Of a stretch of DNA of 64,000 nt, positions 1-64,000 are shown one piece after another. Positions within the stretch are counted from its first letter, which is position 1. The number at the start of each line of letters is the position of its first letter. The translations under genes and the position numbers were made by a program. The notes beneath the pieces were generated by a model. The model searched no databases, had not been told where the DNA came from, and saw only the letters and a program-made list of their open reading frames with translations. Source of the stretch: Rhizobiales bacterium 62-17 (GTDB taxonomy: Bacteria; Pseudomonadota; Alphaproteobacteria; Rhizobiales; Beijerinckiaceae); contig MKVW01000004.1 in NCBI GenBank assembly GCA_001898965.1, forward strand, positions 672,180-736,179. Direction: 5' to 3'.

Positions 1-763
1 CCAAACTGTTCTTATTCGTGATCGCGGCACTGCCGGCTGAGCTTGAGTCGTAGAATTGCAGAAGGGACAGATTGAGGATTTGGGCGTGGTCGGCAGAGCT
101 GGAACCCTGGAAGTTAAAGATGTCGTTGCTGTGCGTAATGTTGGCTGTGCCAGCCGTGCTGCTGCCGTTGAAGACCAGGTAGCCATTGTTATTGATGGTG
201 GCGCTACCGGCCGTGCTCGTGTCATCGAATTCCAGGTTGCTGCCGTTGTTGATCGTCGCGGCACCAGCACTGCTGGAATTTACAAAATACAGATCCCTAT
301 TGTTATTTAAGGTGACGCTGCCACCGTTGACGACGATGCCAGCACCCGTGAATTTCAAATAGGCGCTGGTCGCATTGGTGATGGTGTAGTTCGAAGCACC
401 GGCGTTAAATGTCCATCCGCCGATATTAATGCCGCCATCCGGGGGGGCGCCCCCGATCGTGATGCTTGTCCGGGCTGAGGCACCAAAGAAGGCGGTGCCG
501 GTCGGCATCGCACCGGTGCTCCAGTTGACGCCACCGGTATAGACACCCGAAAAACTTCCGGTCCAGGTGGCGTCCTGCGCCTGCACTGGCCTGGCGACCG
601 GCAGCACCCCGGCCATGACCAAAGCGGTTGACGCCAGCAGCGCGAGCCGCAACCCGCGCGCTGCCTGAAATCGATCCCGTACGGTCCCCAACGCGTCCCC
701 CATTCCATCACGCAGCCGCCATCGGCCAGCCAGCCGAAAGAGCTGTGTCAGCGTCGGAGTCAT
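1..763 (-). CDS. Autotransporter-like surface protein, N-terminal part (runs off the left edge)
   Basis: The leftward frame is open from an ATG at 763 (alternative ATG at 703) to the window edge, so only about the first 254 residues are visible. Residues 1-35 are a basic N-terminal extension. They are followed by a hydrophobic signal segment (LALLASTALVMAGVLPVA) and a likely cleavage site after VQAQ near residue 63. The mature part opens with a TWTGSFSG.YTGGVNWST stretch typical of passenger domains. It then has about five 19-20-residue repeats of the form LxFxxSSTAGxAxINNxx, low in charge and rich in Ser, Asn, Gly and Ala, as in right-handed beta-helices of adhesins. The beta-barrel translocator that would prove a type V autotransporter lies outside the window. 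Neither ATG has a strong SD. Secretion is well supported; the exact class is inferred. Confidence 0.7.
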   Translation of the reverse strand, partial: MTPTLTQLFRLAGRWRLRDGMGDALGTVRDRFQAARGLRLALLASTALVMAGVLPVARPVQAQDATWTGSFSGVYTGGVNWSTGAMPTGTAFFGASARTSITIGGAPPDGGINIGGWTFNAGASNYTITNATSAYLKFTGAGIVVNGGSVTLNNNRDLYFVNSSSAGAATINNGSNLEFDDTSTAGSATINNNGYLVFNGSSTAGTANITHSNDIFNFQGSSSADHAQILNLSLLQFYDSSSAGSAAITNKNSL

Positions 764-799
764 CTCATCGTGGAGGGGGAACGTCTTGATAAGCGGGCG

Positions 800-824
800 A
801 TATCATTCTGAAAATTTCTGATAT
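800..824. promoter_or_regulatory. Inverted repeat in the divergent promoter region (candidate operator)
   Basis: ATATCA (800-805) and TGATAT (819-824) form a perfect inverted repeat with a 13-nt AT-rich spacer. It lies between the leftward surface-protein gene and the rightward CadC-like regulator, which start 110 nt apart. It could be the operator through which the regulator controls both genes. No binding data are available. Confidence 0.3.
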
Positions 825-872
825 TTTGGGTTCGGAGCCGCCAACGAGGTCATTTCGATAAACATCCGTTGT

Positions 873-2621
873 ATGAGGCGGTTGGAGAGTGGCTTGGGGC
901 ATAGGGTGTACCGTTTCATCGGTTTTGAGCTGGACTCGCAGCGCGCCGAGCTGCGGGGCCCTGACGGCATTATGGTCAAGCTCCGGCCGAAGACCTTTGA
1001 AATGCTGCGCCTGTTCGCGGCCAATCCTGGCCGCGTCCTCAGCAAGCAGGAGCTGATGGAAGCCGTCTGGCCGAACGTTCACGTCGGCGAGGACAGCCTC
1101 TTCCAATGCATCCGCGAGCTGCGCACCGTGCTCGGCGACGAGCGCCGGCAGATTATCAAGCTCGCCGCCGGCGGCGGCTATCGGCTGACGGTGGAGGTCG
1201 AGCCACCGCCCCAACCGGCGGCCCAACCGCTAGCCGAACCTGCCGGTTTCCTGGCGCCTGCTGAGGCGCCTCTCTCCGGGGCCGCCGATGCCAAGCCGGT
1301 GCCGGCACCACGACCCCTCTTCGATTTTCGGGGATGGGCGATCACCGCGGCCGGCCTCTGCGCGGTCATCGGATTGGCCGTCGCCGCACCGGTCTTGCGG
1401 CCGGACCTGATCTTCAAGCGCCCGCCGCCGGTCGTCGCCATCATGCCGATTGCCGCCGCGAGCCCTGATACCCGCGACATGGCAATGGCGGCGGAGGTGA
1501 CCGTCCGGCTCGCCGACGGCTTCGCCAAGATCGATAATATCAGGATCGTCGTGCCCCAATCCTCAGGGGTACGGCCGGAAAGCGCGGCCCTGCCTGCGGC
1601 GCCAGCCGATTTCGAAATACGCGGTGAATTGCAGCACAGCGACCGGGCCTGGATTCTACGCGCGCGCATCATCAAGACGGCGACCGAGGAGGTGCAATCG
1701 GTCGCGACCGTTTCGGTCGACCTGGATGAAATGGATGCGCAATTGCAGCAGTCCCGGCTTGCCGCCGGCGTCGGCCACCCCCTGGCGCGCAGCCTGAATG
1801 ATTTTCTGGAGGCAAGCGCGGCCTCCACGAAAGGAAACGCGTCGGCCGGAAAGGTCGTCATCGAACAAGCCATCGCTTCGATCAATCAAACGACCGAAGA
1901 ACGCTTCGGCATGGCGCAGGCAATGCTAAAAAAGGCGCTCGCCGACGAACCCGACAACGTCGATATCGCCGTCGCACTCTCTTCGCTGCAACTGCGTGGC
2001 ATCCAGTTGCGCTGGTTCAAACCGGAAGAAGCGCTCGCGATCGAAGCCCAGACCAGCGCGACGCTTGAGCGCGCGTTGCGCGCGCGGCCCCATTCCATCG
2101 CTGCGCTGGAAACCTATTGCCGTCTTCTCAGCGCAACGAACCGTTTCGTCGAAAGCCTCGTCACCTGCGCCAAAATCTTGAGCTTCGATCCCTGGAATGG
2201 TGGCGCGCTCTATCTGACCGGCCTCGGGCAGATTTATCTCGGCCGCTTCGAAGATGCGCTTGCCACGTTCCAGCAGGCCGATCGTTTCGACACGCCGCGC
2301 GTATCCCGTTGGACATGGCTTCTCGGCGCGGGATGGGCGAACCTTCTGATGGGGCGCGGCGCAGACGCGGCTCCATGGCTCGAACGGTCCATCTCCATCA
2401 CGGCAGGGTCTGGCCGCACGCATATGATGCTGGCGGCCGCCTACCAAGAAATAGGCAAGACCGATGAAGCCAGAACGGCCATGCAGGAAGGATTGAAAAT
2501 GCGGCCTGGTACCACAAGGCTCAATATTGCGCCGCCGAACAAGAACAGCAGTCCCGTCTATCTCTCGGCAACCGATCGCGTCATTCAATTCATGGTCGAT
2601 GCAGGATTGCCGGAGCGATGA
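873..2621 (+). CDS. CadC-like membrane-anchored winged-helix regulator with TPR domain
   Basis: 582 residues. Residues about 12-105 form an OmpR/PhoB-type winged helix (FIGFELD, LRPKTFEMLRLFAANPGRVLSKQELMEAVW in pieces, GGGYRL at the end of the wing) with no receiver domain in front. A proline-rich linker leads to one membrane segment at about 153-174. The remainder, probably periplasmic, carries degenerate repeats and TPR-like helices at about 340-560. This order (cytoplasmic DNA-binding domain, single membrane helix, sensory C-terminus) is that of CadC/ToxR-type one-component regulators. The N-terminus may instead be GTG at 906, directly before VYRFIGFELD. It is divergent from the surface-protein gene and a plausible regulator of it. 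The signal is unknown. Confidence 0.85.
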   Translation: MRRLESGLGHRVYRFIGFELDSQRAELRGPDGIMVKLRPKTFEMLRLFAANPGRVLSKQELMEAVWPNVHVGEDSLFQCIRELRTVLGDERRQIIKLAAGGGYRLTVEVEPPPQPAAQPLAEPAGFLAPAEAPLSGAADAKPVPAPRPLFDFRGWAITAAGLCAVIGLAVAAPVLRPDLIFKRPPPVVAIMPIAAASPDTRDMAMAAEVTVRLADGFAKIDNIRIVVPQSSGVRPESAALPAAPADFEIRGELQHSDRAWILRARIIKTATEEVQSVATVSVDLDEMDAQLQQSRLAAGVGHPLARSLNDFLEASAASTKGNASAGKVVIEQAIASINQTTEERFGMAQAMLKKALADEPDNVDIAVALSSLQLRGIQLRWFKPEEALAIEAQTSATLERALRARPHSIAALETYCRLLSATNRFVESLVTCAKILSFDPWNGGALYLTGLGQIYLGRFEDALATFQQADRFDTPRVSRWTWLLGAGWANLLMGRGADAAPWLERSISITAGSGRTHMMLAAAYQEIGKTDEARTAMQEGLKMRPGTTRLNIAPPNKNSSPVYLSATDRVIQFMVDAGLPER

Positions 2622-2638
2622 ACTGAACCACGCTCCTG

Positions 2639-2668
2639 TTCATATCATATGCCATTGATATGAATTTT
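2639..2668 (+). terminator. AT-rich hairpin after the CadC-like regulator
   Basis: TTCATATC (2639-2646) and GATATGAA (2657-2664) form a perfect 8-bp inverted repeat with a 10-nt spacer, followed by TTTT. It begins 18 nt past the regulator stop codon. The stem is weak, so this may be a terminator or a binding site. The rest of 2622-2908 shows no supported gene. Confidence 0.35.
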
Positions 2669-2908
2669 CGCGCCGACCTCTCCCTGCGTCTATAGAATTG
2701 AAGAAATCATCCTGCAGATGTATCAGGCCGGATGGCCCAACTGTATCAAATACGGCCCCGAAACCGTTAAATGATATCGTTCGCCAGAATTCTCTCGACA
2801 AGCGCGAGATTGAGCCTACCCTCAATCCATCGTCGGACGGACATCATCAGGCCCTGACGACTGTCAGCACTTGCGCTTTCGCCTGTCACCAAACAGCGGA
2901 GCGGCACG

Positions 2909-3175
2909 ATGCTTCCTTTTATTCCCGTATACGCGCTCTATTTCACCAATGAACTCGGCTTCGAACTGAAGAACGAGATCATCATCGACGCCTCAAATGA
3001 TGTTGAAGCGAGCGAAAAGGCTGAAGCGATCCTAGCACTCAACGCGAGAACGGCCGCCGTTCTTTGCGCCGACCAGCGCATCATCCGACAATTTACCGTG
3101 CAGCCGGAACCGCGATCGGACAGATCCGTGAGACGGCACGCACGCGAGCTGGCCGTGGGCATACGCGATCAATGA
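2909..3175 (+). CDS. Small hypothetical protein
   Basis: 88 residues starting MLPFIPVYALYFTNELG, with an upstream GGAG at a loose distance. The middle is acidic and amphipathic (NDVEASEKAEAIL). The last 20 residues are Arg-rich. There is no membrane segment, signal peptide or recognised domain. It is oriented with the small genes that follow. Codon use is ordinary for the window but less GC-rich than the large genes around it. Competing frames on the other strand have no better start signals, so the call is plausible rather than firm. Confidence 0.4.
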   Translation: MLPFIPVYALYFTNELGFELKNEIIIDASNDVEASEKAEAILALNARTAAVLCADQRIIRQFTVQPEPRSDRSVRRHARELAVGIRDQ

Positions 3176-3286
3176 GGTAGAACAAGATCCGGCGTAGGGG
3201 TCTGAGGCTGGCACGGCTCACGGAACAGTTGACCAGCACAGACGTTTTGCCCAGGGGTGCCCCAACAAGGAAGCATCTCAGGCGCG

Positions 3287-3445
3287 ATGGCCGATCAAGC
3301 CCATAGGCTCGAATGCGCGATCCATGCTCTGGCACCGCAGTGTAAACACTGCGGCACCCGTATCGTTGGGCACGGTCTCGAAAAAGACGGCACATTCTAC
3401 TGTTGCGACCATTGCGCCGGTCAAGACGGCATCTCGGGACTTTGA
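3287..3445 (+). CDS. Metallothionein-like zinc-binding peptide
   Basis: 52 residues from the ATG at 3287 (a GTG at 3257 would add ten). A CKHCG pair is followed, after a GHGLEKDG turn, by FYCCDHCAG, giving a compact C-x2-C...H...C-C-x2-C cluster. The G-x-x-YCC-x-x-CA pattern is that of the treble-clef zinc finger of SmtA-type bacterial metallothioneins, though this protein is shorter and has fewer cysteines. It probably binds one or two zinc ions. Its neighbours (flavodoxin-like reductase, PRC-barrel protein) suggest a small stress-response set. It is below the size many gene finders report. Confidence 0.6.
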   Translation: MADQAHRLECAIHALAPQCKHCGTRIVGHGLEKDGTFYCCDHCAGQDGISGL

Positions 3446-3486
3446 GATCGCGTCTAGTCCCAGTTAGCGAGCAAAGGATTGCCCTT

Positions 3487-4107
3487 ATGTCTCTTACCGT
3501 CATCGCTTTGAACTGCACATTGAAGCGCGGAGACGAAGACTCTTCAACAGACAAGCTGCTCCAGGAAGCCCTCATTGAATTCCAGAAATTGGGGATTGAA
3601 GGCGACCTTGTGCGCATCGCCAACCTCGACATCAAACCAGGCGTGACCTCGGACGAGGGCGATGGCGATGAATGGCCGCAACTGCTCGAGCGCATCCTTG
3701 CCTCCGATATCCTCTTGCTCGGAACGCCCGTCTGGCTGGGCCAGCCGTCCAGCGTCGCGAAACGGGTGGTCGAACGAATGGATGCATTTTTCGGCGAGAT
3801 GGATCGCAACAATCGCATGCCATCCTATGGCAAAGTCGCGGCAATAGCGGTTGTTGGCAACGAGGACGGCGCGCACCATTGCCATGCGGAATTATTCCAG
3901 GCGCTCAATGATGTCGGGTTTACCCTCGCGCCCGGAGCGGGGACATATTGGGTCGGAGAGGCGATGGGCTCGATCGACTACAAGGATTTGACCGTGCCCG
4001 TCAAAAAGACACGGGAGACGACAGCGATCCTTGCCGCGAACGCAGCGCACCTCGCCACTCTCTTGAAAGCTTCCACTTATCCAGGAGTTCGCAGCAAACC
4101 GAGCTAA
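3487..4107 (+). CDS. Flavodoxin-fold NAD(P)H-dependent reductase
   Basis: 206 residues from the ATG at 3487, preceded by AAAGGA. The fold markers run in order: beta-1 and phosphate loop region (VIALNCTLKRGDEDSST), a central LLLGTPVWLGQPSSVAKRVVER segment in pieces matching the FMN-binding loop of WrbA/FMN-reductase-like proteins, then KVAAIAVVGNEDGAHH. It should bind FMN and reduce quinones or similar acceptors in the cytoplasm. The start MSLTVIALN fits the usual N-terminus of the family; the in-frame region upstream is not protein-like. The exact substrate is unknown. Confidence 0.75.
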   Translation: MSLTVIALNCTLKRGDEDSSTDKLLQEALIEFQKLGIEGDLVRIANLDIKPGVTSDEGDGDEWPQLLERILASDILLLGTPVWLGQPSSVAKRVVERMDAFFGEMDRNNRMPSYGKVAAIAVVGNEDGAHHCHAELFQALNDVGFTLAPGAGTYWVGEAMGSIDYKDLTVPVKKTRETTAILAANAAHLATLLKASTYPGVRSKPS

Positions 4108-4114
4108 ATCGACC

Positions 4115-4420
4115 TTAGTCAAAATCACTGTTATGCGCCACGGCACGACGCCCCTTGTGTGGCGCCATCGGCCTCGAACGATCCATGCGCTGGCGGCGAT
4201 GATGCCGATGGCGACGATATTGAACGGCGCCATCTTCTCCACGGCAGATACGCGATAACTGGCGCGCGAGCGATCCGGTCAGATATTCGCGAACACGGGC
4301 ACGACTGTGCCCCGCGGCAACGAGGCCTCGAAAAATATCCTCCAGAGTGTGGTGCTGGCCATCACGAGCCATGACAAAAGCCAATTCCACAAGGGTAAGC
4401 TGAGCACTATCCGACAGCAT
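4115..4420 (-). CDS. Small hypothetical protein, possibly frame-disrupted
   Basis: 101 residues starting MLSDSAQLTLVELAFVMARD. The ATG at 4420 has a very good SD (AGGGAG, 8 nt upstream), which is the main support. Residues 1-60 look like a normal helical domain (LEDIFRGLVAAG, ARVREYLTG). Residues 65-101 turn into an Arg/His-rich tail that looks like out-of-frame reading. A second leftward frame beginning MAPFNIVAIGIIAASAWIV takes over at about 4233 and encodes a membrane-like helix. Either these are two overlapping small genes or one gene with a frameshift near 4240. Confidence 0.4.
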   Translation of the reverse strand: MLSDSAQLTLVELAFVMARDGQHHTLEDIFRGLVAAGHSRARVREYLTGSLARQLSRICRGEDGAVQYRRHRHHRRQRMDRSRPMAPHKGRRAVAHNSDFD

Positions 4421-4572
4421 GAGATCGCTCCCTGAGCGACGTGAACAGTCAAAACAATTCTTCACGTTACGCAAAGTTCCAAAAGGAAAAATTCAGCTCA
4501 TACGGCCTTGGCGACGGAACGAGATATCCAGCAGGAATGTTGATCGGGCATACGAACGCAAAGGAGATCGTC

Positions 4573-4926
4573 ATGCCGACCGCATCTGGCCACACCCGCG
4601 CCATTTCCGCTTCCCGCGTCATTGGAAGCAATGTCTATGATACATCCGGCACGTCTATCGGAGACGTTCACGACATCGTGCTCGACAAGCAGTCCGACAA
4701 GATCATGTTCGCGGTGCTCAGCTTCGGCGGCTTTCTCGGCATCGGCGAAAAGTACCATGCAATGCCCTGGGCATCCCTCAACTACGTTCCCGATCAAGGG
4801 GGCTATGTCGTCGGCTTGAACAAGGAGCAATTGGAAAAGGCGCCCGTTTACGACTTGAACGATCTCGTCAAGAACGATGGCTCCGGACAGTCGCCCGCCT
4901 TGGACTATTACACGCAGTTTCGTTGA
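4573..4926 (+). CDS. PRC-barrel domain protein
   Basis: 117 residues from the ATG at 4573, preceded by an excellent SD (AAAGGAGA). The PRC-barrel covers about residues 12-85: ASRVIGSNVYDTSG, then IGDVHDIVLDK, then AVLSFGGFLGIGEKYHAMPW. This is the short, free-standing form common in Hyphomicrobiales stress islands; the same fold occurs in the photosynthetic reaction-centre H subunit and in RimM. The protein is likely soluble. Its partner and role are unknown. It is followed at once by a strong terminator, so it is probably monocistronic. Confidence 0.8.
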   Translation: MPTASGHTRAISASRVIGSNVYDTSGTSIGDVHDIVLDKQSDKIMFAVLSFGGFLGIGEKYHAMPWASLNYVPDQGGYVVGLNKEQLEKAPVYDLNDLVKNDGSGQSPALDYYTQFR

Positions 4927-4934
4927 GAGCGCAC

Positions 4935-4964
4935 GCGGCTCCAGCAAAGCTGGAGCCGCCTTTT
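4935..4964 (+). terminator. Rho-independent terminator after the PRC-barrel gene
   Basis: GCGGCTCCAGC (4935-4945), loop AAA, GCTGGAGCCGC (4949-4959), then CTTTTC. The stem is a perfect 11 bp. It separates the rightward PRC-barrel gene from the leftward membrane-protein gene. Confidence 0.8.
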
Positions 4965-4967
4965 CAG

Positions 4968-5441
4968 CTAGCGTTCCTTGCTGCCTTCCTCGGCGACGTC
5001 CTGCTCGACAGATGCGCTCAAGCGTTGGAAGACGCCAAGGCCGACAATCATGGCCACGCCCACCAGCAAGAGAAGCGTCGGATACAGCATCAGGCGTGCA
5101 TCCTCTCTTCCGGTCTCGAACACCAAAACCAATGCTTCCAGGAATACAGCGATCGTGATGGTCGAAATAAACTTGGTGAGGCTTCTCCTCGTCTCGCCCG
5201 CCTTGCGCATTTCACGCGCGCGAATGGCCTCTTCCTCGATCAGATATTTGCCAACGTCGAAAACCGCGATCGCGATGATCGTATAGCCGACGGCTTGCAG
5301 GAGTTCTGCGCCCACCTGAGCCGTTTGCTTCAGGAACACGTCGCCGACCCGATAAACCGAGAAAAGAATAAGGCCCGTGGCGAGCGCCATGAGAAATATG
5401 CCGGCAACGCCAAAAGCGATACGTGTCAGCTTTTCAAACAT
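4968..5441 (-). CDS. Four-helix membrane protein of unknown function
   Basis: 157 residues from the ATG at 5441, preceded by GGAGAG. Four hydrophobic segments are visible at about 8-28, 44-62, 90-110 and 118-138. A charged stretch between helices 2 and 3 (EEEAIRAREMRKAGETRR) and a charged C-terminus (SVEQDVAEEGSKER) are probably cytoplasmic. I do not recognise a characterised family. It converges on the PRC-barrel gene and is divergent from the small membrane protein at 5632. The open frame extends further upstream, but no upstream start has an SD. Confidence 0.65.
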   Translation of the reverse strand: MFEKLTRIAFGVAGIFLMALATGLILFSVYRVGDVFLKQTAQVGAELLQAVGYTIIAIAVFDVGKYLIEEEAIRAREMRKAGETRRSLTKFISTITIAVFLEALVLVFETGREDARLMLYPTLLLLVGVAMIVGLGVFQRLSASVEQDVAEEGSKER

Positions 5442-5631
5442 GCCGCTCTCCGTGTCTCCCGGCGAGACGAGAACCACGATATTGGGCTCGTCAAAGCCAA
5501 CGCCACCGCTGTTAACGCGCATGAGGCCCAAACAGTGCCAGAGACCTCTTTGGCGCTCTGGCGAAAACCAATGGAACTTTCGGCCGCTCCGCCGCATTGC
5601 CTCTATGCTATAATTTGCCAAAGAGGCTGAT

Positions 5632-5817
5632 ATGATTGAATTTCTCATCGCCGCCTTGATCATTATTCTTGTCGCCTATGTGGTGATCTTGCTCATCGGC
5701 CTGATCCCCGGATTGCCAGGACAAGTGCATCAGATCGCGCGCATCATCGTCGGTGTCATAGCGCTGCTCGCCATTCTGCAAAGAGCTTTGCCGTTGATCG
5801 GCGGAGCGGGCTTATAA
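5632..5817 (+). CDS. Small integral membrane protein
   Basis: 61 residues with two hydrophobic helices, about 4-27 (LIAALIIILVAYVVILLIGL) and 38-58 (ARIIVGVIALLAIL), separated by PGLPGQVHQ. Such two-helix proteins of about 60 residues are common next to PRC-barrel and stress genes in this lineage. The ATG is preceded by AAGAGG. It contains no catalytic motif and its function is unknown. Confidence 0.7.
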   Translation: MIEFLIAALIIILVAYVVILLIGLIPGLPGQVHQIARIIVGVIALLAILQRALPLIGGAGL

Positions 5818-5837
5818 AGCCCTTGCTCCTGGCTTGT

Positions 5838-5864
5838 GGGTTTGACGATCCGATCGTCAGACCC
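5838..5864 (+). terminator. Hairpin after the small membrane protein
   Basis: GGGTTTGACGATC (5838-5850) pairs with GATCGTCAGACCC (5852-5864) with one G-T wobble, opening into a 4-7 nt loop. There is no clear T-run, so it may be a terminator or a stabilising 3' hairpin. Confidence 0.4.
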
Positions 5865-5935
5865 TATTGCCTCGACAAGCCAGCCGGCGGCTGGCGGCAA
5901 AGCCGAACATCATCCGCCCGCAAGGATGCTTCGAC

Positions 5936-6232
5936 ATGACACGGACAGGCAGAATAGGCATCGCGCTCGCCGGGCTGATCATGGCAACTTTGCAGGGCAC
6001 CCCAGTGAGTGCAGCGACGCACGGCCAACCCGGCCTCTGTCGGCCGGAGGCGGCTCGGGCGCTCGTCGGCAAGCATCGTGTGAGCGACAGGAGAGCGGTG
6101 CGGCTGACCGGCGCGTCCCTTGTGCGCCAGATCAGGCCAGGCGCACCCGTGACGATGGACTTCCGGCAAGAGCGTGTGACGATCGAAACCAGCCCCCGCA
6201 CGGGACGGATCGTCCGAGCCTCCTGCGGCTGA
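5936..6232 (+). CDS. Peptidase inhibitor I78 family protein (periplasmic)
   Basis: 98 residues from the ATG at 5936, preceded by GCAAGGA. A signal peptide (MTRTGRIGIALAGLIMATLQ, cleavage probably after VSAA) directs it to the periplasm. The mature domain has the I78 pattern: LCRPEAARALVGK at its start, PGAPVTMDFRQERVTIE in the middle and GRIVRASCG at the end, with two Cys that could form the conserved disulfide. Family members inhibit elastase-like serine proteases. The physiological target is unknown. Confidence 0.75.
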   Translation: MTRTGRIGIALAGLIMATLQGTPVSAATHGQPGLCRPEAARALVGKHRVSDRRAVRLTGASLVRQIRPGAPVTMDFRQERVTIETSPRTGRIVRASCG

Positions 6233-6284
6233 GCAATGCGAAGCCTCTCCATGGGGAGGCAGACTTCCAGCTTTGAGGAAACTT

Positions 6285-6359
6285 TGGCGCTCCCTAGGGG
6301 AATCGAACCCCTGTTTCAGCCTTGAGAGGGCCGCGTCCTAACCGCTAGACGAAGGGAGC
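6285..6359 (-). tRNA. tRNA-Glu (anticodon CUC)
   Basis: Read leftward, the acceptor stem GCTCCCT (6359-6353) pairs with AGGGAGC (6295-6289). Then come discriminator G (6288) and an encoded CCA (6287-6285). The anticodon stem-loop is CGGCC-CTCTCAA-GGCTG, giving anticodon CTC. The T-arm CAGGGGTTCGATTCCCCTA has the standard GTTCGAT loop. Length is 75 nt with CCA. The gene decodes GAG. Confidence 0.95.
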
Positions 6360-6441
6360 GGGGTGCGGCGATGCCGCGACCGAGACGGGCTCTATAAAGC
6401 ATATTCGGCGGCGGGCAAACAGTTTTGGCAAAGAAACGTGG

Positions 6442-7737
6442 TCAGCCCGCCCGACCGGCCCCCTGAAGGGCGCGGATGCGATCGGCGACGCTGGGGGCCG
6501 CCTCGTCCCCCTCTTGCAGCGGCATGTCCGCCCTGCCCTTCTTGGCTTCGGCCTGCATCTGCGCTTCGAGCGTGCCGGCGATCCGCGTCACCTCGGCGCC
6601 GATATCGACGATCGCCTGGCGCAACAAGGCATCGCCTTCGGTCGCCGCCGTCACGCTAGCAGGAAGAGTGGCGGAAACATGGGCGGCTTTGCCCGCATCC
6701 GCGTGGCGCAGAGCCGTCAGCTCCAACCGCATGGCCTGATTGTCTTTGCGCAGGATATCGATGGCGCCCTGCAAGGCATCGCGTTCGGCGCGCATCGCGG
6801 CCAAACGTTCGGACGCGAGACGTTCGGCTTCCTTGGCGCTGCGGCCGTGGGCATCAACCGTCTGCCGCAGCGCGCTTTCCCGCGCGCTCAGGGCTGCCAT
6901 GGCCTCTTCCTGTTCGGTGACCTGGGCCGTCAGCCGCGAACGCGCCCGCTGGTTGGCACGTTCCTGATTTTCCATCGCCTCCAGGCGCGCCTGCGCTTCA
7001 TCCAGGGATGATTGCAGGATGTTGCGTTTGGTATGCGCAGCCGAGGCATCGAACCGGGCGGCTTCGCGCTCGCGCGTCAACAGATCGGCAGCGGCGATCT
7101 TGTCGGTCAGTTGCAACTGGTTCGCCGACAGGCGGCGCTGCACGTCCTCCAATTCCATCTCAAGGTTGGAGATCTGCGTATCGAGGGCACCAAGGCTGGT
7201 GCGCTGCTCATTGGCGATCTGTTCGAGCGTCGCATGGCGGCCTTCCAGATCGGCAAGCGCCGCGCCACGGCGATCGGCAAGCCCGGTCACGTCGAACACT
7301 TCGGTGCGCAAGGCACCCAGCTCGCCTTCCGCCTCGCGCAGAAGCCGTTCGGTCGTCGCCAGCTCGGTGCGCAAGGTTTCGATGTCCTTGCGCGAGGCGG
7401 CGAGTTTGCCGTCGAGATCGACGAGCGCCGTCGCTTGCCGGCCCATTTCCACCTGCTGCACGGCGGAGGTTTCGGCCAGATGCTCGTTCTTTTGCTCGAT
7501 GCGGCGGGTGGCCGTGGCGAATTCGGCGCGCAGTTGATCGCGTTCGGCAACGATCTCGGTCATCGACAAGGGCATCTGCATTTCGAGGCGCCGCGTCGAC
7601 AGCCGCACGGCCCGCCGCCAGAAGGCCGGCAGGAACAAGAGCGTCAGAAGCCCCGCGAACAGGAAGCCCAGCGCGAATATCATGATCTGTTCGATCAAGG
7701 GGTCACATGCCCATCGTTTAGGCCCGGACAATGCCAC
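6442..7737 (-). CDS. Membrane-anchored long coiled-coil protein
   Basis: 431 residues from the GTG at 7737. One N-terminal membrane helix (IFALGFLFAGLLTLLFLPAF) is followed by WRRAVRLSTRRLEMQMPLSM and then by about 300 residues of nearly continuous heptads rich in Glu, Ala, Leu, Arg and Gln. No enzymatic motif is present. Conserved proteins of this layout occur in Hyphomicrobiales without a known role; an envelope or cell-shape scaffold is a guess. The true start may be TTG at 7698 or ATG at 7683, just before the helix, because neither they nor the GTG have a good SD. Confidence 0.7.
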   Translation of the reverse strand: MALSGPKRWACDPLIEQIMIFALGFLFAGLLTLLFLPAFWRRAVRLSTRRLEMQMPLSMTEIVAERDQLRAEFATATRRIEQKNEHLAETSAVQQVEMGRQATALVDLDGKLAASRKDIETLRTELATTERLLREAEGELGALRTEVFDVTGLADRRGAALADLEGRHATLEQIANEQRTSLGALDTQISNLEMELEDVQRRLSANQLQLTDKIAAADLLTREREAARFDASAAHTKRNILQSSLDEAQARLEAMENQERANQRARSRLTAQVTEQEEAMAALSARESALRQTVDAHGRSAKEAERLASERLAAMRAERDALQGAIDILRKDNQAMRLELTALRHADAGKAAHVSATLPASVTAATEGDALLRQAIVDIGAEVTRIAGTLEAQMQAEAKKGRADMPLQEGDEAAPSVADRIRALQGAGRAG

Positions 7738-7838
7738 GTATGACCGGACAAATCAAAGATTTACCGGTAAGCACCTACCCCCGGGCCGCCCCTCAAATGG
7801 GAGGGTCGCGCCGCCATTTCAAGCCGTTTTCCCTGTTC

Positions 7839-8420
7839 TCAGAACGGGTTCCAGGTCGATTGTTCGGTGAACTTCAGGTAGCCGAGGTTGACGCCAAGGC
7901 GCGCGCCGACGCCGGTGCGGATCGGCGCCACGACCACTCCGTCGGCGACCAGAGCGGTCATGCCGAAGCCGCCGATGAAATAGGCCGAACCATCGATGCC
8001 GCCGTAGCGGCGGTAGATCGCCTGGGTACTCGGCAGGTTGTAGACCAGCATCATGGTGCGCGCGCCCTCGGCGCCCGCATCGAAACCGACCGACGGCCCC
8101 TGCCAATAGATTTTCTGATCCCCGGCATTGCGGGTGTACATCGTGCCCTCGCCATAGCGGGCACCGGCGACGAAAGCGCCACTCGCCTCCTGGCCCAGCA
8201 CATAGGCATTGGGCTGGCCCCAGCGGCGGGTCGCTTCCTCGACCACCGAAGCGAGGCCCCGGGAAATCGTGCCGAAGAAGCGGTGGCCGCTGTCGAGCAG
8301 CTCATGCGGCTGGAATTGCTGCGGACGCTCCTGCGCCAGCGCGCCAAGCGGGCTCAGCCCGACGGCCGACCCGGCGGCCAGAGCGGTCATGAAATCCCTG
8401 CGCGAAATCGTGTTGCGCAT
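7839..8420 (-). CDS. eipA: EipA-type envelope protein (DUF1134)
   Basis: 193 residues. The N-terminus has a Tat-like SRRDFM followed by ALAAGSAVGLSPLGALAQ, so the protein is exported to the periplasm. The mature part matches the DUF1134 fold: YVLGQEASGAFVAGARYGEG, then YWQGPSVGFDAGAEGAR, then a Gly-rich end (GGIDGSAYFIGGFG, GVGARLGVNLGYLKFT). EipA in Brucella is a small beta-barrel periplasmic protein needed for envelope integrity. It is transcribed leftward from the 355-nt region shared with the amidohydrolase gene. Confidence 0.8.
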   Translation of the reverse strand: MRNTISRRDFMTALAAGSAVGLSPLGALAQERPQQFQPHELLDSGHRFFGTISRGLASVVEEATRRWGQPNAYVLGQEASGAFVAGARYGEGTMYTRNAGDQKIYWQGPSVGFDAGAEGARTMMLVYNLPSTQAIYRRYGGIDGSAYFIGGFGMTALVADGVVVAPIRTGVGARLGVNLGYLKFTEQSTWNPF

Positions 8421-8775
8421 TGTCGTCCCTCATCTTTGCCGGACATTCGGCCCGCATATTTCAGGGCTGATTCCGGTGAAACTGCGGTCGAATTATGCTG
8501 CGCCCAAGGCCAGGCGCGCTGGCCCGTGGCCTCCCGCAGACTGCCCCACCATAGTTAATGAAACCTTGCCATTTTAGCGGGCAACTGCCGCTAAATCATC
8601 GGTCTGAACTATTTCTCGTACCTCGCCCTGCGGCTCCAAAGACCGTTTCCGATCCCGAAACGATGCGCTATAGCAGCCCGCGACCTCGGCGAACCGACCC
8701 GCACCGGCAAGCCGCAACCGCCACGCACCAACCATCAGGCTGGGCGATATCGGCACCTAGGAGGATAACGTTCCC
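8421..8775. other. Intergenic region between divergent eipA and amidohydrolase genes
   Basis: This 355-nt region has no supported gene. It must hold the promoters of both divergent genes. The only clear element is an AGGAGG (8759-8764), 11 nt before the amidohydrolase ATG. I see no repeat or RNA structure of note. Confidence 0.5.
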
Positions 8776-9792
8776 ATGCGGTATATTGACTGTTTCAACC
8801 ATTTCTTCCCGCAGAACCTGTGGGACAAGATGCTGTCCACGCCCGGTGCTGCCGCCGATATCGGCTCGCGCATGCGCGGCATTCCGGCGATCTACGATCT
8901 CGATCGGCGCAAGCAGGTCTGCGATCAGTTCCGCGCCAAGCAGGACTATACCCAGGTCATTTCCCTCGGCATGCCGCCGCTGGAAGCGCTCGGCACCCCC
9001 GAACAGGTCGAGGAATTCGCCAAGCTCGGCAATGACGGCATGGCCGACCTGTGCGCCAAGGAAAAGGATTACTTCTGCGGCTGGCTCGCCTCGCTGCCGA
9101 TGAACTCACCCAACGCCGCCAAGGAATTGGAACGCGCCTTCAAGAATGGCGCCTGCGGCGTGCAGATCCATTCCAACATCAACGGCAAGCCGCTCGACGA
9201 AGCCGAATTCCGTCCGGTCTTCGAAGTCGCCGAAAAGCATAACAAGATGGTCTTCATCCATCCCTCGCGCGGCGCTTACGATCTCGCCGACTACAAGACC
9301 GAAAAGAAGTCGAAGTACGAAATCTGGTGGACCTTCGGCTGGCCCTACGAAACCTCGGTCGCCATGGCGCGCCTGGTGTTCGGCGGCGTGATGGACGAAT
9401 TCCCCAAGCTGAAAGTGCTGGCGCATCATCTGGGTGCCATGGTGCCCTATTTCGAAGGCCGCGTCGGCCCGGGCTGGGATCAGCTCGGCAACCGCACCAC
9501 CGACGAAGACTACAAGACCTTGCTGAAGAACATGAAGCGTCGCCCGCTCGACTACTTCAAGGACTTCTACGCCGACACAGCCGTGTTCGGCTCGAAGGCG
9601 GCGACCGATTGCGGCCTCGCCTTCTATGGCCCCGATCGCGCCATGTTCGCGTCCGATTGCCCGTTCGATCCGGAGAAAGGCCCCGGCTATATCCGCGAGA
9701 CGATCGCCATCATGGAAGAGCTCAACATGAGCCAGGCCGACAAAGAGAAGATCTGCTTCAAGAACGCGCAGACCCATCTCGGCATCAAGTAA
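8776..9792 (+). CDS. Amidohydrolase (ACMSD / amidohydrolase-2 family)
   Basis: 338 residues. The protein has the TIM-barrel amidohydrolase-2 layout of ACMSD and gamma-resorcylate decarboxylase: an N-terminal metal-site strand, GVQIHSNINGKPLD, VFIHPSRG, KVLAHHLGAMVPYFEGR and a late FASDCPFDPEKG that carries the catalytic Asp. The usual N-terminal HxH metal pair is read here as FNH (residues 7-9, MRYIDCFNHFF), so the first His is missing while the second is kept. Members decarboxylate or hydrolyse ring acids with zinc or manganese. A very strong AGGAGG precedes it. It is followed by a terminator and a Bug binding protein, which suggests a link to uptake and breakdown of an organic acid. Confidence 0.8.
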   Translation: MRYIDCFNHFFPQNLWDKMLSTPGAAADIGSRMRGIPAIYDLDRRKQVCDQFRAKQDYTQVISLGMPPLEALGTPEQVEEFAKLGNDGMADLCAKEKDYFCGWLASLPMNSPNAAKELERAFKNGACGVQIHSNINGKPLDEAEFRPVFEVAEKHNKMVFIHPSRGAYDLADYKTEKKSKYEIWWTFGWPYETSVAMARLVFGGVMDEFPKLKVLAHHLGAMVPYFEGRVGPGWDQLGNRTTDEDYKTLLKNMKRRPLDYFKDFYADTAVFGSKAATDCGLAFYGPDRAMFASDCPFDPEKGPGYIRETIAIMEELNMSQADKEKICFKNAQTHLGIK

Positions 9793-9829
9793 ATCGATCC
9801 ATTCACTCTGCATTGCGCGGAGCACGACA

Positions 9830-9867
9830 ACGCCCGGCCAAAAGCCGGGCGTTTGCTTTTTTGCTTA
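9830..9867 (+). terminator. Rho-independent terminator
   Basis: ACGCCCGGC (9830-9838), loop CAAAA, GCCGGGCGT (9844-9852), followed by TTGCTTTTTTGCTT. A perfect 9-bp GC-rich stem with a T-run ends the amidohydrolase transcript. Confidence 0.9.
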
Positions 9868-9929
9868 TTGCACCGGTTGCTTTTCGCGTGCAGGTTCATC
9901 GATGGAGAGGGCATATCGGGAGGGACCAC

Positions 9930-10898
9930 ATGCGCAAGCGCCAACGCGCTTCGACGATCGCCGTCATCGCTTTGCTGGCATCGATGGCTGCAATCACATC
10001 GGCCTCGGCACAGCAGTTGAAATTCATCGTCGGCACGGCCGCGGGTGGCGCCATCGATGCTTACGTGCGCGTCATCGCCGAGCACATGAGCAAGACGCTG
10101 GGCAAGACCTATATCGTCGAAAGCCGGCCCGGCAATTCGTCAAATCTCGCCGCGCAATATGTCGTCAGCGCCCCCGCCGACGGCACGACGATCATGATCG
10201 GCACGCAGGCGCTGATGGAAATCAATCCGCATGTCTTCAATCATCCACGCTGGTCGCAGTCGGATTATCTGCCCCTCATCAAAGGCGTCGAGGCGCCGCT
10301 GGTCCTCGTCGCCCATCCGAGCGTACCGGCCAAAACCTTCAAGGAATTTCTCGATTGGGCGAAAAGCCGAAGCGGCTTTCTGAGCTATGCCTCTTACAGC
10401 CCCGGCACCCCCTCGCATTTTCTCGGCGCGCTGCTGAACGAGCGCTTCGATCTCAATCTCAACCATGTGCCCTATCGCGGCTCGGCGCCGCAAACCGTCG
10501 ATCTGATCGCCGGTCATGCCTTGTTCGGCTTCACCCAGACGCAATCGGCGGTGCCGAATGTCGAGACGGGCAAGATGCGTGCCTTGGCCGTCACCGGCGA
10601 GAAACGCTTCCCACAATTGCCTGACACGCCGACCTTCGCCGAATTGGGGTATCCGGAATTCAACACCGGTATCTGGTTTGGGCTCTTGGTGCGCAAGGAC
10701 ACGCCGCCTGATCTCGTCGAGCCCTTGTTGAAGGCGGCCGTCGCCGCCCATGCCGATCCGGCAGTGCGAAAACTGCTTGAAGCCCAGGGCTTCCTCGTCT
10801 CCGGCCAGACGGGCGAGGGTTTCGCCAAGGCGATCTCGGCTGGCAGCGAGCGCTGGGCCAAGCTGGTGCGCTCGACGGGCTTCAAAGCTGGCGACTAG
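9930..10898 (+). CDS. Bug-type (tripartite tricarboxylate transporter) substrate-binding protein
   Basis: 322 residues from the ATG at 9930, preceded by GGGAGGGA. A signal peptide (ASTIAVIALLASMAAITSASA) precedes a typical Bug core: FIVGTAAGGAIDAYVRV, VESRPGNSSNLAAQYV, APADGTTIMIGT, LNHVPYRGSAPQTVDLIAGH and GKMRALAVTGEKR. These Venus-flytrap proteins bind carboxylates, aromatic acids or related anions in the periplasm. The usual TctA and TctB membrane partners are not adjacent, so this is an orphan. It is separated from the amidohydrolase by a terminator but keeps its orientation. Confidence 0.85.
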   Translation: MRKRQRASTIAVIALLASMAAITSASAQQLKFIVGTAAGGAIDAYVRVIAEHMSKTLGKTYIVESRPGNSSNLAAQYVVSAPADGTTIMIGTQALMEINPHVFNHPRWSQSDYLPLIKGVEAPLVLVAHPSVPAKTFKEFLDWAKSRSGFLSYASYSPGTPSHFLGALLNERFDLNLNHVPYRGSAPQTVDLIAGHALFGFTQTQSAVPNVETGKMRALAVTGEKRFPQLPDTPTFAELGYPEFNTGIWFGLLVRKDTPPDLVEPLLKAAVAAHADPAVRKLLEAQGFLVSGQTGEGFAKAISAGSERWAKLVRSTGFKAGD

Positions 10899-10927
10899 AG
10901 CAAATCACGTTTCGGTAGAAATGAGCT

Positions 10928-11377
10928 TCAAGTGCCGTCGAGCACCTGCATGAACTGGCCGTCTGCGGTTTCGATCGCAGGAGCAAAATCCATATTCAGG
11001 AGCGACCCGAAAATCATCAGGATGGCGATGCGCCCGTTGTCGTAATAGCTCGCATCCGCGACCTCGATCTGTTCGGGATCCAGAGACTTCCAAATATTGC
11101 CCGGCTGTCCGGCGAGATCATCGGGCATCAAACCGGACCGCCGATGCACATCGATCATCGGTTCGGTGGCGCTGCTTTTGATCGACGCCACATCGGACAC
11201 GAGACGGGACATGGCGGCGGCCTGCGCGCTCGACGGCCCGTCCCGCTCGGCGCGCACGATGAGGTCAAATTCCTTTTGGAACGCATCAAGGAGAAAACGG
11301 CCGCGCCAATAGGCGCTGAAATATTCGAGCTTGCCGAACGGCGGCAGCTCCAAAACAGGTCGTTGAAAAACCGCCAC
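10928..11377 (-). CDS. Hypothetical protein
   Basis: 149 residues from the GTG at 11377, chosen because GGAAGGAG lies 7 nt upstream; the frame continues nine codons further. It begins MAVFQRPVLELPPFGKLEYF and has a compact mixed alpha/beta composition with no signal peptide or membrane helix. A conserved-looking C-terminal segment (VADASYYDNGRIAILMIFG) contains the longest hydrophobic stretch. I do not recognise the family. It converges on the upstream Bug gene. Confidence 0.6.
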   Translation of the reverse strand: MAVFQRPVLELPPFGKLEYFSAYWRGRFLLDAFQKEFDLIVRAERDGPSSAQAAAMSRLVSDVASIKSSATEPMIDVHRRSGLMPDDLAGQPGNIWKSLDPEQIEVADASYYDNGRIAILMIFGSLLNMDFAPAIETADGQFMQVLDGT

Positions 11378-11566
11378 GGCCGATCTCCTTCCAGTCCCGC
11401 CCATCTGCCGGGCGTGAAGCGAGCCCTCTTAACCTGCCACTTTGGCGGGTTTCAGACAGCGTTTTTGATGCCGTTATCGACCGGGCCTTAAAACGTGATG
11501 CGAAATCAGCCGATTGGCAGGATCCACCTGCGCTTTCACCGATGGACCGCCCCGACAAAGGCAACG

Positions 11567-11588
11567 GGGGATAATGTGGATTATCCCC
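11567..11588. promoter_or_regulatory. Perfect inverted repeat upstream of gapR
   Basis: GGGGATAA (11567-11574), spacer TGTGGA, TTATCCCC (11581-11588). The spacer plus right arm also reads TGTGGATTA, one base from a DnaA box. It lies about 105 nt before the gapR start. It could be an operator or mRNA hairpin. The remainder of 11405-11692 holds no supported gene. Confidence 0.35.
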
Positions 11589-11692
11589 AGCCGGGCGTTG
11601 ACGCGTGGCCTGTGGAAACGGCAACGTCATCGGCCAAATGGCGTCAGGTCTCTCGGGCGTTGGCGCCGCACATTTCCAGTTCAGAGTAGGTC

Positions 11693-11941
11693 ATGGACGA
11701 CACTTCCGGCGTCAACGGTTCGCATCTTCGTTCCTTCATCGAGCGCATCGAGCGCCTGGAAGAGGAGAAACGGACGATTTCCGACGACATCAAAGAGGTT
11801 TACGCCGAGGCCAAAGGCACCGGCTTCGACATCAAGATCATGCGCAAGATCGTCTCGCTGCGCCGGCAGGAAGTGAACAAGCGCAAGGAAGAGGCCGAGA
11901 TTCTCGATCTCTATCTCAACGCGCTCGGCATGGTCGAATAA
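11693..11941 (+). CDS. gapR: GapR nucleoid-associated protein (DUF2312)
   Basis: 82 residues, the full family length. Hallmarks are [58 protein letters not shown] and [10 protein letters not shown]. GapR is a coiled-coil tetramer that clamps overtwisted, AT-rich DNA ahead of replication forks and is needed for chromosome replication in Caulobacter. It has its own promoter region and stands alone, with the ABC operon converging from the right 10 nt later. The SD is weak (GAGTAGG). Confidence 0.95.
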
Positions 11942-11951
11942 GACGTTCCGC

Positions 11952-12728
11952 CTAGCGCGCCCGGCGCGCAACATAGCCGAGCACCGCATTGCAGGCGCCG
12001 GCGATGATGAAGACGATGATCAGCAGCGCATAGAGCGTCGGAATATCGAAGCGCTGATAGATCGTGTTGACCATATAGCCCAATCCCTGATTGGACAGCT
12101 TCGTTTCCGCCAAGAGCACCGTGATCAAGGCATTGCCGAGACCGAGACGAATGCCGGTCAGCACCGGAATGCGCATGGCCGGCAGATAGATTTTCGTCGC
12201 CATCTGCCACGGCGTCGCCCGGAACGAACGGCCGACGCGGATGATCACCTTATCGATCTGGCGCATGCCCGCCGCCGTCGACAGCGCCACGGCAAAAAAG
12301 CTCGCCAGCGCGCCAAGCGCGATCTTTGAGGCAAGCCCCACGCCGAACCACATGATCATGATCGGAAAGAGAATGATGCGCGGCGTCGGCGAGAAGTAAT
12401 AAAGATAGGGCTCGAAGGCGGCACCGAGAAAACGGTTGGCACCCAGCAGAATGCCGATGACGACGCCCGCGAACGTGCCGATGCATAGCGCCGCCGCCGC
12501 TTCCAGCAACGTCACCTGCAGATTGGCCCAGAACGCCGGGTTGACCAGCAGCCTGAACAGCGCCTGCGCGATCGACACCAGCGAGGGAATGATGTCGGCG
12601 AAGAACCAGCCCGAACGCGACAGGAATTCCCAGACGGCGACGAAGGCGAAAATCACCACCAGGCGCACATAGAACACCTGGCGCGTTTCGCGCCGTTCGC
12701 GCACCTTGCGCGGGACGGGAGCGGCCAT
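11952..12728 (-). CDS. ABC transporter permease (NitT/TauT type)
   Basis: 258 residues, about six membrane helices, with the EAA-type cytoplasmic loop visible as GRSFRATPWQMATKIYLPAM. The N-terminal helix is FYVRLVVIFAFVAVWEFLS. The start ATG at 12728 lies 2 nt after the stop of the preceding permease, so translation is coupled. A long open extension upstream of this ATG is a shadow of that permease. It is the last gene of a three-gene leftward operon (ATPase, permease, permease). Two different permeases imply a heterodimeric channel. The substrate is unknown; family relatives import nitrate, taurine, sulfonates, pyrimidine precursors or aromatic acids. Confidence 0.85.
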   Translation of the reverse strand: MAAPVPRKVRERRETRQVFYVRLVVIFAFVAVWEFLSRSGWFFADIIPSLVSIAQALFRLLVNPAFWANLQVTLLEAAAALCIGTFAGVVIGILLGANRFLGAAFEPYLYYFSPTPRIILFPIMIMWFGVGLASKIALGALASFFAVALSTAAGMRQIDKVIIRVGRSFRATPWQMATKIYLPAMRIPVLTGIRLGLGNALITVLLAETKLSNQGLGYMVNTIYQRFDIPTLYALLIIVFIIAGACNAVLGYVARRAR

Positions 12729-12730
12729 GG

Positions 12731-13507
12731 TCAACGCGCCGGTTGCAGCCATTTTTCGACCCATTCGAGAATGATGAAAAAGATCATGCTGATGCCGATG
12801 ACGAAGCCGATGCTCGCATAGGTGCCAGGCATGTCGTAGCGCTCGGCCAGATCGTTGATGAGCTGGCCGAGACCGCCGAGATTGACGAGGAATTCCACGC
12901 CGATCACCGCGATGACGCAGAAGGTCCAGCCCAGGCGAATGCCGGTGAAGATCGACGGGATCGCCGACGGAAAGAGAATCTTCCAGAACATCTGCGCTTC
13001 GCTGAGGTTCAAGCTCTTGCCGACGTTGATGAGCACGCTGCGCGTCTCCGACAGACCTTCCACGGTCTTGAGCACGATCGGCGCCAGGCCATAAGCAAAG
13101 GCGATGACGATGACCGTCATGGAACCGCGACCGAACAACACCATGAACAGCGGATAGGCCAGAACGATCGGCGCCGCGGCCAGCGCCGCCACCCAATCTT
13201 CCAGCGCCCGGCGCAGGATGTTGAAGCGATAGAGAAGCACGCCCAGCGGTACGCCGACGGCAATACAGGCAAAGCCCGCCGTCAGCACTTCGAAGGCCGA
13301 CGTGCCGGTGCGTTCGATGACGCCTTCCTCGGCGACGATGCGCTCGAAAGCGGCCAGCACTTCGCTCGGCAACGGAATGATATAGCGGTTGAGGACGCCG
13401 ATCCGCAGCAGCACCTCGAAGATCACGCCCACGGCCACGATGGTCAGGGCGCCAACCGTCAGAGGAAACCACCGCGTCGCCGTCAGCGGCGCACGACGAT
13501 CAGCCAC
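12731..13507 (-). CDS. ABC transporter permease (NitT/TauT type)
   Basis: 258 residues from the GTG at 13507. It overlaps the end of the ATPase gene by 8 nt (GTGGCTGA), a typical coupling arrangement that decides this start. Six helices are visible. The conserved loop is GKSLNLSEAQMFWKILFPSA followed by IPSIFTGIRLGWTF. It pairs with the downstream permease to form the membrane channel of the importer. About 40% of the two permease sequences look alike by eye, consistent with ancient duplication. Confidence 0.85.
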   Translation of the reverse strand: MADRRAPLTATRWFPLTVGALTIVAVGVIFEVLLRIGVLNRYIIPLPSEVLAAFERIVAEEGVIERTGTSAFEVLTAGFACIAVGVPLGVLLYRFNILRRALEDWVAALAAAPIVLAYPLFMVLFGRGSMTVIVIAFAYGLAPIVLKTVEGLSETRSVLINVGKSLNLSEAQMFWKILFPSAIPSIFTGIRLGWTFCVIAVIGVEFLVNLGGLGQLINDLAERYDMPGTYASIGFVIGISMIFFIILEWVEKWLQPAR

Positions 13508-14363
13508 GGCGACGATCCGCACGCGCCACCTGCTCGCTTTCCTGCATGCCGCGGCTCGCCTCTTCACGCAGGTCGTTCCAGATGTCGGCGACATGGCGAC
13601 CGAACGCATCGCTGCCGACCACGTCGGACGTGCGCGGCCGTGCCAGATCGATATCGGCGATCCGCTTCACCTTACCCGGGCGATAGGTCATGACGACGAT
13701 GCGATCGGACAATTGCACCGCTTCCGTCAGATTGTGCGTGATCAGCAGGGTCGTCTGCTTCAGCTCCTGCTGAATCTGGGTGATCTTGTCGCCGAGCAGC
13801 AGGCGCGTCTGCTCATCGAGCGCCGCGAAAGGCTCATCCATCAGGAGAATACGCGGATTGGAGACCAGCGTGCGCGCGATCGACACGCGCTGCTTCATGC
13901 CGCCAGAGAGTTGCGAAGGATAGCGCTTCTCGAAACCATCAAGACCGACCATGCCGATGAAGTGACGGGCGCGATCGTAACGTTCCGACTTGGCGACGCC
14001 GCGCAATTCAAGCGGAAAGGCAACATTGTCGATGACGCTGCGCCAGGGGAACGTCGACTCTTCTTGAAACACCATGCCGACGGCTGGATGCGGCCCGGCT
14101 ATACGTTCGCCGTCGATGCGCACGTCGCCGCCATACTCGCCCAACATGCCGCCAATGATGTTGAAGAGCGTCGATTTTCCGCAGCCTGACGGCCCGATGA
14201 CGGCGACGAACTCGCCTGGTTTGACGTCGAAGGAAACATGATCGACCGCGGTGACCGCCTCCTCGGCATCGCCGAAGGTTTTGTAGACGTCATCGATGAT
14301 CAATACCGGCTTATCCGCGTCGAGGCTCACGCCAGGCCGCGTCGCTGTTTGCACAGATCCCAT
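13500..14363 (-). CDS. ABC transporter ATP-binding protein (NitT/TauT type)
   Basis: 287 residues. Walker A is GPSGCGKST, the Q-loop [10 protein letters not shown], the signature LSGGMKQR, Walker [13 protein letters not shown], and the switch His is in [10 protein letters not shown]. The C-terminal [16 protein letters not shown] is characteristic of SsuB/TauB/NrtD-like ATPases. It heads the operon with two permeases. No periplasmic binding protein gene flanks the operon, so the receptor must be encoded elsewhere. The ATG at 14363 has GGGAAGGG upstream. Confidence 0.9.
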
Positions 14364-14498
14364 CGGACGACAGTTCCCTTCCCAGAATTATTCGATGTCT
14401 AATCTTTTTTATTGAGTTACAAAATTATGCGCTGAGGTCAATAGCTCAAATTGCCCTCATCAGTGTATCACAATCAAGCGATGGCTTCAGCGCAACTT

Positions 14499-16292
14499 TC
14501 AGTTCGCGCGCGCAGTATCCGCTTCGGCACGACGGCCAACGGTCGAGGCCATGTTGTCGGACGTTTCCGCCTGCACCGGGATCGGCGGTCCGAACATCGC
14601 CGCTTTCAAATCGTTGCGCGACGACGCGCGCAACGGCGCCACGGTGGAACCGACGAGGCTCGAGACCGGCGCCTGCGAAATGCTGGCGGGCGACAGCAGC
14701 GACGAGAAATTGGAACGATCGAGCCGGGCGGCCGAGAGCGGTGCTGGATGCGCATCGCGCGCCGCGCGTACGCCGACCAGACGCGCGACGACGGGCGCGC
14801 TGCGTTGTTGTTGCGGCCGCGCTACGGGCTTGGCCGGATCAGCCTGCAACGGCGCGAAAGCCAGAACGCTGCTGCCCGCATTGGCCGCAACCGGCGTGCC
14901 CTGGGTGATGACGGAAGGCAGGCCCGGCGTCGCCGCCACCTTGCTCGAACCCGTGCCACCGATGAGCGCGGCCAGCGCCTCGCGGGCCGCTGGCCGCGCG
15001 GTGGGCATCGGCACGTCGGTCTTGGTGGCGTCGGCCTTGGCCGGTTCAGCCTTGGCGAGAACGATAAGGCTGGCGGGCCGCTGCGGCGGCAGCGGAACGG
15101 CCGCCATGATCATTGCTTCGACCTGCGTATCCGACGGACGGCGCGGCGGCAGCGGCACGTCGGCGACCTGGATCTCAGCCTGCAGGTCCACCGGTCTGCC
15201 ACGCGGTGCCGGGCCGGTCGGCGCGGCGGCCACCGGCGCGGGAGCGGCAGCGACGGGCGCCGCCTGTTGTTGCGGTTGCGGCGCGGGCTGCGCCGTCGCC
15301 TGGAGCTGCGCCGCGGCGACACGCGACGGGTCGCGACGGGCGGCATCGGAGCGGAAGAACGAGGCGGAGGAACTATCCTCGGCCGGCGCATAGGCGGTTG
15401 CCGGCGGCGTCGCCGCGGCGGTGCGTACCGGCGCCGGCGCGCCACGGCGCGAAGCCACCTGGGTGCGAACCGGAGCGGTATCTTCTTCGTCTTCACCCCA
15501 GCCAAACAGGGTGGCGAAGAAGCCCTTGCTCTGAACCTGGGCCAAGCTCGGCACAAACCCGCCGCCACGCGCCTCGATCTCCGCTCGCGCTTCTTCATAG
15601 CGCGCCATCGGATGGCCATTGGCAGGGATGTGAACGGTCTTGCCGTCGGGGAACAGGCGGGCGAGCTGGTCGTAGCTCATGCGCGGCCAGGCCCGGACGG
15701 AGCCGACATCGAGATGGACGAAAGGCGAATTGGCGGTCGGATAATAGCCGACGCCGCCACGCTGCATGCGCATGGCGGTCTCGCGGATATAGGACATCGG
15801 CACGTCGTCGACGTGGATGTCCATGGCCCGCCCTTGGGTATGCTGGGAATATTCGGCCACGGCGCGCGAACGGCGGCGCAGCATGGAATTGGTCTCGGGC
15901 GAGCGGTAAGCCGACTGCACGCGGATGACGGAACGGGAACCGGCGCCGCGCTGCGCCTCCCAGATCACGTCGAACAGGCGCGGATCCATGGAAATCTGCT
16001 CGTCGCGCCGCCAATCGCGCAGGAACCAGTTCAATTGTTTCAGAACGGTCGGGTCGTAACTGCCGTTGACGCGGAAGGTGGCGGAAATCGTTTCGCCCGT
16101 ATGGGCATGCACCAGATTGATGGTGCGGGTGTCGCCGTTGGCGATGGCCGTCTGAGTCGAACTTGTGGATAGCGCGGTGAGAACGAAAGCAAGCGACCCG
16201 CCGGCCGCAAAAAATTTGAAAAAACGGCGTGATGCCGTGCGGAGGCGCGGGTTCTGCAAAGCCAAACTCACCTTTTCGTCAGACCGAGACAC
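14499..16292 (-). CDS. DUF882 (YcbK-like, peptidase M15-fold) protein with long low-complexity tail
   Basis: 597 residues. A signal/membrane segment (FFKFFAAGGSLAFVLTALS) precedes the DUF882 domain at about 55-215: SAYRSPETN, SQHTQGRAMDIHVDDVP and GGVGYYPTANSPFVHLDVG supply the metal-ligand His and Asp residues of D-Ala-D-Ala carboxypeptidase-like M15 folds. It probably acts on peptidoglycan. From about residue 270 to the end the chain is rich in Pro, Ala, Arg and Gln, with repeated PLPPRRP/PLPPQRP-like motifs that may bind the wall or SH3-like partners. DUF882 proteins are usually far shorter, so the tail is unusual. The GTG start at 16292 lacks a close SD. Confidence 0.8.
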   Translation of the reverse strand: MSRSDEKVSLALQNPRLRTASRRFFKFFAAGGSLAFVLTALSTSSTQTAIANGDTRTINLVHAHTGETISATFRVNGSYDPTVLKQLNWFLRDWRRDEQISMDPRLFDVIWEAQRGAGSRSVIRVQSAYRSPETNSMLRRRSRAVAEYSQHTQGRAMDIHVDDVPMSYIRETAMRMQRGGVGYYPTANSPFVHLDVGSVRAWPRMSYDQLARLFPDGKTVHIPANGHPMARYEEARAEIEARGGGFVPSLAQVQSKGFFATLFGWGEDEEDTAPVRTQVASRRGAPAPVRTAAATPPATAYAPAEDSSSASFFRSDAARRDPSRVAAAQLQATAQPAPQPQQQAAPVAAAPAPVAAAPTGPAPRGRPVDLQAEIQVADVPLPPRRPSDTQVEAMIMAAVPLPPQRPASLIVLAKAEPAKADATKTDVPMPTARPAAREALAALIGGTGSSKVAATPGLPSVITQGTPVAANAGSSVLAFAPLQADPAKPVARPQQQRSAPVVARLVGVRAARDAHPAPLSAARLDRSNFSSLLSPASISQAPVSSLVGSTVAPLRASSRNDLKAAMFGPPIPVQAETSDNMASTVGRRAEADTARAN

Positions 16293-16472
16293 GGTTTGCG
16301 GTCAATCACTCCGCTAACGATGATTGCCCCGGTACGCAGGGTAATACATTGTTAACGCAAGCAAATTGTTACCGAAAACCGTTAACGGCGCGTAACGGTG
16401 CGAGCAATTGCCCGAGATGCGGCGTGACTTTAGTCAATCCGCAGCTCGATGAAAAGGCTTAGAAAACGTGGC

Positions 16473-16507
16473 CATTTTGTGTCGAGAAACGACAACGGCA
16501 CAAAATG
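16473..16507 (-). terminator. Hairpin after galE
   Basis: CATTTTGTG (16473-16481) and CACAAAATG (16499-16507) are perfect 9-bp arms. A smaller nested stem GTCG-AGAAA-CGAC lies within the spacer. It sits 18 nt past the galE stop on the leftward strand and is followed by a short T-rich stretch (GTTTTC). It may be a terminator or 3' stabiliser. Confidence 0.45.
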
Positions 16508-16524
16508 TCATGCTTTTGACGGCC

Positions 16525-17529
16525 TCAGGCGTTCGACGCAGCAGCAGTCCGCTGCTTTTGCAGATGCTGCTCCCACAGCAACGCCTGGCGAACGATGACG
16601 TCGAGATCGTCATATTTCGGCGTCCAGCCCAGCACGGCGCGAATGCGATCGTTGCCGGCAACGATGGCGGCGGGATCGCCGGCTCGCCGGCCGGAAATCG
16701 TCACCGGAAAATCGACGCCCGAGACTTTCTTGACGACATCGATCACTTCCAGCACCGAATATCCGCGCGCATAGCCGCAATTGCAGGTGATGCTGTCGCC
16801 GCCACCGCGCAGATAGCGCAGCGCATCCATATGCGCCGCCGCCAGATCGCTCACCTGAATGTAATCGCGCAGGCACGAGCCATCACGTGTCGGATAATCG
16901 GTGCCGAACACTTCCATGCCGGGGCGATGGCCCAGCGCCGCCTGCACCGCCACTTTGATCAAATGGGTGGCATTGGCGGTCGATTGACCGGCGCGCCCCT
17001 TCGGATCGGCCCCCGCCACATTGAAATAGCGCAGCACCGCGTAGCGCAGGCCATGCGCCTTCGCCGCATCCTGCAACATCCACTCGACCATCAGCTTCGA
17101 ACGGCCATAGGGACTGACGGGCTTGAGCGATTCATCCTCGGTCACCGGATTGCTCTCCGGATCGCCATAAACCGCCGCCGTCGATGAAAAGATGAAATGC
17201 TGGACGCCGCCCTCGATCGCGCGCTCGATGAGGCTGCGCGCCTTGGCGGTATTGTTGAGATAGTAGCCGAGAGGATCGGCAACCGATTCCGGCACCACGA
17301 TCTTGGCGGCGAAATGGGCGATGGCCGTCACACCGTAGCGCGCCAGTGTCTCGGTGATCAGATCCTCGTCGCCGAAATCGCCCTGGACAAAGGGAACCTC
17401 AGCGGGCACCGCCCAACGGAACCCGGTCGACAGATTGTCGAGCACGACGACTTTCTCGCCGGCGTCGAGCAATTCCAGAACCATATGACTGCCGATATAG
17501 CCGGCACCACCCGTGACAAGTACGGTCAT
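16525..17529 (-). CDS. galE: UDP-glucose 4-epimerase
   Basis: 334 residues, the usual GalE length. The N-terminal NAD-binding motif is TGGAGYIGSH. The catalytic Ser/Thr is in FSSTAAVYGDP and the YxxxK pair in SPYGRSK. RYFNVAGADPKGRAG and DGSCLRDYIQVSDLA are typical substrate-site segments. It interconverts UDP-glucose and UDP-galactose in the cytoplasm and supplies precursors for LPS and exopolysaccharide. It is divergent from galU across 221 nt, a pairing that fits shared control of sugar-nucleotide supply. Confidence 0.95.
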   Translation of the reverse strand: MTVLVTGGAGYIGSHMVLELLDAGEKVVVLDNLSTGFRWAVPAEVPFVQGDFGDEDLITETLARYGVTAIAHFAAKIVVPESVADPLGYYLNNTAKARSLIERAIEGGVQHFIFSSTAAVYGDPESNPVTEDESLKPVSPYGRSKLMVEWMLQDAAKAHGLRYAVLRYFNVAGADPKGRAGQSTANATHLIKVAVQAALGHRPGMEVFGTDYPTRDGSCLRDYIQVSDLAAAHMDALRYLRGGGDSITCNCGYARGYSVLEVIDVVKKVSGVDFPVTISGRRAGDPAAIVAGNDRIRAVLGWTPKYDDLDVIVRQALLWEQHLQKQRTAAASNA

Positions 17530-17636
17530 CTGTCCTCACAGCCTGCGGATGACATCAAAAAAACGCATCACCCGATCTTAACGGATTCGCCCCTAACTGG
17601 TCGCATCGCTCCGGACGATGAAATCCCTATGAACCT

Positions 17637-17652
17637 AAATTCATATGAATTT
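17637..17652. promoter_or_regulatory. 16-bp perfect palindrome between galE and galU
   Basis: AAATTCATATGAATTT is a perfect palindrome roughly in the middle of the divergent galE-galU intergenic region (17530-17750). It is AT-rich in a GC-rich genome and suited to binding a dimeric regulator. The TTCATAT core recurs after the CadC-like regulator gene near 2639. Confidence 0.4.
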
Positions 17653-17750
17653 TTGGCCGAAGCATAGGCTTTTGCCAGACGAGGTTAAACTTGTAAGCTT
17701 AAGTCTATGCAGGGGGATTGAGACCGCAACAACTCTGGGATGGATGCTTT

Positions 17751-18638
17751 ATGGCCAAACGTATTCGCAAAGCCGTTTTCCCTGTCGCTGGCTTGGGCAC
17801 GCGTGTGCTCCCCGCCACCAAATCCATCCCCAAGGAAATGCTCACCGTCGTTGACCGGCCCGTTCTGCAGCATTGCGTCGACGAAGCGCGGGAAGCCGGC
17901 ATCGAACATTTCGTCTTCGTCACCGGCCGCAACAAGGCGGTGATCGAAGATCATTTCGACATGGCCTACGAGCTTGACGATACCTTGCAGAAGCGCGGCA
18001 AGCTCAAGGAATACGAGGCGCTGCGCGACGACCTGCCGGCGGCCGGCGCCACCAGTTTCACCCGCCAGCAGGCGCCTCTTGGTCTAGGCCATGCGGTCTG
18101 GTGCGCCCGCGACATCGTCGGCGATGAACCTTTCGCCGTCATCCTGCCCGACATGATCACTTTGCCCGGCGCCAAGAAGACGCGTTGTCTCGGCCAGTGC
18201 ATCGAAGCTTACGAAAAGCATGGCGGCAACGTCATCGCTGTCGAGGAAGTGCGACCGGAAGACACGCATATGTATGGCATCGTCTCCGTCGGCAAGGATT
18301 TCGGCCACACGTTCGAAATCAACGGCATGGTCGAGAAGCCGCCGCAAGGCACCTCGCCGTCCAATCTCATCATCTCCGGCCGTTACGTGCTGGAGCCGCA
18401 GATCTTCGACATTCTCGCCAATGTCGAGAAAGGCGCCGGCGGCGAAATCCAGCTCACCGACGGCATGAAGAAACTGGCCGAGAAACAGGGTTTTTTCGGC
18501 GTGCGTTTCGACGGCAAGACCTACGACACCGGCTCGAAGGTCGGCTTCCTCGCCGCCAACATCGCCTTCGCCATGGCGCGCGACGACATCCGTCCGGGCT
18601 TCCTCGAAGAACTGAAGAAGATCGTCGGCAAGATCTGA
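17751..18638 (+). CDS. galU: UTP-glucose-1-phosphate uridylyltransferase
   Basis: 295 residues from the ATG at 17751, giving MAKRIRKAVFPVAGLGTRVLP, the standard GalU N-terminus. A TTG at 17718 is a weaker alternative. Key motifs are the nucleotide-binding GLGTRVLPATKSIPKEML in pieces, VDRPVLQHCVDEA, LPDMI for the metal site, and FDGKTYDTGSKVGFLAAN near the C-terminus. It makes UDP-glucose from UTP and glucose-1-phosphate, the substrate of the neighbouring GalE. Confidence 0.95.
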   Translation: MAKRIRKAVFPVAGLGTRVLPATKSIPKEMLTVVDRPVLQHCVDEAREAGIEHFVFVTGRNKAVIEDHFDMAYELDDTLQKRGKLKEYEALRDDLPAAGATSFTRQQAPLGLGHAVWCARDIVGDEPFAVILPDMITLPGAKKTRCLGQCIEAYEKHGGNVIAVEEVRPEDTHMYGIVSVGKDFGHTFEINGMVEKPPQGTSPSNLIISGRYVLEPQIFDILANVEKGAGGEIQLTDGMKKLAEKQGFFGVRFDGKTYDTGSKVGFLAANIAFAMARDDIRPGFLEELKKIVGKI

Positions 18639-18640
18639 CC

Positions 18641-18664
18641 TCTGCGTCTCGTTTAAGACGCAGA
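18641..18664 (+). terminator. Hairpin after galU
   Basis: TCTGCGTCT (18641-18649), loop CGTTTA, AGACGCAGA (18656-18664) is a perfect 9-bp stem directly after the galU stop, between convergent genes. There is no T-run, so its termination strength is uncertain. Confidence 0.5.
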
Positions 18665-18680
18665 TGTCCTGCGGGCGTGC

Positions 18681-19184
18681 TTAGCCTTTGAGTTGGGCGA
18701 GCACGCCGGCGAGGTCGCCCATTCCCCAATGCTCGGCAAGCTTGCCGTTTCGCACGCGAAAGATATCGCAAGACGTGAAACGCAGCGGTTTGCCCGTCGG
18801 CGGAATGCCGAAATAAGTGCCGCCATGGGTGCCTTGATAGACGAAGCTTGCCGCCACCTTGTCGTCGGCCGCGAGCTGCGCCTCGATCGTCACCTTCAGA
18901 TCGGGCATGCCCACCAGACGCGCCTTGAAGAAGGCGACGCTTCCCTGCTTGGGCGTCATACCTTGCGGTGGCGGCGGCGTCGCCGCACTGACCTGATGAT
19001 TGACATAGCTGTCATCGAAAAGCGCGGCGAAGCCATCGATGTCATGGGCGCTTAGCCGGGCTGCGAATTGTTCGATGAGCGCATTCGACTCGATGGCCGC
19101 TCTCGCCACGCTGGGCAAAGCCACTCCGCCAGCCAACAGCAATCCATTCTTGAGGACGTTTCTGCGCGCTTGCCCCATGGACAT
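18681..19184 (-). CDS. SnoaL-like / ester cyclase family protein (exported)
   Basis: 167 residues. The N-terminus has ARRNVLK followed by NGLLLAGGVALPSVARA, a Tat- or Sec-type export signal. The mature part is a single cone-shaped alpha+beta barrel of the SnoaL/NTF2 type: LIEQFAARLSAHDIDGFAALF, then DDSYVNHQ, then FRVRNGKLAEHWGMGDL, the usual C-terminal strand pair. Members range from polyketide cyclases to proteins with no known activity, so no substrate can be assigned. It stands alone, converging on galU. Confidence 0.7.
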   Translation of the reverse strand: MSMGQARRNVLKNGLLLAGGVALPSVARAAIESNALIEQFAARLSAHDIDGFAALFDDSYVNHQVSAATPPPPQGMTPKQGSVAFFKARLVGMPDLKVTIEAQLAADDKVAASFVYQGTHGGTYFGIPPTGKPLRFTSCDIFRVRNGKLAEHWGMGDLAGVLAQLKG

Positions 19185-19313
19185 TCTCCTCTGCTGAAAA
19201 CAACAGACATCGGCATCGGCAACGCTCGTCTGTCCACGGCGATGCCGCCGGAAGCCGCTCTTTCGATTGTTGAGAATGAGGCCTTTTGTATGGCGAAGGC
19301 CGGAACGCCCGGC

Positions 19314-21068
19314 TCAGCGCTGCAAGCGAAGCCCAAGCAGGAAGACGTTGGCCGTATAATCCGCGCCGAGCTGCGACGACTTCAGCCGTTCGTAGGTATA
19401 GCTGCCTTTGATGACGATCGAGCGCGTCAGGCTGTATTCCGCCTTCAGGCCGGCGGTGTAATAATTTTCATTGAGGCTCACGCCGCGATACTGATTGTTG
19501 GTCAGCGACGCCGTCATGCCAATCGTCAGATTGCGCAGCAGTGCGTGAGAAACTTCGACCGACCCCGTGCGGCTGATCGCACCCGAAGCGCCCGCCAAAG
19601 TCGTCTCGAAGAAATTGGTCGTGCCACGCAAGGTCACCGTCGTCAGCGGCGTCGCCGTCCAGATCAGCGAGGCATCGATGGCCGGACCGCTCAAGCTCGG
19701 CAGGCGCGTATCGTCATATTTGCGGTTGCCGTAGCCGCCGGAAATCTGCCCGGTGAGCATCTGGCTGAACTCGAACGAAGAGCCGAGCCTGGCAAGAATG
19801 CCGTTCGAATTACGCGCATAGCCGGAATCGTCGATCGGCTTGTCGCGTTTGCGGGTATCGACGGTGACTTCGGCGAAGGGAATGATGCCCGGCGTGATTT
19901 CATAGGCAAGGCGGCCGCGCAGACCGTATGTATTGTAGTTGTTGTCCGACAGCGGCACCCTGGTGCCATTGTTCAGACGGCCATCCTCATACTGCACGCG
20001 ATCGGCCAGTGCCGTGACCGAGGCTTCCAGCCGCCCGAGCTTCTGTGTGACGCCCGAAGACGCGCCATAGGATGCCACGAGCGGACGCCCTTGCAAGCTG
20101 GTCGGCAAGCCCGGCGTGCCCGGACGTTGTGTCGTCAACGATCCCCGCAGTTCGAAATTCAAGGCCGTATCGCGCGTCGCATCGACCCGCAGATTGATCG
20201 TGCCCGTGCCATCGGGGCGATCGGCTTCCGGCACTTTCGAATAGCGCGAATAACCGCCCTTGATGTCGGCGCGTAGCTCATGGCTCGACCAGTTCGATTG
20301 CGCCTGGAGGCCGGCATCGAAACGCAGCAGCGTCGAGCCCTTGGGCGAATTCACGTCCGCCGTGCGGTTGGGATTGGTGTCGTAGCCAGCCGACGTCTCG
20401 ATGAAGGGCTTCAGGCGCAACGAGCCAACATCGATGCCCAAAGGCGCATAGGGCGCCGGGTCGACGATCGGCGGCTTCTTGCGCGCGATGGTCGGCACTT
20501 GCGCATAATTGGGCGGAGGCGGCGGCGGATTGGCGATGGGATCGACGGGGCGCTTGGCCATGGGCGATCCCGGATAAGGCACCAGGGCCGGCAACGGCCG
20601 CCCCGGTGTTTTGCGCCGGCCTTTATAGGTCAGGCGTTTGTCCGGCTGCTGGCGCGGACGGCCGTAATTGGTCGAGGTAAATGGCCCGACCGGCCGACGC
20701 GCCGCCGGGGTCACAAGATTATTGTCGGTATCGTCGCCGAAAGCGTCACTGCCGGCACCGCTGCTCTGGCCGCCGGACTGCCCGCTGCTGCCGTCGGTCG
20801 GGGCCATCGGCATGTCGGTCCCGGCACCGACGGCCTGCGCCGTCGATGTCCCAGAGGTTTGCCCGGAGGAATTAGAGGAAGATGTGGAGCCGGAAGAGGG
20901 TCCAAACGACTGGCGAAGCGGCAGGTTGGAAGACTGGCTACTGGATGACGAACGAGCGGAGGAGCCAGCCGCCTGTCCATAGGCGCCGTTGAGCGCCCCA
21001 GCCACAAGCAGGGCGCCGACACTGCCGGCAAGCCGGATTCGGACGGTCGGAAGTCTCAACTTTGGCAC
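19314..21068 (-). CDS. Outer membrane beta-barrel protein (BBP2-like)
   Basis: 584 residues. A signal peptide (LAGSVGALLVAGALNGAYGQ) is followed by a Ser/Gly-rich low-complexity stretch to about residue 120, then a proline-rich linker. Amphipathic beta strands fill about 215-584, beginning with SLRLKPFIETSAGYDTNP. The GYDTNPNR motif and alternating aromatic/hydroxyl strands match the BBP2 family of putative outer-membrane barrels common in Hyphomicrobiales near polysaccharide genes. The chain ends in LRLQR rather than the classical terminal Phe. A role in export or anchoring of surface polysaccharide is inferred from neighbours only. Confidence 0.75.
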   Translation of the reverse strand: MPKLRLPTVRIRLAGSVGALLVAGALNGAYGQAAGSSARSSSSSQSSNLPLRQSFGPSSGSTSSSNSSGQTSGTSTAQAVGAGTDMPMAPTDGSSGQSGGQSSGAGSDAFGDDTDNNLVTPAARRPVGPFTSTNYGRPRQQPDKRLTYKGRRKTPGRPLPALVPYPGSPMAKRPVDPIANPPPPPPNYAQVPTIARKKPPIVDPAPYAPLGIDVGSLRLKPFIETSAGYDTNPNRTADVNSPKGSTLLRFDAGLQAQSNWSSHELRADIKGGYSRYSKVPEADRPDGTGTINLRVDATRDTALNFELRGSLTTQRPGTPGLPTSLQGRPLVASYGASSGVTQKLGRLEASVTALADRVQYEDGRLNNGTRVPLSDNNYNTYGLRGRLAYEITPGIIPFAEVTVDTRKRDKPIDDSGYARNSNGILARLGSSFEFSQMLTGQISGGYGNRKYDDTRLPSLSGPAIDASLIWTATPLTTVTLRGTTNFFETTLAGASGAISRTGSVEVSHALLRNLTIGMTASLTNNQYRGVSLNENYYTAGLKAEYSLTRSIVIKGSYTYERLKSSQLGADYTANVFLLGLRLQR

Positions 21069-21220
21069 CTGGCGCCGGTCCAGTCCGGCGGTTCGAATGG
21101 TGAATCTAGCGTTAAGGATTTATGGTTAATGTCGCGTTACCAGATGCTTGCCGCCGCGCCCGGGCGCTTAAGAAAGAGCTTTGGCTGACAGATCGGGCAA
21201 TTTGCTCTAGGGAACCCGCC

Positions 21221-22237
21221 ATGAGCGCACCGAATCCCGCTTCCCCCGCCCCCGGCGCCACCACGGCTTCCGCCCTGCGCACGCTCGGCCTGGAGCGCGC
21301 CGGCCTCGCCGCCATCGAAACCGTGCTGAAACTGCAGCCGCAGAGCGGCCTCGCTGCCGCGCTCGAAACCGCCGTCAGCCGCATCGCCGCCAGCGAAGGC
21401 CGCGTGATCGTCTCCGGCATGGGCAAGTCCGGCCATGTCGGCCGCAAGATCGCCGCCACTTTGGCCTCCACCGGCACGCCGGCCTATTTCGTCCATCCCG
21501 GCGAAGCGAGCCATGGCGATCTCGGCATGATTCGCCGAAGCGACATCCTGTTGCTCCTGTCCTGGTCGGGCGAGACGGCGGAACTGGCCGATATCATCAC
21601 CTATTCGCGCCGCTTCTCGATCCAGCTCGTCGCCATCACGTCGAATGCCGACAGCGCGCTCGGCCGCGAGGCCGACATCTGCCTGCAATTGCCGAGCGCC
21701 GAGGAAGCCTGCCCGAACGGGCTGGCGCCCACCACTTCGACCACGATGCAACTCGCCTTGGGCGATGTTCTGGCCATCGCTCTGCTTGAGGCCAAGGGAT
21801 TCACGGCGCACGAATTCCGCCAATTTCATCCCGGCGGCAAGCTCGGCGCGCGCCTCTCCTTCGTTCGCGACATCATGCACAAGGGCGACGAGATCCCGCT
21901 GGTCGCGACAGGCTCGGCCATGCGCGAGGCCATCATCGAAATGAGCGGCAAACGCTTTGGCTGCGTCGGCATCGTCGATGGCAACGGCCGTCTCAGCGGC
22001 ATTATCACCGACGGCGACCTGCGCCGCCGCATGGAAAAGTCCGGTGATTTCATCAACGAGCCGGTCGACGCGATCATGACCACCAAGCCGATCACGATCT
22101 CGCCCGATCTGATGGCGGCGGAAGCCTTGGCGCTGCTCAACGACAAGCGCCGCTCGGTCCTGCTCGTCGTCGATGAGGCCCAACGTCCAGTGGGCGTGGT
22201 CCACCTGCACGACCTCTTGCACCTCGGCGCCGCCTGA
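21221..22237 (+). CDS. kdsD: Arabinose-5-phosphate isomerase (KpsF/GutQ family)
   Basis: 338 residues from the ATG at 21221, preceded by AGGGAA; codons further upstream are not protein-like. The N-terminal SIS domain shows VIVSGMGKSGHVGRKIAAT, HPGEASHGDLGMI and LLSWSGETAEL. Two CBS repeats follow from about residue 215 (VRDIMHKGDEIPLV, and VDAIMTTKPITI). It converts ribulose-5-phosphate to arabinose-5-phosphate, the first step to Kdo for LPS. Being near galE, galU and an outer-membrane barrel, it belongs to an envelope-biosynthesis neighbourhood. Confidence 0.92.
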   Translation: MSAPNPASPAPGATTASALRTLGLERAGLAAIETVLKLQPQSGLAAALETAVSRIAASEGRVIVSGMGKSGHVGRKIAATLASTGTPAYFVHPGEASHGDLGMIRRSDILLLLSWSGETAELADIITYSRRFSIQLVAITSNADSALGREADICLQLPSAEEACPNGLAPTTSTTMQLALGDVLAIALLEAKGFTAHEFRQFHPGGKLGARLSFVRDIMHKGDEIPLVATGSAMREAIIEMSGKRFGCVGIVDGNGRLSGIITDGDLRRRMEKSGDFINEPVDAIMTTKPITISPDLMAAEALALLNDKRRSVLLVVDEAQRPVGVVHLHDLLHLGAA

Positions 22238-22297
22238 CCGCATCGCGGCAAAGCCAGCAATAGCAGAGCTTACCGCGCCTCATCGCCTCGAAAATTT

Positions 22298-22350
22298 TTG
22301 CAGATTTTTTTCTGCAAGATTCCGTTGCACGTGCATTTGCAGGTTTGCAG
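22298..22350. promoter_or_regulatory. Cluster of TGCA motifs upstream of the branched-chain-type ABC operon
   Basis: TTGCAGA (22298-22304) and TCTGCAA (22311-22317) form an inverted repeat around a T-run. They are followed by the palindrome TGCACGTGCA (22326-22335) and two more TTTGCAG motifs. The AT-rich, TGCA-dense stretch lies 80-130 nt before the operon start and looks like a multi-site operator. The first repeat could also act as terminator of kdsD. Confidence 0.4.
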
Positions 22351-22383
22351 AACGCGCCGTTCCGCGTCATGCTCACTTCAGGT

Positions 22384-22428
22384 CCGAGGGAGAGAGAGGG
22401 ATATCACCCCCTCGGCGTGAGGGAGAGA
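22384..22428 (+). promoter_or_regulatory. Leader hairpin and repeated SD-like element before the ABC binding-protein gene
   Basis: CCGAGGG (22384-22390) pairs with CCCTCGG (22409-22415). The ten bases GAGGGAGAGA occur twice, at 22386-22395 (inside the first arm) and 22419-22428, where they form the SD of the downstream gene. This could tune translation initiation. Confidence 0.3.
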
Positions 22429-22431
22429 TAT

Positions 22432-23664
22432 ATGCGGGGACGCGACATCGTCGGCGCAACGCGCCGTTTCATGCTGGCTGCCGGTCTTGCGACAAGCGCT
22501 GCTTTGGCCGCCACGGCCTTTCAAGCACAGGCTCAAGCCCCATCGGGACCGCCGATCCGCATCGGCAGCACATTGGCACTGACCGGGCCGCTGGCGCAGA
22601 CCGGCGCCATCCATAAGATAGTCGGCGACCTCTTCGTCGCGCAGTTGAATGCCAGGGGCGGCCTGCTTGGCCGGCCCGTCGAATGGGTGCTGCTTGACGA
22701 TCAGTCCAAGCCCGACATCACGCGCACGCTCTATGAACGCCTGATCACGGTCGACAAGGTCGATCTCATCATCGGCCCTTATGCGACAGCCGGCATTCTG
22801 TCCGCCATGGCCGTGGCACAGCGCTACAACAAGGTCCTCGTGCACAGCACGTTCGGCATTCCGAAAATGGCGGCCTATGATCGTCAGTTCCCGGCCTGGC
22901 CGCTCGGCATCGACCCTGAAAAGACAATGCCGAACGACCTGCTCGACGCGCTGGCCTCGATCGGCAAGACGCCGAAGTCGATCGCCATCGTCACCAGCAA
23001 ATTCCCGTCGGTGCAATTCGTCGCCGTCGGCGCGCGCGAAGTCGCCAAGGCACGCGGCGTCAAGGAAGCGCTCTATCTCGAATTCGAATTCGGCACCCGC
23101 GACTTCGGACCGATCGCCGCGCGCGTGCGCGAGGCCGATCCCGATCTCTTGTTCGTCGGCGCCATCGGCCTCGAGGGCAACCAATTGCTCGAAGCGCTCG
23201 ACAAGCTGAACTACAAGCCTCGCAATCACTTCTACGTCTATCCGACACCAGGCCCGCTGGCGACATCGCCGCTCGGCAACGACGCCATGGCGACGACCGC
23301 CTTCGAAAACCTGCCGCCGCTCAACAAGAACCCCGAGGCCGCCGCCTTCGCCAAGGCGTTCACCGAAGCCGCGACCAAGGCCGGCCTGCCCTATACGGAG
23401 CCGGAAACCCAGGCGGGCGCGAGCTGGTCGATGTGGGAAATTCTCACCGGCGCGATCAAGGCAACCAAGTCGCTCGACGACAAGGTGCTGGCCGACCACA
23501 TCAAGAAAAATGGCTCGGATACCGTGCTCGGCCACATCAGCTTCGATGGCCAGAACAACTATGGCAAGAACCTGATGCGCACCAAGCAAGTGCAGCAGGG
23601 CAAATGGGTCATCATCTGGCCGAAGGATATGATCACGCCCGGCTATACGGTCCAGGGCAAGTAA
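22432..23664 (+). CDS. Branched-chain-amino-acid-type ABC transporter substrate-binding protein
   Basis: 410 residues from the ATG at 22432, with a strong GAGGGAGAGA SD. The signal peptide (FMLAAGLATSAALAATAFQAQA) is followed by a LivJ-type periplasmic fold: IRIGSTLALTGPLAQTG, AQLNARGGLLGRPVEWVLLD, VDLIIGPYATAGILSAM and DPDLLFVGAIGLEGNQLLEAL. It captures the ligand for the adjoining permeases and ATPases. In this lineage such receptors often bind aromatic acids or amides rather than leucine, so the substrate is left open. Confidence 0.88.
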   Translation: MRGRDIVGATRRFMLAAGLATSAALAATAFQAQAQAPSGPPIRIGSTLALTGPLAQTGAIHKIVGDLFVAQLNARGGLLGRPVEWVLLDDQSKPDITRTLYERLITVDKVDLIIGPYATAGILSAMAVAQRYNKVLVHSTFGIPKMAAYDRQFPAWPLGIDPEKTMPNDLLDALASIGKTPKSIAIVTSKFPSVQFVAVGAREVAKARGVKEALYLEFEFGTRDFGPIAARVREADPDLLFVGAIGLEGNQLLEALDKLNYKPRNHFYVYPTPGPLATSPLGNDAMATTAFENLPPLNKNPEAAAFAKAFTEAATKAGLPYTEPETQAGASWSMWEILTGAIKATKSLDDKVLADHIKKNGSDTVLGHISFDGQNNYGKNLMRTKQVQQGKWVIIWPKDMITPGYTVQGK

Positions 23665-23694
23665 AGCGTCATCAGAGAAACAAGCCATCACCCG

Positions 23695-24543
23695 ATGAGC
23701 GCAACGCTGTTTGGACAATCGGTACTGTCGGGGATTTTCGCCGGCAGTCTCTACGCCTTGATGGGGCTCGGCATGAGCCTCTCCTGGCGTTACCTGCGGG
23801 TCATCAACATCGCCCATTTCGGCTTGGTGTTCCTGGCCGCCTACATGACCTACGAATTCGCCGGCGTGCGCGGCTTCAGCGCGCTCGCCGTCGCCCTTCT
23901 GCTGATTCCTTTGTTCTTCATGCTGGGCGTCATCCAGCAGGTGCTGATCCTGCGGTTCAACGTCAACGAATTTTCCTCGCTGATCGTCACCTATGGCCTG
24001 GCAATCATCGCCGAAGCAGTGATCCAGCTCATCTGGTCGGCCGATTTCGTGCGCTACGAAAACCGCGCCCTGCACGGCAATGTCGAAGTCGGCACGCTGC
24101 TCCTGCCGATGGCTGATATCTTGTTGGTTGTCATCGCCGTCGGCCTGTGTGTCGCCACCTGGGCCGCCATGCGCTTCACCTGGCTCGGCAAGGCTCTGCG
24201 CGCCGGGCTCGACAATCCCGCCATCGCCGCCGCCTTCGGCGTGCCCAACCAGCGTTTGCTGTTGCTGGTCTCGGGCTTCTCCGCCGCGCTTGCCGCCGTT
24301 GCCGGTGTCTTTGTCGCACTGCTTTACACGCTGGCGCCAAGCCAAATCCTATCCTGGCTCGGTGTCGTCTTCGCCGCCGTTCTGCTCGGCGGCCTCGGCA
24401 ATCCTCTGGGCCTTCTCGCCGCCGGTATGCTGATCGGCGTCAGCGAAGCGATCACCATGGCGGTCACCGCTCCGTCCTGGGCACCGGTCGTGCCCTTCAC
24501 CATCTTGATCCTGCTTCTCGTGCTATGGCCGCAACGGGTGTGA
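23695..24543 (+). CDS. Branched-chain-type ABC transporter permease (LivH-like)
   Basis: 282 residues and about eight membrane helices. LYALMGLGMSLSWRYLRVINIAHFG at the start, read in pieces, matches the LivH N-terminal half, where GLGL...VINFAHG is the family signature. A KALRAGLDNPAIAAAFGVPN cytoplasmic segment is the coupling loop, and VLLGGLGNPLGLLAAGMLIG ends the core. It lies 30 nt after the binding protein and 7 nt before the LivM-LivG fusion. Confidence 0.9.
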   Translation: MSATLFGQSVLSGIFAGSLYALMGLGMSLSWRYLRVINIAHFGLVFLAAYMTYEFAGVRGFSALAVALLLIPLFFMLGVIQQVLILRFNVNEFSSLIVTYGLAIIAEAVIQLIWSADFVRYENRALHGNVEVGTLLLPMADILLVVIAVGLCVATWAAMRFTWLGKALRAGLDNPAIAAAFGVPNQRLLLLVSGFSAALAAVAGVFVALLYTLAPSQILSWLGVVFAAVLLGGLGNPLGLLAAGMLIGVSEAITMAVTAPSWAPVVPFTILILLLVLWPQRV

Positions 24544-24550
24544 GTGGAAT

Positions 24551-26356
24551 ATGGCCTCGGTAACCGCAGACACGCCCCTCATTCCCACCCGCTCCGCCGC
24601 CGCGCGCTTTGGCGTCCCGACCGCGCTCGCGGTCGCGCTGGTGCTGCTCCTCCTATTGCCGGCGCTCGGCCTGCCGCCGTTCTTCGAATCCTTCCTCTAT
24701 CTCCTGTGCCTGTGGATTTCGCTGGCGACCTCCTGGACCATCATCAGCGGCTTCACCGGCTATTTCTCCTTCGGCCACGGCGCTTTTTACGGCGTCGGCA
24801 TGTATACGACCGCCAATCTCGGCGCTTCGCTGCCGATCCTCGTCTGCCTCGTGATTGCGGCGGCACTGGCGGCCTTGTTGAGCCTGGGCATGGGCGCCGT
24901 GATCTTTCGCGTGCGCCGGCTGCGCGGCGAATTGTTCGCGCTCTTAACTTTGGCGATGACCATCGTCGTCGCCACCATCGTGCTCAACACACCGATCGAC
25001 GGCGGACCGGGCAAATATCTGCTCGGCGTGCAATTGCCGCGCATCTACGACAATTCGGCCACGACGATCTATCTGCTCGGCGCTTGCGTCGCGATCGGCA
25101 CGCTTGCCATCACCTACTTCATACAATACGGCCGCCTTGGCCGCGGCCTCTTCGCCATCGCCGACGATGAGGATGTCGCCGAAGGATTGGGCGTTCCATC
25201 CTATCGCTACAAGCTGATCGCCTTCGCCATTTCATCGGCCATCGCCGGTGTCGCCGGCGCCGTCCACGCCATCTTCGTCAGCTATGTCACCGTCTCGGAA
25301 ACCTTCTCCAGCACCGTGGCGCTGTTCGTCATTCTGATGAGCGTCATCGGCGGCATGCGCCATTGGCTCGGTCCAGCCATCGGCGCGGTCTTCGTCACGA
25401 CAATCAACTTCGTCTTCGTCTCCGGCGATTCCGCGCTCGCGGCACGCATCGTCATCGGCCTGGCGCTGATCCTCGCCACTTTGTTCCTGCCGGAAGGCGT
25501 CGCCGGTTTCGTGCAGAAACAGGTGCACAAACGCCGCGCCGCCTCCGCGGGCAGCACCGACACCGCGCCGCATGTGCTGGTGCCAGCCGCGCCAATCGCG
25601 ACGGCGCCGGCAACCACCGAGCGGCCCGTTCTCTTGAAAGGCGAGAACATCAGCCTCGCCTTCCGTGGCGTACAGGCGCTCGATGGCGTCAATTTCGACA
25701 TTCGCCAGGGCGAGATTCTCGGCCTCATCGGCCCCAACGGTTCGGGCAAATCGACGCTCATCAATGTGATGAACGGCTTCTACAAACCAGACACCGGACG
25801 GCTGCTGTTCGAGGGCCAGGATCTCGCGCAAATGCCGGCCCATCGCATCGCGTGCCTCGGCCTCGCCCGCACCTTCCAGATCCCGCGCCCCTTCCAGCAT
25901 CTGAGCGTGCTCGACAATGTGATGGTGGCGGCTATGTTCGGCGGTGCCGCCTATCCGCAGGAAACGGCACGGCGCAAGGCGCTCGAAACGCTGGACTTCG
26001 TCGGTCTCGCCAATCGCGCCGGCGCTTTTCCGAGCGAATTGAACCTGCACCAGCGCAAATTCCTCGAACTGGCGCGCGCGCTCGTCTCCGATGCCCGCCT
26101 CGTCATGCTCGATGAAGTGCTCGCCGGCCTGACGCCAAGCGAGATCACCAGCGCCATCGCCATGGTCCGCCGCATCCACGGCGGCGAGCGCACCATCGTC
26201 TTCGTTGAACACAACATGCGCGCCGTCATGGAACTGACCGACCGGCTGATCATCCTCAACCAGGGCAAACTGATCGCCGAAGGCGATCCGCGCACGGTGA
26301 TGGACGATCCGGCGGTGATCCGCGCCTATCTGGGGACGAGCGATGCTGAAAGCTGA
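24551..26356 (+). CDS. Fused LivM-type permease and LivG-type ATPase
   Basis: 601 residues. Residues about 15-325 are a LivM permease with the GYFSFGHGAFYGVGMYT motif and a late GMRHWLGPAIGAVF. A linker of about 25 residues leads to the LivG ATPase at about 355-600: Walker A GPNGSGKS, LARTFQIPRPFQHLSVLDNV, Walker B LVMLDEVLAGL and the switch HNMRAVMELTDR. The ABC signature is degenerate (LNLHQRKFLELARAL, where LivG usually has a Gly). Fusion fixes permease and ATPase in one chain. The downstream ATPase start overlaps this gene by 14 nt. Confidence 0.9.
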   Translation: MASVTADTPLIPTRSAAARFGVPTALAVALVLLLLLPALGLPPFFESFLYLLCLWISLATSWTIISGFTGYFSFGHGAFYGVGMYTTANLGASLPILVCLVIAAALAALLSLGMGAVIFRVRRLRGELFALLTLAMTIVVATIVLNTPIDGGPGKYLLGVQLPRIYDNSATTIYLLGACVAIGTLAITYFIQYGRLGRGLFAIADDEDVAEGLGVPSYRYKLIAFAISSAIAGVAGAVHAIFVSYVTVSETFSSTVALFVILMSVIGGMRHWLGPAIGAVFVTTINFVFVSGDSALAARIVIGLALILATLFLPEGVAGFVQKQVHKRRAASAGSTDTAPHVLVPAAPIATAPATTERPVLLKGENISLAFRGVQALDGVNFDIRQGEILGLIGPNGSGKSTLINVMNGFYKPDTGRLLFEGQDLAQMPAHRIACLGLARTFQIPRPFQHLSVLDNVMVAAMFGGAAYPQETARRKALETLDFVGLANRAGAFPSELNLHQRKFLELARALVSDARLVMLDEVLAGLTPSEITSAIAMVRRIHGGERTIVFVEHNMRAVMELTDRLIILNQGKLIAEGDPRTVMDDPAVIRAYLGTSDAES

Positions 26357-27053
26357 CGCGGTCTGCGTGGGCTATGGAGAGGCCCTCGCGCTCTCGAACA
26401 TCTCCTTCGATCTCGGCCCCGGCGAACTCGTCGCCATCATCGGCCCGAACGGCGCCGGCAAGACCACGTTGGTCAATGCGCTCGCGCGCCTGCTGCCGAT
26501 CCGCAGCGGCGGTATCCTGCTCGATGGCGAAAACATCGCCCGGCTGACGCCGCAGCAATTGGCCGATCGCGGCGTCGCCATCATTCCCGAAGGCCGCCGC
26601 CTGTTCACCTCGATGACGGTGGAGGAAAATCTCGAACTCGGCTGCTACCGCGCCGCCGCCCGCGCCCACAAGCGCGAAGGGCTGGAACAGGCCTATGCCA
26701 TGTTCCCCATTCTCGGTGAACGGCGTCGGCAGATTTCCGGTACGCTGTCGGGCGGCCAGCAGCAGATGGTGGCTTTCGCGCGCGCGCTGATGGCGCGGCC
26801 TCGCCTGCTGCTCATCGACGAGCCGTCGCTGGGCCTCGCCCCCGTCATCATCAAACAGGTGTTCGAGACCATCGCCCGCATCCATGCGACGGGTGTCTCC
26901 ATCCTGCTCATCGAGCAAAATGCCACCAAGGCCTTGGAAGCGGCGCAGCGCGCCTATGTGCTAGATTGCGGCCAGATGATCGCGTCGGGCACGCCGGACG
27001 AATTGCGCCAGCGGCCCGAGATCGGCGCCGCCTATCTCGGGCATGGGCACTGA
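26343..27053 (+). CDS. Branched-chain-type ABC transporter ATP-binding protein (LivF-like)
   Basis: 236 residues. Walker A is GPNGAGKTT, the Q-loop is followed by GVAIIPEGRRLFTSMTVEENL (a LivF hallmark, read in pieces), the signature is LSGGQQQM, Walker B is LLLIDEPSLGLAP and the switch His is replaced by Gln in ILLIEQNA, as in LivF proteins generally. It has an intact LSGGQ, unlike its partner ATPase, so a functional heterodimer may rely on this site. It is the last gene of the operon. Confidence 0.9.
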   Translation: MLKADAVCVGYGEALALSNISFDLGPGELVAIIGPNGAGKTTLVNALARLLPIRSGGILLDGENIARLTPQQLADRGVAIIPEGRRLFTSMTVEENLELGCYRAAARAHKREGLEQAYAMFPILGERRRQISGTLSGGQQQMVAFARALMARPRLLLIDEPSLGLAPVIIKQVFETIARIHATGVSILLIEQNATKALEAAQRAYVLDCGQMIASGTPDELRQRPEIGAAYLGHGH

Positions 27054-27223
27054 AGCAGCACTCGCAGTGACGGTAAGCGCCAGGCGCCTCAGCCAGCACA
27101 TAATTCCGCCGCTTCTCTTTCGTATTTTCAAAGCGATGACGATGGTTGTCGCCCCGCTTCATCGCGTTGGAGGGGGGTATCGGCCAATTCTGAGGAACAA
27201 CCCCATGCAAGGGACGTTCTAGG

Positions 27224-27262
27224 TGTCATTCCCACTCGCGCTTCGCGCATAGGGGAATGACA
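27224..27262. repeat. Inverted repeat in the intergenic region after the ABC operon
   Basis: TGTCATTCCC (27224-27233) and GGGAATGACA (27253-27262) are perfect 10-bp arms. The loop contains GCGCTTCGCGC, itself palindromic. The hairpin lies between the convergent livF-like and nfeD-like genes. It could be a bidirectional terminator or a copy of a dispersed palindromic element; only one copy is seen in this window. Confidence 0.5.
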
Positions 27263-27284
27263 GTGGAGAGGTTTGAGCAGGCTG

Positions 27285-27728
27285 CTAGGCCTGCTCGACC
27301 TGCAGCACCATGGCGTCCTCGACGCCGACCACTTTGATCTTGGTGCCGGCCGGCAGATCGGGACCGCGCACCACCCATTGCGAATCGTTGACGCGAATGC
27401 GCCCCTCACCCTGACGGATCGCTTCGCTCAAAACGAAGCTGCGACCCACCAAAGCGTCGGCACGGCGATTGAGAAACGGCTGATCGCCGGCGCTGTCGCG
27501 CGAGCCATAGAATTTCCGGCCGAGCAGCAGCGACACGATGGCGAAAATGCCGAACAGCAGCAGCGCCCACGGCAACGACAGGCCGATGAGACTGAGCACC
27601 AGCCCGGTGGCGATCGACGCCAGGCCGATCCACAACAGGAACATTCCCGGCGCGATGGCTTCGGCCGCGCAGAGCAAGATGCCCGCGACCAGCCACCACC
27701 ACGCCACATGCAACCCCATGAAATCCAT
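27285..27728 (-). CDS. NfeD family membrane protein
   Basis: 147 residues. Two or three helices (VAWWWLVAGILLCAAEAI, PGMFLLWIGLASIATGLVLSL, WALLLFGIFAIVSLLLG) are followed by a soluble OB-fold-like domain: ALVGRSFVLSEAIRQGEGRI, VNDSQWVVRG and GTKIKVVGVEDAMVLQVEQ. This short NfeD type partners a stomatin-like SPFH protein in membrane quality control. The stomatin-like gene lies 23 nt upstream in the same operon, as is common. No serine-protease domain is present. Confidence 0.88.
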   Translation of the reverse strand: MDFMGLHVAWWWLVAGILLCAAEAIAPGMFLLWIGLASIATGLVLSLIGLSLPWALLLFGIFAIVSLLLGRKFYGSRDSAGDQPFLNRRADALVGRSFVLSEAIRQGEGRIRVNDSQWVVRGPDLPAGTKIKVVGVEDAMVLQVEQA

Positions 27729-27751
27729 CTTCGCCCTCGTCCTTTGCGCGA

Positions 27752-28732
27752 TCAGCCACGATTGGTCGGCGGCAGGCTGCTGCCCCGCCGCGTCTCGCCG
27801 CCACTTGGGCTCGAGCCCAGATGCGCTTCCCGCGTCAGCTCCGTGATACCAGCCAGCGTACCGGCGATGCCGGCCATGTCCATCGGCATCAGGAAGGTCT
27901 TCTGATTGGTGGAATGCGCCAGGGCATCGATCGCCCGGACATATTTTTCGGCGATGAAATAGTTGAGCGCGGCGATGTCGCCCTTGGCAATCGCTTCAGA
28001 GACGGAGCGCGTCGCTTCGGCTTCCGCCAAGGCTTGACGTTCTCGCGCCTCGGCGTCGCGGAACGCGGCTTCCTTACGGCCTTCGGCCTCAAGCACGACG
28101 GCCTGCTTGCGGCCTTCGGCGCGCAGAATTTCCGCCTGCCGCTGGCCTTCCGCCTCAAGCACGCTGGCGCGCTTTTCGCGTTCCGCCTTCATCTGCCGTG
28201 CCATCGAGTCGACGAGATCGCGCGGCGGCACGATGTCCTTGATCTCGACGCGGTTGGTCTTGATGCCCCAGGGCTGCGCCGCCTGTTCGATCACCGACAG
28301 CAGCCGGTTGTTGATCTCGTCGCGATGCGACAGCAGTTGGTCGAGGTCCATCGAGCCCATGACGGTACGAATATTGGTCATGGTGAGATTGAGCAGCGCG
28401 ATCTCCAGATTGGAGACCTCATAGGAGGCGCGTGCCGCATCGAGCACCTGGAAGAACAACACGCCGTCGACCGAGACGCTGGCATTGTCCTTGGTGATGA
28501 CCTCCTGCGTCGGCACGTCGAGCACCTGCTCCATGACGTTGATCTTGCGGCCGATGCGGTCGATCCACGGCATGATGATGCCAAGCCCCGGATAGAGCGT
28601 CTTATAATATTTGCCGAACCGTTCGACCGTATAGGCATAGCCCTGCGGCACCTGCCGCACGCCCATCAGCAGCGTGACGATGACGAACAGAACGAATGCG
28701 ATGGCAAAAAGCCCCAGCCCGGAAATCATCAT
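27752..28732 (-). CDS. SPFH/stomatin-like membrane protein (QmcA type)
   Basis: 326 residues from the ATG at 28732, chosen for AAAGGA upstream. One N-terminal helix (GLFAIAFVLFVIVTLLMG) anchors an SPFH domain: VPQGYAYTVERFGKYYKTL, PGLGIIMPWIDRIGRKINVME, QEVITKDNASVSVDGVLFFQV and VMGSMDLDQLLSHRDEIN. A long Ala/Glu/Arg coiled coil (about 190-260) mediates oligomerisation. Such proteins form ring-like membrane cages with NfeD partners. It is divergent from the lytic transglycosylase gene across a 279-nt spacer. Confidence 0.9.
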   Translation of the reverse strand: MMISGLGLFAIAFVLFVIVTLLMGVRQVPQGYAYTVERFGKYYKTLYPGLGIIMPWIDRIGRKINVMEQVLDVPTQEVITKDNASVSVDGVLFFQVLDAARASYEVSNLEIALLNLTMTNIRTVMGSMDLDQLLSHRDEINNRLLSVIEQAAQPWGIKTNRVEIKDIVPPRDLVDSMARQMKAEREKRASVLEAEGQRQAEILRAEGRKQAVVLEAEGRKEAAFRDAEARERQALAEAEATRSVSEAIAKGDIAALNYFIAEKYVRAIDALAHSTNQKTFLMPMDMAGIAGTLAGITELTREAHLGSSPSGGETRRGSSLPPTNRG

Positions 28733-29011
28733 GATGGAATCCTTTCCCAAGAAGTGGTCATTCTCTCTCACACCATGCGGCTGATGCATGACAAATCGCA
28801 CAGACCGGGTGGCCAACGCCAGTCCGCGCGGAACTTAAGCGCCCAAAATGGCCGGCCTATACGTGAGAACACCCCGGTTTTCGCCCCGATGAGACATCAA
28901 GTTGCACCCTTAATGGGGATGGTAAACAATTCCGAAATGACTTGCCCCTAATTTCCGCTGTCGAAAGCCCAAATCCCGCCGGTCTGCGGGACAGGAATAC
29001 CGGAGCAAAGC

Positions 29012-30322
29012 ATGGCGTTCGCGCGCAAGAGACTGCGGCCGTTCCACGCGGAACCGCCGATCACCCCATCCCTGGCCACGGCCACCCATGGCCAGATCCT
29101 GCGCACTTTGATTTTCGTCGCCTCCGCGCTTCTCGTCCTGGCCGGCTTCCTGCACTCGACGGCGCGGGCGCAAGGCGCGCCCCGCGGCGCGGCCGCCGAA
29201 AGCGGCTTTGGCACCTTCGTCTCCGGCCTGTGGCCAGAAGCCCAGTCGCGCGGCGTGTCCCGTCAGCTCTTCGACCAGATCTTCAGCGGCATGACGCCCG
29301 ATATGTCGCTCCTCAAGCACAGCAGCAAACAGGCCGAATTCGTCAAGCCGGTCTGGAGCTATCTCTCTGGTGCCGTGACGGCTTCGCGCATTTCGCAAGG
29401 CCAGGACATGGCCAAGCGTTTTGGCCAGGTGCTCACCGATGTCGAGCGTCGCTATGGCGTCGACCGTTATGTGGTTCTGGCCATCTGGGGCATGGAAACG
29501 AGCTACGGCCAGATGACCGGCGGCAAGAACGTGGTGCGTTCGCTCGCCACCCTGGCTTACGGCAGCGAGCGCCGCGACTTCTTCCGCAACGAACTGCTGA
29601 TCGCGCTGACCATCCTGCAGCAGGGCCATATCGGCTATGGGCAGATGAACGGCTCCTGGGCCGGCGCCATGGGCCAGACCCAATTCATGCCGTCGAGCTT
29701 CATGAAATATGCGGTCGACTATGACGGCGACGGCCACAAGAACATCTGGACCAGCATCCCCGATGCCATCGCCTCCACCGCCAATTATCTCGCCGGCTAT
29801 GGCTGGCGGCGCGGCGAAACCTGGGGCTATGAAGTGGTCATCCCCTCGGGCTTCGATTTTTCCGCGCACGAACCGCAGACCGGCCGCTCCTTTCCGCAGT
29901 GGGCGGGCCTGGGCGTGCGCCGCGCCGATGGCGAGGCCATGCCATCAGGCGGTGAGGCCTCGCTGTTCTTGCCGGCTGGCGCCCGTGGCCCAGCCTTCCT
30001 GATCACGCCGAATTTCCGCGTCATCAAGTCTTACAACAACTCCCAGGCTTACGCGCTGGGCGTCGCCATCCTCAGCGATCGGATCGCCGGAGCCGGCAGT
30101 CTGGCGGCCAAATGGCCGACCGGCGACAAGCCACTCACCACAGCCCAAGCCATGGAAATGCAACGTCATCTCAATCGGTTGGGGCTCGATGCCGGCAAGG
30201 TCGACGGCAAAATCGGCGAGCAGGTGCAAACGGCGATCCGGGCCTTCCAGAAGCGCCGCGGCCTGACGCCGGACGGCTATGCCACCGTCAGCCTCCTCGA
30301 ACAGATGCGCTCGCACCGCTGA
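29012..30322 (+). CDS. Lytic murein transglycosylase (MltB/SltB family) with peptidoglycan-binding domain
   Basis: 436 residues. A signal segment (LIFVASALLVLAGFLHSTARA) is followed by the catalytic domain. The active-site Glu lies in IWGMETSYGQMTGG, with GAMGQTQFMPSSF and the Asp-rich DYDGDGHKNIW nearby as in MltB. The C-terminal about 75 residues form a PG_binding_1 domain (LNRLGLDAGKVDGKIGEQVQ, AIRAFQKRRGL). It cleaves the MurNAc-GlcNAc bond to 1,6-anhydro ends in the periplasm. The DUF459 protein gene follows after 18 nt, so the two are probably co-transcribed. Confidence 0.9.
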   Translation: MAFARKRLRPFHAEPPITPSLATATHGQILRTLIFVASALLVLAGFLHSTARAQGAPRGAAAESGFGTFVSGLWPEAQSRGVSRQLFDQIFSGMTPDMSLLKHSSKQAEFVKPVWSYLSGAVTASRISQGQDMAKRFGQVLTDVERRYGVDRYVVLAIWGMETSYGQMTGGKNVVRSLATLAYGSERRDFFRNELLIALTILQQGHIGYGQMNGSWAGAMGQTQFMPSSFMKYAVDYDGDGHKNIWTSIPDAIASTANYLAGYGWRRGETWGYEVVIPSGFDFSAHEPQTGRSFPQWAGLGVRRADGEAMPSGGEASLFLPAGARGPAFLITPNFRVIKSYNNSQAYALGVAILSDRIAGAGSLAAKWPTGDKPLTTAQAMEMQRHLNRLGLDAGKVDGKIGEQVQTAIRAFQKRRGLTPDGYATVSLLEQMRSHR

Positions 30323-30340
30323 TCTGGTAAAACTTGGGGC

Positions 30341-31735
30341 ATGCAGCCCGCCGTGTCGCACGCCGAAGCTCCTCCCAGCCTTCCAGGCCGGCATGGCGGC
30401 TGGACTGGCGGCTGGGCACGTGCGCTCAAGCTCAGCCTGGTCGCCGTCTTCCTGTTCCTGACCGGCGGCCCGGCGGTCATAGCCCAATTCGACGATTCCA
30501 ACAGCGCGCTCTACTGGCAGCGCGAACGCCAGCGCATGCAGCAGGCGCGCAAGCCCCCCATCGTCGTGCAGCGGCCAACCCAGCTCATCCGCCGCGCCGC
30601 GCCCAAACGCGGCTTCAGCCGCGAAGTGCCACACGAACTGCAACCCAGCCGTCCGCCCACGGAAACGCCGCATCCGACCGAAAACGCGGCGCCGGCGGCG
30701 CCCGCAACGCCTGGCACCCCTTCAGCGCCGGCGACCCTTTCCGCTCAGGCGCCACAGGCGGCGACCACCACCATCGCCGTCATCGGCGACAACATCGGCC
30801 AGCTGCTGGCTCAGGGTCTACAGGAAGCATTCGAGGAACGGCCCGATATCGCCATTCTGCGCCGCACCCGCGAAAATTCCGGTCTCGTGCGCGATGATTA
30901 TTACGACTGGAACAAAAACGTCCGCGAGCTTCTGGCCAGCAACGACAAGATCAAACTCGCCGTCATCTTGATCGGCAGCAACGACCGCCAACAATTGCGC
31001 GACGGCAATACGGTGCTCGAACCGCGCACGCCGAAATGGAACGCCGCCTATACGGCGCGTGTCGAAGCCATCGCCACGCAGTTCCGCGATCGCAAGATCC
31101 CGCTGCTCTGGGTCGGCCTGCCGGTGATGAAGAACGAACGGCTGACGGCGGAACTTTTGAACTTCAACGAAATCTACCGCGACGTCGCCGCCAAGACCGG
31201 CGCCACCTATATCGACGTCTGGGAAGGTTTCGTCGACGACCGCAACCAGTTCTCGATCTTCGGACCCGATCTCAACGGCCAGATCGTGCGGCTGCGCACC
31301 GGCGATGGCGTGCACTTCACCAGCGCAGGCGCCCGCAAGCTCGCTTACTATGTCGAAGGCGACATCCGCCGCATTCTCGATGCGCAGAAACCTAACGAAC
31401 CAGCCGTCGCCGGCCGACCGCCATCGACGCCGTCCCAACAGCAAGTCACGGTTCGGGTCGATCTGCCGCCGGAAGTGCCCCCGCCAAATGCCGGCCTCCT
31501 GATCCCGCTGCCACCGCCGCCGCCGCAGATCGTCATACCGGTACGCCCGCCGGCTGGCCCGGTGCTGACCCTGACGGCGCCCGACCTGTCGCCCGGCGGC
31601 CAGCTTGCCACACGGGCCCGCGCACCGCGCACCGGCGATCCCAACGACCTGACGCAACGCGCCCTCGTTACCGGCGCACCAATGGACACGCGGCCTGGCC
31701 GCGCCGACGATTTCTCCTGGCCAAGAGTGAACTAA
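30341..31735 (+). CDS. DUF459 (SGNH-hydrolase fold) exported protein
   Basis: 464 residues. A membrane/signal helix at about 30-48 (LKLSLVAVFLFLTGGPAVIA) precedes a Pro-rich stretch and the SGNH-like domain at about 143-350. Block I reads IAVIGDNIGQLLAQGL, so the expected catalytic Ser of the GDS motif is Asn151. Other blocks are present: VILIGSNDRQQ (block III, GxND) and GDGVHFTSAGARKLA (block V, DxxH). A Pro-rich C-terminal tail follows. With no nucleophile it may be an inactive scaffold. It lies 18 nt after the lytic transglycosylase gene, which suggests a peptidoglycan-related role. Confidence 0.75.
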   Translation: MQPAVSHAEAPPSLPGRHGGWTGGWARALKLSLVAVFLFLTGGPAVIAQFDDSNSALYWQRERQRMQQARKPPIVVQRPTQLIRRAAPKRGFSREVPHELQPSRPPTETPHPTENAAPAAPATPGTPSAPATLSAQAPQAATTTIAVIGDNIGQLLAQGLQEAFEERPDIAILRRTRENSGLVRDDYYDWNKNVRELLASNDKIKLAVILIGSNDRQQLRDGNTVLEPRTPKWNAAYTARVEAIATQFRDRKIPLLWVGLPVMKNERLTAELLNFNEIYRDVAAKTGATYIDVWEGFVDDRNQFSIFGPDLNGQIVRLRTGDGVHFTSAGARKLAYYVEGDIRRILDAQKPNEPAVAGRPPSTPSQQQVTVRVDLPPEVPPPNAGLLIPLPPPPPQIVIPVRPPAGPVLTLTAPDLSPGGQLATRARAPRTGDPNDLTQRALVTGAPMDTRPGRADDFSWPRVN

Positions 31736-31846
31736 AAACCAGTCAACTGAGACGATCGTGGGCCAGACGAACAGCCTTCCATTTGCTACGACAGGTCAAT
31801 CCGACGTTTGGCGTCGGACCGGCCGTTCTTTATTCGGGAGCCTTGC

Positions 31847-33313
31847 ATGACCTTCGAGATCGCTGCCACGCCCGAGGACGCGATCGACCGGCTCGAAGCG
31901 CTCTATGCTGCCGCCTGTCAGGCCTTGCGTGATGACCTGCAACGTTTCTTCGATACCCATGTGCCGCCGACGGCGGAGGAACGCGCCCGCTATCGTTATC
32001 CGGTGCTGCGTGTCACCTATACGCACGCCAACGCGTTGCCGCTGAGCGCGCCGACCACATGGCGCGGTTTCGCCAAATTCCCGGCACCGGGCATCTATTC
32101 GACCACCGTCACACAGCCCGCGGAATTTCGCGCCTATCTGCTCGATCAGCTTCGCCTGCTGGTGGAGGAATACGGCGCGACGATCGAAACCGGCGTCAGC
32201 CAGCAGGAAATCCCCTACCCTTATGCCCTCGACGGTGGCGACGAACTGGCACGCGGCAAAGCTACCGCCGTCGAACTCGCGCGCTACTTTCCAACGCCAC
32301 TCCTGTCCCTGGTCGGCGACGAGATCGCCGATGGCACGTTCGACTTTGTCGATGGCGAGCCGCGCCCCTTGTCGTTGTTCGACGCGGTGCGCGTCGATTT
32401 CTCGCTGCGCCGCCTCGTCCATTACACCGGCACCGACTGGCGCGACATGCAGCCCTGAGTGCTGCTCACCAACTATCACCGTTATGTCGATCAATTCGTT
32501 CGATTGGGGTTGGCCGAAGTTCAGGCCGGCACCGCCGAGGCTTTGGCCGTGCCCGGCGGCGGCCGCATCGGCCAAGGCGACATCGATGACGGCACGGCGG
32601 AACGCGTGATGGCGGCGCCCTGGCATCGCTTCCAGATGCCGGCCTATCATCTGATCCGCAAGAACGGCGAAGGCATCACCCTGGTCAATATCGGCGTGGG
32701 GCCCTCCAACGCCAAGAACATCACCGATCACCTCGCCGTGCTCAGACCGAACTGCTGGCTGATGGTTGGCCACTGCGGCGGCCTGCGCCAGGAACAGGTG
32801 ATCGGCGATTATGTTCTCGCCCATGCCTATCTGCGCAAGGATCATATTCTCGACGAACTGGTGCCCCCCGACATCCCCATTCCCGCCCTTGCTGAAATTC
32901 AGGTGGCGCTTCAGGAAGCCGCAGCTGAAATCACCGGCGAGAAGGGCGAGCGTTTGAAACGGCGCCTGCGCACCGGCACCGTCGTTACCCAGGACGATCG
33001 CAACTGGGAACTGCAATGGACCAAGGAGCGCCGCCGCATCAACCAATCGCGCGCCGTCGCCGTCGATATGGAATCAGGCACGATTGCCGCGCAGGGCTAC
33101 CGTTTGCGCGTGCCTTACGGCACCTTGCTGTGCGTCTCCGACAAGCCGCTGCACGGCGAAATCAAACTGCCTGGCGCCGCCAATGCGTTCTATGAGCGTG
33201 CCGTCGGCGAACATCTGAGGATCGGACTGCGTGCTTTGAGCAAACTCAACGAAGCCGGCGCCACCATTCACTCACGCAAATTGCGCAGTTTCGACGAACC
33301 GCCATTCCGCTAG
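31847..33313 (+). pseudogene. amn: AMP nucleosidase gene interrupted by an in-frame TGA
   Basis: The combined frame gives a normal-length AMP nucleosidase (about 488 residues), broken only by TGA at 32456-32458. The first part (204 residues from the ATG at 31847, with GGGAG upstream) is the N-terminal domain, ending RRLVHYTGTDWRDMQP. The second part resumes at once with VLLTNYHRYVDQF and carries the catalytic domain: LVNIGVGPSNAKNITDHLAV, MVGHCGGLRQEQ, VAVDMESGTIAAQGY and LCVSDKPLHGEIKLPG. Homologues have an aromatic residue at the stop position, so TGG to TGA is the likely change. The enzyme splits AMP into adenine and ribose-5-phosphate. It may be a real nonsense mutation, a sequencing error, or two restarted chains (GTG at 32459). 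Confidence 0.8.
32456..32458 (+). other. In-frame TGA stop inside amn
   Basis: The codons read CAG CCC TGA GTG CTG CTC. The reading frame is identical on both sides, and both sides align with the AMP nucleosidase family without a gap. A single G-to-A change from TGG explains it. Confidence 0.85.
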
Positions 33314-33351
33314 ATGGGGCGTCTTCCAATAATCTTTCATGGGAGGAGTTC

Positions 33352-34371
33352 ATGATCGTTCGCTTAGGCATTGCCGCAGCCATCGCAAGCGCAGGTCTTA
33401 TGCCCGCGAAAGCTCAGACCTCGACGCCACAGCCATATGTATCAAAGTCACCCATCTACTTGGTCATTGGTTACGCGCCGGGAGGAAGCTATGATCTCTA
33501 TGCGCGCCTCGTCGCACGCTTCCTCGGCAAGCACATGCCCGGACAGCCAGCTATCGTTCCCCAAAACATGCCGGGCGCGGGGTCCCTGCAAGCTGCCAAT
33601 TACATCTACGCGGTTGCCCCCAAAGACGGGACAGCGATCGCGGCTCTCGGCGAAACCATTGCGATGGAACAGGCATTGCAAAATCCGGGCGTTCGGTATG
33701 ATGCGACGAAATTAACTTGGATCGGACGCATCGCATCGAGCAACAATATTCATCTTGTTTGGCATTCGGCCAAGGCACAGTCGATGGAGGACGTTAAATC
33801 GATAGAGATGTCCGTGGCCGGCACTGGCCCGGCCAATTTGGCAGAGACCGTCCCCAAGCTTCTCAATAACGTTCTTGGAACTAAATTTAAGATCGTATCT
33901 GGTTATCCATCGTCCGGACCAGCCATGTTGGCGATGGAGCGTGGTGAAGTCGATGGAACCGCAACGTCTTGGGCGGTCGTTAAAGCGCAGCATCAGGCCT
34001 GGCTCAAAGACAAAAAGGTGCGGATCATTCTGCAAGACGTGCCGGAACGCGATCCCGAGCTTCCCGACGTTCCCGCTCTTGTCGAACTCGCAAAGAATGA
34101 TGCCGACAGGCAGTTGCTTACGCTCTACGCATCGGGCGGGGCTATAGGCCGCGCCTATACGGCTCCACCGGATCTACCGACAGCGGCGGCAGCCGCCTTA
34201 CGCGACAGCTTTCAAAAAATGACACAAGATCCAGACCTGCTCGCCGATGCCGCTAAGATGCAAGTTTCCATCGAACCTGCGGATCATAAGCTGCTGCAAC
34301 AGGTCGTCGAACAGACCGTCAAGGTCGACGACAACATCCGAAAGCGGGTGCGTGAAATATTCGGCAACTGA
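33352..34371 (+). CDS. Bug-type substrate-binding protein (orphan)
   Basis: 339 residues, with an excellent GGGAGGAG SD. The signal peptide is LGIAAAIASAGLMPAKA. The core has VIGYAPGGSYDLYARLVARFLG, IVPQNMPGAGSLQAANYIY and APKDGTAIAAL, typical of Bug/TctC proteins of the kind that keep a longer middle region (WHSAKAQSMEDVKSIEM). Codon use is visibly poorer in G/C at third positions than the neighbours (more ATT, AAA, TTG, TCT), which suggests later acquisition. It has no TctA/TctB genes nearby and is transcribed alone after amn. The ligand is unknown. Confidence 0.85.
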   Translation: MIVRLGIAAAIASAGLMPAKAQTSTPQPYVSKSPIYLVIGYAPGGSYDLYARLVARFLGKHMPGQPAIVPQNMPGAGSLQAANYIYAVAPKDGTAIAALGETIAMEQALQNPGVRYDATKLTWIGRIASSNNIHLVWHSAKAQSMEDVKSIEMSVAGTGPANLAETVPKLLNNVLGTKFKIVSGYPSSGPAMLAMERGEVDGTATSWAVVKAQHQAWLKDKKVRIILQDVPERDPELPDVPALVELAKNDADRQLLTLYASGGAIGRAYTAPPDLPTAAAAALRDSFQKMTQDPDLLADAAKMQVSIEPADHKLLQQVVEQTVKVDDNIRKRVREIFGN

Positions 34372-34405
34372 TCGAAGATTGCCAAATGGCCGCACACTCT
34401 AGCAA

Positions 34406-34738
34406 TCAGCGCGTCACATCGCTGATCCAACGCAGATAAGGCCCATGCCCTTCGGCGATCGCGATGCGCACGATCTCCGGTACTTCGTAGACATGCACCA
34501 TGCGGATCGCCTGTTCGACATCGGCATAATCGGCGGATTTGATCTTGGCGCGAATTTCGATTTCCGGCTCGTCGCGCAGCCTGTCTTCCCAGACGTAGAG
34601 ACTTTCGATCCGCTGGAGCTGGACGCATGCCGCCAACTTGTCCGACAGCAGGCGCTCGGCGATCAGCCGGGCATTGTCGTCGCTGCTCGTCGTCGTGACG
34701 ACGATGGAATAGCCGCTGTCGGAGGCCGGTTCGCTCAT
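34406..34738 (-). CDS. cutA: Divalent-cation tolerance protein CutA
   Basis: 110 residues from the ATG at 34738. This start overlaps the end of hemH by 4 nt (ATGA), which fixes it. Family motifs are present in order: IVVTTTSSDDNARLIAERLL, KLAACVQ, RIESLYVWEDRLRDEPEIEI, and VHVYEVPEIVRIAIAEG for the C-terminal ferredoxin-like strand. CutA forms stable trimers and is linked to copper tolerance, though its biochemical role is unsettled. It is co-transcribed with ferrochelatase. Confidence 0.9.
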   Translation of the reverse strand: MSEPASDSGYSIVVTTTSSDDNARLIAERLLSDKLAACVQLQRIESLYVWEDRLRDEPEIEIRAKIKSADYADVEQAIRMVHVYEVPEIVRIAIAEGHGPYLRWISDVTR

Positions 34739-35790
34739 ATCCACCCCTGCAGTTCGCGCCGCACCACATGCGCGAGAACGTTCATCCCCGCGTCCGTATC
34801 GTTGAGACAGTCGATGCGAGCAAAATGTTCGCCACCCGCGCCCAAAAAGATATCGCGCACCTCGACGCCGATTTCCTCGATCGTCTCGACGCAATCGGAC
34901 ACGAAGCCAGGTGCCACGATAGCGATCCGTTTGACGCCGCGCTGCGCCATCTCGCGCACGGTCGCATCGAGATAAGGCTTGATCCATTCGGTGCGACCGA
35001 AACGGGACTGATAAGCGAGCGGCATCTGTGCGTCGCTGAAGCCGAGCCTCTGCCGCAAGAGCCGCACGGTCTCGACGCATTGCGCGGCATAAGGATCGCC
35101 CTTGTCCACATAACTTTGTGGAATGCCGTGAAACGAGGCGATCACCGCCTCGGGCTCGAAATCGAGCTTGGCCAAGGCATCGCGCACGCTCTGCGCCAAG
35201 GCATCGATGTAAACCGGATCGTCGTGCCAAGGCGGCGCGACGCGCACCACCGGCTGCCAACGCATCGTCTTCAAGGCGGCGAACGCCTTGTCGGCCACTG
35301 TCGCGGAAGCGGAAGCGGCATATTGCGGATAGAGCGGCACGCACAGGATGCGGTCGCAGCCTTGCGCCTGCAACGTCTCGAGCCGCGACTTGATCGAGGG
35401 ATTGCCATAGCGCATGCCCCAGTCGACCACGACCGGGCGAGCCGGATCACCCAACGCCCCGTCGCCGATCAGCCGCGCAAGCCGTTGCGCCTGCGCCCGC
35501 GTATAGGTGCGCAACGGGCTCTCGTTGCGCTCCTTGTTCCAGATCGTCGCATACTTGCGTCCCGACAGGCTGGGACGGATCGTCAAGATGGCGAGATTGA
35601 GGATCGGCCACCACAAAAGCTTGGGCACCTCGATCACACGGGGGTCCGACAGGAACTCTTTCAGATAGCGACGCATCGCCCAGTAGTCGGTGGCGTCGGG
35701 CGTGCCGAGATTGACGATCAAGACGCCCACCTTGCCGGAAGGATAAGCTGGACTGTCGCTGGTTGCGCCGGTGGCACTGGCTTCTGTCAT
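34735..35790 (-). CDS. hemH: Ferrochelatase
   Basis: 351 residues. Motifs are VGVLIVNLGTPDATDYWAMR at the start, the substrate loop IWNKERNESPLRTY, the catalytic His in ASFHGIPQSYVDKGDPY, and the acidic metal-site helix VAPGFVSDCVETIEEIG. It inserts Fe2+ into protoporphyrin IX, the last step of haem synthesis, at the inner membrane face. The cutA start overlaps its stop. A perfect DnaA-box sequence (TGTGGATAA) lies about 25 nt upstream of its ATG. Confidence 0.93.
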   Translation of the reverse strand: MTEASATGATSDSPAYPSGKVGVLIVNLGTPDATDYWAMRRYLKEFLSDPRVIEVPKLLWWPILNLAILTIRPSLSGRKYATIWNKERNESPLRTYTRAQAQRLARLIGDGALGDPARPVVVDWGMRYGNPSIKSRLETLQAQGCDRILCVPLYPQYAASASATVADKAFAALKTMRWQPVVRVAPPWHDDPVYIDALAQSVRDALAKLDFEPEAVIASFHGIPQSYVDKGDPYAAQCVETVRLLRQRLGFSDAQMPLAYQSRFGRTEWIKPYLDATVREMAQRGVKRIAIVAPGFVSDCVETIEEIGVEVRDIFLGAGGEHFARIDCLNDTDAGMNVLAHVVRRELQGWI

Positions 35791-35982
35791 GAGACCGCTA
35801 TCAAAACTATGCGATGTGGATAAGGATTAACTTGATTTAGGCTCCGGAGACTGAAAAGTCGATCCGGCCTTTTGCGCGCACCTGGAAAGGTGCGGAACCC
35901 GTGCTACCATCCGGTTCGCGGAATCGGCTGGGAACAAGGCCGTGCGCACGGGGAAATACCGCAAGGAAGGATCGGTTTCCAG

Positions 35983-37320
35983 ATGGCACAATGGGAGCAG
36001 AGCATCGAGCGTGCCTTGTCACGTGTCGTCGACGTGCGGCCGCAGGAAGTGCGGGCCATGCTCTGGGCCTTCGCCTATTTCTTCTGCCTCCTGACCAGCT
36101 ATTACGTTCTGCGCCCGGTGCGCGACGAAATGGGCGTCGCCGGCGGCGTGCGCAACATGCCCTGGCTCTTTTCCGCGACGTTGATCACCATGCTGGTGGC
36201 CGTGCCCATTTACGGCGCGCTCGTGGCTCGCCTTCCCCGCGCGCGCTTCATTCCGCTCGTCTATCATTTCTTCGCGCTCAATCTCGTTCTCTTCTGGCTG
36301 CTTCTGTCCTTCCGCATCTTTCCAGGTGAAGCGGCGCGCGCCTTCTTTGTCTGGATCAGCATCTTCAATCTGTTCGTCGTCTCGATTTTCTGGTCGTTCC
36401 TGGCAGATCTCTTCCGCACCGAACAGGCGAAACGCCTCTTCGGCTTCGTCGCGGCCGGCGGGACGGCCGGCGCATTGCTTGGACCGACGCTGACCGTTTC
36501 GCTCGCCGGCCTGCTTGGCCCTGCCAATCTACTTCTCGTCGCCATGATCTTTCTGGAGATCGCCGTGTTCTGCGCCATGCGCCTGGAGCTGACGGCCGAG
36601 CGCACGGAGCCGATCGAGGCGGAGAAGGCGCCCAAAGCCATCGGCGGCAATCCCTTCGCCGGCTTCTCGCTGATCCTGCGCTCGCCTTATCTCGCCGGCA
36701 TCGCGCTGTGGGTGATACTCCTGTCGCTCGCCGGCACCTTTCTCTATTTTGCCCAGGCCGAACTCGTTTCCGCCGCCTCCGGCGATCCGGCAACGCGCAC
36801 GCGCATTTTCGCCGCCATCGATCTGGCATCGGCACTGCTAACCCTGGTCGTTCAATTTCTAGCCACCGGCCGCCTCATCCAGCGTTTCGGCACCGGGCCG
36901 GCAGCGGCTTTCCTGCCGCTGATCTTCGCCATCGGCTTCGCCATTCTCGCCGCGCAACCGCTGCTCGTCGTCGCCATGGCTTTCCAGGCCTTGCAGCGCA
37001 CGTCCAATTTCGCCATCTCCAATCCCGCCCGCGAAATGCTGTTCACCTCGGTCGACCGGGAAGAGAAATACAAGGCCAAGAATATCATCGACGGTGCCCT
37101 GTTCCGTGGCGCCGATGCGCTGTGGGCCTGGGCCTTCACGGCGCTGCGCGGCACCGGCCTCGATGTCACCGGCATCGCCCTCGTCACCATCCCCATCGCG
37201 CTCGGCTGGCTCGTGCTGGCTCTGGGCCTCGGACGCGCGCAAGACAACGCACCGCGCAACAAACGACCGCACTCACAGGAGAAAAGACATGAAGGCCAAC
37301 ATCGATCTGACGCGCCGTGA
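35983..37320 (+). CDS. Multi-pass membrane transporter (MFS / ADP-ATP-carrier-like)
   Basis: 445 residues from the ATG at 35983, preceded by AAGGAAGG. About 11-12 helices. The N-terminal half has AFAYFFCLLTSYYVLRPVRDE and NLFVVSIFWSFLADLF, and a Gly-rich FGFVAAGGTAGALLGPTL. These features resemble the nucleotide-exchange (TLC) carriers and their bacterial MFS relatives often annotated NTP/NDP exchange transporter. The C-terminus is charged. Substrate is unknown. The following aldo/keto reductase gene overlaps its end by 32 nt, so the two are likely co-expressed. Confidence 0.75.
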   Translation: MAQWEQSIERALSRVVDVRPQEVRAMLWAFAYFFCLLTSYYVLRPVRDEMGVAGGVRNMPWLFSATLITMLVAVPIYGALVARLPRARFIPLVYHFFALNLVLFWLLLSFRIFPGEAARAFFVWISIFNLFVVSIFWSFLADLFRTEQAKRLFGFVAAGGTAGALLGPTLTVSLAGLLGPANLLLVAMIFLEIAVFCAMRLELTAERTEPIEAEKAPKAIGGNPFAGFSLILRSPYLAGIALWVILLSLAGTFLYFAQAELVSAASGDPATRTRIFAAIDLASALLTLVVQFLATGRLIQRFGTGPAAAFLPLIFAIGFAILAAQPLLVVAMAFQALQRTSNFAISNPAREMLFTSVDREEKYKAKNIIDGALFRGADALWAWAFTALRGTGLDVTGIALVTIPIALGWLVLALGLGRAQDNAPRNKRPHSQEKRHEGQHRSDAP

Positions 37321-38224
37321 AACTTTGACCCTGACCGCCGCCGCGGGCCTCGCCGCCCTCGCGCCGAGCCTGCCGGCTTTCGCGCAATCGGGCGGCATTC
37401 TCGCCCGCAAGATCCCCTCAAGCGGCGAAATGCTGCCCGTGGTCGGCATCGGCACGGCGATTATTTTCGACTTCGACAAGTCCGACCAGACCAAACTCAA
37501 CGAACGGGCCGAGGTGATCAAGGCGCTGGTCGCCGGCGGCGGCCGCTTGATCGACACCGCGCCCTCCTATGGCCTTGCCGAGGATCGGCTCGGCGATCTC
37601 TTCGCCATGACCGGCCTGCGCGATCGCATTTTCCTGGCCGGCAAAGTGCGCGTCGCCAGCCGCGAGGACACCATCGCCGAGCAGAAGGCCTCTTTCGCCA
37701 AGATGAAGATCGATCGCATCGATCTGATGCAACTTCACAACGTGCGCGACGCCAACCAGCATCTCGATCTCTTGCGCGAATGGAAGAAGTCGAACCTGTG
37801 CAAATATATCGGCATCACCTCATCGTTCGACCGCGACTATCATGCGGTCGAACAAACGCTGAAGCGCGAGAAGCCGGATTTCTTCCAGATCGACTATTCG
37901 ATGGTCGATCGCAATTCTGAGGAACGGCTGATTCCCACCGCCGCCGATTCAGGTTGCGCCATTCTCACCAACCTGCCTTTCGGTCGCGGCAAGTTCTTTC
38001 AAAAAGTCGCTGGCAAACCGTTGCCCGATTTCGCCAAGGAGATCGAGGTGACGAGCTGGGCGCAATATGCGCTGAAATGGCTGCTCGGCAATCCGGCGAT
38101 CAACGGCGTGATCCCGGGCACCGACAAGCCGCAATATATGGTCGACAATCTCAAGGCCGGCATGGGTCCGTTGCCGGATGCGGCCATGCGCAAGCGCATG
38201 GTCGATCACTTCGAGCAGCTCTGA
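37289..38224 (+). CDS. Aldo/keto reductase with Tat-type signal
   Basis: 311 residues from the ATG at 37289, preceded by AGGAG. The N-terminus (LTRRETLTLTAAAGLAALAP) is a Tat-like export signal ending at PAFAQ. The AKR catalytic tetrad is complete: Asp and Tyr in DTAPSYG, Lys in LAGKVRV and His in MQLHNV. It ends with the barrel segment NPAINGVIPGTDKPQYMVDN. AKRs are normally cytoplasmic NADPH enzymes; an exported member has an uncertain cofactor supply. The gene overlaps the upstream transporter and converges with thiD. Confidence 0.85.
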   Translation: MKANIDLTRRETLTLTAAAGLAALAPSLPAFAQSGGILARKIPSSGEMLPVVGIGTAIIFDFDKSDQTKLNERAEVIKALVAGGGRLIDTAPSYGLAEDRLGDLFAMTGLRDRIFLAGKVRVASREDTIAEQKASFAKMKIDRIDLMQLHNVRDANQHLDLLREWKKSNLCKYIGITSSFDRDYHAVEQTLKREKPDFFQIDYSMVDRNSEERLIPTAADSGCAILTNLPFGRGKFFQKVAGKPLPDFAKEIEVTSWAQYALKWLLGNPAINGVIPGTDKPQYMVDNLKAGMGPLPDAAMRKRMVDHFEQL

Positions 38225-38229
38225 TTGGC

Positions 38230-39030
38230 CTAGCGCCACAGCCCGTGGAAATGATGCACGGGCCCGTGGCCGGAGCCAACCTGCAATTGATCGGCGGCCT
38301 TGAGCGCCGCCGTCAGATAATCCTTGGCACTCGCCGTCGCTTCGAACAGCGACTGGCCTTTGGCGAGTTGCGCGGCGATTGCCGAGGATAAGGTACAGCC
38401 CGTGCCATGGGTATTCTTGGTATCGACGCGACCGGCGCGCAGAACGCGCGCATCGGCGCCGTCGAACAGAACGTCCTCGGCATAGTCGCCGCCCAAGTGA
38501 CCACCTTTGACGAGCACGGCCGGCGCGCCCTGTCCGTGCAGAATGCGCGCCAACTGTTCCAGGCCCGCCGTGTCATGTGGTTCCGTGCTGCCGCTCAACC
38601 GCACCGCTTCGGGAATATTAGGCGTGATGACCGTGGCGAGCGGAAACAGATGTCGCTTGATCGCATCGATCACATCGGGCGTGCCGAGCGACGCGCCGCT
38701 GGTCGCCACCAGCACGGGATCGAGCACGATGTTGCGCGCGCCATGGCGCTTAAGCCTGTCGGCCACGACCTCAACGACCGCACCGGATGCCAGCATACCG
38801 ATCTTCACCGCATCGACCCGCACATCGGCGAAGATCGCATCGATCTGCTCGCCGACGAATTCGGGCGGTGGAATGTGAACGCCGGTGACGCCGCGTGTGT
38901 TCTGCGCCGTCAGCGCGGTTAAGACGGCCATGCCGTAGCAACCGAGCGCCGAGAAAGTCTTCAGATCGGCCTGAATGCCGGCGCCTCCGGACGGATCCGA
39001 GCCAGCCACCGACAGCACATGAGCAATCAT
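38230..39030 (-). CDS. thiD: Hydroxymethylpyrimidine/phosphomethylpyrimidine kinase
   Basis: 266 residues, standard for ThiD. Key motifs: VAGSDPSGGAGIQADLKTF at the N-terminus, VDAVKIGMLASGAVVEV, LDPVLVATSGASL and the anion-hole NTHGTGCTLSSAIAAQLAKG. It phosphorylates HMP and HMP-P for thiamine synthesis. Its start overlaps the stop of the DUF2937 gene by 4 nt (ATGA), so the two are coupled. No other thiamine genes are nearby. Confidence 0.93.
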   Translation of the reverse strand: MIAHVLSVAGSDPSGGAGIQADLKTFSALGCYGMAVLTALTAQNTRGVTGVHIPPPEFVGEQIDAIFADVRVDAVKIGMLASGAVVEVVADRLKRHGARNIVLDPVLVATSGASLGTPDVIDAIKRHLFPLATVITPNIPEAVRLSGSTEPHDTAGLEQLARILHGQGAPAVLVKGGHLGGDYAEDVLFDGADARVLRAGRVDTKNTHGTGCTLSSAIAAQLAKGQSLFEATASAKDYLTAALKAADQLQVGSGHGPVHHFHGLWR

Positions 39031-39542
39031 ACTCTTACACCCTGCTTTGCGGCGCGCCGCCGCCGTCGAAGGACGAGGGGCAGGAACACCAAGCGCACCA
39101 GCCCCCAGCCGGCCACTGCTCCCGCCGCCGTAGTGATTGCGCCTTCGCTGGTCAATGGCACGGCCGGCTCGAAATCGTCCATGGCGCGCCGCGCCACGTC
39201 CTGATCGAAATTGCCGAGCATGACGCCGACACGCGCCAGCGGACCGGCACTGGCGTATTCGATCAGTTGCTGGCGCAGCCGCACGAGTCTCGCGCTGTTT
39301 TCTTGCATATGCGCGCCCTGTTGGCGCACCAATTCGTCCGCATTGGTCTTCATGCGGGCGATGCCTTCTTCACGGGTCAGATTGAGACGCAATGCATCGG
39401 CATCGAAAGCGGCGAGAACGCGCGCCAGTTCATCGATCGCGCCACCCAGCCGCTGCCGGTACTGCTGCGAAAATTCCGGCAGTTGCGACGTCACCAGCCC
39501 CAAGGCCAGCGCGACCGCCAGCGCGAAGTACCGCAGGATCAT
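39027..39542 (-). CDS. DUF2937 family membrane protein
   Basis: 171 residues. An N-terminal helix (YFALAVALALGLVTSQLPEF) is followed by QYRQRLGGAIDELARVLAAFDADA and a long helical region, then a second membrane segment near the C-terminus (TAAGAVAGWGLVRLVFLPLVL) and a basic tail. This hairpin of two helices around a periplasmic coiled region is the DUF2937 pattern. Its function is unknown. It overlaps thiD by 4 nt and belongs to a leftward run with the DUF1244 gene. Confidence 0.8.
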   Translation of the reverse strand: MILRYFALAVALALGLVTSQLPEFSQQYRQRLGGAIDELARVLAAFDADALRLNLTREEGIARMKTNADELVRQQGAHMQENSARLVRLRQQLIEYASAGPLARVGVMLGNFDQDVARRAMDDFEPAVPLTSEGAITTAAGAVAGWGLVRLVFLPLVLRRRRRAAKQGVRV

Positions 39543-39578
39543 GAAGCTTCTCCGCGCCCGCCGTCAGGACCGCACGCC

Positions 39579-39893
<315 letters not shown>

Positions 39894-39908
39894 TTTCGTC
39901 TCCAACAC

Positions 39909-39930
39909 GCCGCCCGCTGGCGCGGGCGGC
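39909..39930 (-). terminator. GC-rich hairpin between the Bug gene and the DUF1244 gene
   Basis: GCCGCCCGC (39909-39917), loop TGGC, GCGGGCGGC (39922-39930) is a perfect 9-bp stem on the leftward transcript just upstream of the DUF1244 start. No T-run follows. It may limit read-through or occlude the ribosome site. Confidence 0.4.
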
Positions 39931-40004
39931 AGCCGTGACTGATATAGGCATCCCCTACCCCGGATGGCCAGAGCGATTATGGGGAATATCAGGCCAACCG
40001 ATGA

Positions 40005-41018
40005 TCAGCCTTTCGGTTCCATATTGGCGATCTTCACGTAGCGACCCCAATCCTTGATGTCCTGAAGCATCAGCTTCTGAGCATCCTCCGGCCCCACGAT
40101 GAAGGGATCGGAGCCAAACTCGGCCAGCCATTTCTTGGTTTCCGGCTTTTCCGCCATCTGGATGAAGGCCTTGCTGATCTGCGCCTTGATCGGGTCCGGC
40201 ACGCCCTTGGGCACCGCCACGCCCCACCAGCCGACGACATCGACCCCGGGAACACCACTTTCATTCATCGTCGGGATATCCGGTGCGGTCGTCATCCGCT
40301 CCTTGGAGCTCAAGGCCAGCACCCGCATCTTGCCGTTGCGATGGAACGGCATGGCGAAGATCGGGTCGTACATCATGCAATCGATGTTGCCGCTTTCGAG
40401 ATCGTTCACCGAATCCGCCGCGGTCCGATAGGGCACTTCGACCATTTTGAGTTTCAGAATGTCCTTCATCAGCGCGCCGGCGACCTGCCCGGTCGGCGCC
40501 GTTGTGCCATAGCTCGCCTTGTCGCCCTTCTGCTGCAAGGTCTTGATCAGATCCTGCAAGGTCTTGTGCGGGCTCTTGGCGCCCACCGTCACCGTGAAGG
40601 GCAAGCGGCAGACGCTGCCCAAGACATCGAACGCCTTGGCCGCGTCATAGCCCGGGTCTTTGAACAGCGACATATTGGCGGCGATGGCGCTCGGCGCATG
40701 GATCAGGATCGTATAGCCGTCGGGCTTGGCGCGGGCGGCGAAATTGATGGCAAGATTACCGCTGGCACCCACCTTGTTTTCGACAATCACCGTGCCGCCC
40801 AGGAACGGCCGCATGTTCTCGGCGAAATAGCGGGCGAACACATCGGCGCCGCTGCCGGCGGGGAAAGCGCAGATGACGCGTACTTCCCGCGACGGATATT
40901 TTTCCTGCGCCCAAACCGGCGTGCCCAAAGCCGATACCGTCGCTAAGGCGGCGCCAGAACCGAGCATGTCACGGCGCGTAATCGCAGCCGATAGCGTACC
41001 CAGACGTTTGCTGTGCAT
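40005..41018 (-). CDS. Bug-type substrate-binding protein with Tat-type signal (orphan)
   Basis: 337 residues from the ATG at 41018, preceded by GGGAGGGG. ITRRDMLGSGAALATVSALG is a Tat-like signal. The core reads VRVICAFPAGSGADVFARYFAENM, VENKVGASGNLAINFAARAKPDG, VEVPYRTAADSVNDLESGNIDC and RMTTAPDIPTMNESGVPG. The Bug fold is clear but membrane subunits are missing. An open frame continues well upstream of the ATG but its composition is not protein-like. It is divergent from the gamma-carbonic anhydrase gene. Confidence 0.88.
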   Translation of the reverse strand: MHSKRLGTLSAAITRRDMLGSGAALATVSALGTPVWAQEKYPSREVRVICAFPAGSGADVFARYFAENMRPFLGGTVIVENKVGASGNLAINFAARAKPDGYTILIHAPSAIAANMSLFKDPGYDAAKAFDVLGSVCRLPFTVTVGAKSPHKTLQDLIKTLQQKGDKASYGTTAPTGQVAGALMKDILKLKMVEVPYRTAADSVNDLESGNIDCMMYDPIFAMPFHRNGKMRVLALSSKERMTTAPDIPTMNESGVPGVDVVGWWGVAVPKGVPDPIKAQISKAFIQMAEKPETKKWLAEFGSDPFIVGPEDAQKLMLQDIKDWGRYVKIANMEPKG

Positions 41019-41213
41019 GAATGCCCCTCCCTTTGATGGCGCAACGGTTTCAGCGATCGTTTGCGCCTTGATGCTGGCTAGATTGGCGGCAATCGCGACC
41101 GGGAGCAAGCGCTCAAATGGCAAATGTCCGGGCTTGCCATAGGCCAGGCTTGCTATCACCAGGACCGGGCGATAGGCATCCTTCATGTCACGGCTGATCA
41201 GGGAACAGGATCG

Positions 41214-41765
41214 ATGCCCGTTTACGCCATCAATGAATTTCGCCCCACCGTCGCGGACCCGAAGCGCTGCTGGATCGCGCCCGGCGCCGTGGTGATCGGC
41301 AAAGTCCGCCTCGGCCTCGATGTCGGCATCTGGTTCGGCGCCGTGCTGCGCGGCGACACCGACCTGATCGAGATCGGTGATGGCACCAATATTCAGGACG
41401 GTTCGATCCTGCACACCGACCCCGGCCTGCAATTGCGCGTCGGCGCCAATTGCACCATCGGCCATAGGGTCACCCTGCACGGCTGCACCATCGGCCCCAA
41501 CACCTTGATCGGCATGGGCGCGACGATCCTGAACGGCGCGAAAATCGGCGCCAACTGCCTCGTCGGTGCCGGCGCTTTGGTCACCGAAGGCAAGGAATTT
41601 CCCGACAATTCCCTCATCGTCGGCTCCCCGGCCAAGGTCGTGCGCACGCTCGACGATAAGGCGCTGGCCGGCATGGCGCGCAATGCCAAGGGCTATATCG
41701 CCAATGGGCAGCGCTATACGGCCGGCCTGCAGGAATGCGAACCTCTTGTCGGTTCCGACACATAG
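41214..41765 (+). CDS. Gamma-carbonic-anhydrase-family protein
   Basis: 183 residues from the ATG at 41214, preceded by ACAGGATC. Left-handed beta-helix hexapeptide repeats run from about residue 20 to 140. The three zinc-ligand His are visible: one in SILHTDPG and two in GHRVTLHGC. RGDTDLIEIGDGTNIQDG and VGSPAKVVRTL are conserved in YrdA/PaaY-type members. It is either a carbonic anhydrase or a thioesterase-like homologue. It precedes the aromatic monooxygenase gene. Confidence 0.88.
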   Translation: MPVYAINEFRPTVADPKRCWIAPGAVVIGKVRLGLDVGIWFGAVLRGDTDLIEIGDGTNIQDGSILHTDPGLQLRVGANCTIGHRVTLHGCTIGPNTLIGMGATILNGAKIGANCLVGAGALVTEGKEFPDNSLIVGSPAKVVRTLDDKALAGMARNAKGYIANGQRYTAGLQECEPLVGSDT

Positions 41766-41795
41766 CTGGCATTTACGAAGCGAATTGCGGCGGCA

Positions 41796-41816
41796 CGGTC
41801 TTTGCCTTAAAGACCG
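41796..41816 (+). terminator. Hairpin between gamma-CA and monooxygenase genes
   Basis: CGGTCTTT (41796-41803), loop GCCTT, AAAGACCG (41809-41816). An 8-bp perfect stem begins 30 nt after the gamma-CA stop. No T-run follows, so it may attenuate rather than fully terminate. Confidence 0.4.
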
Positions 41817-41892
41817 CTGCGGAGAAAACGGGTCGGCCGGCTGGCAGGGCGGATCCCGGCAAGAACCAAGAATGGCAATGCTGGAGTCTTGA

Positions 41893-43077
41893 GTGCAAAA
41901 GTATAAAATTATCATTGCAGGCGCCGGTCTCGGCGGCCTGACAGCGGCTTGTGTCCTGATGCAGGCCGGCCACGACGTGGAAATCTACGAACAGGCCCCG
42001 GCGCTTGGCGAAATTGGCGCGGGCATTCAGGTCAGCGCCAATCCCATGCATGTGCTGCGGCACATCGGCGTCGGCGAAAAGATCACCAGCATCGGCGTAA
42101 GCCCCGGCGCCTATGTGTTCCGCCTGCACGACACGGGCGAGGTCATCCAACGCTTTTCGCTCTCGAAAGAACACGAGGCGATGCATGGCGCTCCCTATAC
42201 GCAGCTGCATCGCGCTGACCTGCACGAAATCCTCGCCGCCCGCGCGCGTGAGCTGAAGCCGGACGTGGTGCACCTCAACAAGCGTGTCAAATCCTTCACC
42301 GAAACGGCCGATGGCGTCGAACTGTATTTTGACGACGGCACGTCGACCAAGGGCGACCTGCTCATTGGCGCCGATGGCCTGAAGTCGGTTGTGCGCGCAC
42401 AATTGTTTGGCGCCGCCCCCGCCGTCTACACCGGCGATGCGGCCTGGCGCATTCTCGTGCCAGTCGAAAAACTACCGAAGGATTTCCTCGAGCCGGTGAT
42501 GTCGGTCTTCATGGGACCGAACGGCCATGCCGTCTGCTATTACCTGCGCTCCGGCACTTTGATGAATTTCGTCGGCATCGTCGAGACCGACGACATCTCC
42601 GAAGAATCCTGGACCGTGCGCTATCCGTGGGAAAATCTGAAGGCGGATTTCGCCGGCTGGCACGAAGCCATCCAGACCATCATCGACACCGCCGACAAGG
42701 ACCAGTGCTTCCGCTGGTCGCTGTTCGGCCGGCCGGCGACGATGAACTGGAGCTCAAAGCGCGTCACCCTGCTCGGCGACTCCGTCCACCCGACCCTGCC
42801 CTATCTCGCCCAAGGCGCCGCCATGGCCATCGAGGATGGCGCGGTGCTGATGCGCGCGCTGGCGCAGGAGCCGGAATTGCCCAAGGCGCTGCAAGTCTAT
42901 CAGCGTAACCGGGCGGAGCGGACGGCGAAGATCGTCACCCAGTCGACCGACAACCGCCGCCTGTTCCACCTGCCGTCCCAGGACGCTATTCGCGCCGAAT
43001 TCTCCAAGCGCGATGAGGGGAACGATCGCAATCGCTGGCTGTATTCGTACAATCCGCTGACCGTTCCGCTGGTCTGA
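41893..43077 (+). CDS. FAD-dependent aromatic hydroxylase (salicylate / 3-hydroxybenzoate 6-hydroxylase-like)
   Basis: 394 residues from a GTG with CTGGAGT upstream. The FAD-binding GxGxxG motif is IIIAGAGLGGLTAACVL; the second FAD site is TLLGDSVHPTLPYLAQGAAMA; GDLLIGADGLKSVVRAQLF is the DG motif. GEIGAGIQVSANPMHVL is typical of class A monooxygenases acting on salicylate or 3-hydroxybenzoate. The enzyme uses NAD(P)H and O2 to hydroxylate a phenolic acid in the cytoplasm. A terminator follows, so it ends its transcript. Confidence 0.88.
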   Translation: MQKYKIIIAGAGLGGLTAACVLMQAGHDVEIYEQAPALGEIGAGIQVSANPMHVLRHIGVGEKITSIGVSPGAYVFRLHDTGEVIQRFSLSKEHEAMHGAPYTQLHRADLHEILAARARELKPDVVHLNKRVKSFTETADGVELYFDDGTSTKGDLLIGADGLKSVVRAQLFGAAPAVYTGDAAWRILVPVEKLPKDFLEPVMSVFMGPNGHAVCYYLRSGTLMNFVGIVETDDISEESWTVRYPWENLKADFAGWHEAIQTIIDTADKDQCFRWSLFGRPATMNWSSKRVTLLGDSVHPTLPYLAQGAAMAIEDGAVLMRALAQEPELPKALQVYQRNRAERTAKIVTQSTDNRRLFHLPSQDAIRAEFSKRDEGNDRNRWLYSYNPLTVPLV

Positions 43078-43093
43078 CCACATAAAACCGAGA

Positions 43094-43128
43094 AGAAACG
43101 GGCTGTTAAGCCGCCCGTTTCTCACTTT
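43094..43128 (+). terminator. Rho-independent terminator after the FAD hydroxylase gene
   Basis: AGAAACGGGC (43094-43103), loop TGTTAAGCC, GCCCGTTTCT (43113-43122), followed by CACTTTT. A 10-bp perfect stem ends the transcript. Confidence 0.75.
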
Positions 43129-43279
43129 TGTCATCAGCAAGCCCGTACAGGAACCTCCGCCGCGCATGCGACGTTTGGGTTTCGGTGCGGGCTTGCTTAC
43201 ATTTAGCCCAATGAAAAGGCGGGCACGGGGGTCTTGGCACAAGATCTTGGTGCGATGCCGCTGCAACATCGGAGAATTC

Positions 43280-44194
43280 ATGAGCTGGCATGCCGGAAAC
43301 GACCCCGTGGCGGGCGACCCTCATTCCTGTGACGCACTGGAACTGGTGATCGTGCCCCGTGCCCGCGACATCGGCGGGTTCGAGGTGCGCCGCGCTCTGC
43401 CCCATGGCAAGCGCCAGATGGTCGGCCCCTTCATCTTTTTCGACCAGATGGGTCCGGCTCAATTTCTATCCGGTCAAGGCATGGACGTGCGGCCCCATCC
43501 CCACATCGGCCTTGCCACCGTCTCCTATCTCTTCGACGGCGCGATCATGCATCGCGACAGCGAAGGCAATCAGCTTGAGATCACGCCCGGCGCCATGAAC
43601 CTCATGACCGCCGGACGCGGTATCGCCCATTCCGAACGCACACCTGAAAGCCTGCGCACGGGCACGCACAGTCTCTCCGGCATTCAAAGCTGGGTGGCGC
43701 TGCCGGAAGGTTTCGAAGAAATCGATCCGGGCTTCCAGCATTTCGCCGCGCCGGTTCTGCCGCGCGTTTCCGAGAAAGGTGTTGAAACGCGGATTATCGC
43801 TGGACGCGCTTATGGCCAGGCTTCGCCGGTCAATACGTTGTCGGACTGGTTTTATGTCGAAGCCATCCTCGCCGCCGGCACCAGCCTGCCGCTCGATGCC
43901 GACTACGAGGAACGCGCGATCTATGTGGTCGAGGGCGAAATCGACGTTGCCGGTGAACGCTTTGAATCATCGCGTCTGTTGATCTTTCGCCCCGGCGACA
44001 AGATCACCATTCGGGCACTGAGCAATGCACGGCTCATGTTGCTGGGTGGAACCGCCATGAACGGACCGCGTTATATTTGGTGGAATTTCGTCTCCTCCAG
44101 CAAGGAGCGCATCGAGCAGGCGAAGGAAGATTGGAAGCGCGGAGAGTTCGCGCCCGTGCCTGACGAAACAGAGTTCATACCACTGCCTGAGTGA
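43280..44194 (+). CDS. Pirin family protein
   Basis: 304 residues from the ATG at 43280, preceded by GGAGA. The N-terminal cupin carries the metal ligands: HPHIG in DVRPHPHIGLATVSYLF, and the later His and Glu in AGRGIAHSERTPE. The C-terminal cupin includes ERAIYVVEGEIDVAGE and RLMLLGGTAMNGPRYIWWNF in pieces. Pirins bind Fe and may act as quercetinase or as redox sensors. It lies between an aromatic hydroxylase and an ABC exporter, with its own promoter region. Confidence 0.92.
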   Translation: MSWHAGNDPVAGDPHSCDALELVIVPRARDIGGFEVRRALPHGKRQMVGPFIFFDQMGPAQFLSGQGMDVRPHPHIGLATVSYLFDGAIMHRDSEGNQLEITPGAMNLMTAGRGIAHSERTPESLRTGTHSLSGIQSWVALPEGFEEIDPGFQHFAAPVLPRVSEKGVETRIIAGRAYGQASPVNTLSDWFYVEAILAAGTSLPLDADYEERAIYVVEGEIDVAGERFESSRLLIFRPGDKITIRALSNARLMLLGGTAMNGPRYIWWNFVSSSKERIEQAKEDWKRGEFAPVPDETEFIPLPE

Positions 44195-44286
44195 CGTCCG
44201 GCGTGTGGTTTGGAAAGCAGGTTTGCATTCCGAACTGCCGCTCGGCAATGCGGCGAAATTAATCCATCGGGCTTGCGCCCGGTGGA

Positions 44287-46122
44287 ATGCCGCAGGGCCA
44301 ATGGACGATGGACGACCTCAAAACGGATACGACAGAAAAAGAAGCCGAAAAGCCTTCAATCCTCTCTGACTTCTTCGCTCTTTCCGGTGGTTTCTGGCGT
44401 GGCGAAAGCGCCATGCGCGCTTGGACCCTGACGTTTCTCGTCATCGCCAGTCAGCTCGCGCAAATCGGCGGCCAGGTCGGCCTCAATGCCTGGAATCGCA
44501 TTTTCTTCGACGCCCTCGAGCGCAAGGATTTGGCTGAAGTCTGGGTGGCGATCGCCTGGGTGCCGTTCGTCGTCGCCGGTATCGCCGCTTCGGTCTCAGC
44601 ATTGGTCGTCACGCGCATGCTGTTTCAGACACGCTGGCGGGAATGGCTGACCGATCGCATCGCCGGCTGGTGGATCGCCGACCAGCGCTATTATCGGCTG
44701 GGTTTCATCGCCCCCAATCAATCCGCGCCGGAATATCGTATCGCCGACGATGTCCGCCTCGCCGTCGAACCTCTGGTCGAACTGGCGCTCGGCCTTTTCA
44801 GCGCTCTGATCACCGCCGCGACATTCGCCGCCATTCTTTGGGAAGTCGCCGGCGCCGCGCGCGTGACCTTGGCGGGCAATACCTTCGACATCCCCGCCTA
44901 TATGGCGATCGCTGCCGTGATCTATGCCGCAATAGCCTCGGCCGCCGCTTATGTCGTCGGCAAGCCGCTTGTTCCCTGGGTGACGGCCAAGAATGAAGCG
45001 GAGGCGCAGTTTCGCGCCGAGATGACGCGGTTGCGCGAGAATGCTGAAAGCATCGCGCTCATCCGTGGCGACAAGGATGAACTCGGCTCCGTGCGTTCGT
45101 CCTATGCCAATGTCGTGACTGCCTGGCTCAACATCATTCGCCAGCAAGGCATCATTGCCGTGGTGCTGAATACCAATGGTGGTTTGTTTCCCATCGTGCC
45201 TTTGTTGCTGGTGGCGCCCAAATATCTCACTGGTGAGCTGTCTCTCGGCGCGGTCATGCAGGTTGTCGCGGCCTTCAACGCGGTGCAAGGCGCACTCGTC
45301 TGGTTCGTCGACAATATCGTGCGGCTGGCGGAATGGTATGCCTCGGCCGGCCGCGTGAGCGAACTCGGCCGAGCTTTGGACGAGATCGATCTCGGTACCG
45401 ATATGGAAAGCGACAAGTCCATCGAGCTGGGCGTCAGCGATGACGGAACGATCCATCTCGACAACCTTTCGATTGCCGACCTAGCTGGACGTGTCGTCAT
45501 CAAGGATGCATCAACGCGCATCAAACCCGGCGAAAAAGTGCTGGTGACCGGCGAAAGCGGTTCCGGCAAGAGCACGCTCATTCGCGCCATGGCGGGCCTC
45601 TGGCCGTGGGGGTCGGGTACGATCAAGGTGCCGCGCAACGTCACCATCGCCTTCGTTCCGCAAAAACCCTATCTGCCCCTGGGGACGCTGCGCGATGCCT
45701 TGGTTTACCCAAGTGAGGGAGCAACCGTCAGCGATAAAGCGATTCATGATGCCATGAAACGCTGCGGCCTGAACTATCTGATCAAGCAGTTGGATGAACC
45801 GGATGTGCGTTGGGATCAAACCTTGTCCGGCGGCGAACGCCAGCGCGTCGCATTTTGCCGGCTGCTCATCCAGAAACCGCAGATCATCATCATGGACGAG
45901 GCCACATCGGCTCTCGACGAAGAAAGCCAGGAGTCCCTTCTATCGCTTCTGCGCGAAGATCTTGCGGAAGCCACGGTTCTCAGCGTCGGCCATCGCAGCG
46001 GTATCGAAGAATTTCACGACCGAAAGATCGTATTGGAAAAGCGTAATGCCGGCGCGCGCATGACATCGAAGAAATTGCCGCAGAAGATCATGCGCATGTT
46101 CCGGCGCGCGAAGACGACCTAG
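44287..46122 (+). CDS. ABC transporter with fused permease and ATPase (SbmA/BacA / Rv1819c-like)
   Basis: 611 residues. The N-terminal about 350 residues have roughly six helices with the SbmA/BacA-like signature WRAWT-type entry (MRAWTLTFLVIASQLAQIGG), LVVTRMLFQTRWREWLTD and WWIADQRYYRLGF followed by NQSAPEYRIADDVRL. The ATPase domain has Walker A GESGSGKST, signature LSGGERQR, Walker B IIIMDEATSALDEE. These proteins import peptides or cobalamin-like molecules (Rv1819c) or export very long acyl chains. The start may be the second ATG at 44308. Its stop shares bases with the oppositely oriented MarR stop (CTAG). Confidence 0.88.
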   Translation: MPQGQWTMDDLKTDTTEKEAEKPSILSDFFALSGGFWRGESAMRAWTLTFLVIASQLAQIGGQVGLNAWNRIFFDALERKDLAEVWVAIAWVPFVVAGIAASVSALVVTRMLFQTRWREWLTDRIAGWWIADQRYYRLGFIAPNQSAPEYRIADDVRLAVEPLVELALGLFSALITAATFAAILWEVAGAARVTLAGNTFDIPAYMAIAAVIYAAIASAAAYVVGKPLVPWVTAKNEAEAQFRAEMTRLRENAESIALIRGDKDELGSVRSSYANVVTAWLNIIRQQGIIAVVLNTNGGLFPIVPLLLVAPKYLTGELSLGAVMQVVAAFNAVQGALVWFVDNIVRLAEWYASAGRVSELGRALDEIDLGTDMESDKSIELGVSDDGTIHLDNLSIADLAGRVVIKDASTRIKPGEKVLVTGESGSGKSTLIRAMAGLWPWGSGTIKVPRNVTIAFVPQKPYLPLGTLRDALVYPSEGATVSDKAIHDAMKRCGLNYLIKQLDEPDVRWDQTLSGGERQRVAFCRLLIQKPQIIIMDEATSALDEESQESLLSLLREDLAEATVLSVGHRSGIEEFHDRKIVLEKRNAGARMTSKKLPQKIMRMFRRAKTT

Positions 46123-46574
46123 CTCAACGCCCGCAATCCCTGCCGCAGATCGTCAGGCGTGATCGCGCCGAGCAGTTTCTCGACTTCGGTATGTTTCTTC
46201 TCCCAGACCGGCACGGCAGCGGCCAGCGTTTCAAGGCCACGCCTCGTCAGCTTGAGCAAGCGACTGCGCCGATCCTGCGGGTCTTGCGCGATTTCAACGA
46301 AGCCGCGCCGCTCCAACGGTTTCAACGCCGCCGTTAGAGTCGTGCGATCCATGGCGAGGAACTGCGCGATCGCGCCCATGGCGGCAGGTTCCGGCCGGTT
46401 AAGCGACATCATCAAGGAGAATTGGCCGTTGGTCAGTCCATAAGGACGCATCGCCTCATCGAAAATACGCGCCAACACGCGCGCCGCTTTCTGCGCATGA
46501 AAACACAGGCATGTGTCGCGCACGTGCAGCGTGGTCGCGTAGGGAACCGGCGAAGGTTTCGACGATTTGATCAT
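46119..46574 (-). CDS. MarR family regulator
   Basis: 151 residues from the ATG at 46574. The N-terminal helix holds a Cys pair (DTCLCFHAQKAARVLARIF). The winged helix follows: YGLTNGQFSLMMSLNRPEP, MGAIAQFLAMDRTTLTAALKPL (recognition helix) and RRGFVEIAQDPQDRRSRLL (wing, with the conserved DxRxR). Two Cys spaced by one residue hint at redox sensing. It is divergent from the DUF899/VOC operon with a perfect palindrome in between, so it likely represses that operon and itself. Confidence 0.88.
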   Translation of the reverse strand: MIKSSKPSPVPYATTLHVRDTCLCFHAQKAARVLARIFDEAMRPYGLTNGQFSLMMSLNRPEPAAMGAIAQFLAMDRTTLTAALKPLERRGFVEIAQDPQDRRSRLLKLTRRGLETLAAAVPVWEKKHTEVEKLLGAITPDDLRQGLRALS

Positions 46575-46610
46575 GGTGCGGGACGACTCAGGTTGACCTT
46601 CCAAAATAAT

Positions 46611-46622
46611 GTTGATATCAAC
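46611..46622. promoter_or_regulatory. Perfect 12-bp palindrome, candidate MarR operator
   Basis: GTTGATATCAAC lies in the 77-nt divergent region between the MarR gene (starts 46574, leftward) and the DUF899 gene (starts 46652, rightward). The size, symmetry and position fit a MarR dimer site that covers both promoters. Confidence 0.6.
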
Positions 46623-46651
46623 CTTTCTACACGAAAGAAGGGAGATGGACA

Positions 46652-47383
46652 ATGCCAAACCACCCTGTCGTCTCACGCGAGGAGTGGCTCGAGGCACGCA
46701 AAGCGCTGCTTCTTCGTGAAAAGGAACACACCCGTGCCCGCGATCGCCTGAACCAGGATCGCCTGGCCTTGCCGTGGGTGAAGGTCGACAAGACCTACAT
46801 GTTCGACACGCCGGCTGGCCGTAAATCCCTTGCCGATCTCTTCGACGGCCGCAGCCAGCTCATGATCTATCATTTCATGCTCGGCCCCGACTGGACCGCC
46901 GGCTGTTCCGGCTGTTCCTTCCTCGCCGATCATTTCGATGGCGCCCGCCAGCACATCATTCATCACGACGTCAATCTGGTTGCGGTCTCGCGTGCGCCAC
47001 TATCGAAGATCGAGGCTTATCGCCAGCGCATGGGATGGAACTTCCCCTGGATCTCCTCCAACGGCAGCGACTTCAACTACGACTATCATGTCTCCTATAC
47101 GCCCGAGGATCTCGCCGGCGATCGGATCACCTACAACTTCCAGCAGATCGACGTGGCGCAGGGGCACGACGAACTGCCCGGCATGAGCTGTTTCTATCAA
47201 GACGAGAACGGCCAGGTGTTCCACACCTATTCGAGCTATGCGCGCGGCATGGAAGAAGCAATCGGCGCGCTGATGCTCCTCGATCGCGCGCCGAAAGGCC
47301 GCAACGAAGCCACGACCATGAACTGGGTACGGCGCCACGACGAATATGCGCCGGACGTCAAAGCGTCATGCTGCGCGGAGTAG
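46652..47383 (+). CDS. DUF899 thioredoxin-like protein
   Basis: 243 residues, with AAGGGAGATGG upstream. Family markers are REEWLEARKALLLREKEHTR, LPWVKVDKTYMFDTP, GPDWTAGCSGCSFLADHFDG and GHDELPGMSCFYQDENGQVFHTYS. The CxxC in AGCSGCSF is placed like a thioredoxin active site, and the C-terminus ends SCCAE. DUF899 proteins are predicted to be thioredoxin-fold enzymes of unknown reaction. It is co-transcribed with the double VOC protein and probably controlled by the adjacent MarR protein. Confidence 0.9.
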   Translation: MPNHPVVSREEWLEARKALLLREKEHTRARDRLNQDRLALPWVKVDKTYMFDTPAGRKSLADLFDGRSQLMIYHFMLGPDWTAGCSGCSFLADHFDGARQHIIHHDVNLVAVSRAPLSKIEAYRQRMGWNFPWISSNGSDFNYDYHVSYTPEDLAGDRITYNFQQIDVAQGHDELPGMSCFYQDENGQVFHTYSSYARGMEEAIGALMLLDRAPKGRNEATTMNWVRRHDEYAPDVKASCCAE

Positions 47384-47413
47384 ATTTCGAAACAGCAAGA
47401 GTGGGAGTAGCGC

Positions 47414-48184
47414 ATGTCTGAGTGGACGGGAAAATTCTGCTGGTACGAACTGATGACGTCGGATCTGCCAGCGGCACGCAAATTCTATGGCGATGTCATC
47501 GGCTGGACAGGTCAGAACGCCGGCCAGCCGCACATGGACTATTGGCTGATGTCGCTTGGCGAAGCGATGGCCGCCGGCATGATGGCCATTCCGGAGAATG
47601 CCTGCGATGCCGGCGCCAAGCCAGGCTGGATCGGCTATATCGCCGTCGACGATGTCGATGCCATGGCCGAGAAAGTGAAGCAGAAAGGCGGCAAGATCTA
47701 TCGCGCGCCCGACAACATTCCCGGCATCGGCCGTTTCGCCATCGTCGCCGATCCGCAAGGCGCCGCCTTCGCTCTGTTCAAAGGTGAAGGCGAGGCACCG
47801 CCCGCACCGCCGCGTGGCACGCCGGGTCAAGCGGGATGGCGTGAGCTTTATGCCAACGACCATGTCGCCGCGCTCGATTTCTATGGCGAACTCTTCGGCT
47901 GGACCAAGGCAGACCACGTCGACATGGGCGACATGGGCATCTACCAGCTCTTCGCTAAGGGTGGCGAACCGATAGGCGGCATGATGAACAAGATGCCGCA
48001 AATGCCGGCCCCCTATTGGACCTACTATTTCAATGTCGAGGGCGCCGATGCCGCCGCGGCCCGCGTCAAAGCGGCCGGAGGCCAGGTGCTGATGGAGCCG
48101 ATGGAAGTTCCCGGCGGTGACTGGATCGTCAACGGCCTCGACCCCCAGGGCGCCGCGTTCAATCTGGTTGCCCCGAAAAAATGA
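47414..48184 (+). CDS. VOC family protein with two glyoxalase-like domains
   Basis: 256 residues, GGGAGTAGC upstream. The first domain (1-120) starts FCWYELMTSDLPAARKFYGDV and has WIGYIAVDDVDAMAEKVKQKGG and VADPQGAAFALF. The second (about 135-256) repeats the pattern: WRELYANDHVAALDFYGELF, then GADAAAARVKAAGGQVLME and LDPQGAAFNLVAP. The pair resembles the antibiotic-resistance and glyoxalase-like class of proteins rather than dioxygenases. It lies 30 nt after the DUF899 gene. Confidence 0.88.
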   Translation: MSEWTGKFCWYELMTSDLPAARKFYGDVIGWTGQNAGQPHMDYWLMSLGEAMAAGMMAIPENACDAGAKPGWIGYIAVDDVDAMAEKVKQKGGKIYRAPDNIPGIGRFAIVADPQGAAFALFKGEGEAPPAPPRGTPGQAGWRELYANDHVAALDFYGELFGWTKADHVDMGDMGIYQLFAKGGEPIGGMMNKMPQMPAPYWTYYFNVEGADAAAARVKAAGGQVLMEPMEVPGGDWIVNGLDPQGAAFNLVAPKK

Positions 48185-48201
48185 TCCCCGCGATCTCGCG
48201 T

Positions 48202-48230
48202 GCTCGATTGTAATAGTATAACAATCGAGC
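48202..48230. promoter_or_regulatory. Inverted repeat directly upstream of the TonB gene
   Basis: GCTCGATTGT (48202-48211) and ACAATCGAGC (48221-48230) are perfect 10-bp arms with a 9-nt AT-rich spacer. The right arm ends one base before the TonB GTG, where an SD would be expected. It could be an iron-responsive operator, a VOC terminator, or a start-occluding hairpin. Confidence 0.4.
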
Positions 48231-48231
48231 C

Positions 48232-49122
48232 GTGACCGCGTTGGGAACCGACATACGCTTGGCCGAAGGCCGGAACGCATCCCGTTCCGGTCACCCTATA
48301 TGGTTGACCGGACTGGCTTTTGCCCTCGCGCTCGCCGCCCATGGCACAGTCGTCGCCGCTCTTATCAACTATGCGCCTGAAGTGCCCCTGCCACCGATCG
48401 CCATCGACCTGGTGCCACCCGCCGAAGTAACCGCCGATATGGCACCCGCCCAGGAGCCGCAGCAGGCGCAGGAGGCGAGCCAGGAAACCGCTCAAGAGAC
48501 GCCGACAGAAACGCCGCAGGAAGCCAAGACTGAACCGGAGCCCGAGCCTCCAAAGCAGACCGCGGCTTTGCCCGAACCTGAACCTCCTGCGCCGGTCGTG
48601 CCATCAGCGCCAGAACCGGCGGTAACCGCGCCGCCGGTCGTGCGTGAAACGCCCAAGCCGCCACCACCCAAGCCGGTCGCCAAACCGAAGCCCAGGCCTG
48701 AGCCGAAACCGGAACCGAAAGTCGCGGCCAAACCAAAGGAACGCCCGAAGGCCGAGGCCAGAGCCGAACCGCCCGCAGCCGCGCGCAGTGCCACCCGTTC
48801 CTCCGTAGCCGCCGGCGCGGCCAGCGCCAATCGCGCCGCGCAGAACGGCATGTCGAGCGCCGCCTATGCCTCGCTTGTCGCGGCAGCCCTCAATCGATTG
48901 AAGGTCTATCCGGCCGCGGCACGCCAGAGCGGCGCATCCGGCTCGGTCGGCGTGTCCTTCACCATCGGGCCCAGCGGACGCGTCACCAATTCGTCGATCC
49001 GCTCATCGGGCAATGGCCTGCTCGATGCCGCCGTCCGCCAGATGCTGGCGAGCCTGCACGTGCCGCCGCCTCCGAGTGGCACCTTCCGCACCGGCACGAC
49101 GATCAGCTTCAGCCTGCGCTGA
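48232..49122 (+). CDS. TonB family energy-transducer protein
   Basis: 296 residues from the GTG at 48232. One N-terminal helix (LAFALALAAHGTVVAALI) anchors it in the inner membrane. The periplasmic linker, about 60-190, is rich in Pro, Glu, Ala and Lys (EPEPEPPKQTA, KPKPRPEPKPEPK). The C-terminal TonB domain starts LNRLKVYPAAARQSGASGSV and ends PSGTFRTGTTISFSLR. It couples ExbB/ExbD proton flow to outer-membrane receptors, but exbB, exbD and a receptor are absent from the window. The start is uncertain for lack of an SD; TTG at 48259 is possible. Confidence 0.85.
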   Translation: MTALGTDIRLAEGRNASRSGHPIWLTGLAFALALAAHGTVVAALINYAPEVPLPPIAIDLVPPAEVTADMAPAQEPQQAQEASQETAQETPTETPQEAKTEPEPEPPKQTAALPEPEPPAPVVPSAPEPAVTAPPVVRETPKPPPPKPVAKPKPRPEPKPEPKVAAKPKERPKAEARAEPPAAARSATRSSVAAGAASANRAAQNGMSSAAYASLVAAALNRLKVYPAAARQSGASGSVGVSFTIGPSGRVTNSSIRSSGNGLLDAAVRQMLASLHVPPPPSGTFRTGTTISFSLR

Positions 49123-49125
49123 CGG

Positions 49126-49749
49126 CTACAACGGAATGAGAGGGGCGACGTCGCGATCGGAAGCCCGCTCGCTCGCCCAAAGGCCCGCCACCACGCCGGC
49201 CCGGTCGGCGGCATTCCGATTCTGGCTCATCTTGCGCTTGGCTTCGAGCCGCGTGATCGGCATGCGCAGACCGACGATCCCGCGTAGCTGTGCCTGAATG
49301 AAATCCGGCGGCGCATCCGTGACCGCCCAGGGCGAGGTCCGCCCGCTCTCATGGATTTCAGTCAGCCGCTTCACAACAACCAGCAGCCTATCGGGATCGT
49401 CAAAGAACTCGACCGGGCCATGGGCGTGGACCGCGACATAATTCCAGGTCGGCACGACCTTTCCGGTCTCCTGCTTGGTGGCATACCACGATGGCGTCAC
49501 ATAAGCGTCCGGCCCCATGAAGATCGCTAGGCCATCCCCCAGCGGCGCGGCTTTGCATTGCGGATTGGGCTTGGCGAAATGACCATAAATGACGCCCTGC
49601 TCGCCCTCGCTCTCATCGAGAAAGAGCGGCAGCGGCGTCGCCATCAGCCCCTCCGCCGTGACCGTCACGAAATGCGCCAGACGCGCGGCACGGATCGTCG
49701 CCCTGACGTTTTCCAGATCGTCGTCTTTGAAGATGGCGGGCATATACAT
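49126..49749 (-). CDS. PaiB-like FMN-binding negative transcriptional regulator family protein
   Basis: 207 residues from the ATG at 49749, preceded by AAGGAG, which fixes the start. The split-barrel FMN-binding core is clear: MYMPAIFKDDDLENVRATIR, AHFVTVTAEGLMATPLPLFLD, GHFAKPNPQC, FMGPDAYVTPSWYATK and VVPTWNYVAVHAHGPVEFF. Members of this family regulate sporulation or protease genes in Bacillus, but act as flavoproteins in most bacteria. The stop lies 3 nt from the convergent TonB stop. Confidence 0.88.
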   Translation of the reverse strand: MYMPAIFKDDDLENVRATIRAARLAHFVTVTAEGLMATPLPLFLDESEGEQGVIYGHFAKPNPQCKAAPLGDGLAIFMGPDAYVTPSWYATKQETGKVVPTWNYVAVHAHGPVEFFDDPDRLLVVVKRLTEIHESGRTSPWAVTDAPPDFIQAQLRGIVGLRMPITRLEAKRKMSQNRNAADRAGVVAGLWASERASDRDVAPLIPL

Positions 49750-49817
49750 CGGGCAAACTCCTTGCGGGACAAGGACAATGCCAGACAACAGCCCCATCGG
49801 AAATAGCCAGGTTCGGC

Positions 49818-50669
49818 CTATCTCTCCGAGCGTGGCAGCGACCAGGGCGCCAGCCATTTCTGGATGAACACCATCAACTGGAAGAAGCACAGGCTGATCG
49901 CCACCAGGATCGCCAGCGATGCGAAACTGTGGTTGATCTTGAAGAACGACGTCGAGAACATGATCATATAGCCGAGGCCTTTCTCGGCCGCGACGAATTC
50001 CGCTACCACGGCACCGACCACCGATAAGGTCGTGGCGATCTTCAGCGCGCTGAAAATGTAGGGCAGCGCGAACGGCAGACGGATCTGCGTATATTCACGC
50101 CAGCGGCTGGCGCGCAATGAGCGCGACAATTCGATCAATTCCTCCGGCGTCGCCAACAGGCCGGCGGTGGTCGTCACGACAATAGGAAAGAAGGTGATGA
50201 GAAATGTAATCACCACACGCGGCAGATCGGAAGCACCCAAGGTCACCACGATAATCGGCGCGACGGCAACGATCGGCATGGAATGAACCACGACGATCAA
50301 GGGATAAAGCGTGCGCGACAACAGTTTCGACGAGGACAAGGCAATGGCCAGCGGAATCGAAATCACCACCGCCGCGAGATAACCCATCAAGGCGACACGG
50401 ATCGTCGCCCAGGCATGACCAAGCCACAGATCGCCGGAAATATCGCGCGCGCCCATCACGATGGCGCTCGGCGGCGGTAGCAGGAAGCTTGGCACGCGGA
50501 ACAGGCGGCAGCCGGCTTCCCACACGATCAGCAAAGTGAGGAAGGCAAGCAGCGGCGCGCACTTGTTCGCCAAAGCCGCAATATTGAGACCCGGCATGGC
50601 CTTGCGCGGCTCCGGCTCAGGCGGCGCGACGGCTGAAGAGGCTGGCGCGGATGTGGTTGGCGAGAGCAT
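49818..50669 (-). CDS. ABC transporter permease (NitT/TauT type)
   Basis: 283 residues from the ATG at 50669, inside the end of the ATPase gene; a shorter ATG at 50597 gives 258 residues. Six helices are visible, with CAPLLAFLTLLIVWEAG at the start and the cytoplasmic coupling loop SLRASRWREYTQIRLPFALP. It is the last gene of a five-gene leftward unit: 2OG oxygenase, VOC protein, binding protein, ATPase, permease. That order suggests uptake followed by oxidation of one substrate. Confidence 0.85.
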   Translation of the reverse strand: MLSPTTSAPASSAVAPPEPEPRKAMPGLNIAALANKCAPLLAFLTLLIVWEAGCRLFRVPSFLLPPPSAIVMGARDISGDLWLGHAWATIRVALMGYLAAVVISIPLAIALSSSKLLSRTLYPLIVVVHSMPIVAVAPIIVVTLGASDLPRVVITFLITFFPIVVTTTAGLLATPEELIELSRSLRASRWREYTQIRLPFALPYIFSALKIATTLSVVGAVVAEFVAAEKGLGYMIMFSTSFFKINHSFASLAILVAISLCFFQLMVFIQKWLAPWSLPRSER

Positions 50670-51405
50670 TGAACTGAGGATCCGACAAGGAAGCAAGGGA
50701 ACGCGGGCGCGGCACGCGCACGTCGAGCACTTCGCGAACAGCGCCGGGGCGCGGCGTCATGACGATGATGCGATCGGCAAGCAGAACCGCCTCGGGGATG
50801 GAATGGGTGATGAACAGCACCGTCTTGGGTTTTTCAGCCCAAATGCGCATGAGTTCGAAACTCATCTCATCGCGCGTCAGGGCATCGAGCGCCGAGAATG
50901 GTTCGTCCATCAGCAGAATATCCGGATCAAGCAGCAGCGCTCGGGCAATCGCCACGCGCTGCTGCATGCCGCCGGACAATTGATCGATCCCCGCGCCCGC
51001 GAAGGCGCTAAGTTCGACCAGATCGAGCAATTCCCGCGCCCGCGTCTTCTCCGCCTCGGTGACACGCCCATATTTATGGCGCATCGGAAAGGTGACGTTG
51101 TCGAGCACGTTGTACCAAGGCAACAAGGTTGGCCGTTGAAACACGATGCCGATTTCGTCGCGCGGCTCCGTCACTTTCATGCCGAAGATTTCGACGCTGC
51201 CGCCGGTCGGAAACACCAGCCCGGCCAGCAGGCGCAGCAAGGTCGACTTGCCGCAGCCCGAAGGCCCAAGCACCGCGACGAATTCATGCCGGCCGATGTC
51301 GAACGAGAGATTGTCGAGCGCCCGCACCCGGCCGCCATCGTCGCGGGTGAAATCCTGCACCACATTGCGAAAGCGGATGACGGGTTCGTCCATCGCACCC
51401 ATCAT
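50617..51405 (-). CDS. ABC transporter ATP-binding protein (NitT/TauT type)
   Basis: 262 residues. Walker [11 protein letters not shown]-loop VFQRPTLLPWYNVLDNV, signature LSGGMQQR, Walker [13 protein letters not shown] and switch His in LFITHSIPEAVLLADR. PRPGAVREVLDVRVPRPR is characteristic of this subfamily. It starts 1 nt after the binding-protein stop and its last part overlaps the permease. It drives the importer of the leftward operon. Confidence 0.92.
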   Translation of the reverse strand: MMGAMDEPVIRFRNVVQDFTRDDGGRVRALDNLSFDIGRHEFVAVLGPSGCGKSTLLRLLAGLVFPTGGSVEIFGMKVTEPRDEIGIVFQRPTLLPWYNVLDNVTFPMRHKYGRVTEAEKTRARELLDLVELSAFAGAGIDQLSGGMQQRVAIARALLLDPDILLMDEPFSALDALTRDEMSFELMRIWAEKPKTVLFITHSIPEAVLLADRIIVMTPRPGAVREVLDVRVPRPRSLASLSDPQFNALANHIRASLFSRRAA

Positions 51406-51406
51406 C

Positions 51407-52411
51407 CTATTTGGGCAGAAACGAGCGGTTGAGGGTCTTTTCCGGATCGATCTTGTCGAGCGGAATGTTCTGCGACTTGGCGGTCCATTCCCAGGTCACG
51501 GCAACACGCTTGGCATCCAAGGCACCAAGCCCTTCGGCCTTGGTGATGGCATTGTCGAGCAAGGGCACGATGGTCAGGAACTGCTCCTCGACAAGCTTGG
51601 CGTCCATTTCCGGAAACTGCACCTTCATCGAGCGAGCGACATCCTTGGGATCGGCCAGCGCCATCTGCGCCGCTTTCAACCAGGCCTTGACGACCTTGCG
51701 CACCACCTCGGGCCGCTCCTTGATCGCCTTGTCGGACGCAAAGACCGAATAGCCATAACCATCATAGCCATATTCCGACCACGGCAGCATTTTCAGCTTC
51801 TTGCCGGTTTCGCCCAGCGCCCGCACGAAGGGCGGCGAAGCGGTGGTCCAATTGATGGTGGCATCGACCTGACCGGTGGCCAGCATCGGCACCAGCGCCG
51901 CCGGATCGACCTTGATCAAAGTGATCTTCTTTTCATCGATGCCATTGTTAGCGAGGATCAGCGGCCAGATGACGTTGGAGGAGGTGAAGGTCGCCGTCGC
52001 CACTTTCTTGCCGACGAGATCCTTCAACGAAGTCACGCCCGAGCCTTCGACCGTGAAGGTCGCGTCCGGCTGCACCGGAAAAGCACTGGCGACCACCGAA
52101 ACTGGCACCTCGCCCTGCGCCTTGGCCTGCAGGAACGCCGCCAAGCCACCGCTGCCGACATCGGCCGTGCCCGTCGCGATACGCGTCACCACTTCCGACG
52201 AGCCGCGCGCCGACTGGATCGTCACATCCAGCCCTTCGGCGGCGAACAGGCCTTTCTCCAAAGCATAGAAAGGAATGGCCTTGTCGCCGCCCGGCAGCCA
52301 GTCGTTCATATAGATGACCTTCTCGGCCGCATGCGCACCGGCGCCAGCGCCAAGAACGATCGTTGCCGCAACGAGATGGCGGCCAACAGCACGGATCACA
52401 GCCTGAAACAT
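51407..52411 (-). CDS. ABC transporter substrate-binding protein (NMT1/THI5 type)
   Basis: 334 residues from the ATG at 52411, preceded by AAAGGAG. A signal peptide (AVGRHLVAATIVLGAGAGAHA) leads to the NMT1/THI5-like fold: VIYMNDWLPGGDKAIPFYALEK, GLDVTIQSARGSSEVVTRIATG and LVGKKVATATFTSSNVIWPLIL. The DWLPGGDKAIPFYA segment resembles THI5-like receptors of pyrimidines and related aromatic nitrogen rings. It lies 62 nt after the VOC gene in the operon. Confidence 0.9.
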   Translation of the reverse strand: MFQAVIRAVGRHLVAATIVLGAGAGAHAAEKVIYMNDWLPGGDKAIPFYALEKGLFAAEGLDVTIQSARGSSEVVTRIATGTADVGSGGLAAFLQAKAQGEVPVSVVASAFPVQPDATFTVEGSGVTSLKDLVGKKVATATFTSSNVIWPLILANNGIDEKKITLIKVDPAALVPMLATGQVDATINWTTASPPFVRALGETGKKLKMLPWSEYGYDGYGYSVFASDKAIKERPEVVRKVVKAWLKAAQMALADPKDVARSMKVQFPEMDAKLVEEQFLTIVPLLDNAITKAEGLGALDAKRVAVTWEWTAKSQNIPLDKIDPEKTLNRSFLPK

Positions 52412-52473
52412 GGATGACTCCTTTGAAAGATTGAAAGCAACGCACATGCCAGCCCTCGTCGCGCGCGGCGCCG

Positions 52474-52938
52474 TCATGTGGTCACACGGAAAGGAAGCGC
52501 GCCGCTTTTCTCGATTTCGGTCCAGGGCGTACGCGGGCCGACGCGATGATTGACGCGGAAAATATTGCCTTCCGGATCTTCGAGAACCGTCTGGCGAGCG
52601 TTGTAATAGGTGTCGTAGGGCGGCTTGACGATACGCCCGCCTTGCTCGGTAACTTGCGCTGCGGTGGCATCGACGACCGCCGCATCGCCGACTTCGATGG
52701 TGAAATAGGCGCGCACCGGCGCGCGTCCCTCTCCCGCGCGATCGGCAATGCCAAGCAAGTCATAGGCTTGCGGCGCATTGAAGCCGAGCTCGACACCATG
52801 CGCATCGAGACAGCGATAAATCGGCGAACGGTGCGCCTCAATCTCGGCAAAGCCGAACAGATCAGCATAGAATGCCGCGAGACGATCCGGATCGCGCGCC
52901 AGAATGTTCACATAAGCGATACGCGGCGCGCCAGTCAT
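52474..52938 (-). CDS. VOC family protein (glyoxalase/dioxygenase superfamily)
   Basis: 154 residues. Its ATG overlaps the 2OG oxygenase stop by 4 nt (ATGA). The fold is a single VOC domain: IAYVNILARDPDRLAAFYADLF, IEAHRSPIYRCLDAHGVELGF, RAYFTIEVGDAAVV and TVLEDPEGNIFRVNHR. Whether it carries a complete metal site cannot be told; the usual first His is not obvious. In an operon with an oxygenase and importer, it may be a ring-cleaving or accessory enzyme. No substrate is assigned. Confidence 0.82.
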   Translation of the reverse strand: MTGAPRIAYVNILARDPDRLAAFYADLFGFAEIEAHRSPIYRCLDAHGVELGFNAPQAYDLLGIADRAGEGRAPVRAYFTIEVGDAAVVDATAAQVTEQGGRIVKPPYDTYYNARQTVLEDPEGNIFRVNHRVGPRTPWTEIEKSGALPFRVTT

Positions 52939-53942
52939 GACACCGCCTTCGGCGCATAGCCGTAGGAACGACGGAACATTTCCGCCGTATGTTCATAAGC
53001 CGTGCAGGCTTCAAAACGACGCGGATGCCCTGCCGTGATGCTGCCGGGCACAGCATCGATCACCGCATCCGGGCGCGGGCTGTAAAAGAACGGTGCCGAA
53101 TAGCGATCATGCCCGCTGCGGTTATTCTTCACCCGATGGAAGTTCGAGTTGTAGAGCCCGTTGGTCCAGCGGGCCATCAGATCGCCGAGATTGATGACAA
53201 AGGAGCCATCGATCGGCGGCGCTTCGATCCAATCGCCATCGGCATTGCGCACTTCGAGGCCGCCGGTCGCATCCTGCGCTAGGATGGTGACGCCGCCCCA
53301 ATCCGTATGGGCGCCAGCGCCGATCTGATTGAACAGCGCATTTTCGGGCTGCGGCGGATATTTGATCAGCCGTGCCGTGCCCGACGGCATATCGAAGAAT
53401 GAGCCAAACCAATTCGCCGGCAAATCGAGCGACAATGCCAGCAAAGCCAGCAGTCGATCGCCGAGCGAACGCATCTCTGCCCAATAGTCGATCATATGTG
53501 CGCGAAATTCCGGCAGCTCGTCCGGCCACTGATTGTGGCCGAAATTGCGGATGTGCTTGATCGCCCACGGATGATCGTCCGGTAGCTCCATGCCGCTGTA
53601 GAAACTCTCCTTGAGATCGGGCGGCGCTGCCTTCGCCTTGTCATCCTGGCTGTCGAGCACCTGACCGCCGACAGGTTCATAACCGGCCGTGGTCGGCGAC
53701 TTCTTCATATGAACAGCCATCTTCCGCTCGTGCGGCAGATCGAAGAAGGCCTTGGCGAATTGAAAATGACGCTCCATCAGCGCGGCGGGCACGCCATGTC
53801 CGGTGATGTAGAAGAAGCCCGTCTCGCGGCAGGCGCGATGAATGTCCCAGGCCACGGCTTGCGCGCCGGCTGCATCGGCGGCACGGGCGAGATCGATCAG
53901 AGGTATGGTTTTCGCGGCTTTCGGCGGTTCGTAGAGATGCAT
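52935..53942 (-). CDS. 2-oxoglutarate/Fe(II) oxygenase, isopenicillin-N-synthase-like
   Basis: 335 residues from the ATG at 53942. The N-terminal half is the IPNS-like region (IPLIDLARAADAAGAQAVAWD, ACRETGFFYITGHGVP). The iron site is complete: His and Asp in GAHTDWGGVTIL, and distal His in NSNFHRVKNN. RYSAPFF supplies the Arg/Ser that hold 2-oxoglutarate. These enzymes hydroxylate or ring-open small molecules. It heads the five-gene leftward operon and is divergent from a LysR regulator. Confidence 0.9.
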   Translation of the reverse strand: MHLYEPPKAAKTIPLIDLARAADAAGAQAVAWDIHRACRETGFFYITGHGVPAALMERHFQFAKAFFDLPHERKMAVHMKKSPTTAGYEPVGGQVLDSQDDKAKAAPPDLKESFYSGMELPDDHPWAIKHIRNFGHNQWPDELPEFRAHMIDYWAEMRSLGDRLLALLALSLDLPANWFGSFFDMPSGTARLIKYPPQPENALFNQIGAGAHTDWGGVTILAQDATGGLEVRNADGDWIEAPPIDGSFVINLGDLMARWTNGLYNSNFHRVKNNRSGHDRYSAPFFYSPRPDAVIDAVPGSITAGHPRRFEACTAYEHTAEMFRRSYGYAPKAVS

Positions 53943-54087
53943 GCGGTGTCCTGACGGCTGATGCCCGAAACACACCACGCTGCCGGATCAGCGCCCATCA
54001 GCGCCCGCCGTATGTCGCGATAACCTGCTGCTTATGCCGGCAATTCCAAAGCTTCTTCTTGGCAGCGAACAAGTCGCCTCCCGACTG

Positions 54088-54120
54088 GCATCGCAAATGC
54101 ATAACAATTCTAAACGATGC
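54088..54120. promoter_or_regulatory. Candidate LysR binding region in the divergent promoter
   Basis: GCATCG (54088-54093) and CGATGC (54115-54120) are inverted arms 21 nt apart, around an AT-rich centre (AAATGCATAACAATTCTAAA). They lie just before the LysR gene and upstream of the divergent oxygenase operon, the standard position of a LysR target. Confidence 0.3.
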
Positions 54121-54135
54121 ACGGGGATCCGGACC

Positions 54136-55161
54136 ATGAGCGTATTGGGACGACGAGAACTCGACATCCGCCTGCTGCGTGTATTGCAGCTTTTGCTGCA
54201 GGAACGCAGCGTTTCACGGGTTGCTGAACGGCTCGGCCAAAGCCAGCCGGCGGTCAGCGCCACCTTGCGCCAACTGCGCGAAATCATTGGCGATCAGCTT
54301 CTCGTGCGCAGTGGCAACAGCCTCGTGCCGACGGCCCGCGCTGTCGAAATCTCCGAGACGGTCGATGCCACGCTCGCCGGCTTCGATCAGATCGCCACCT
54401 GGCGCGACGAGATCCAGCCGGAGATCGCCCGCCGCCACGTGCGCATCGTCGCGTCGAATGGTCTGGCCGTGCTCTTTGTGCCCCGCCTGGTCGAACTGCT
54501 GCGAAAAGAGGCACCTGGCGTCGAACTGGAATTCTGTGGCGTGCCGATCGACGGCTCGCTGCCGAAGCGGCTCGAAAGCGGCGAAGTCGATCTCATCATC
54601 GGTAATTGGCCATCCCCGGCGGAAGACCTGCGCATCGCGCCTTTGATGGAAACCGACATCGTCTGCATGGCGCGCCCCTCCCATCCTTTGGCCAAACACA
54701 CGGCGCTCGATCTCGAATGCTACATGGAACAGGCCCATGTCTCGCCGACACCAACGGCGGTGATGCATTGGAGCCCGATCGACGGACGGCTGGCGCAGAT
54801 GCACCGGCAGCGCAATGTCGCCATTTCCGTCCCGGAATATTCGATGATCCCTTATGTGCTGTCGCGCGCCGATCTCTTGTTCACCACCGCCCGGCCCTTC
54901 GCCGAGCATCTTGCCTCCTTCATGCCGTTTTCCATTCTCGGCGCACCACCGGAGCTGGGTCGGATGAAATTCTATATGCTGTGGCACGAACGCGCCCATA
55001 ATTCGGCGTTCGAGCGCTGGCTGCGCGACATCGTACGCAAGGTTGCCGCCGAAATTCGCTCCATCGACACGCCGCCCGCGCTGCATAAGTCGCCAGTGAT
55101 GGCCCCCATAATGGCGCAGCAGATGGCCGCTCAAAGGAGCAAGGCCTTTACTCCCAGATGA
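54136..55161 (+). CDS. LysR family regulator
   Basis: 341 residues from the ATG at 54136. The winged helix is RELDIRLLRVLQLLLQERSVSR, VAERLGQSQPAVSATLRQLREI, and the effector domain begins ARRHVRIVASNGLAVLFVPRLV. The loop PYVLSRADLLFTTARPFAEHL matches the effector pocket of aromatic-acid-responsive LTTRs. It is divergent from the 2OG-oxygenase/ABC operon and 58 nt upstream of the first Rieske gene on its own strand, so it may control both. Confidence 0.92.
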   Translation: MSVLGRRELDIRLLRVLQLLLQERSVSRVAERLGQSQPAVSATLRQLREIIGDQLLVRSGNSLVPTARAVEISETVDATLAGFDQIATWRDEIQPEIARRHVRIVASNGLAVLFVPRLVELLRKEAPGVELEFCGVPIDGSLPKRLESGEVDLIIGNWPSPAEDLRIAPLMETDIVCMARPSHPLAKHTALDLECYMEQAHVSPTPTAVMHWSPIDGRLAQMHRQRNVAISVPEYSMIPYVLSRADLLFTTARPFAEHLASFMPFSILGAPPELGRMKFYMLWHERAHNSAFERWLRDIVRKVAAEIRSIDTPPALHKSPVMAPIMAQQMAAQRSKAFTPR

Positions 55162-55219
55162 AGGCTGCGACCGCCCATCGGCATGGGCGGATCAGCGGCA
55201 TGAAGCTGGAGCCGACCCT

Positions 55220-56233
55220 ATGCTGGTGACGAAACAGAATGTCTTTCGCAAGTTCTGGTATGCGACCGTTTCGGTCGAATCGCTGAAGGACGGCCCGAAG
55301 CCCTTCGTTCTCTTGAACGAAAAGCTGGTTCTCTTCCTCGACGCCGAAGGCAAGGCCGGCTGCCTGGAAGATCGCTGCTGCCATCGCACCGCCAAACTGT
55401 CGAAAGGCTGGATGAAGAACGGCAATCTCGTCTGTGGCTATCACGGCTGGGAATATGACCGCGACGGCAAGCTCGTCACCATCCCGCAGTTTCCGCCAGA
55501 CCAGGCTTTGCCCGACTGCAAGGTGAAAAACTATCGCACCACTGAGCGCTACGGCTATGTCTGGGTGGCGCTGGAGGAACCGCTACAGCCGATTCCTGAA
55601 TTCGAGGAAGAAGGCATGCCGGGCTGGCGCCGTATTCACCAATTCTACGACATCTGGCAGACCTCTTCGCTACGCCTGATGGAAAATTCCTTCGACAATT
55701 CCCACTTTGCCTTCGTCCACAAAGGCACGTTCGGCGACATCAACCAGCCGAAACCCGAGAAATACGAAATCACCGAAAAGGATTGGGGCTTTGAGGCGGA
55801 GACCATCGTCACCGTGGTCAATCCGCCCAATGCCGAACGCATCACCGGTACGCGCGATCCCTACACCAAACGGCATATGCGCAATCGCTGGTTCGTGCCC
55901 TTCTCGCGCCGCCTCGACATGGAATATCCGTCCGGCCTGCGCCATATCATCATGAACTGCGCCACGCCGATCGACGACAAATCCATTCAAGTCGTGCAGA
56001 TTCTCTTCCGCAACGACGACGAAGCGAGCTGCTCGACCCAGGAATTGATCGATTGGGATGCGGCCATTTTGGTCGAGGACCGCGAAATCCTCGAATCGAC
56101 GTCGCCCGATGCCATCGTCGACATGAGCCGGCGTCTTGAAATGCACATGCCGTCCGACCGACCGGGCATGATCATGCGCCGTCGCTTGCTCGATCTGATG
56201 AAGCAACATGGCGAGGAAGAGATCCCCGCCTAA
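55220..56233 (+). CDS. Rieske [2Fe-2S] aromatic oxygenase, alpha subunit (first copy)
   Basis: 337 residues. The Rieske motif is complete: C-x-H in EDRCCHRTAKLSKG and C-x2-H in GNLVCGYHGWEYD. The mononuclear Fe site shows NSFDNSHFAFVH, with two His, in the catalytic domain. It is of the short, single-subunit type seen in vanillate O-demethylase and related monooxygenases. It needs an external ferredoxin/reductase, which is not in the window. It follows the LysR gene by 58 nt and is followed by a strong terminator. Confidence 0.92.
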   Translation: MLVTKQNVFRKFWYATVSVESLKDGPKPFVLLNEKLVLFLDAEGKAGCLEDRCCHRTAKLSKGWMKNGNLVCGYHGWEYDRDGKLVTIPQFPPDQALPDCKVKNYRTTERYGYVWVALEEPLQPIPEFEEEGMPGWRRIHQFYDIWQTSSLRLMENSFDNSHFAFVHKGTFGDINQPKPEKYEITEKDWGFEAETIVTVVNPPNAERITGTRDPYTKRHMRNRWFVPFSRRLDMEYPSGLRHIIMNCATPIDDKSIQVVQILFRNDDEASCSTQELIDWDAAILVEDREILESTSPDAIVDMSRRLEMHMPSDRPGMIMRRRLLDLMKQHGEEEIPA

Positions 56234-56249
56234 GCGGATCACGGAAACA

Positions 56250-56279
56250 AAAAAGGCGGGGCCGCGACCCCGCCTTTTT
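56250..56279. terminator. Bidirectional terminator between Rieske and TauD-like genes
   Basis: GGCGGGG (56255-56261) pairs with CCCCGCC (56268-56274) around CCGCGA. A-rich bases precede it and TTTTT follows, so the hairpin can terminate transcription from both convergent genes. Confidence 0.9.
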
Positions 56280-56296
56280 AGTGTCTTCGCTCCGGT

Positions 56297-57184
56297 TCAA
56301 TGGTGCTGCAGCGCCGCCTCGACATCGGAGGTCACCGCCGCCGCCGCGAACGGCCGCATCCAGGTGCGATAGACGAGGCGGATATATTTCTCCTCGTCAT
56401 AAGGTGTGGCGCGGTGCAGCGTGCCGACGTCGTTCCAGATCAGACAGTCGCCTGCCCGCCATTTATGGGCATAGACGAACTGCGGCTGGGTACAGTGCTC
56501 CATAAGCTCATTCACCAGCGCCCAACTCTCTTCCTCCTCCATCCCCTCAACGCGCTTGGTCGAGCCATTGGTGATGAAGAACGATTTACGTCCGTCCACG
56601 TCGCTTTTCACCACGATCGGATGGATCACATCCTGCATCTCCGCCATCTCCTCGGGCGAGAGCACGCTGCGGCTGTATTTCTGAATGAGATGCGCGCGAT
56701 TGTGAACGATGCTCAGCTTCTCAAGTTCAGCTTGCCGTTCTTCCGGCAAGGCGTCAAAAGCCGCCGCCGCGTCAGCGAGGAGCGTATCCGAGCCTTCCGG
56801 CGGGCATTCGACGCCATAAAGCATGGTACGCAGACCAAGCGTCTGATAGGTCGTCCCGTCCGTGTGCCAATTGCGCCCCGCATCGCGCACACCGATCAGC
56901 TTCCCATCGACCATCTTGTTGGACAGGATCGAGATACCCGGAAAATCCGGGTGCGGCCCCGTATAGTTTTGCGGGCTCACCCGTCCCAGACGGCTGGAAA
57001 CGTCCACGACCTGTTTCGGGCTAAGGTTTTGGCCACGCACGACGACCACCGCATAACGACGGCACAGCTCATCGAAAGCCAGCAATTCCTCTTCGCTCGC
57101 CGTCGGCAGATCGAGATCGAGAATCTCGACCGCAAATCCGTCCTTCAGCCATTGCGTCTTCAGGTCCGGTATAACCGCAGCCAT
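56297..57184 (-). CDS. TauD/TfdA family 2-oxoglutarate oxygenase
   Basis: 295 residues from the ATG at 57184, with GGAGGCAGCG upstream. The iron motif is WHTDGTTYQ (HxD) with a distal His in WNDVGTLHRATPYDEE. VVVVRGQNLSPKQVVDVSSRLG and NGSTKRVEGMEEEES are family stretches. These enzymes use 2-oxoglutarate, Fe(II) and O2 to hydroxylate sulfonates, phenoxy-acids or similar carboxylates, often with loss of a side group. It lies between the two Rieske genes, transcribed leftward. Confidence 0.9.
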   Translation of the reverse strand: MAAVIPDLKTQWLKDGFAVEILDLDLPTASEEELLAFDELCRRYAVVVVRGQNLSPKQVVDVSSRLGRVSPQNYTGPHPDFPGISILSNKMVDGKLIGVRDAGRNWHTDGTTYQTLGLRTMLYGVECPPEGSDTLLADAAAAFDALPEERQAELEKLSIVHNRAHLIQKYSRSVLSPEEMAEMQDVIHPIVVKSDVDGRKSFFITNGSTKRVEGMEEEESWALVNELMEHCTQPQFVYAHKWRAGDCLIWNDVGTLHRATPYDEEKYIRLVYRTWMRPFAAAAVTSDVEAALQHH

Positions 57185-57699
57185 CGCTGCCTCCTTTCCA
57201 AGCGGGATCAAGCTCCCATCGGCAGGCCTCTCGGCAGCCCCATCGACGAGCTAGGCTCATCGTCGCCGCGCCTTCTTTGGCATCATGAGCGCGCCCGGTG
57301 TCCCCTCCCATGAGGCGAGGTTTATAGCTCGCATAAGATGTCGATTATTGACTGGCTTGTTCGAAGCGAGATTCGGCATTTCCGCGCCTTTCTGGGCGCG
57401 TCATGACAGCGCCATGTCGACTTGCAGTACGTGCCCTTCAATCAAGACGTATTTCACCGCTCGGTACAGATTTCGACCGAATAATTTCGGTGCCGGCCTT
57501 GCCCGCTTTCTGGGCTGATCGATCAGAACTCGCATGCAGCGCGCGCAACTAGCCGCATTGCTGAGCACCATCAGCACCAACATTCATCCCATGAGATCAA
57601 GCTTATGAAGCCCATAAAGCTGCGATTATTGGCGCTTCTCTTGCTTGCGTGAATGATGCGGAACGTTCGTCGCTCACGACCCCCTTTCAGTCGAGGTGC
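57185..57699. other. Divergent intergenic region between TauD-like and second Rieske genes
   Basis: This 515-nt stretch holds the promoters for both sides. Short frames exist on both strands but none has a good SD or a recognisable product. I see no RNA gene or clear repeat. A small reading frame on the right strand at 57338 (22 codons) is unsupported. Confidence 0.5.
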
Positions 57700-58728
57700 A
57701 TGATGTTGATGACGCAGGAACCGATGCTGAGGCGCTTCTGGCATTGCCTGTTTCCCGTTTCCGATCTCACCGAAAAACCACGCGCCTTTCGTCTTCTCGG
57801 CGAAGACATCGTCGTCTGGAAAGACCTCGACGGCAAACCCCATGCGGTTCAAGACCGCTGTCCGCATCGAACGGCCAAACTCTCACTTGGCACCCTCGAC
57901 AACGGCCATATCGTCTGCCCCTACCACGGCTGGGCGTTCGACGGCGACGGCGCCTGCAAACTCATCCCTCAGGAAACCACCGTGCGCCAGCGCGCCATCC
58001 ACGTGCGTGCCTATCATTGCGCGGAACGTTATGGGCAGGTCTGGGTCTGTCTCGACGAGCCGGCCTTCGATATTCCTCTCATCGAGCCTTATCGCAGGCC
58101 GGGCTTCCGCCAGGTCTTCGAATTCTCGGAGGATTGGGCCTGCACGCCATTGCGCATTATGGAGAACGAGTTCGACGCTGCGCATCTCTCCTTCGTTCAC
58201 GCGACGAGCTTCGGCAGCACCGACCCGATCCCCAATCTGCCCAGTATCGAAATTCTCGACGATGGCTTTATCGCCCGCAGCCGCCCGGCCGTGCGCAATC
58301 CGGAAGGACAACGCGTCGCCCTGCACACGACCGAAGATACGACCTTCCGCATGACCACCGGCCGCTATTACGTGCCGTTCTTCCGTGTCACCGAGATCGC
58401 TTATCCGAACGGTTTGAAAAACATCCTCGTGACGGCATTGACACCCATCGATGACCGCAACACGCGGTTCAATCAGTTTGTTCTCCGCAACGACACGGAA
58501 GAGGAGGTCAGCACCGAACAGGTGATCGCCTTCGACCGCATGGTGACCCTGGAAGACAAGGCCATTCTCGAATCGACCGACCCAGACGTTCCCTTCGATA
58601 ACTCCGAAGGCGAGGAAGAACATATGGCGAGCGACCGGCCCGGCCTCTTGATGCGCAAGCTGGTCCGCTCGGTCTGCGACGATCTACGCAAATCCGCCAC
58701 CAAGGAAACCGAACTTGCGGGCGCCTGA
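57700..58728 (+). CDS. Rieske [2Fe-2S] aromatic oxygenase, alpha subunit (second copy)
   Basis: 342 residues from the ATG at 57700 (GAGGTG upstream; a second ATG at 57709 is possible). Rieske motif: CPHRTAKLSLG and CPYHGWAFDGDG, with both Cys and His pairs present. The catalytic domain has MENEFDAAHLSFVHATSFG, the two-His Fe site. It is distantly alike the first copy, and both are of the single-subunit monooxygenase type. It starts a rightward operon with two binding proteins, an ATPase and a permease. Its 3' end was copied in the local duplication downstream. Confidence 0.92.
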   Translation: MMLMTQEPMLRRFWHCLFPVSDLTEKPRAFRLLGEDIVVWKDLDGKPHAVQDRCPHRTAKLSLGTLDNGHIVCPYHGWAFDGDGACKLIPQETTVRQRAIHVRAYHCAERYGQVWVCLDEPAFDIPLIEPYRRPGFRQVFEFSEDWACTPLRIMENEFDAAHLSFVHATSFGSTDPIPNLPSIEILDDGFIARSRPAVRNPEGQRVALHTTEDTTFRMTTGRYYVPFFRVTEIAYPNGLKNILVTALTPIDDRNTRFNQFVLRNDTEEEVSTEQVIAFDRMVTLEDKAILESTDPDVPFDNSEGEEEHMASDRPGLLMRKLVRSVCDDLRKSATKETELAGA

Positions 58729-59830
58729 GCGCCAAAAGGAGCGAGCGATGACAAGCTTGTTGACGAGGCGCGGCGCACTCCTGGGCGGAGCCGGGATTAT
58801 CGCCGCGCCATGGGTCGCCCGAGGGCAGGAAGCACTGCCGAAAGTGCGTTTCACCGCCGGCTGGTCGTTCCAGGGCGGGCAGTCCTACATGCTGCGGGCC
58901 GCTCATGCGGGCTATTTCAAGGATGCCGGCGTCGATGTCTCGATCTCGCGCGGCTTCGGCTCCGGCCGCCTGCCGGTCGACATCGCTGGCGGCGTGTTCG
59001 ATCTCGGCGCCGGCGAAATGAGTGCGACGCTGAAATTCATGGCCGAGAACCCGGATTCCGATCTCGTCATCGTCGCTATTCTGGAAGACACAAACCAGGT
59101 GGCGATGACGGTGCTTGCCGATGGACCGATCAAGAAACCGAAGGATATCGAAGGCAACACATTGGCGGCGCCTGAATCCGATGTCGGCCGGCAGCTTTTC
59201 CCGGCCTATGCCAAATTCGCCGGTATCGATGCGAGCAAGATCACCTGGGTTTCCGTGGCACCGGAGCTACGCGAACCGATGCTGGTGCAAAAGCGCGCCA
59301 CGGGCGTCACCGGCAATGCCTCAAGCACGGCGCTGAGCCTGAAGCGCATCGGCATCGATCTGCCGCAGCAGCGCATTTTCTTCTATCGCGATGCAGGGCT
59401 CGATCTGTACTCGAACTGCTATGTCGCCTCGCGCAAATTCGCCGAGCGCAATCCACAAGCCCTGAAGGCCGCTCTCGCCGGCCTGTTCCGCGCCTATGTG
59501 GAATTCTACCGCGACCCGGCTGACTCGCTGAAAGTGCTCGCCACAGCCGAACCGTTGACCGATCTCAAGATCGAAAGCGAGCGTGTCGCCTTCCTCAAGC
59601 AGATCCTACCGCTCGGCAAAGGCATGAAGGAGAAAGGCATTTCAGCCGTCGATCCGGAACGGCTCAGCCTCTGCGTCACCACCATCGAGGAAGCCTATGG
59701 CCTGCCGAAGCGGCTGTCGGCGGAGCGCGTCTATACGGACGCTTATCTGCCGCCCACTGCGCAGCGCATGATTTGACGGACGAAGAAACCGAACTTGCAG
59801 GCGCTTGGCGCCGGAAAGAGTGAGAGATGA
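58701..59830 (+). repeat. Tandem duplication unit (left copy and junction) including Rieske 3' end
   Basis: The bases before the first binding protein (58701-58747) encode the end of the Rieske gene (KETELAGA, stop) followed by an SD. A diverged copy of the same stretch lies between the two binding proteins, at about 59780-59826, including AAACCGAACTTGC. There it has no coding role. This is a fossil duplication junction: a unit of about 1.08 kb was copied in tandem. Confidence 0.75.
58748..59776 (+). CDS. ABC substrate-binding protein (NMT1/THI5-like), first tandem copy
   Basis: 342 residues from the ATG at 58748, preceded by AAAAGGAG. LLTRRGALLGGAGIIAAP is a Tat-type signal. The fold is RFTAGWSFQGGQSYMLRAAHAG, FGSGRLPVDIAGGVFDLGAG, ILEDTNQVAMTVLAD and VAPELREPMLVQKRATG. 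The second copy has the same length and is about four fifths identical by eye, without gaps. Both copies precede a single ATPase and permease, so they may give the importer a choice of ligand. The Rieske stop is 19 nt upstream. Confidence 0.92.
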   Translation: MTSLLTRRGALLGGAGIIAAPWVARGQEALPKVRFTAGWSFQGGQSYMLRAAHAGYFKDAGVDVSISRGFGSGRLPVDIAGGVFDLGAGEMSATLKFMAENPDSDLVIVAILEDTNQVAMTVLADGPIKKPKDIEGNTLAAPESDVGRQLFPAYAKFAGIDASKITWVSVAPELREPMLVQKRATGVTGNASSTALSLKRIGIDLPQQRIFFYRDAGLDLYSNCYVASRKFAERNPQALKAALAGLFRAYVEFYRDPADSLKVLATAEPLTDLKIESERVAFLKQILPLGKGMKEKGISAVDPERLSLCVTTIEEAYGLPKRLSAERVYTDAYLPPTAQRMI

Positions 59831-60855
59831 CAGGCTTATTGACCCGACGCAGCGCTCTACTTGGCGGAGCCGGCATCCTCGCCGCGCCCTGGGTTGCTCG
59901 CGGCCAAGCCGCGCTGCCGAGAGTTCGCTTGACCACGGGTTGGTCGTTCCAAGGTACGCACTCCTTTATGTTGCGCGCCGTCCAAGCGGGTTATTTCAAA
60001 GAGGCGGGCGCCGAGGTTGTGGTCTCGCGTGGTTTCGGGTCGGGCCGCTTGCCGGTAGATATCGCCGGCGGCGTTTTCGACATCGGCTACGGCGACTTGA
60101 GCGCCACGATTAAATTCATGGCGGACAATCCAGATTCGGATGTCATCATCGTTGGCGTTCTGGAAGACACCAATCAAACAGCCATGACCGTCCTCGCCGA
60201 CGGGCCGATCAAAGCACCGAAAGACATCGAGGGCAACACGCTCGCCGCGCCGGAATCCGATGCCGGACGCCAGCTCTTCCCGGCCTATGCGAAATACGCC
60301 GGTATCGACCTCAACAAAATCACCTGGATATCGGTCGCGCCCGAACTGCGCGAACCGATGCTGGTGCAGAAGCGGGCCACTGGAATCACTGGCCTCGCTT
60401 CCAGCACAGCGCTCGGCCTAAAACGCATCGGCGTCGACATGCCGCAACAGCGCATCTTCTTCTACCGCGATTTCGGGATCAATCTCTACTCAAACGGTTT
60501 CGTCGCCTCGCGCAAATTCGCCGAGCGCAATCCAGAAGCGCTGAAGGCGGCGCTCGCCGGCCTGTTCCGCGCCTACGTGGAATACTACCGCGATCCAACC
60601 GACTCGCTGAAGGTATTGGCCGAAGTCGAGCCATTGACCGATCTTAAAATCGAGACGGAGCGCGTCAACTTCGTCAAAGAGGTCATGCCTCTAGGAAAAT
60701 ACATGCAGGAAAATGGCATTTCGGCGGTCGAACCGGAACGTCTCGCTTTCTGCATTCGCACCATCGAGGACGCCTATGGCTTGCCGAAGCGACTGTCGCC
60801 GGAACGCGTCTATACCGACGCCTATTTGCCGCCAGCGTCGCAGCGCATGATCTGA
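59827..60855 (+). CDS. ABC substrate-binding protein (NMT1/THI5-like), second tandem copy
   Basis: 342 residues. It has the same signal (LLTRRSALLGGAGILAAP) and core as the first copy, with many substitutions in candidate ligand-contact regions (for example TTGWSFQGTHSFMLRAVQAG, and GYGDLSATIKFMADNPDSD). The conserved ELREPMLVQKRATG and FFYRD segments are kept. Its SD (AAAGAGTGAGAG) is weaker than that of the first copy. The stop shares one base with the ATPase start (TGATG). It either binds a second ligand or is redundant. Confidence 0.92.
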   Translation: MTGLLTRRSALLGGAGILAAPWVARGQAALPRVRLTTGWSFQGTHSFMLRAVQAGYFKEAGAEVVVSRGFGSGRLPVDIAGGVFDIGYGDLSATIKFMADNPDSDVIIVGVLEDTNQTAMTVLADGPIKAPKDIEGNTLAAPESDAGRQLFPAYAKYAGIDLNKITWISVAPELREPMLVQKRATGITGLASSTALGLKRIGVDMPQQRIFFYRDFGINLYSNGFVASRKFAERNPEALKAALAGLFRAYVEYYRDPTDSLKVLAEVEPLTDLKIETERVNFVKEVMPLGKYMQENGISAVEPERLAFCIRTIEDAYGLPKRLSPERVYTDAYLPPASQRMI

Positions 60856-61679
60856 TGGACCCGGAAATGACAACACGACCCTTCGTCGAAATCGACCGCG
60901 TCTGGATGCGCTATAACGGATCTGGGGGCACCTTGGCGCTGCGCAACACGTCGCTTACCGTCGACAAACAGGAATTCGTCGCCGTGGTCGGGCCCTCCGG
61001 CTGCGGCAAGTCGACCCTGATGCGCCTCGTCACGGGCCTGTGGCCGGCCAGCGCCGGCTCGGTCATCGTCGCCGGCAAGGAGGTGGACCGGCCGCTCTCC
61101 ATCGCCGGCATGGCCTTTCAGAATCCCACGCTGCTACCGTGGCGAACGGTCCTCGACAACGTCATGCTGCCGTTCGAAGTTGTCGACACTCTGGCGGCCC
61201 GTCTGCGCAAGGATCGCGCCCTCTATGAACAGCAATGCCGCGAACTCCTTGAACTCGTCGGCCTGAAGGGCTTCGAGCACAAAAACCCCTGGCAATTGTC
61301 CGGCGGCATGCAGCAGCGTGCTTCGCTCTGCCGCGCGCTCGTGCACCAGCCGCAACTGCTGATGCTCGATGAGCCTTTCGGCGCGCTCGATGTCTTCACC
61401 CGCGAAGATTTGTGGGGCGTCCTACAGAATCTCTGGTTGGCGCGCCGCCCCACCGTCATTCTCGTCACCCACGACTTGCGCGAAGCGGCTTTCCTCGCCG
61501 ATCGCATCCTGGTGATGACCGCCCGGCCCGGCCGCATCATGATCGAACGCAAGGTCGATCTGCCGCGCCCACGCACGCCGCAGATGACCTACAGCAGCTA
61601 TTTTCAGGATCTCGTGCAGGATCTGCGTGAGCATATCGATCGTGCCCGCCAGGGTGAGGAATTGGCCCATGCAGAGTGA
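60855..61679 (+). CDS. ABC transporter ATP-binding protein (NitT/TauT type)
   Basis: 274 residues. Walker [11 protein letters not shown]-loop AFQNPTLLPWRTVLDNV, signature LSGGMQQRAS, Walker B LLMLDEPFGALD and switch His in VILVTHDLREAAFLADR. MTARPGRIMIERKVDLPRPR is the subfamily tail. Its start overlaps the preceding binding-protein stop and its end overlaps the permease start by 11 nt, so the three are tightly coupled. Confidence 0.93.
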   Translation: MDPEMTTRPFVEIDRVWMRYNGSGGTLALRNTSLTVDKQEFVAVVGPSGCGKSTLMRLVTGLWPASAGSVIVAGKEVDRPLSIAGMAFQNPTLLPWRTVLDNVMLPFEVVDTLAARLRKDRALYEQQCRELLELVGLKGFEHKNPWQLSGGMQQRASLCRALVHQPQLLMLDEPFGALDVFTREDLWGVLQNLWLARRPTVILVTHDLREAAFLADRILVMTARPGRIMIERKVDLPRPRTPQMTYSSYFQDLVQDLREHIDRARQGEELAHAE

Positions 61680-62604
61680 AGCCGTCGCCACCCTCCTGAC
61701 CGATGCACCACCATCGAAGCCGGCCGAACTCCCGCCGACGAAATCTCAGATCAAGTCCGTGCCCACGAACGACGGCATGCTGGACAGCGAACTCGCCCGC
61801 GATGCCGCCATTGTCGCGGCAGCCGTACGCCGTCGCCGATTCATGCGCCTCCTGCCCTGGCTGGTCATCACCGGCCTGCTGTTGCTGTGGGAGATCGGCG
61901 TGCGCCTCTTCGACATACCGGAATTCGTCCTGCCGGCGCCAACCGTGGTGGCGCAAAGCATGGCCAAGTGGTGGAGCCCGATCGTCAGTAATGCACTTCA
62001 GACATTGAAAACGACGCTCATCGGCTTCGCGATGGCGAACGTTCTCGGGTTGGCGCTTGGCGTTCTCGTCGGCTCATCGACCATGGTCTACCATGGGCTT
62101 TATCCGCTGCTGATCGCCTTCAACAGCATTCCCAAGGTCGCCTTGGTGCCGATCCTGGTCATCTGGTGCGGCATCGGCACCCTACCGGCCGTCCTCACCT
62201 CGTTTCTGATCAGCTTCTTTCCGATCACCGTCAATGTCGCCGCTGGCATCGCCACGGTGGAGCCGGAACTGCGCGACGTGCTGCGGGCGCTGGGCGCCCG
62301 ACCACTCAAGATCGTGCGCAAGGTCGGCCTGCCACGCTCCATGCCCTATTATTTCGCCAGCTTGAAGATCGCCATTACGTCGTCGTTCCTCGGCAGCATT
62401 TTGGCCGAGACGATCGCCGGCCAGAGCGGCATCGGCCATCTCATGATCGTCGCTTCGAGCCGGTTCGACGTGCCGCTGGTTTTCGCTGGCGTCGTCGTAA
62501 CGGCAGCAATGAGCGTCACCATGTATACGATCGCCACCATCATCGAGACGCGTACGATCAGTTGGGCGACGCGCAGCCAGGGCGATCAGGCCACGGGCGT
62601 GTAA
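61669..62604 (+). CDS. ABC transporter permease (NitT/TauT type)
   Basis: 311 residues from the ATG at 61669, preceded by GGTGAGGA and inside the ATPase end. A long cytoplasmic N-terminus (about 70 residues) precedes six helices, the first being LPWLVITGLLLLWEIGVRLF. The coupling loop is LRALGARPLKIVRKVGLPRSM. It ends exactly against the convergent UbiD-like gene, with adjacent stop codons. Confidence 0.92.
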   Translation: MQSEAVATLLTDAPPSKPAELPPTKSQIKSVPTNDGMLDSELARDAAIVAAAVRRRRFMRLLPWLVITGLLLLWEIGVRLFDIPEFVLPAPTVVAQSMAKWWSPIVSNALQTLKTTLIGFAMANVLGLALGVLVGSSTMVYHGLYPLLIAFNSIPKVALVPILVIWCGIGTLPAVLTSFLISFFPITVNVAAGIATVEPELRDVLRALGARPLKIVRKVGLPRSMPYYFASLKIAITSSFLGSILAETIAGQSGIGHLMIVASSRFDVPLVFAGVVVTAAMSVTMYTIATIIETRTISWATRSQGDQATGV

Positions 62605-63987
62605 CTAGCCGGCCAGCAGACGCCGTGCCCAGGCCGCGGCCGCGGCGGGCACGGCGTTGCGCTCGAATTCCCACCCCGGTGGCATGGTGGCATCGAGCGC
62701 CATCTTGGTCGATACCCCATCATGCGACGACGGATCGAGCCGATTGCAGAAGGCATCGGGCACCATGAACATGTCGCGATCGGCCTGAAAGCGTGTCGCC
62801 AGTGCCCAGAGCACTTCGCTTTCATCGAAGACATTCACGTCATCGTCCACAGCCACGGCGAGCTTGATATAGGGATCGAGGCCCATCAGGAGCATCAAAG
62901 CTTGCCGCGCCTGGCCCTTCGCCATCTGTTTCATCGAGAGATAGGCGTGAAAGTGCGTGCCTGATTTCGGATAGTTCAAGGCGACAAGGCCCGGCACCAT
63001 TTCCTTCAGCCGGAGATAGACATGCGCCTCGCGCGCGCTGCGCCCAAGCAGCAGATGTTCGGCCGAATAGCCGGGAATGATGTCGTGAAAGATGGGATCG
63101 ACGCGGGAGGTGATGGCCTTCACCACGAAAACATTGCGCGTCGAGCGATCCGTCGCATAGCCGGTATATTCGCCATAAGGTCCCTCGTCCTCATGGTCGT
63201 CGGCGAGGATTTCGCCCTCCAGCACATATTCGGCGAAAGCCGGTACCTCGACGTCGATCGTCCGGCATTTCACCAGCGCCACCGGCTCGCCCATCAGCGC
63301 GCCGGCAATATCGAGCTCATCAACCTCCTTGGCGACTTTGGCTGCGGCGGCAAGATTGATTGCCGGATGGGTGCCGATCACCACGGCCACTTCGAGATTG
63401 CGCTTCAGCTCGCGGGCGCGCGCGAGATGTTCCCAGATGTGGCCGCGTGAATGCAGGCTGGCACCGAACCTGTTCGGCCCTTTCAATTGCAGACGCTGAT
63501 AGCTGAGATTGCGCACACCCGTATCGGGATCTTTGCAGACGAGAATACCGGAGCCGATGTAACGCCCAGCGTCTTTTTCGAAGTGGCGGCTGATCGGCAA
63601 TTGGCCAACATCGAGAGCCGCCCCTTCAACCACGACCTCCTGCACCGGGCCGTCTGCGACCATGACTGAGGAGAGAGGCTGTCCCTGGGCCCGGCTCCAA
63701 ACCGCATTGAAACCACCCGGCGGGGCGCCCACCATGGCCGCGATCCGATCGCGACAGCCAAAGAGGTTGGTGATCACCGGCCCACGGAAGCCGGTTGGCG
63801 CATCGAGCCACACCACCGGCGAGCGCCCCTGACGCTCAAGCTCGAGCACCAAGGCGGTCGGATAATAATCGAGATCAACGGGTTCGCTGACGCGCAGCAA
63901 ATCTCTCTCCGGCAAGGCCGCGAGCCAGGTGCGCAGCGACGGTGGCTCCAACGCACCGGCCGTGGTCCATCGATCCAATGTCAGCAT
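62605..63987 (-). CDS. UbiD family decarboxylase
   Basis: 460 residues from the ATG at 63987, preceded by GAGGGAGAG. Marker segments are RVSEPVDLDYYPTALVLELE, NLFGCRDRIAAMVG, GVRNLSYQRLQLKGPNRFG (substrate/prFMN Arg), and the catalytic acids in EDEGPYGEYTGYATD. The long C-terminal ATRFQADRDMFMVPD is also familial. UbiD enzymes use prenylated FMN made by UbiX to (de)carboxylate aromatic and unsaturated acids. UbiX is not in the window. It converges on the ABC operon. Confidence 0.92.
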   Translation of the reverse strand: MLTLDRWTTAGALEPPSLRTWLAALPERDLLRVSEPVDLDYYPTALVLELERQGRSPVVWLDAPTGFRGPVITNLFGCRDRIAAMVGAPPGGFNAVWSRAQGQPLSSVMVADGPVQEVVVEGAALDVGQLPISRHFEKDAGRYIGSGILVCKDPDTGVRNLSYQRLQLKGPNRFGASLHSRGHIWEHLARARELKRNLEVAVVIGTHPAINLAAAAKVAKEVDELDIAGALMGEPVALVKCRTIDVEVPAFAEYVLEGEILADDHEDEGPYGEYTGYATDRSTRNVFVVKAITSRVDPIFHDIIPGYSAEHLLLGRSAREAHVYLRLKEMVPGLVALNYPKSGTHFHAYLSMKQMAKGQARQALMLLMGLDPYIKLAVAVDDDVNVFDESEVLWALATRFQADRDMFMVPDAFCNRLDPSSHDGVSTKMALDATMPPGWEFERNAVPAAAAAWARRLLAG

Positions 63988-64000
63988 GCGTCTCTCCCTC

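Follow-up and report, generated by a model that had tools for sequence, protein, structure and literature searches.

Several described systems resemble parts of the locus analysed here, which lies in a window of 64,000 nucleotides from Rhizobiales bacterium 62-17. The ndmCDE-type clusters are carried by plasmids of Pseudomonas, Paraburkholderia caffeinilytica and Klebsiella, and their likeness to ndm was judged by gene make-up against a review, the relevant passages of which call the ndmCDE homologues of Klebsiella and Pseudomonas sp. TJI-51 unknown in function and state no function for the 2OG oxygenases of such clusters (PMC4408171). These clusters contain Rieske/reductase-type genes and, except in the P. 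fulva stretch, where none was seen, an NCS2 symporter; most also have a glutathione-S-transferase gene, and some have HpxO. They share with the window a related IPNS-like 2OG oxygenase (41–46% identity) and NdmA-like single-chain Rieske genes, and some have LysR regulators. NdmA ranks among the best solved matches of the two Rieske proteins of the window, yet their identity to the plasmid-cluster genes is 28–32%. Unlike these clusters, the window has NitT/TauT importers, TauD, VOC and UbiD genes, and no reductase. No NdmD-type reductase with an extra Rieske domain, NdmC or NdmE is present among the genes scanned at positions 43166–63999 or in the portion of L003 that was covered.

The clusters of Rhizobium pRL11, Paracoccaceae La6 and Qingshengfaniella have an importer related to importer A of the window (substrate-binding protein 39–44%, ATPase 56–63%, permease 55–63% identity), which adjoins an IPNS-superfamily 2OG oxygenase, as in module A described below. 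However, their oxygenases form a clade distant from the IPNS-like enzyme of the window, and a cytosine deaminase or a PRK12393-type amidohydrolase is present in them, neither of which the window has. Known NitT/TauT importers (taurine, nitrate, sulfonate, ThiY) have in common with the locus an NMT1 binding protein, one ATPase and one permease, whereas no listed NCBIfam model reaches its cut-off for the importers of the window. Decarboxylases of the HmfF/AnInD branch match the UbiD protein best among solved structures, along almost its entire length, and have the same Arg and Glu motif; the window differs in that UbiX is encoded at another locus and none of the 14 block genes belongs to a furoate pathway.

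Gene content and motifs of the block

The block at positions 49818–63987 contains two complete NitT/TauT-type ABC importers and four oxygenases, namely an IPNS-like and a TauD-like 2OG enzyme and two Rieske enzymes of the NdmA/SxtT type. A VOC protein, a LysR regulator and a UbiD decarboxylase complete the set, and no unrelated gene lies in between (Table 1). Each named gene has a Pfam match above the curated cut-off, which confirms the gene list of the preliminary description and its statement that few unrelated genes separate the members. The block is formed by two separable cassettes, module A (IPNS-like enzyme, VOC and importer A) and module B (TauD-like enzyme, Rieske oxygenase, importer B and UbiD). 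The row of cassettes continues past the window end with a LigXa_C-type Rieske, a binding protein, a fused permease, an ATPase and another Rieske; counting this DNA, there is a third cassette of an importer plus non-haem-iron oxygenases. The plus-strand ORF 56300–57313 appears spurious, with neither a Pfam nor an NCBIfam match; TauD is encoded on the minus strand, by the ORF within 56297–57211.

Table 1. Genes of the block, in window coordinates.
Feature	Module	Position	Strand	Remarks
Permease, importer A	A	49818..50696	-	PF00528 8e-28; long ORF, true start maybe 50669 or further in
ATPase, importer A	A	50617..51405	-	PF00005 3.4e-34; Walker A, signature and Walker B intact
NMT1-type substrate-binding protein A	A	51407..52477	-	PF09084 5.2e-39; hydrophobic segment near N-terminus
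Single-domain VOC protein	A	52474..52938	-	PF00903 6.5e-13
IPNS-like Fe(II)/2OG oxygenase	A	52935..53942	-	ATG 53942, ORF to 53978; PF14226 2.6e-31, PF03171 3.1e-26
LysR-type regulator		54034..55161	+	PF03466, PF00126; divergent from module A
Rieske oxygenase 1, NdmA/SxtT-type		55220..56233	+	PF00355, PF19112 (VanA_C)
TauD/TfdA-family Fe(II)/2OG oxygenase	B	56297..57184	-	ORF to 57211; PF02668 1.1e-56
Rieske oxygenase 2, NdmA/SxtT-type	B	57649..58728	+	PF00355, PF19112 (VanA_C)
NMT1-type binding protein B1	B	58715..59776	+	PF09084 1.1e-27; export-type N-terminus
NMT1-type binding protein B2	B	59827..60855	+	PF09084 1.2e-25; tandem duplicate of B1
ATPase, importer B	B	60855..61679	+	PF00005 3.6e-30
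Permease, importer B	B	61627..62604	+	PF00528 1.9e-29
UbiD-family decarboxylase, HmfF-like	B	62605..63987	-	PF01977 6.8e-66, PF20696, PF20695; TIGR00148 317 bits (cut-off 244.85)

The catalytic or nucleotide-binding motifs are intact in both Rieske proteins, the IPNS-like and TauD-like enzymes, UbiD and both ATPases. Both Rieske proteins combine the Rieske motif CxH-x15-17-CxxH and the mononuclear-iron motif D-x2-H-x4-H with a VanA_C domain, the domain composition of VanAB-type enzymes. The nearest solved structures of Rieske 1 are SxtDIOX, SxtT and NdmA, and those of Rieske 2 are NdmA (6icp), then SxtT. There is no partner reductase adjacent to the Rieske genes in the block, and none of the nine genomic matches to PF00175, the one reductase family searched elsewhere in the genome, is on the contig of the window. 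The TauD-like enzyme has the HTD motif and is nearest to 6d1o (109 bits), followed by the TauD-type 3pvj (90 bits). The best NCBIfam match of the LysR regulator is BsrA, with 171 bits under a cut-off of 480. The UbiD protein has three domains (PF20695/PF01977/PF20696), with the Arg in SYQRLQ and the EGPYGE motif conserved, and is HmfF-like by sequence proximity: the nearest solved proteins are HmfF (322 bits) and then AnInD (188 bits), which are furan- and indole-carboxylate decarboxylases. A UbiX gene, which the preliminary description suggested looking for elsewhere in the genome, is present at C3:286889-287395, and its product is 63% identical to a UbiD-linked UbiX of Ponticoccus.

Importers A and B each comprise an NMT1-type binding protein, a BPD_transp_1 permease and an ABC ATPase with intact motifs. 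All listed NCBIfam matches to named subfamilies (taurine, nitrate, sulfonate), the best 25 in the case of the ATPases, fall below cut-off, and the importer ligands are therefore left unassigned. The binding proteins of the two importers are only 22–24% identical to each other, which speaks for two ligands. Binding protein A is nearest to the solved chains 4nmy, THI5 and THI13, with 3ix1 also among them. B1 and B2 are 80% identical, and a single copy of this type is shown in the genomes G022, G030 and G070. The TauD Pfam match and the top importer models, which are of the taurine, sulfonate and nitrate types, could be read as an organosulfur-scavenging system for taurine or sulfonates. We consider this highly improbable, as the TauD-like enzyme reaches 118.9 of the 313 bits of the taurine dioxygenase equivalog, the taurine ATPase and SsuA_fam models are similarly far under their cut-offs (219/357 and 104/163.5 bits), and UbiD, Rieske and IPNS-like enzymes fit such company poorly.

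Separability of the two modules

The block was compared with 12 other same-genus genomes that have an IPNS-like gene at E<=1e-130, several of which are fragmented drafts. Both halves are together in one of them, G022, a near relative that is collinear over the flanks too. In G030, the modules are at least about 129 kb apart, on two long contigs. No UbiD at E<=1e-110 is present among the matches listed for the other ten genomes, five of which give an explicit no-match. The IPNS, VOC and importer-A genes are within one locus in 7/12 genomes (G022, G030, G034, G035, G005, G027 and G017), and the IPNS and VOC genes of G007 and G024 are beside an A-like importer. The importer A permease is 92% identical in G022 and 67–85% in G030, G035, G005, G027 and G017. 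Module A of G034 is cut by a contig end before the permease, and that of G005 has other genes interspersed. UbiD, TauD and importer B occur together in G022, G030 (contig C85) and G070. In the window, G022 and G030, module A is extended by the LysR regulator and Rieske 1, with Rieske 1 adjoining module A and LysR in the latter two. Modules A and B are thus separable, and each recurs in other genomes; side by side, the cassettes occur in a single small branch within the genus.

The preliminary description proposed a single stepwise pathway, in which both importers would carry the same or related aromatic or N-heterocyclic acid, the four oxygenases would act in turn and UbiD would decarboxylate the product. 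The parts lie together without any unrelated gene, the entire block is kept in G022, and in Ponticoccus an A-type importer (40–60% identical) adjoins a UbiD-UbiX cluster, amidohydrolases and a xanthine-dehydrogenase-type enzyme. The conservation of the halves in G022 and the arrangement in Ponticoccus make a joint role possible. However, in the readable data the gene set is not conserved as a unit, an outcome that the preliminary description had named as refuting its proposal: the one genome with adjacent halves is collinear beyond them, G030 splits them, ten genomes have no close UbiD among the listed matches, and the unlike importers speak for two ligands. The single pathway ending in decarboxylation is not borne out, and we regard it as improbable.

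The co-clustering of Rieske and NMT1 genes is in itself unexceptional, because 55 Rieske-domain genes (from 56 rows, two of which share a frame, and counting ferredoxin-type and other Rieske proteins) and 64 NMT1 matches occur in the genome, and 645 of 2000 rotations of NMT1 against Rieske positions gave a 14.2-kb stretch with at least two of each, which the real genome has in this block only. Nine NMT1 genes are at most 5 kb from a Rieske gene, compared to a mean of 5.45, with 221/2000 rotations at or above the observed value. In these rotations, the lengths of five contigs were approximated, and B1 and B2 were counted apart. The real evidence for the modules is the recurrence of each in divergent genomes.

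Relatives of the IPNS-like oxygenase and importer A

The IPNS-like enzyme contains the motifs HTD, FHR and RYS, and matches 9ovh with 245 bits, 6jyv with 204 and thymine dioxygenase with 153. It is closer to these other 2OG oxygenases than to true isopenicillin N synthase, chains of which reach just 66–72 bits, far below them. The enzyme is phylogenetically linked to those of ndmCDE-type and purine-type clusters. The sister group of its 21-row clade (support 100/99) has 14 rows, among them the enzymes from P. putida 1290, Klebsiella, P. caffeinilytica and Acinetobacter SC22; this pairing has a support of 88/83, which falls short of a strict pass. The enclosing 43-row clade (100/94) also takes in one further enzyme from P. 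putida and one from Acinetobacter, and the Thioclava and M. amorphae enzymes and a third Acinetobacter enzyme are outside it. In the Rhizobium-type deaminase clusters, the 2OG oxygenases belong to a different, distant clade, 29–33% identical to the window enzyme. The broader IPNS-like family is matched in 104/384 other genomes of the class sample at E<=1e-45, mostly by distant members.

Purine-type genes, namely an NCS2 symporter, HpxO, allantoicase, BMP-type binding protein or nucleoside hydrolase (classes picked after viewing and without a control), are near IPNS-like relatives in ten of 13 plasmid records inspected out of 60, corresponding to about six independent clusters; six of the 13 are not included in the tree. 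The nearest plasmid ortholog (67%, Agrobacterium CFBP6625) is among the three records without such genes. In G393, an IPNS relative occurs with two cytosine deaminases (573 and 529 bits, cut-off 403). A VOC gene adjoins the IPNS-like gene in several same-genus genomes, in G276 (52%) and in contig C17 of G393 (46%). Relatives of importer A adjoin cytosine deaminase or PRK12393 amidohydrolases, and the plasmid pairing of importer and 2OG oxygenase is found in 43/45 records (41 of Rhizobium/Agrobacterium and two others). PRK12393 is named merely as an amidohydrolase family protein, and the 8-oxoguanine deaminase model matches with 392–429 of 532 bits, below cut-off. The cluster of the window itself contains no deaminase, NCS2 symporter or urate enzyme.

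Proposed roles of the modules

Our main reading, with a probability of roughly 0.55, is that the block consists of self-contained importer plus non-haem-iron oxygenase cassettes, module A for an N-heterocycle and module B for a second compound. The preliminary proposal of import and oxidation of a (hetero)aromatic or N-heterocyclic substrate is retained in part, on the basis of the purine settings of the IPNS relatives, the deaminase neighbours of importer A and the relatives of UbiD. We infer the substrates, the order of steps and the sharing of a reductase as follows. Importer A would take up a purine-, pterin- or pyrimidine-like N-heterocycle, which the IPNS-like enzyme would hydroxylate with 2-oxoglutarate and O2, giving succinate and CO2. 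The VOC protein may act on the same compound or on the product, and Rieske 1 perhaps strips an N- or O-methyl group. We hold this purine-type role of module A at slightly better than even odds, lowered to that level because the ndmCDE homologues are called unknown in function in the cited review and because the nearest plasmid ortholog is outside a purine setting.

Importer B would take up a second, probably heteroaromatic, compound, which Rieske 2 and the TauD-like enzyme would oxidise or dealkylate, and UbiD, with prenyl-FMN from the UbiX encoded elsewhere, would remove a ring carboxylate. The Rieske enzymes would depend on a reductase supplied in trans. A heteroaromatic acid is the probable substrate of module B, since the solved structures closest to its UbiD are furan- and indole-carboxylate decarboxylases; this substrate reading draws mainly on the nearest relatives of one enzyme. 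The VanA_C domains, the LigXa_C-type Rieske enzymes of the next cassette and the inclusion of hydroxyarylic-acid and protocatechuate decarboxylases in the UbiD family would suit an action of module B and Rieske 1 on methoxylated or carboxylated benzenoid lignin acids of the vanillate/syringate type rather than on N-heterocycles. This is unlikely, as the Rieske proteins are nearer to SxtDIOX/SxtT and NdmA than to dicamba DdmC, the VdcC model reaches 271 of 650 bits, UbiD is closest to HmfF and AnInD, and the block has no reductase and no catechol or protocatechuate ring-cleavage gene among its 14.

In a further reading, the block would pair a thymine-hydroxylase-like oxygenase with a prenyl-FMN decarboxylase: the IPNS-like enzyme or the Rieske/TauD pair might oxidise a methyl group of a nucleobase-like heterocycle to a carboxylate that UbiD would remove. 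Such bacterial C-demethylation, which we consider very unlikely, would be analogous to the fungal thymine-to-uracil route, but UbiD is an unrelated decarboxylase. Better supported is a milder reading, which we put forward tentatively, that the IPNS-VOC pair may belong to a widespread, uncharacterised family of 2OG oxygenases that serve the catabolism of purines or pterins.

In place of one catabolic supercluster, the analysis offers two cassettes that can be tested, and it ties a group of IPNS-like oxygenases from bacteria to neighbourhoods of the purine type, among them ndmCDE-type plasmid clusters. Activity of the oxygenase on purines or pterins would mean a further oxygen-dependent step, one masked by the usual annotation 'isopenicillin N synthase family'.

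Gene content and surroundings of the block

The block at 49818–63987 contains every gene named in the preliminary description. The genes are organized into module A, composed of an isopenicillin N synthase (IPNS)-like 2OG oxygenase, a VOC protein, and importer A, and module B, composed of a TauD-like oxygenase, Rieske 2, importer B, and UbiD. The metal-binding, P-loop, and UbiD motifs of the encoded proteins are intact. In module A, a single base separates ATPase A from binding protein A, and the VOC gene overlaps each of its two neighbors by 4 bases. Binding proteins B1 and B2, the products of a tandem duplication, are 80% identical to each other and 22–24% identical to binding protein A. The comparison genomes G022, G030, and G070 carry a single copy, and the duplication perhaps reflects a recent change or a second ligand. 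The start of an FMN_bind_2 gene overlaps the end of permease A. The corresponding position in G022 lacks such a gene, TonB directly following permease A there, and the difference therefore represents a small insertion or loss. An open reading frame opposite the TauD-like gene was rejected as a gene because it had zero family matches.

Features of the block and of its own genome (G000)
Feature	Position	Strand	Remark
Window	G000:C4:672180–736179
FMN_bind_2 gene	49126–49890
Permease A, ATPase A, binding protein A, VOC, IPNS-like oxygenase	left to right in this order	minus	single tight run
LysR regulator, Rieske 1	right of IPNS-like gene	plus
TauD-like oxygenase	right of Rieske 1	minus
Rejected open reading frame	56300–57313	plus	opposite TauD-like gene
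Rieske 2, binding proteins B1 and B2, ATPase B, permease B	right of TauD-like gene	plus
Tandem binding proteins B1 and B2	58715–60855
UbiD	right end of block	minus
Third cassette	L003:1568–8242, G000:C4 just beyond window position 64000		next genes after block
Second IPNS-like gene	L041, G000:C3:602950–603939
UbiX	C3:286889

The third cassette encodes a LigXa_C-type Rieske protein, an SBP_bac-type binding protein, a fused permease, a TOBE-domain ATPase, and a further Rieske protein. Its order is kept in G022 (90–96% identical), and a branched-chain-amino-acid-type importer is positioned about 2 kb beyond it. Since this cassette lies beyond the window end, the block belongs to a longer series of cassettes.

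The genome (5.66 Mb, 9 contigs) contains 55 Rieske-domain genes, which are oxygenases only in part, and 64 matches to NMT1, the binding-protein family of both importers. The two position sets were rotated against each other 2000 times, with B1 and B2 counted apart and the lengths of five contigs approximated. At least one 14.2-kb stretch with at least two Rieske and at least two NMT1 genes occurred in 645 of the 2000 rotations; the actual genome has only one such stretch, the block. NMT1–Rieske adjacencies numbered 5 within 3 kb (mean 3.5; reached in 563 rotations), 9 within 5 kb (mean 5.45; 221 rotations), and 12 within 10 kb (mean 9.9; 559 rotations). At the genome scale, the test does not reject chance as the source of Rieske–NMT1 co-clustering, and since rotations often reach it, the mere co-occurrence of these genes is weak evidence. 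Relatives of Rieske 1 (70–73% identical) adjoin another NitT-type importer at loci L075, L080, and L081 (genomes G070, G071, and G016), which represent an importer-plus-oxygenase plan built from other parts.

Conservation of the two modules

The IPNS-like protein was searched against 61 genomes (its own and 60 others), and 12 other genomes, all of the same genus, matched at E ≤ 1e-130. Orthology in the compared loci denotes tblastn identity without a reciprocal search. The IPNS-like, VOC, and importer-A genes share one locus in G022, G030, G034, G035, G005, G027, and G017; the contig end falls inside the ATPase in G034, additional genes are interposed in G005, and the importer is divergent in G017. 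An A-like importer (43–62%) is located beside the IPNS–VOC pair in G007 and G024. The 19.7 kb read in G032 contain the IPNS-like and VOC genes but not importer A, which is also absent from the 5.6-kb contig carrying the IPNS-like gene of G010. The neighbor reading covered all of the 12 genomes except G015, in which the gene is on a 3-kb contig. Among the loci read, G022 and G030 alone have LysR and Rieske 1 next to module A.

UbiD was matched at E ≤ 1e-110 in three of 149 other genomes (G022, G030, and G070), in all of which TauD and importer B accompany it. A GGDEF/EAL gene intervenes between UbiD and importer B in G030, where TauD has an Amidohydro_2 gene as a neighbor; the module-B contig of G070 is 8.9 kb long. 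The two G030 modules occupy different contigs, with about 77 kb between module A and the closer end of C55 and about 52 kb between module B and that of C85; the distance separating them is thus at least about 129 kb. The window and G022 are the only places where the two modules were found together (G070 was left out of the module-A search). G022 provides no independent evidence for linkage because its flanks are also collinear with the window. The proposal that the block encodes one pathway of import, oxidation, and decarboxylation is therefore not borne out, as, in the loci read, the modules co-occur only in these two collinear regions and are apart in G030. In the class sample (384 other genomes), a single genome matched binding protein B1 (E ≤ 1e-80), a single genome matched UbiD (E ≤ 1e-120), and five matched binding protein A (E ≤ 1e-45). 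A related-locus search of genome contigs returned only three loci, 37% identical, one from Elstera and two from Rhodococcus.

Relatives of the IPNS-like oxygenase and importer A

The IPNS-like protein matches true IPNS at only 66–72 bits and is nearer to 9ovh, 6jyv, SpoC, TraH, TropC, and fungal thymine dioxygenase; its identification as a true IPNS was rejected. The same genome encodes a second IPNS-like protein, 61% identical, beside another NitT-type importer. Plasmid neighborhoods were inspected in 13 of 60 records with relatives. The nearest relative, from Agrobacterium CFBP6625 (67%), is preceded by RidA, LysR, creatininase, an FAD oxidoreductase, and an importer. Relatives at 41–46% belong to clusters with methylxanthine N-demethylase-like (ndmCDE-type) genes in Pseudomonas putida 1290 and 15420352, P. 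fulva, Paraburkholderia caffeinilytica CF1, and Klebsiella MS6671. Others in this range are accompanied by a Rieske gene and BMP-type binding proteins (Acinetobacter SC22) or by two more 2OG oxygenases, an NCS2 symporter, and OmpK (Acinetobacter Tol5, L157, and Moraxella, L161), with HpxO and allantoicase also present in Tol5. The latter three-2OG-oxygenase clusters look like a purine route on plasmids. More distant relatives occur with BMP-type importers (Shinella) or a nucleoside hydrolase (Thioclava).

Purine-type genes, in classes named after looking and without a background count, are located near the relatives in 10 of the 13 records and are absent from those of CFBP6625, M. amorphae, and S. 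garamanticum. Because the Pseudomonas records copy one cluster and the Acinetobacter and Moraxella records are alike, there are about six independent clusters. The Pseudomonas, Paraburkholderia, and Klebsiella clusters are classed as ndmCDE-type from their gene make-up, compared with PMC4408171; according to that paper, the function of the ndmCDE homologs of Klebsiella and Pseudomonas sp. TJI-51 is unknown. A relative in G393 (49%) occurs with two cytosine deaminases, and the IPNS–VOC pair of G276 is near a chlorohydrolase-type amidohydrolase just below the cut-off (407.8 of 416 bits). Relatives in G444 and G521 (55–57%) have none of the queried neighbor genes.

A tree of 87 rows, which excludes the records of P. 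putida 15420352, P. fulva, Tol5, S. garamanticum, Shinella, and Moraxella, places the window enzyme in a 21-row clade (support 100/99). A 14-row clade with four enzymes from ndmCDE-type or purine-type clusters is positioned beside it, with support for the joint node (88/83) under the strict mark. Both are nested in a 43-row clade (100/94) that excludes the Thioclava and M. amorphae enzymes as well as a third one from Acinetobacter.

Binding protein A has relatives at 38–44% in 45 plasmid records, 43 of which carry a second type of 2OG oxygenase within 6 kb. Two records break this pattern, Ponticoccus and Cupriavidus necator pENH92; next to the importer, the latter carries a Rieske gene and genes for RidA, a VanB-type reductase, and a flavin-dependent oxidoreductase. 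An importer match is absent in 17 of 60 records with the second-type oxygenase. Independent cases are few because 41 of the 43 records are from Rhizobium/Agrobacterium; G191 is a further one. The Rhizobium importer is accompanied by a cytosine deaminase (616.8 bits, cut-off 403), and those of La6 and Qingshengfaniella by PRK12393 amidohydrolases (553 and 640 bits, cut-off 543). In G007 and G024, a second-type oxygenase and a PRK12393 amidohydrolase separate the A-like importer from the window-type IPNS–VOC pair. On balance, this company points to nucleobase-like rings as the probable ligand of module A, although the window contains no deaminase.

Module B and substrate classes

Among solved structures, NdmA is the closest to Rieske 2; the closest to Rieske 1 are SxtDIOX/SxtT, followed by NdmA. 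The best alignment of UbiD, spanning almost the entire protein, is with HmfF (6H6V, identified as such in PMC8988006), and the next is with AnInD, the indole-3-carboxylate decarboxylase. Three of 105 plasmid records with UbiD relatives were inspected (42–46%): Paracoccus (L097), Ponticoccus (L101), and Ensifer (L100, by tblastn only) carry amidohydrolase–amidohydrolase–UbiD–UbiX clusters with a GTP-binding protein. The Paracoccus cluster includes an NCS2 symporter, and that of Ponticoccus a xanthine-dehydrogenase-type enzyme and an A-type importer. A distant importer-B relative (binding protein 38%) is near an allantoinase in Azospirillum; that of Deinococcus has no telling neighbor. An IPNS-superfamily gene (37%) is inside the importer-B operon of G378. 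TauD-like genes occur close to NdmA-type Rieske genes at two places in G030 and also in G070, G004, and G034 (in the last, 5.7 kb apart).

The preliminary description had advised looking for UbiX and a Rieske reductase elsewhere in the genome. UbiX was found on contig C3; the genome has nine PF00175 reductase matches, none of them on contig C4, and no reductase gene is adjacent to the Rieske genes. The presence of 55 Rieske-domain genes and 64 NMT1 matches versus nine PF00175 matches suggests shared reductases. SxtT, a Rieske enzyme of this type, runs with the foreign reductase VanB in vitro, according to PMC7293229.

A taurine/sulfonate system was rejected as a reading of the block. The riboflavin/lumichrome pathway (PMC12746152) was rejected as a non-matching precedent: its Rieske enzyme is two-subunit, its decarboxylase is TPP-dependent, and UbiD is not named in the paper's text. 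The gene set of the block was absent among the matches listed for literature on IPNS-family/Rieske/ABC-transporter clusters, deaminase–2OG, thymine hydroxylase/isoorotate, and PA0147. Judging from gene neighborhoods, we consider a purine-, pterin-, or pyrimidine-like heterocycle to be the probable substrate class of module A (probability about 0.55); any substrate class proposed for module B would be more tentative. The purine-linked oxygenase family is of more interest than the cluster itself.
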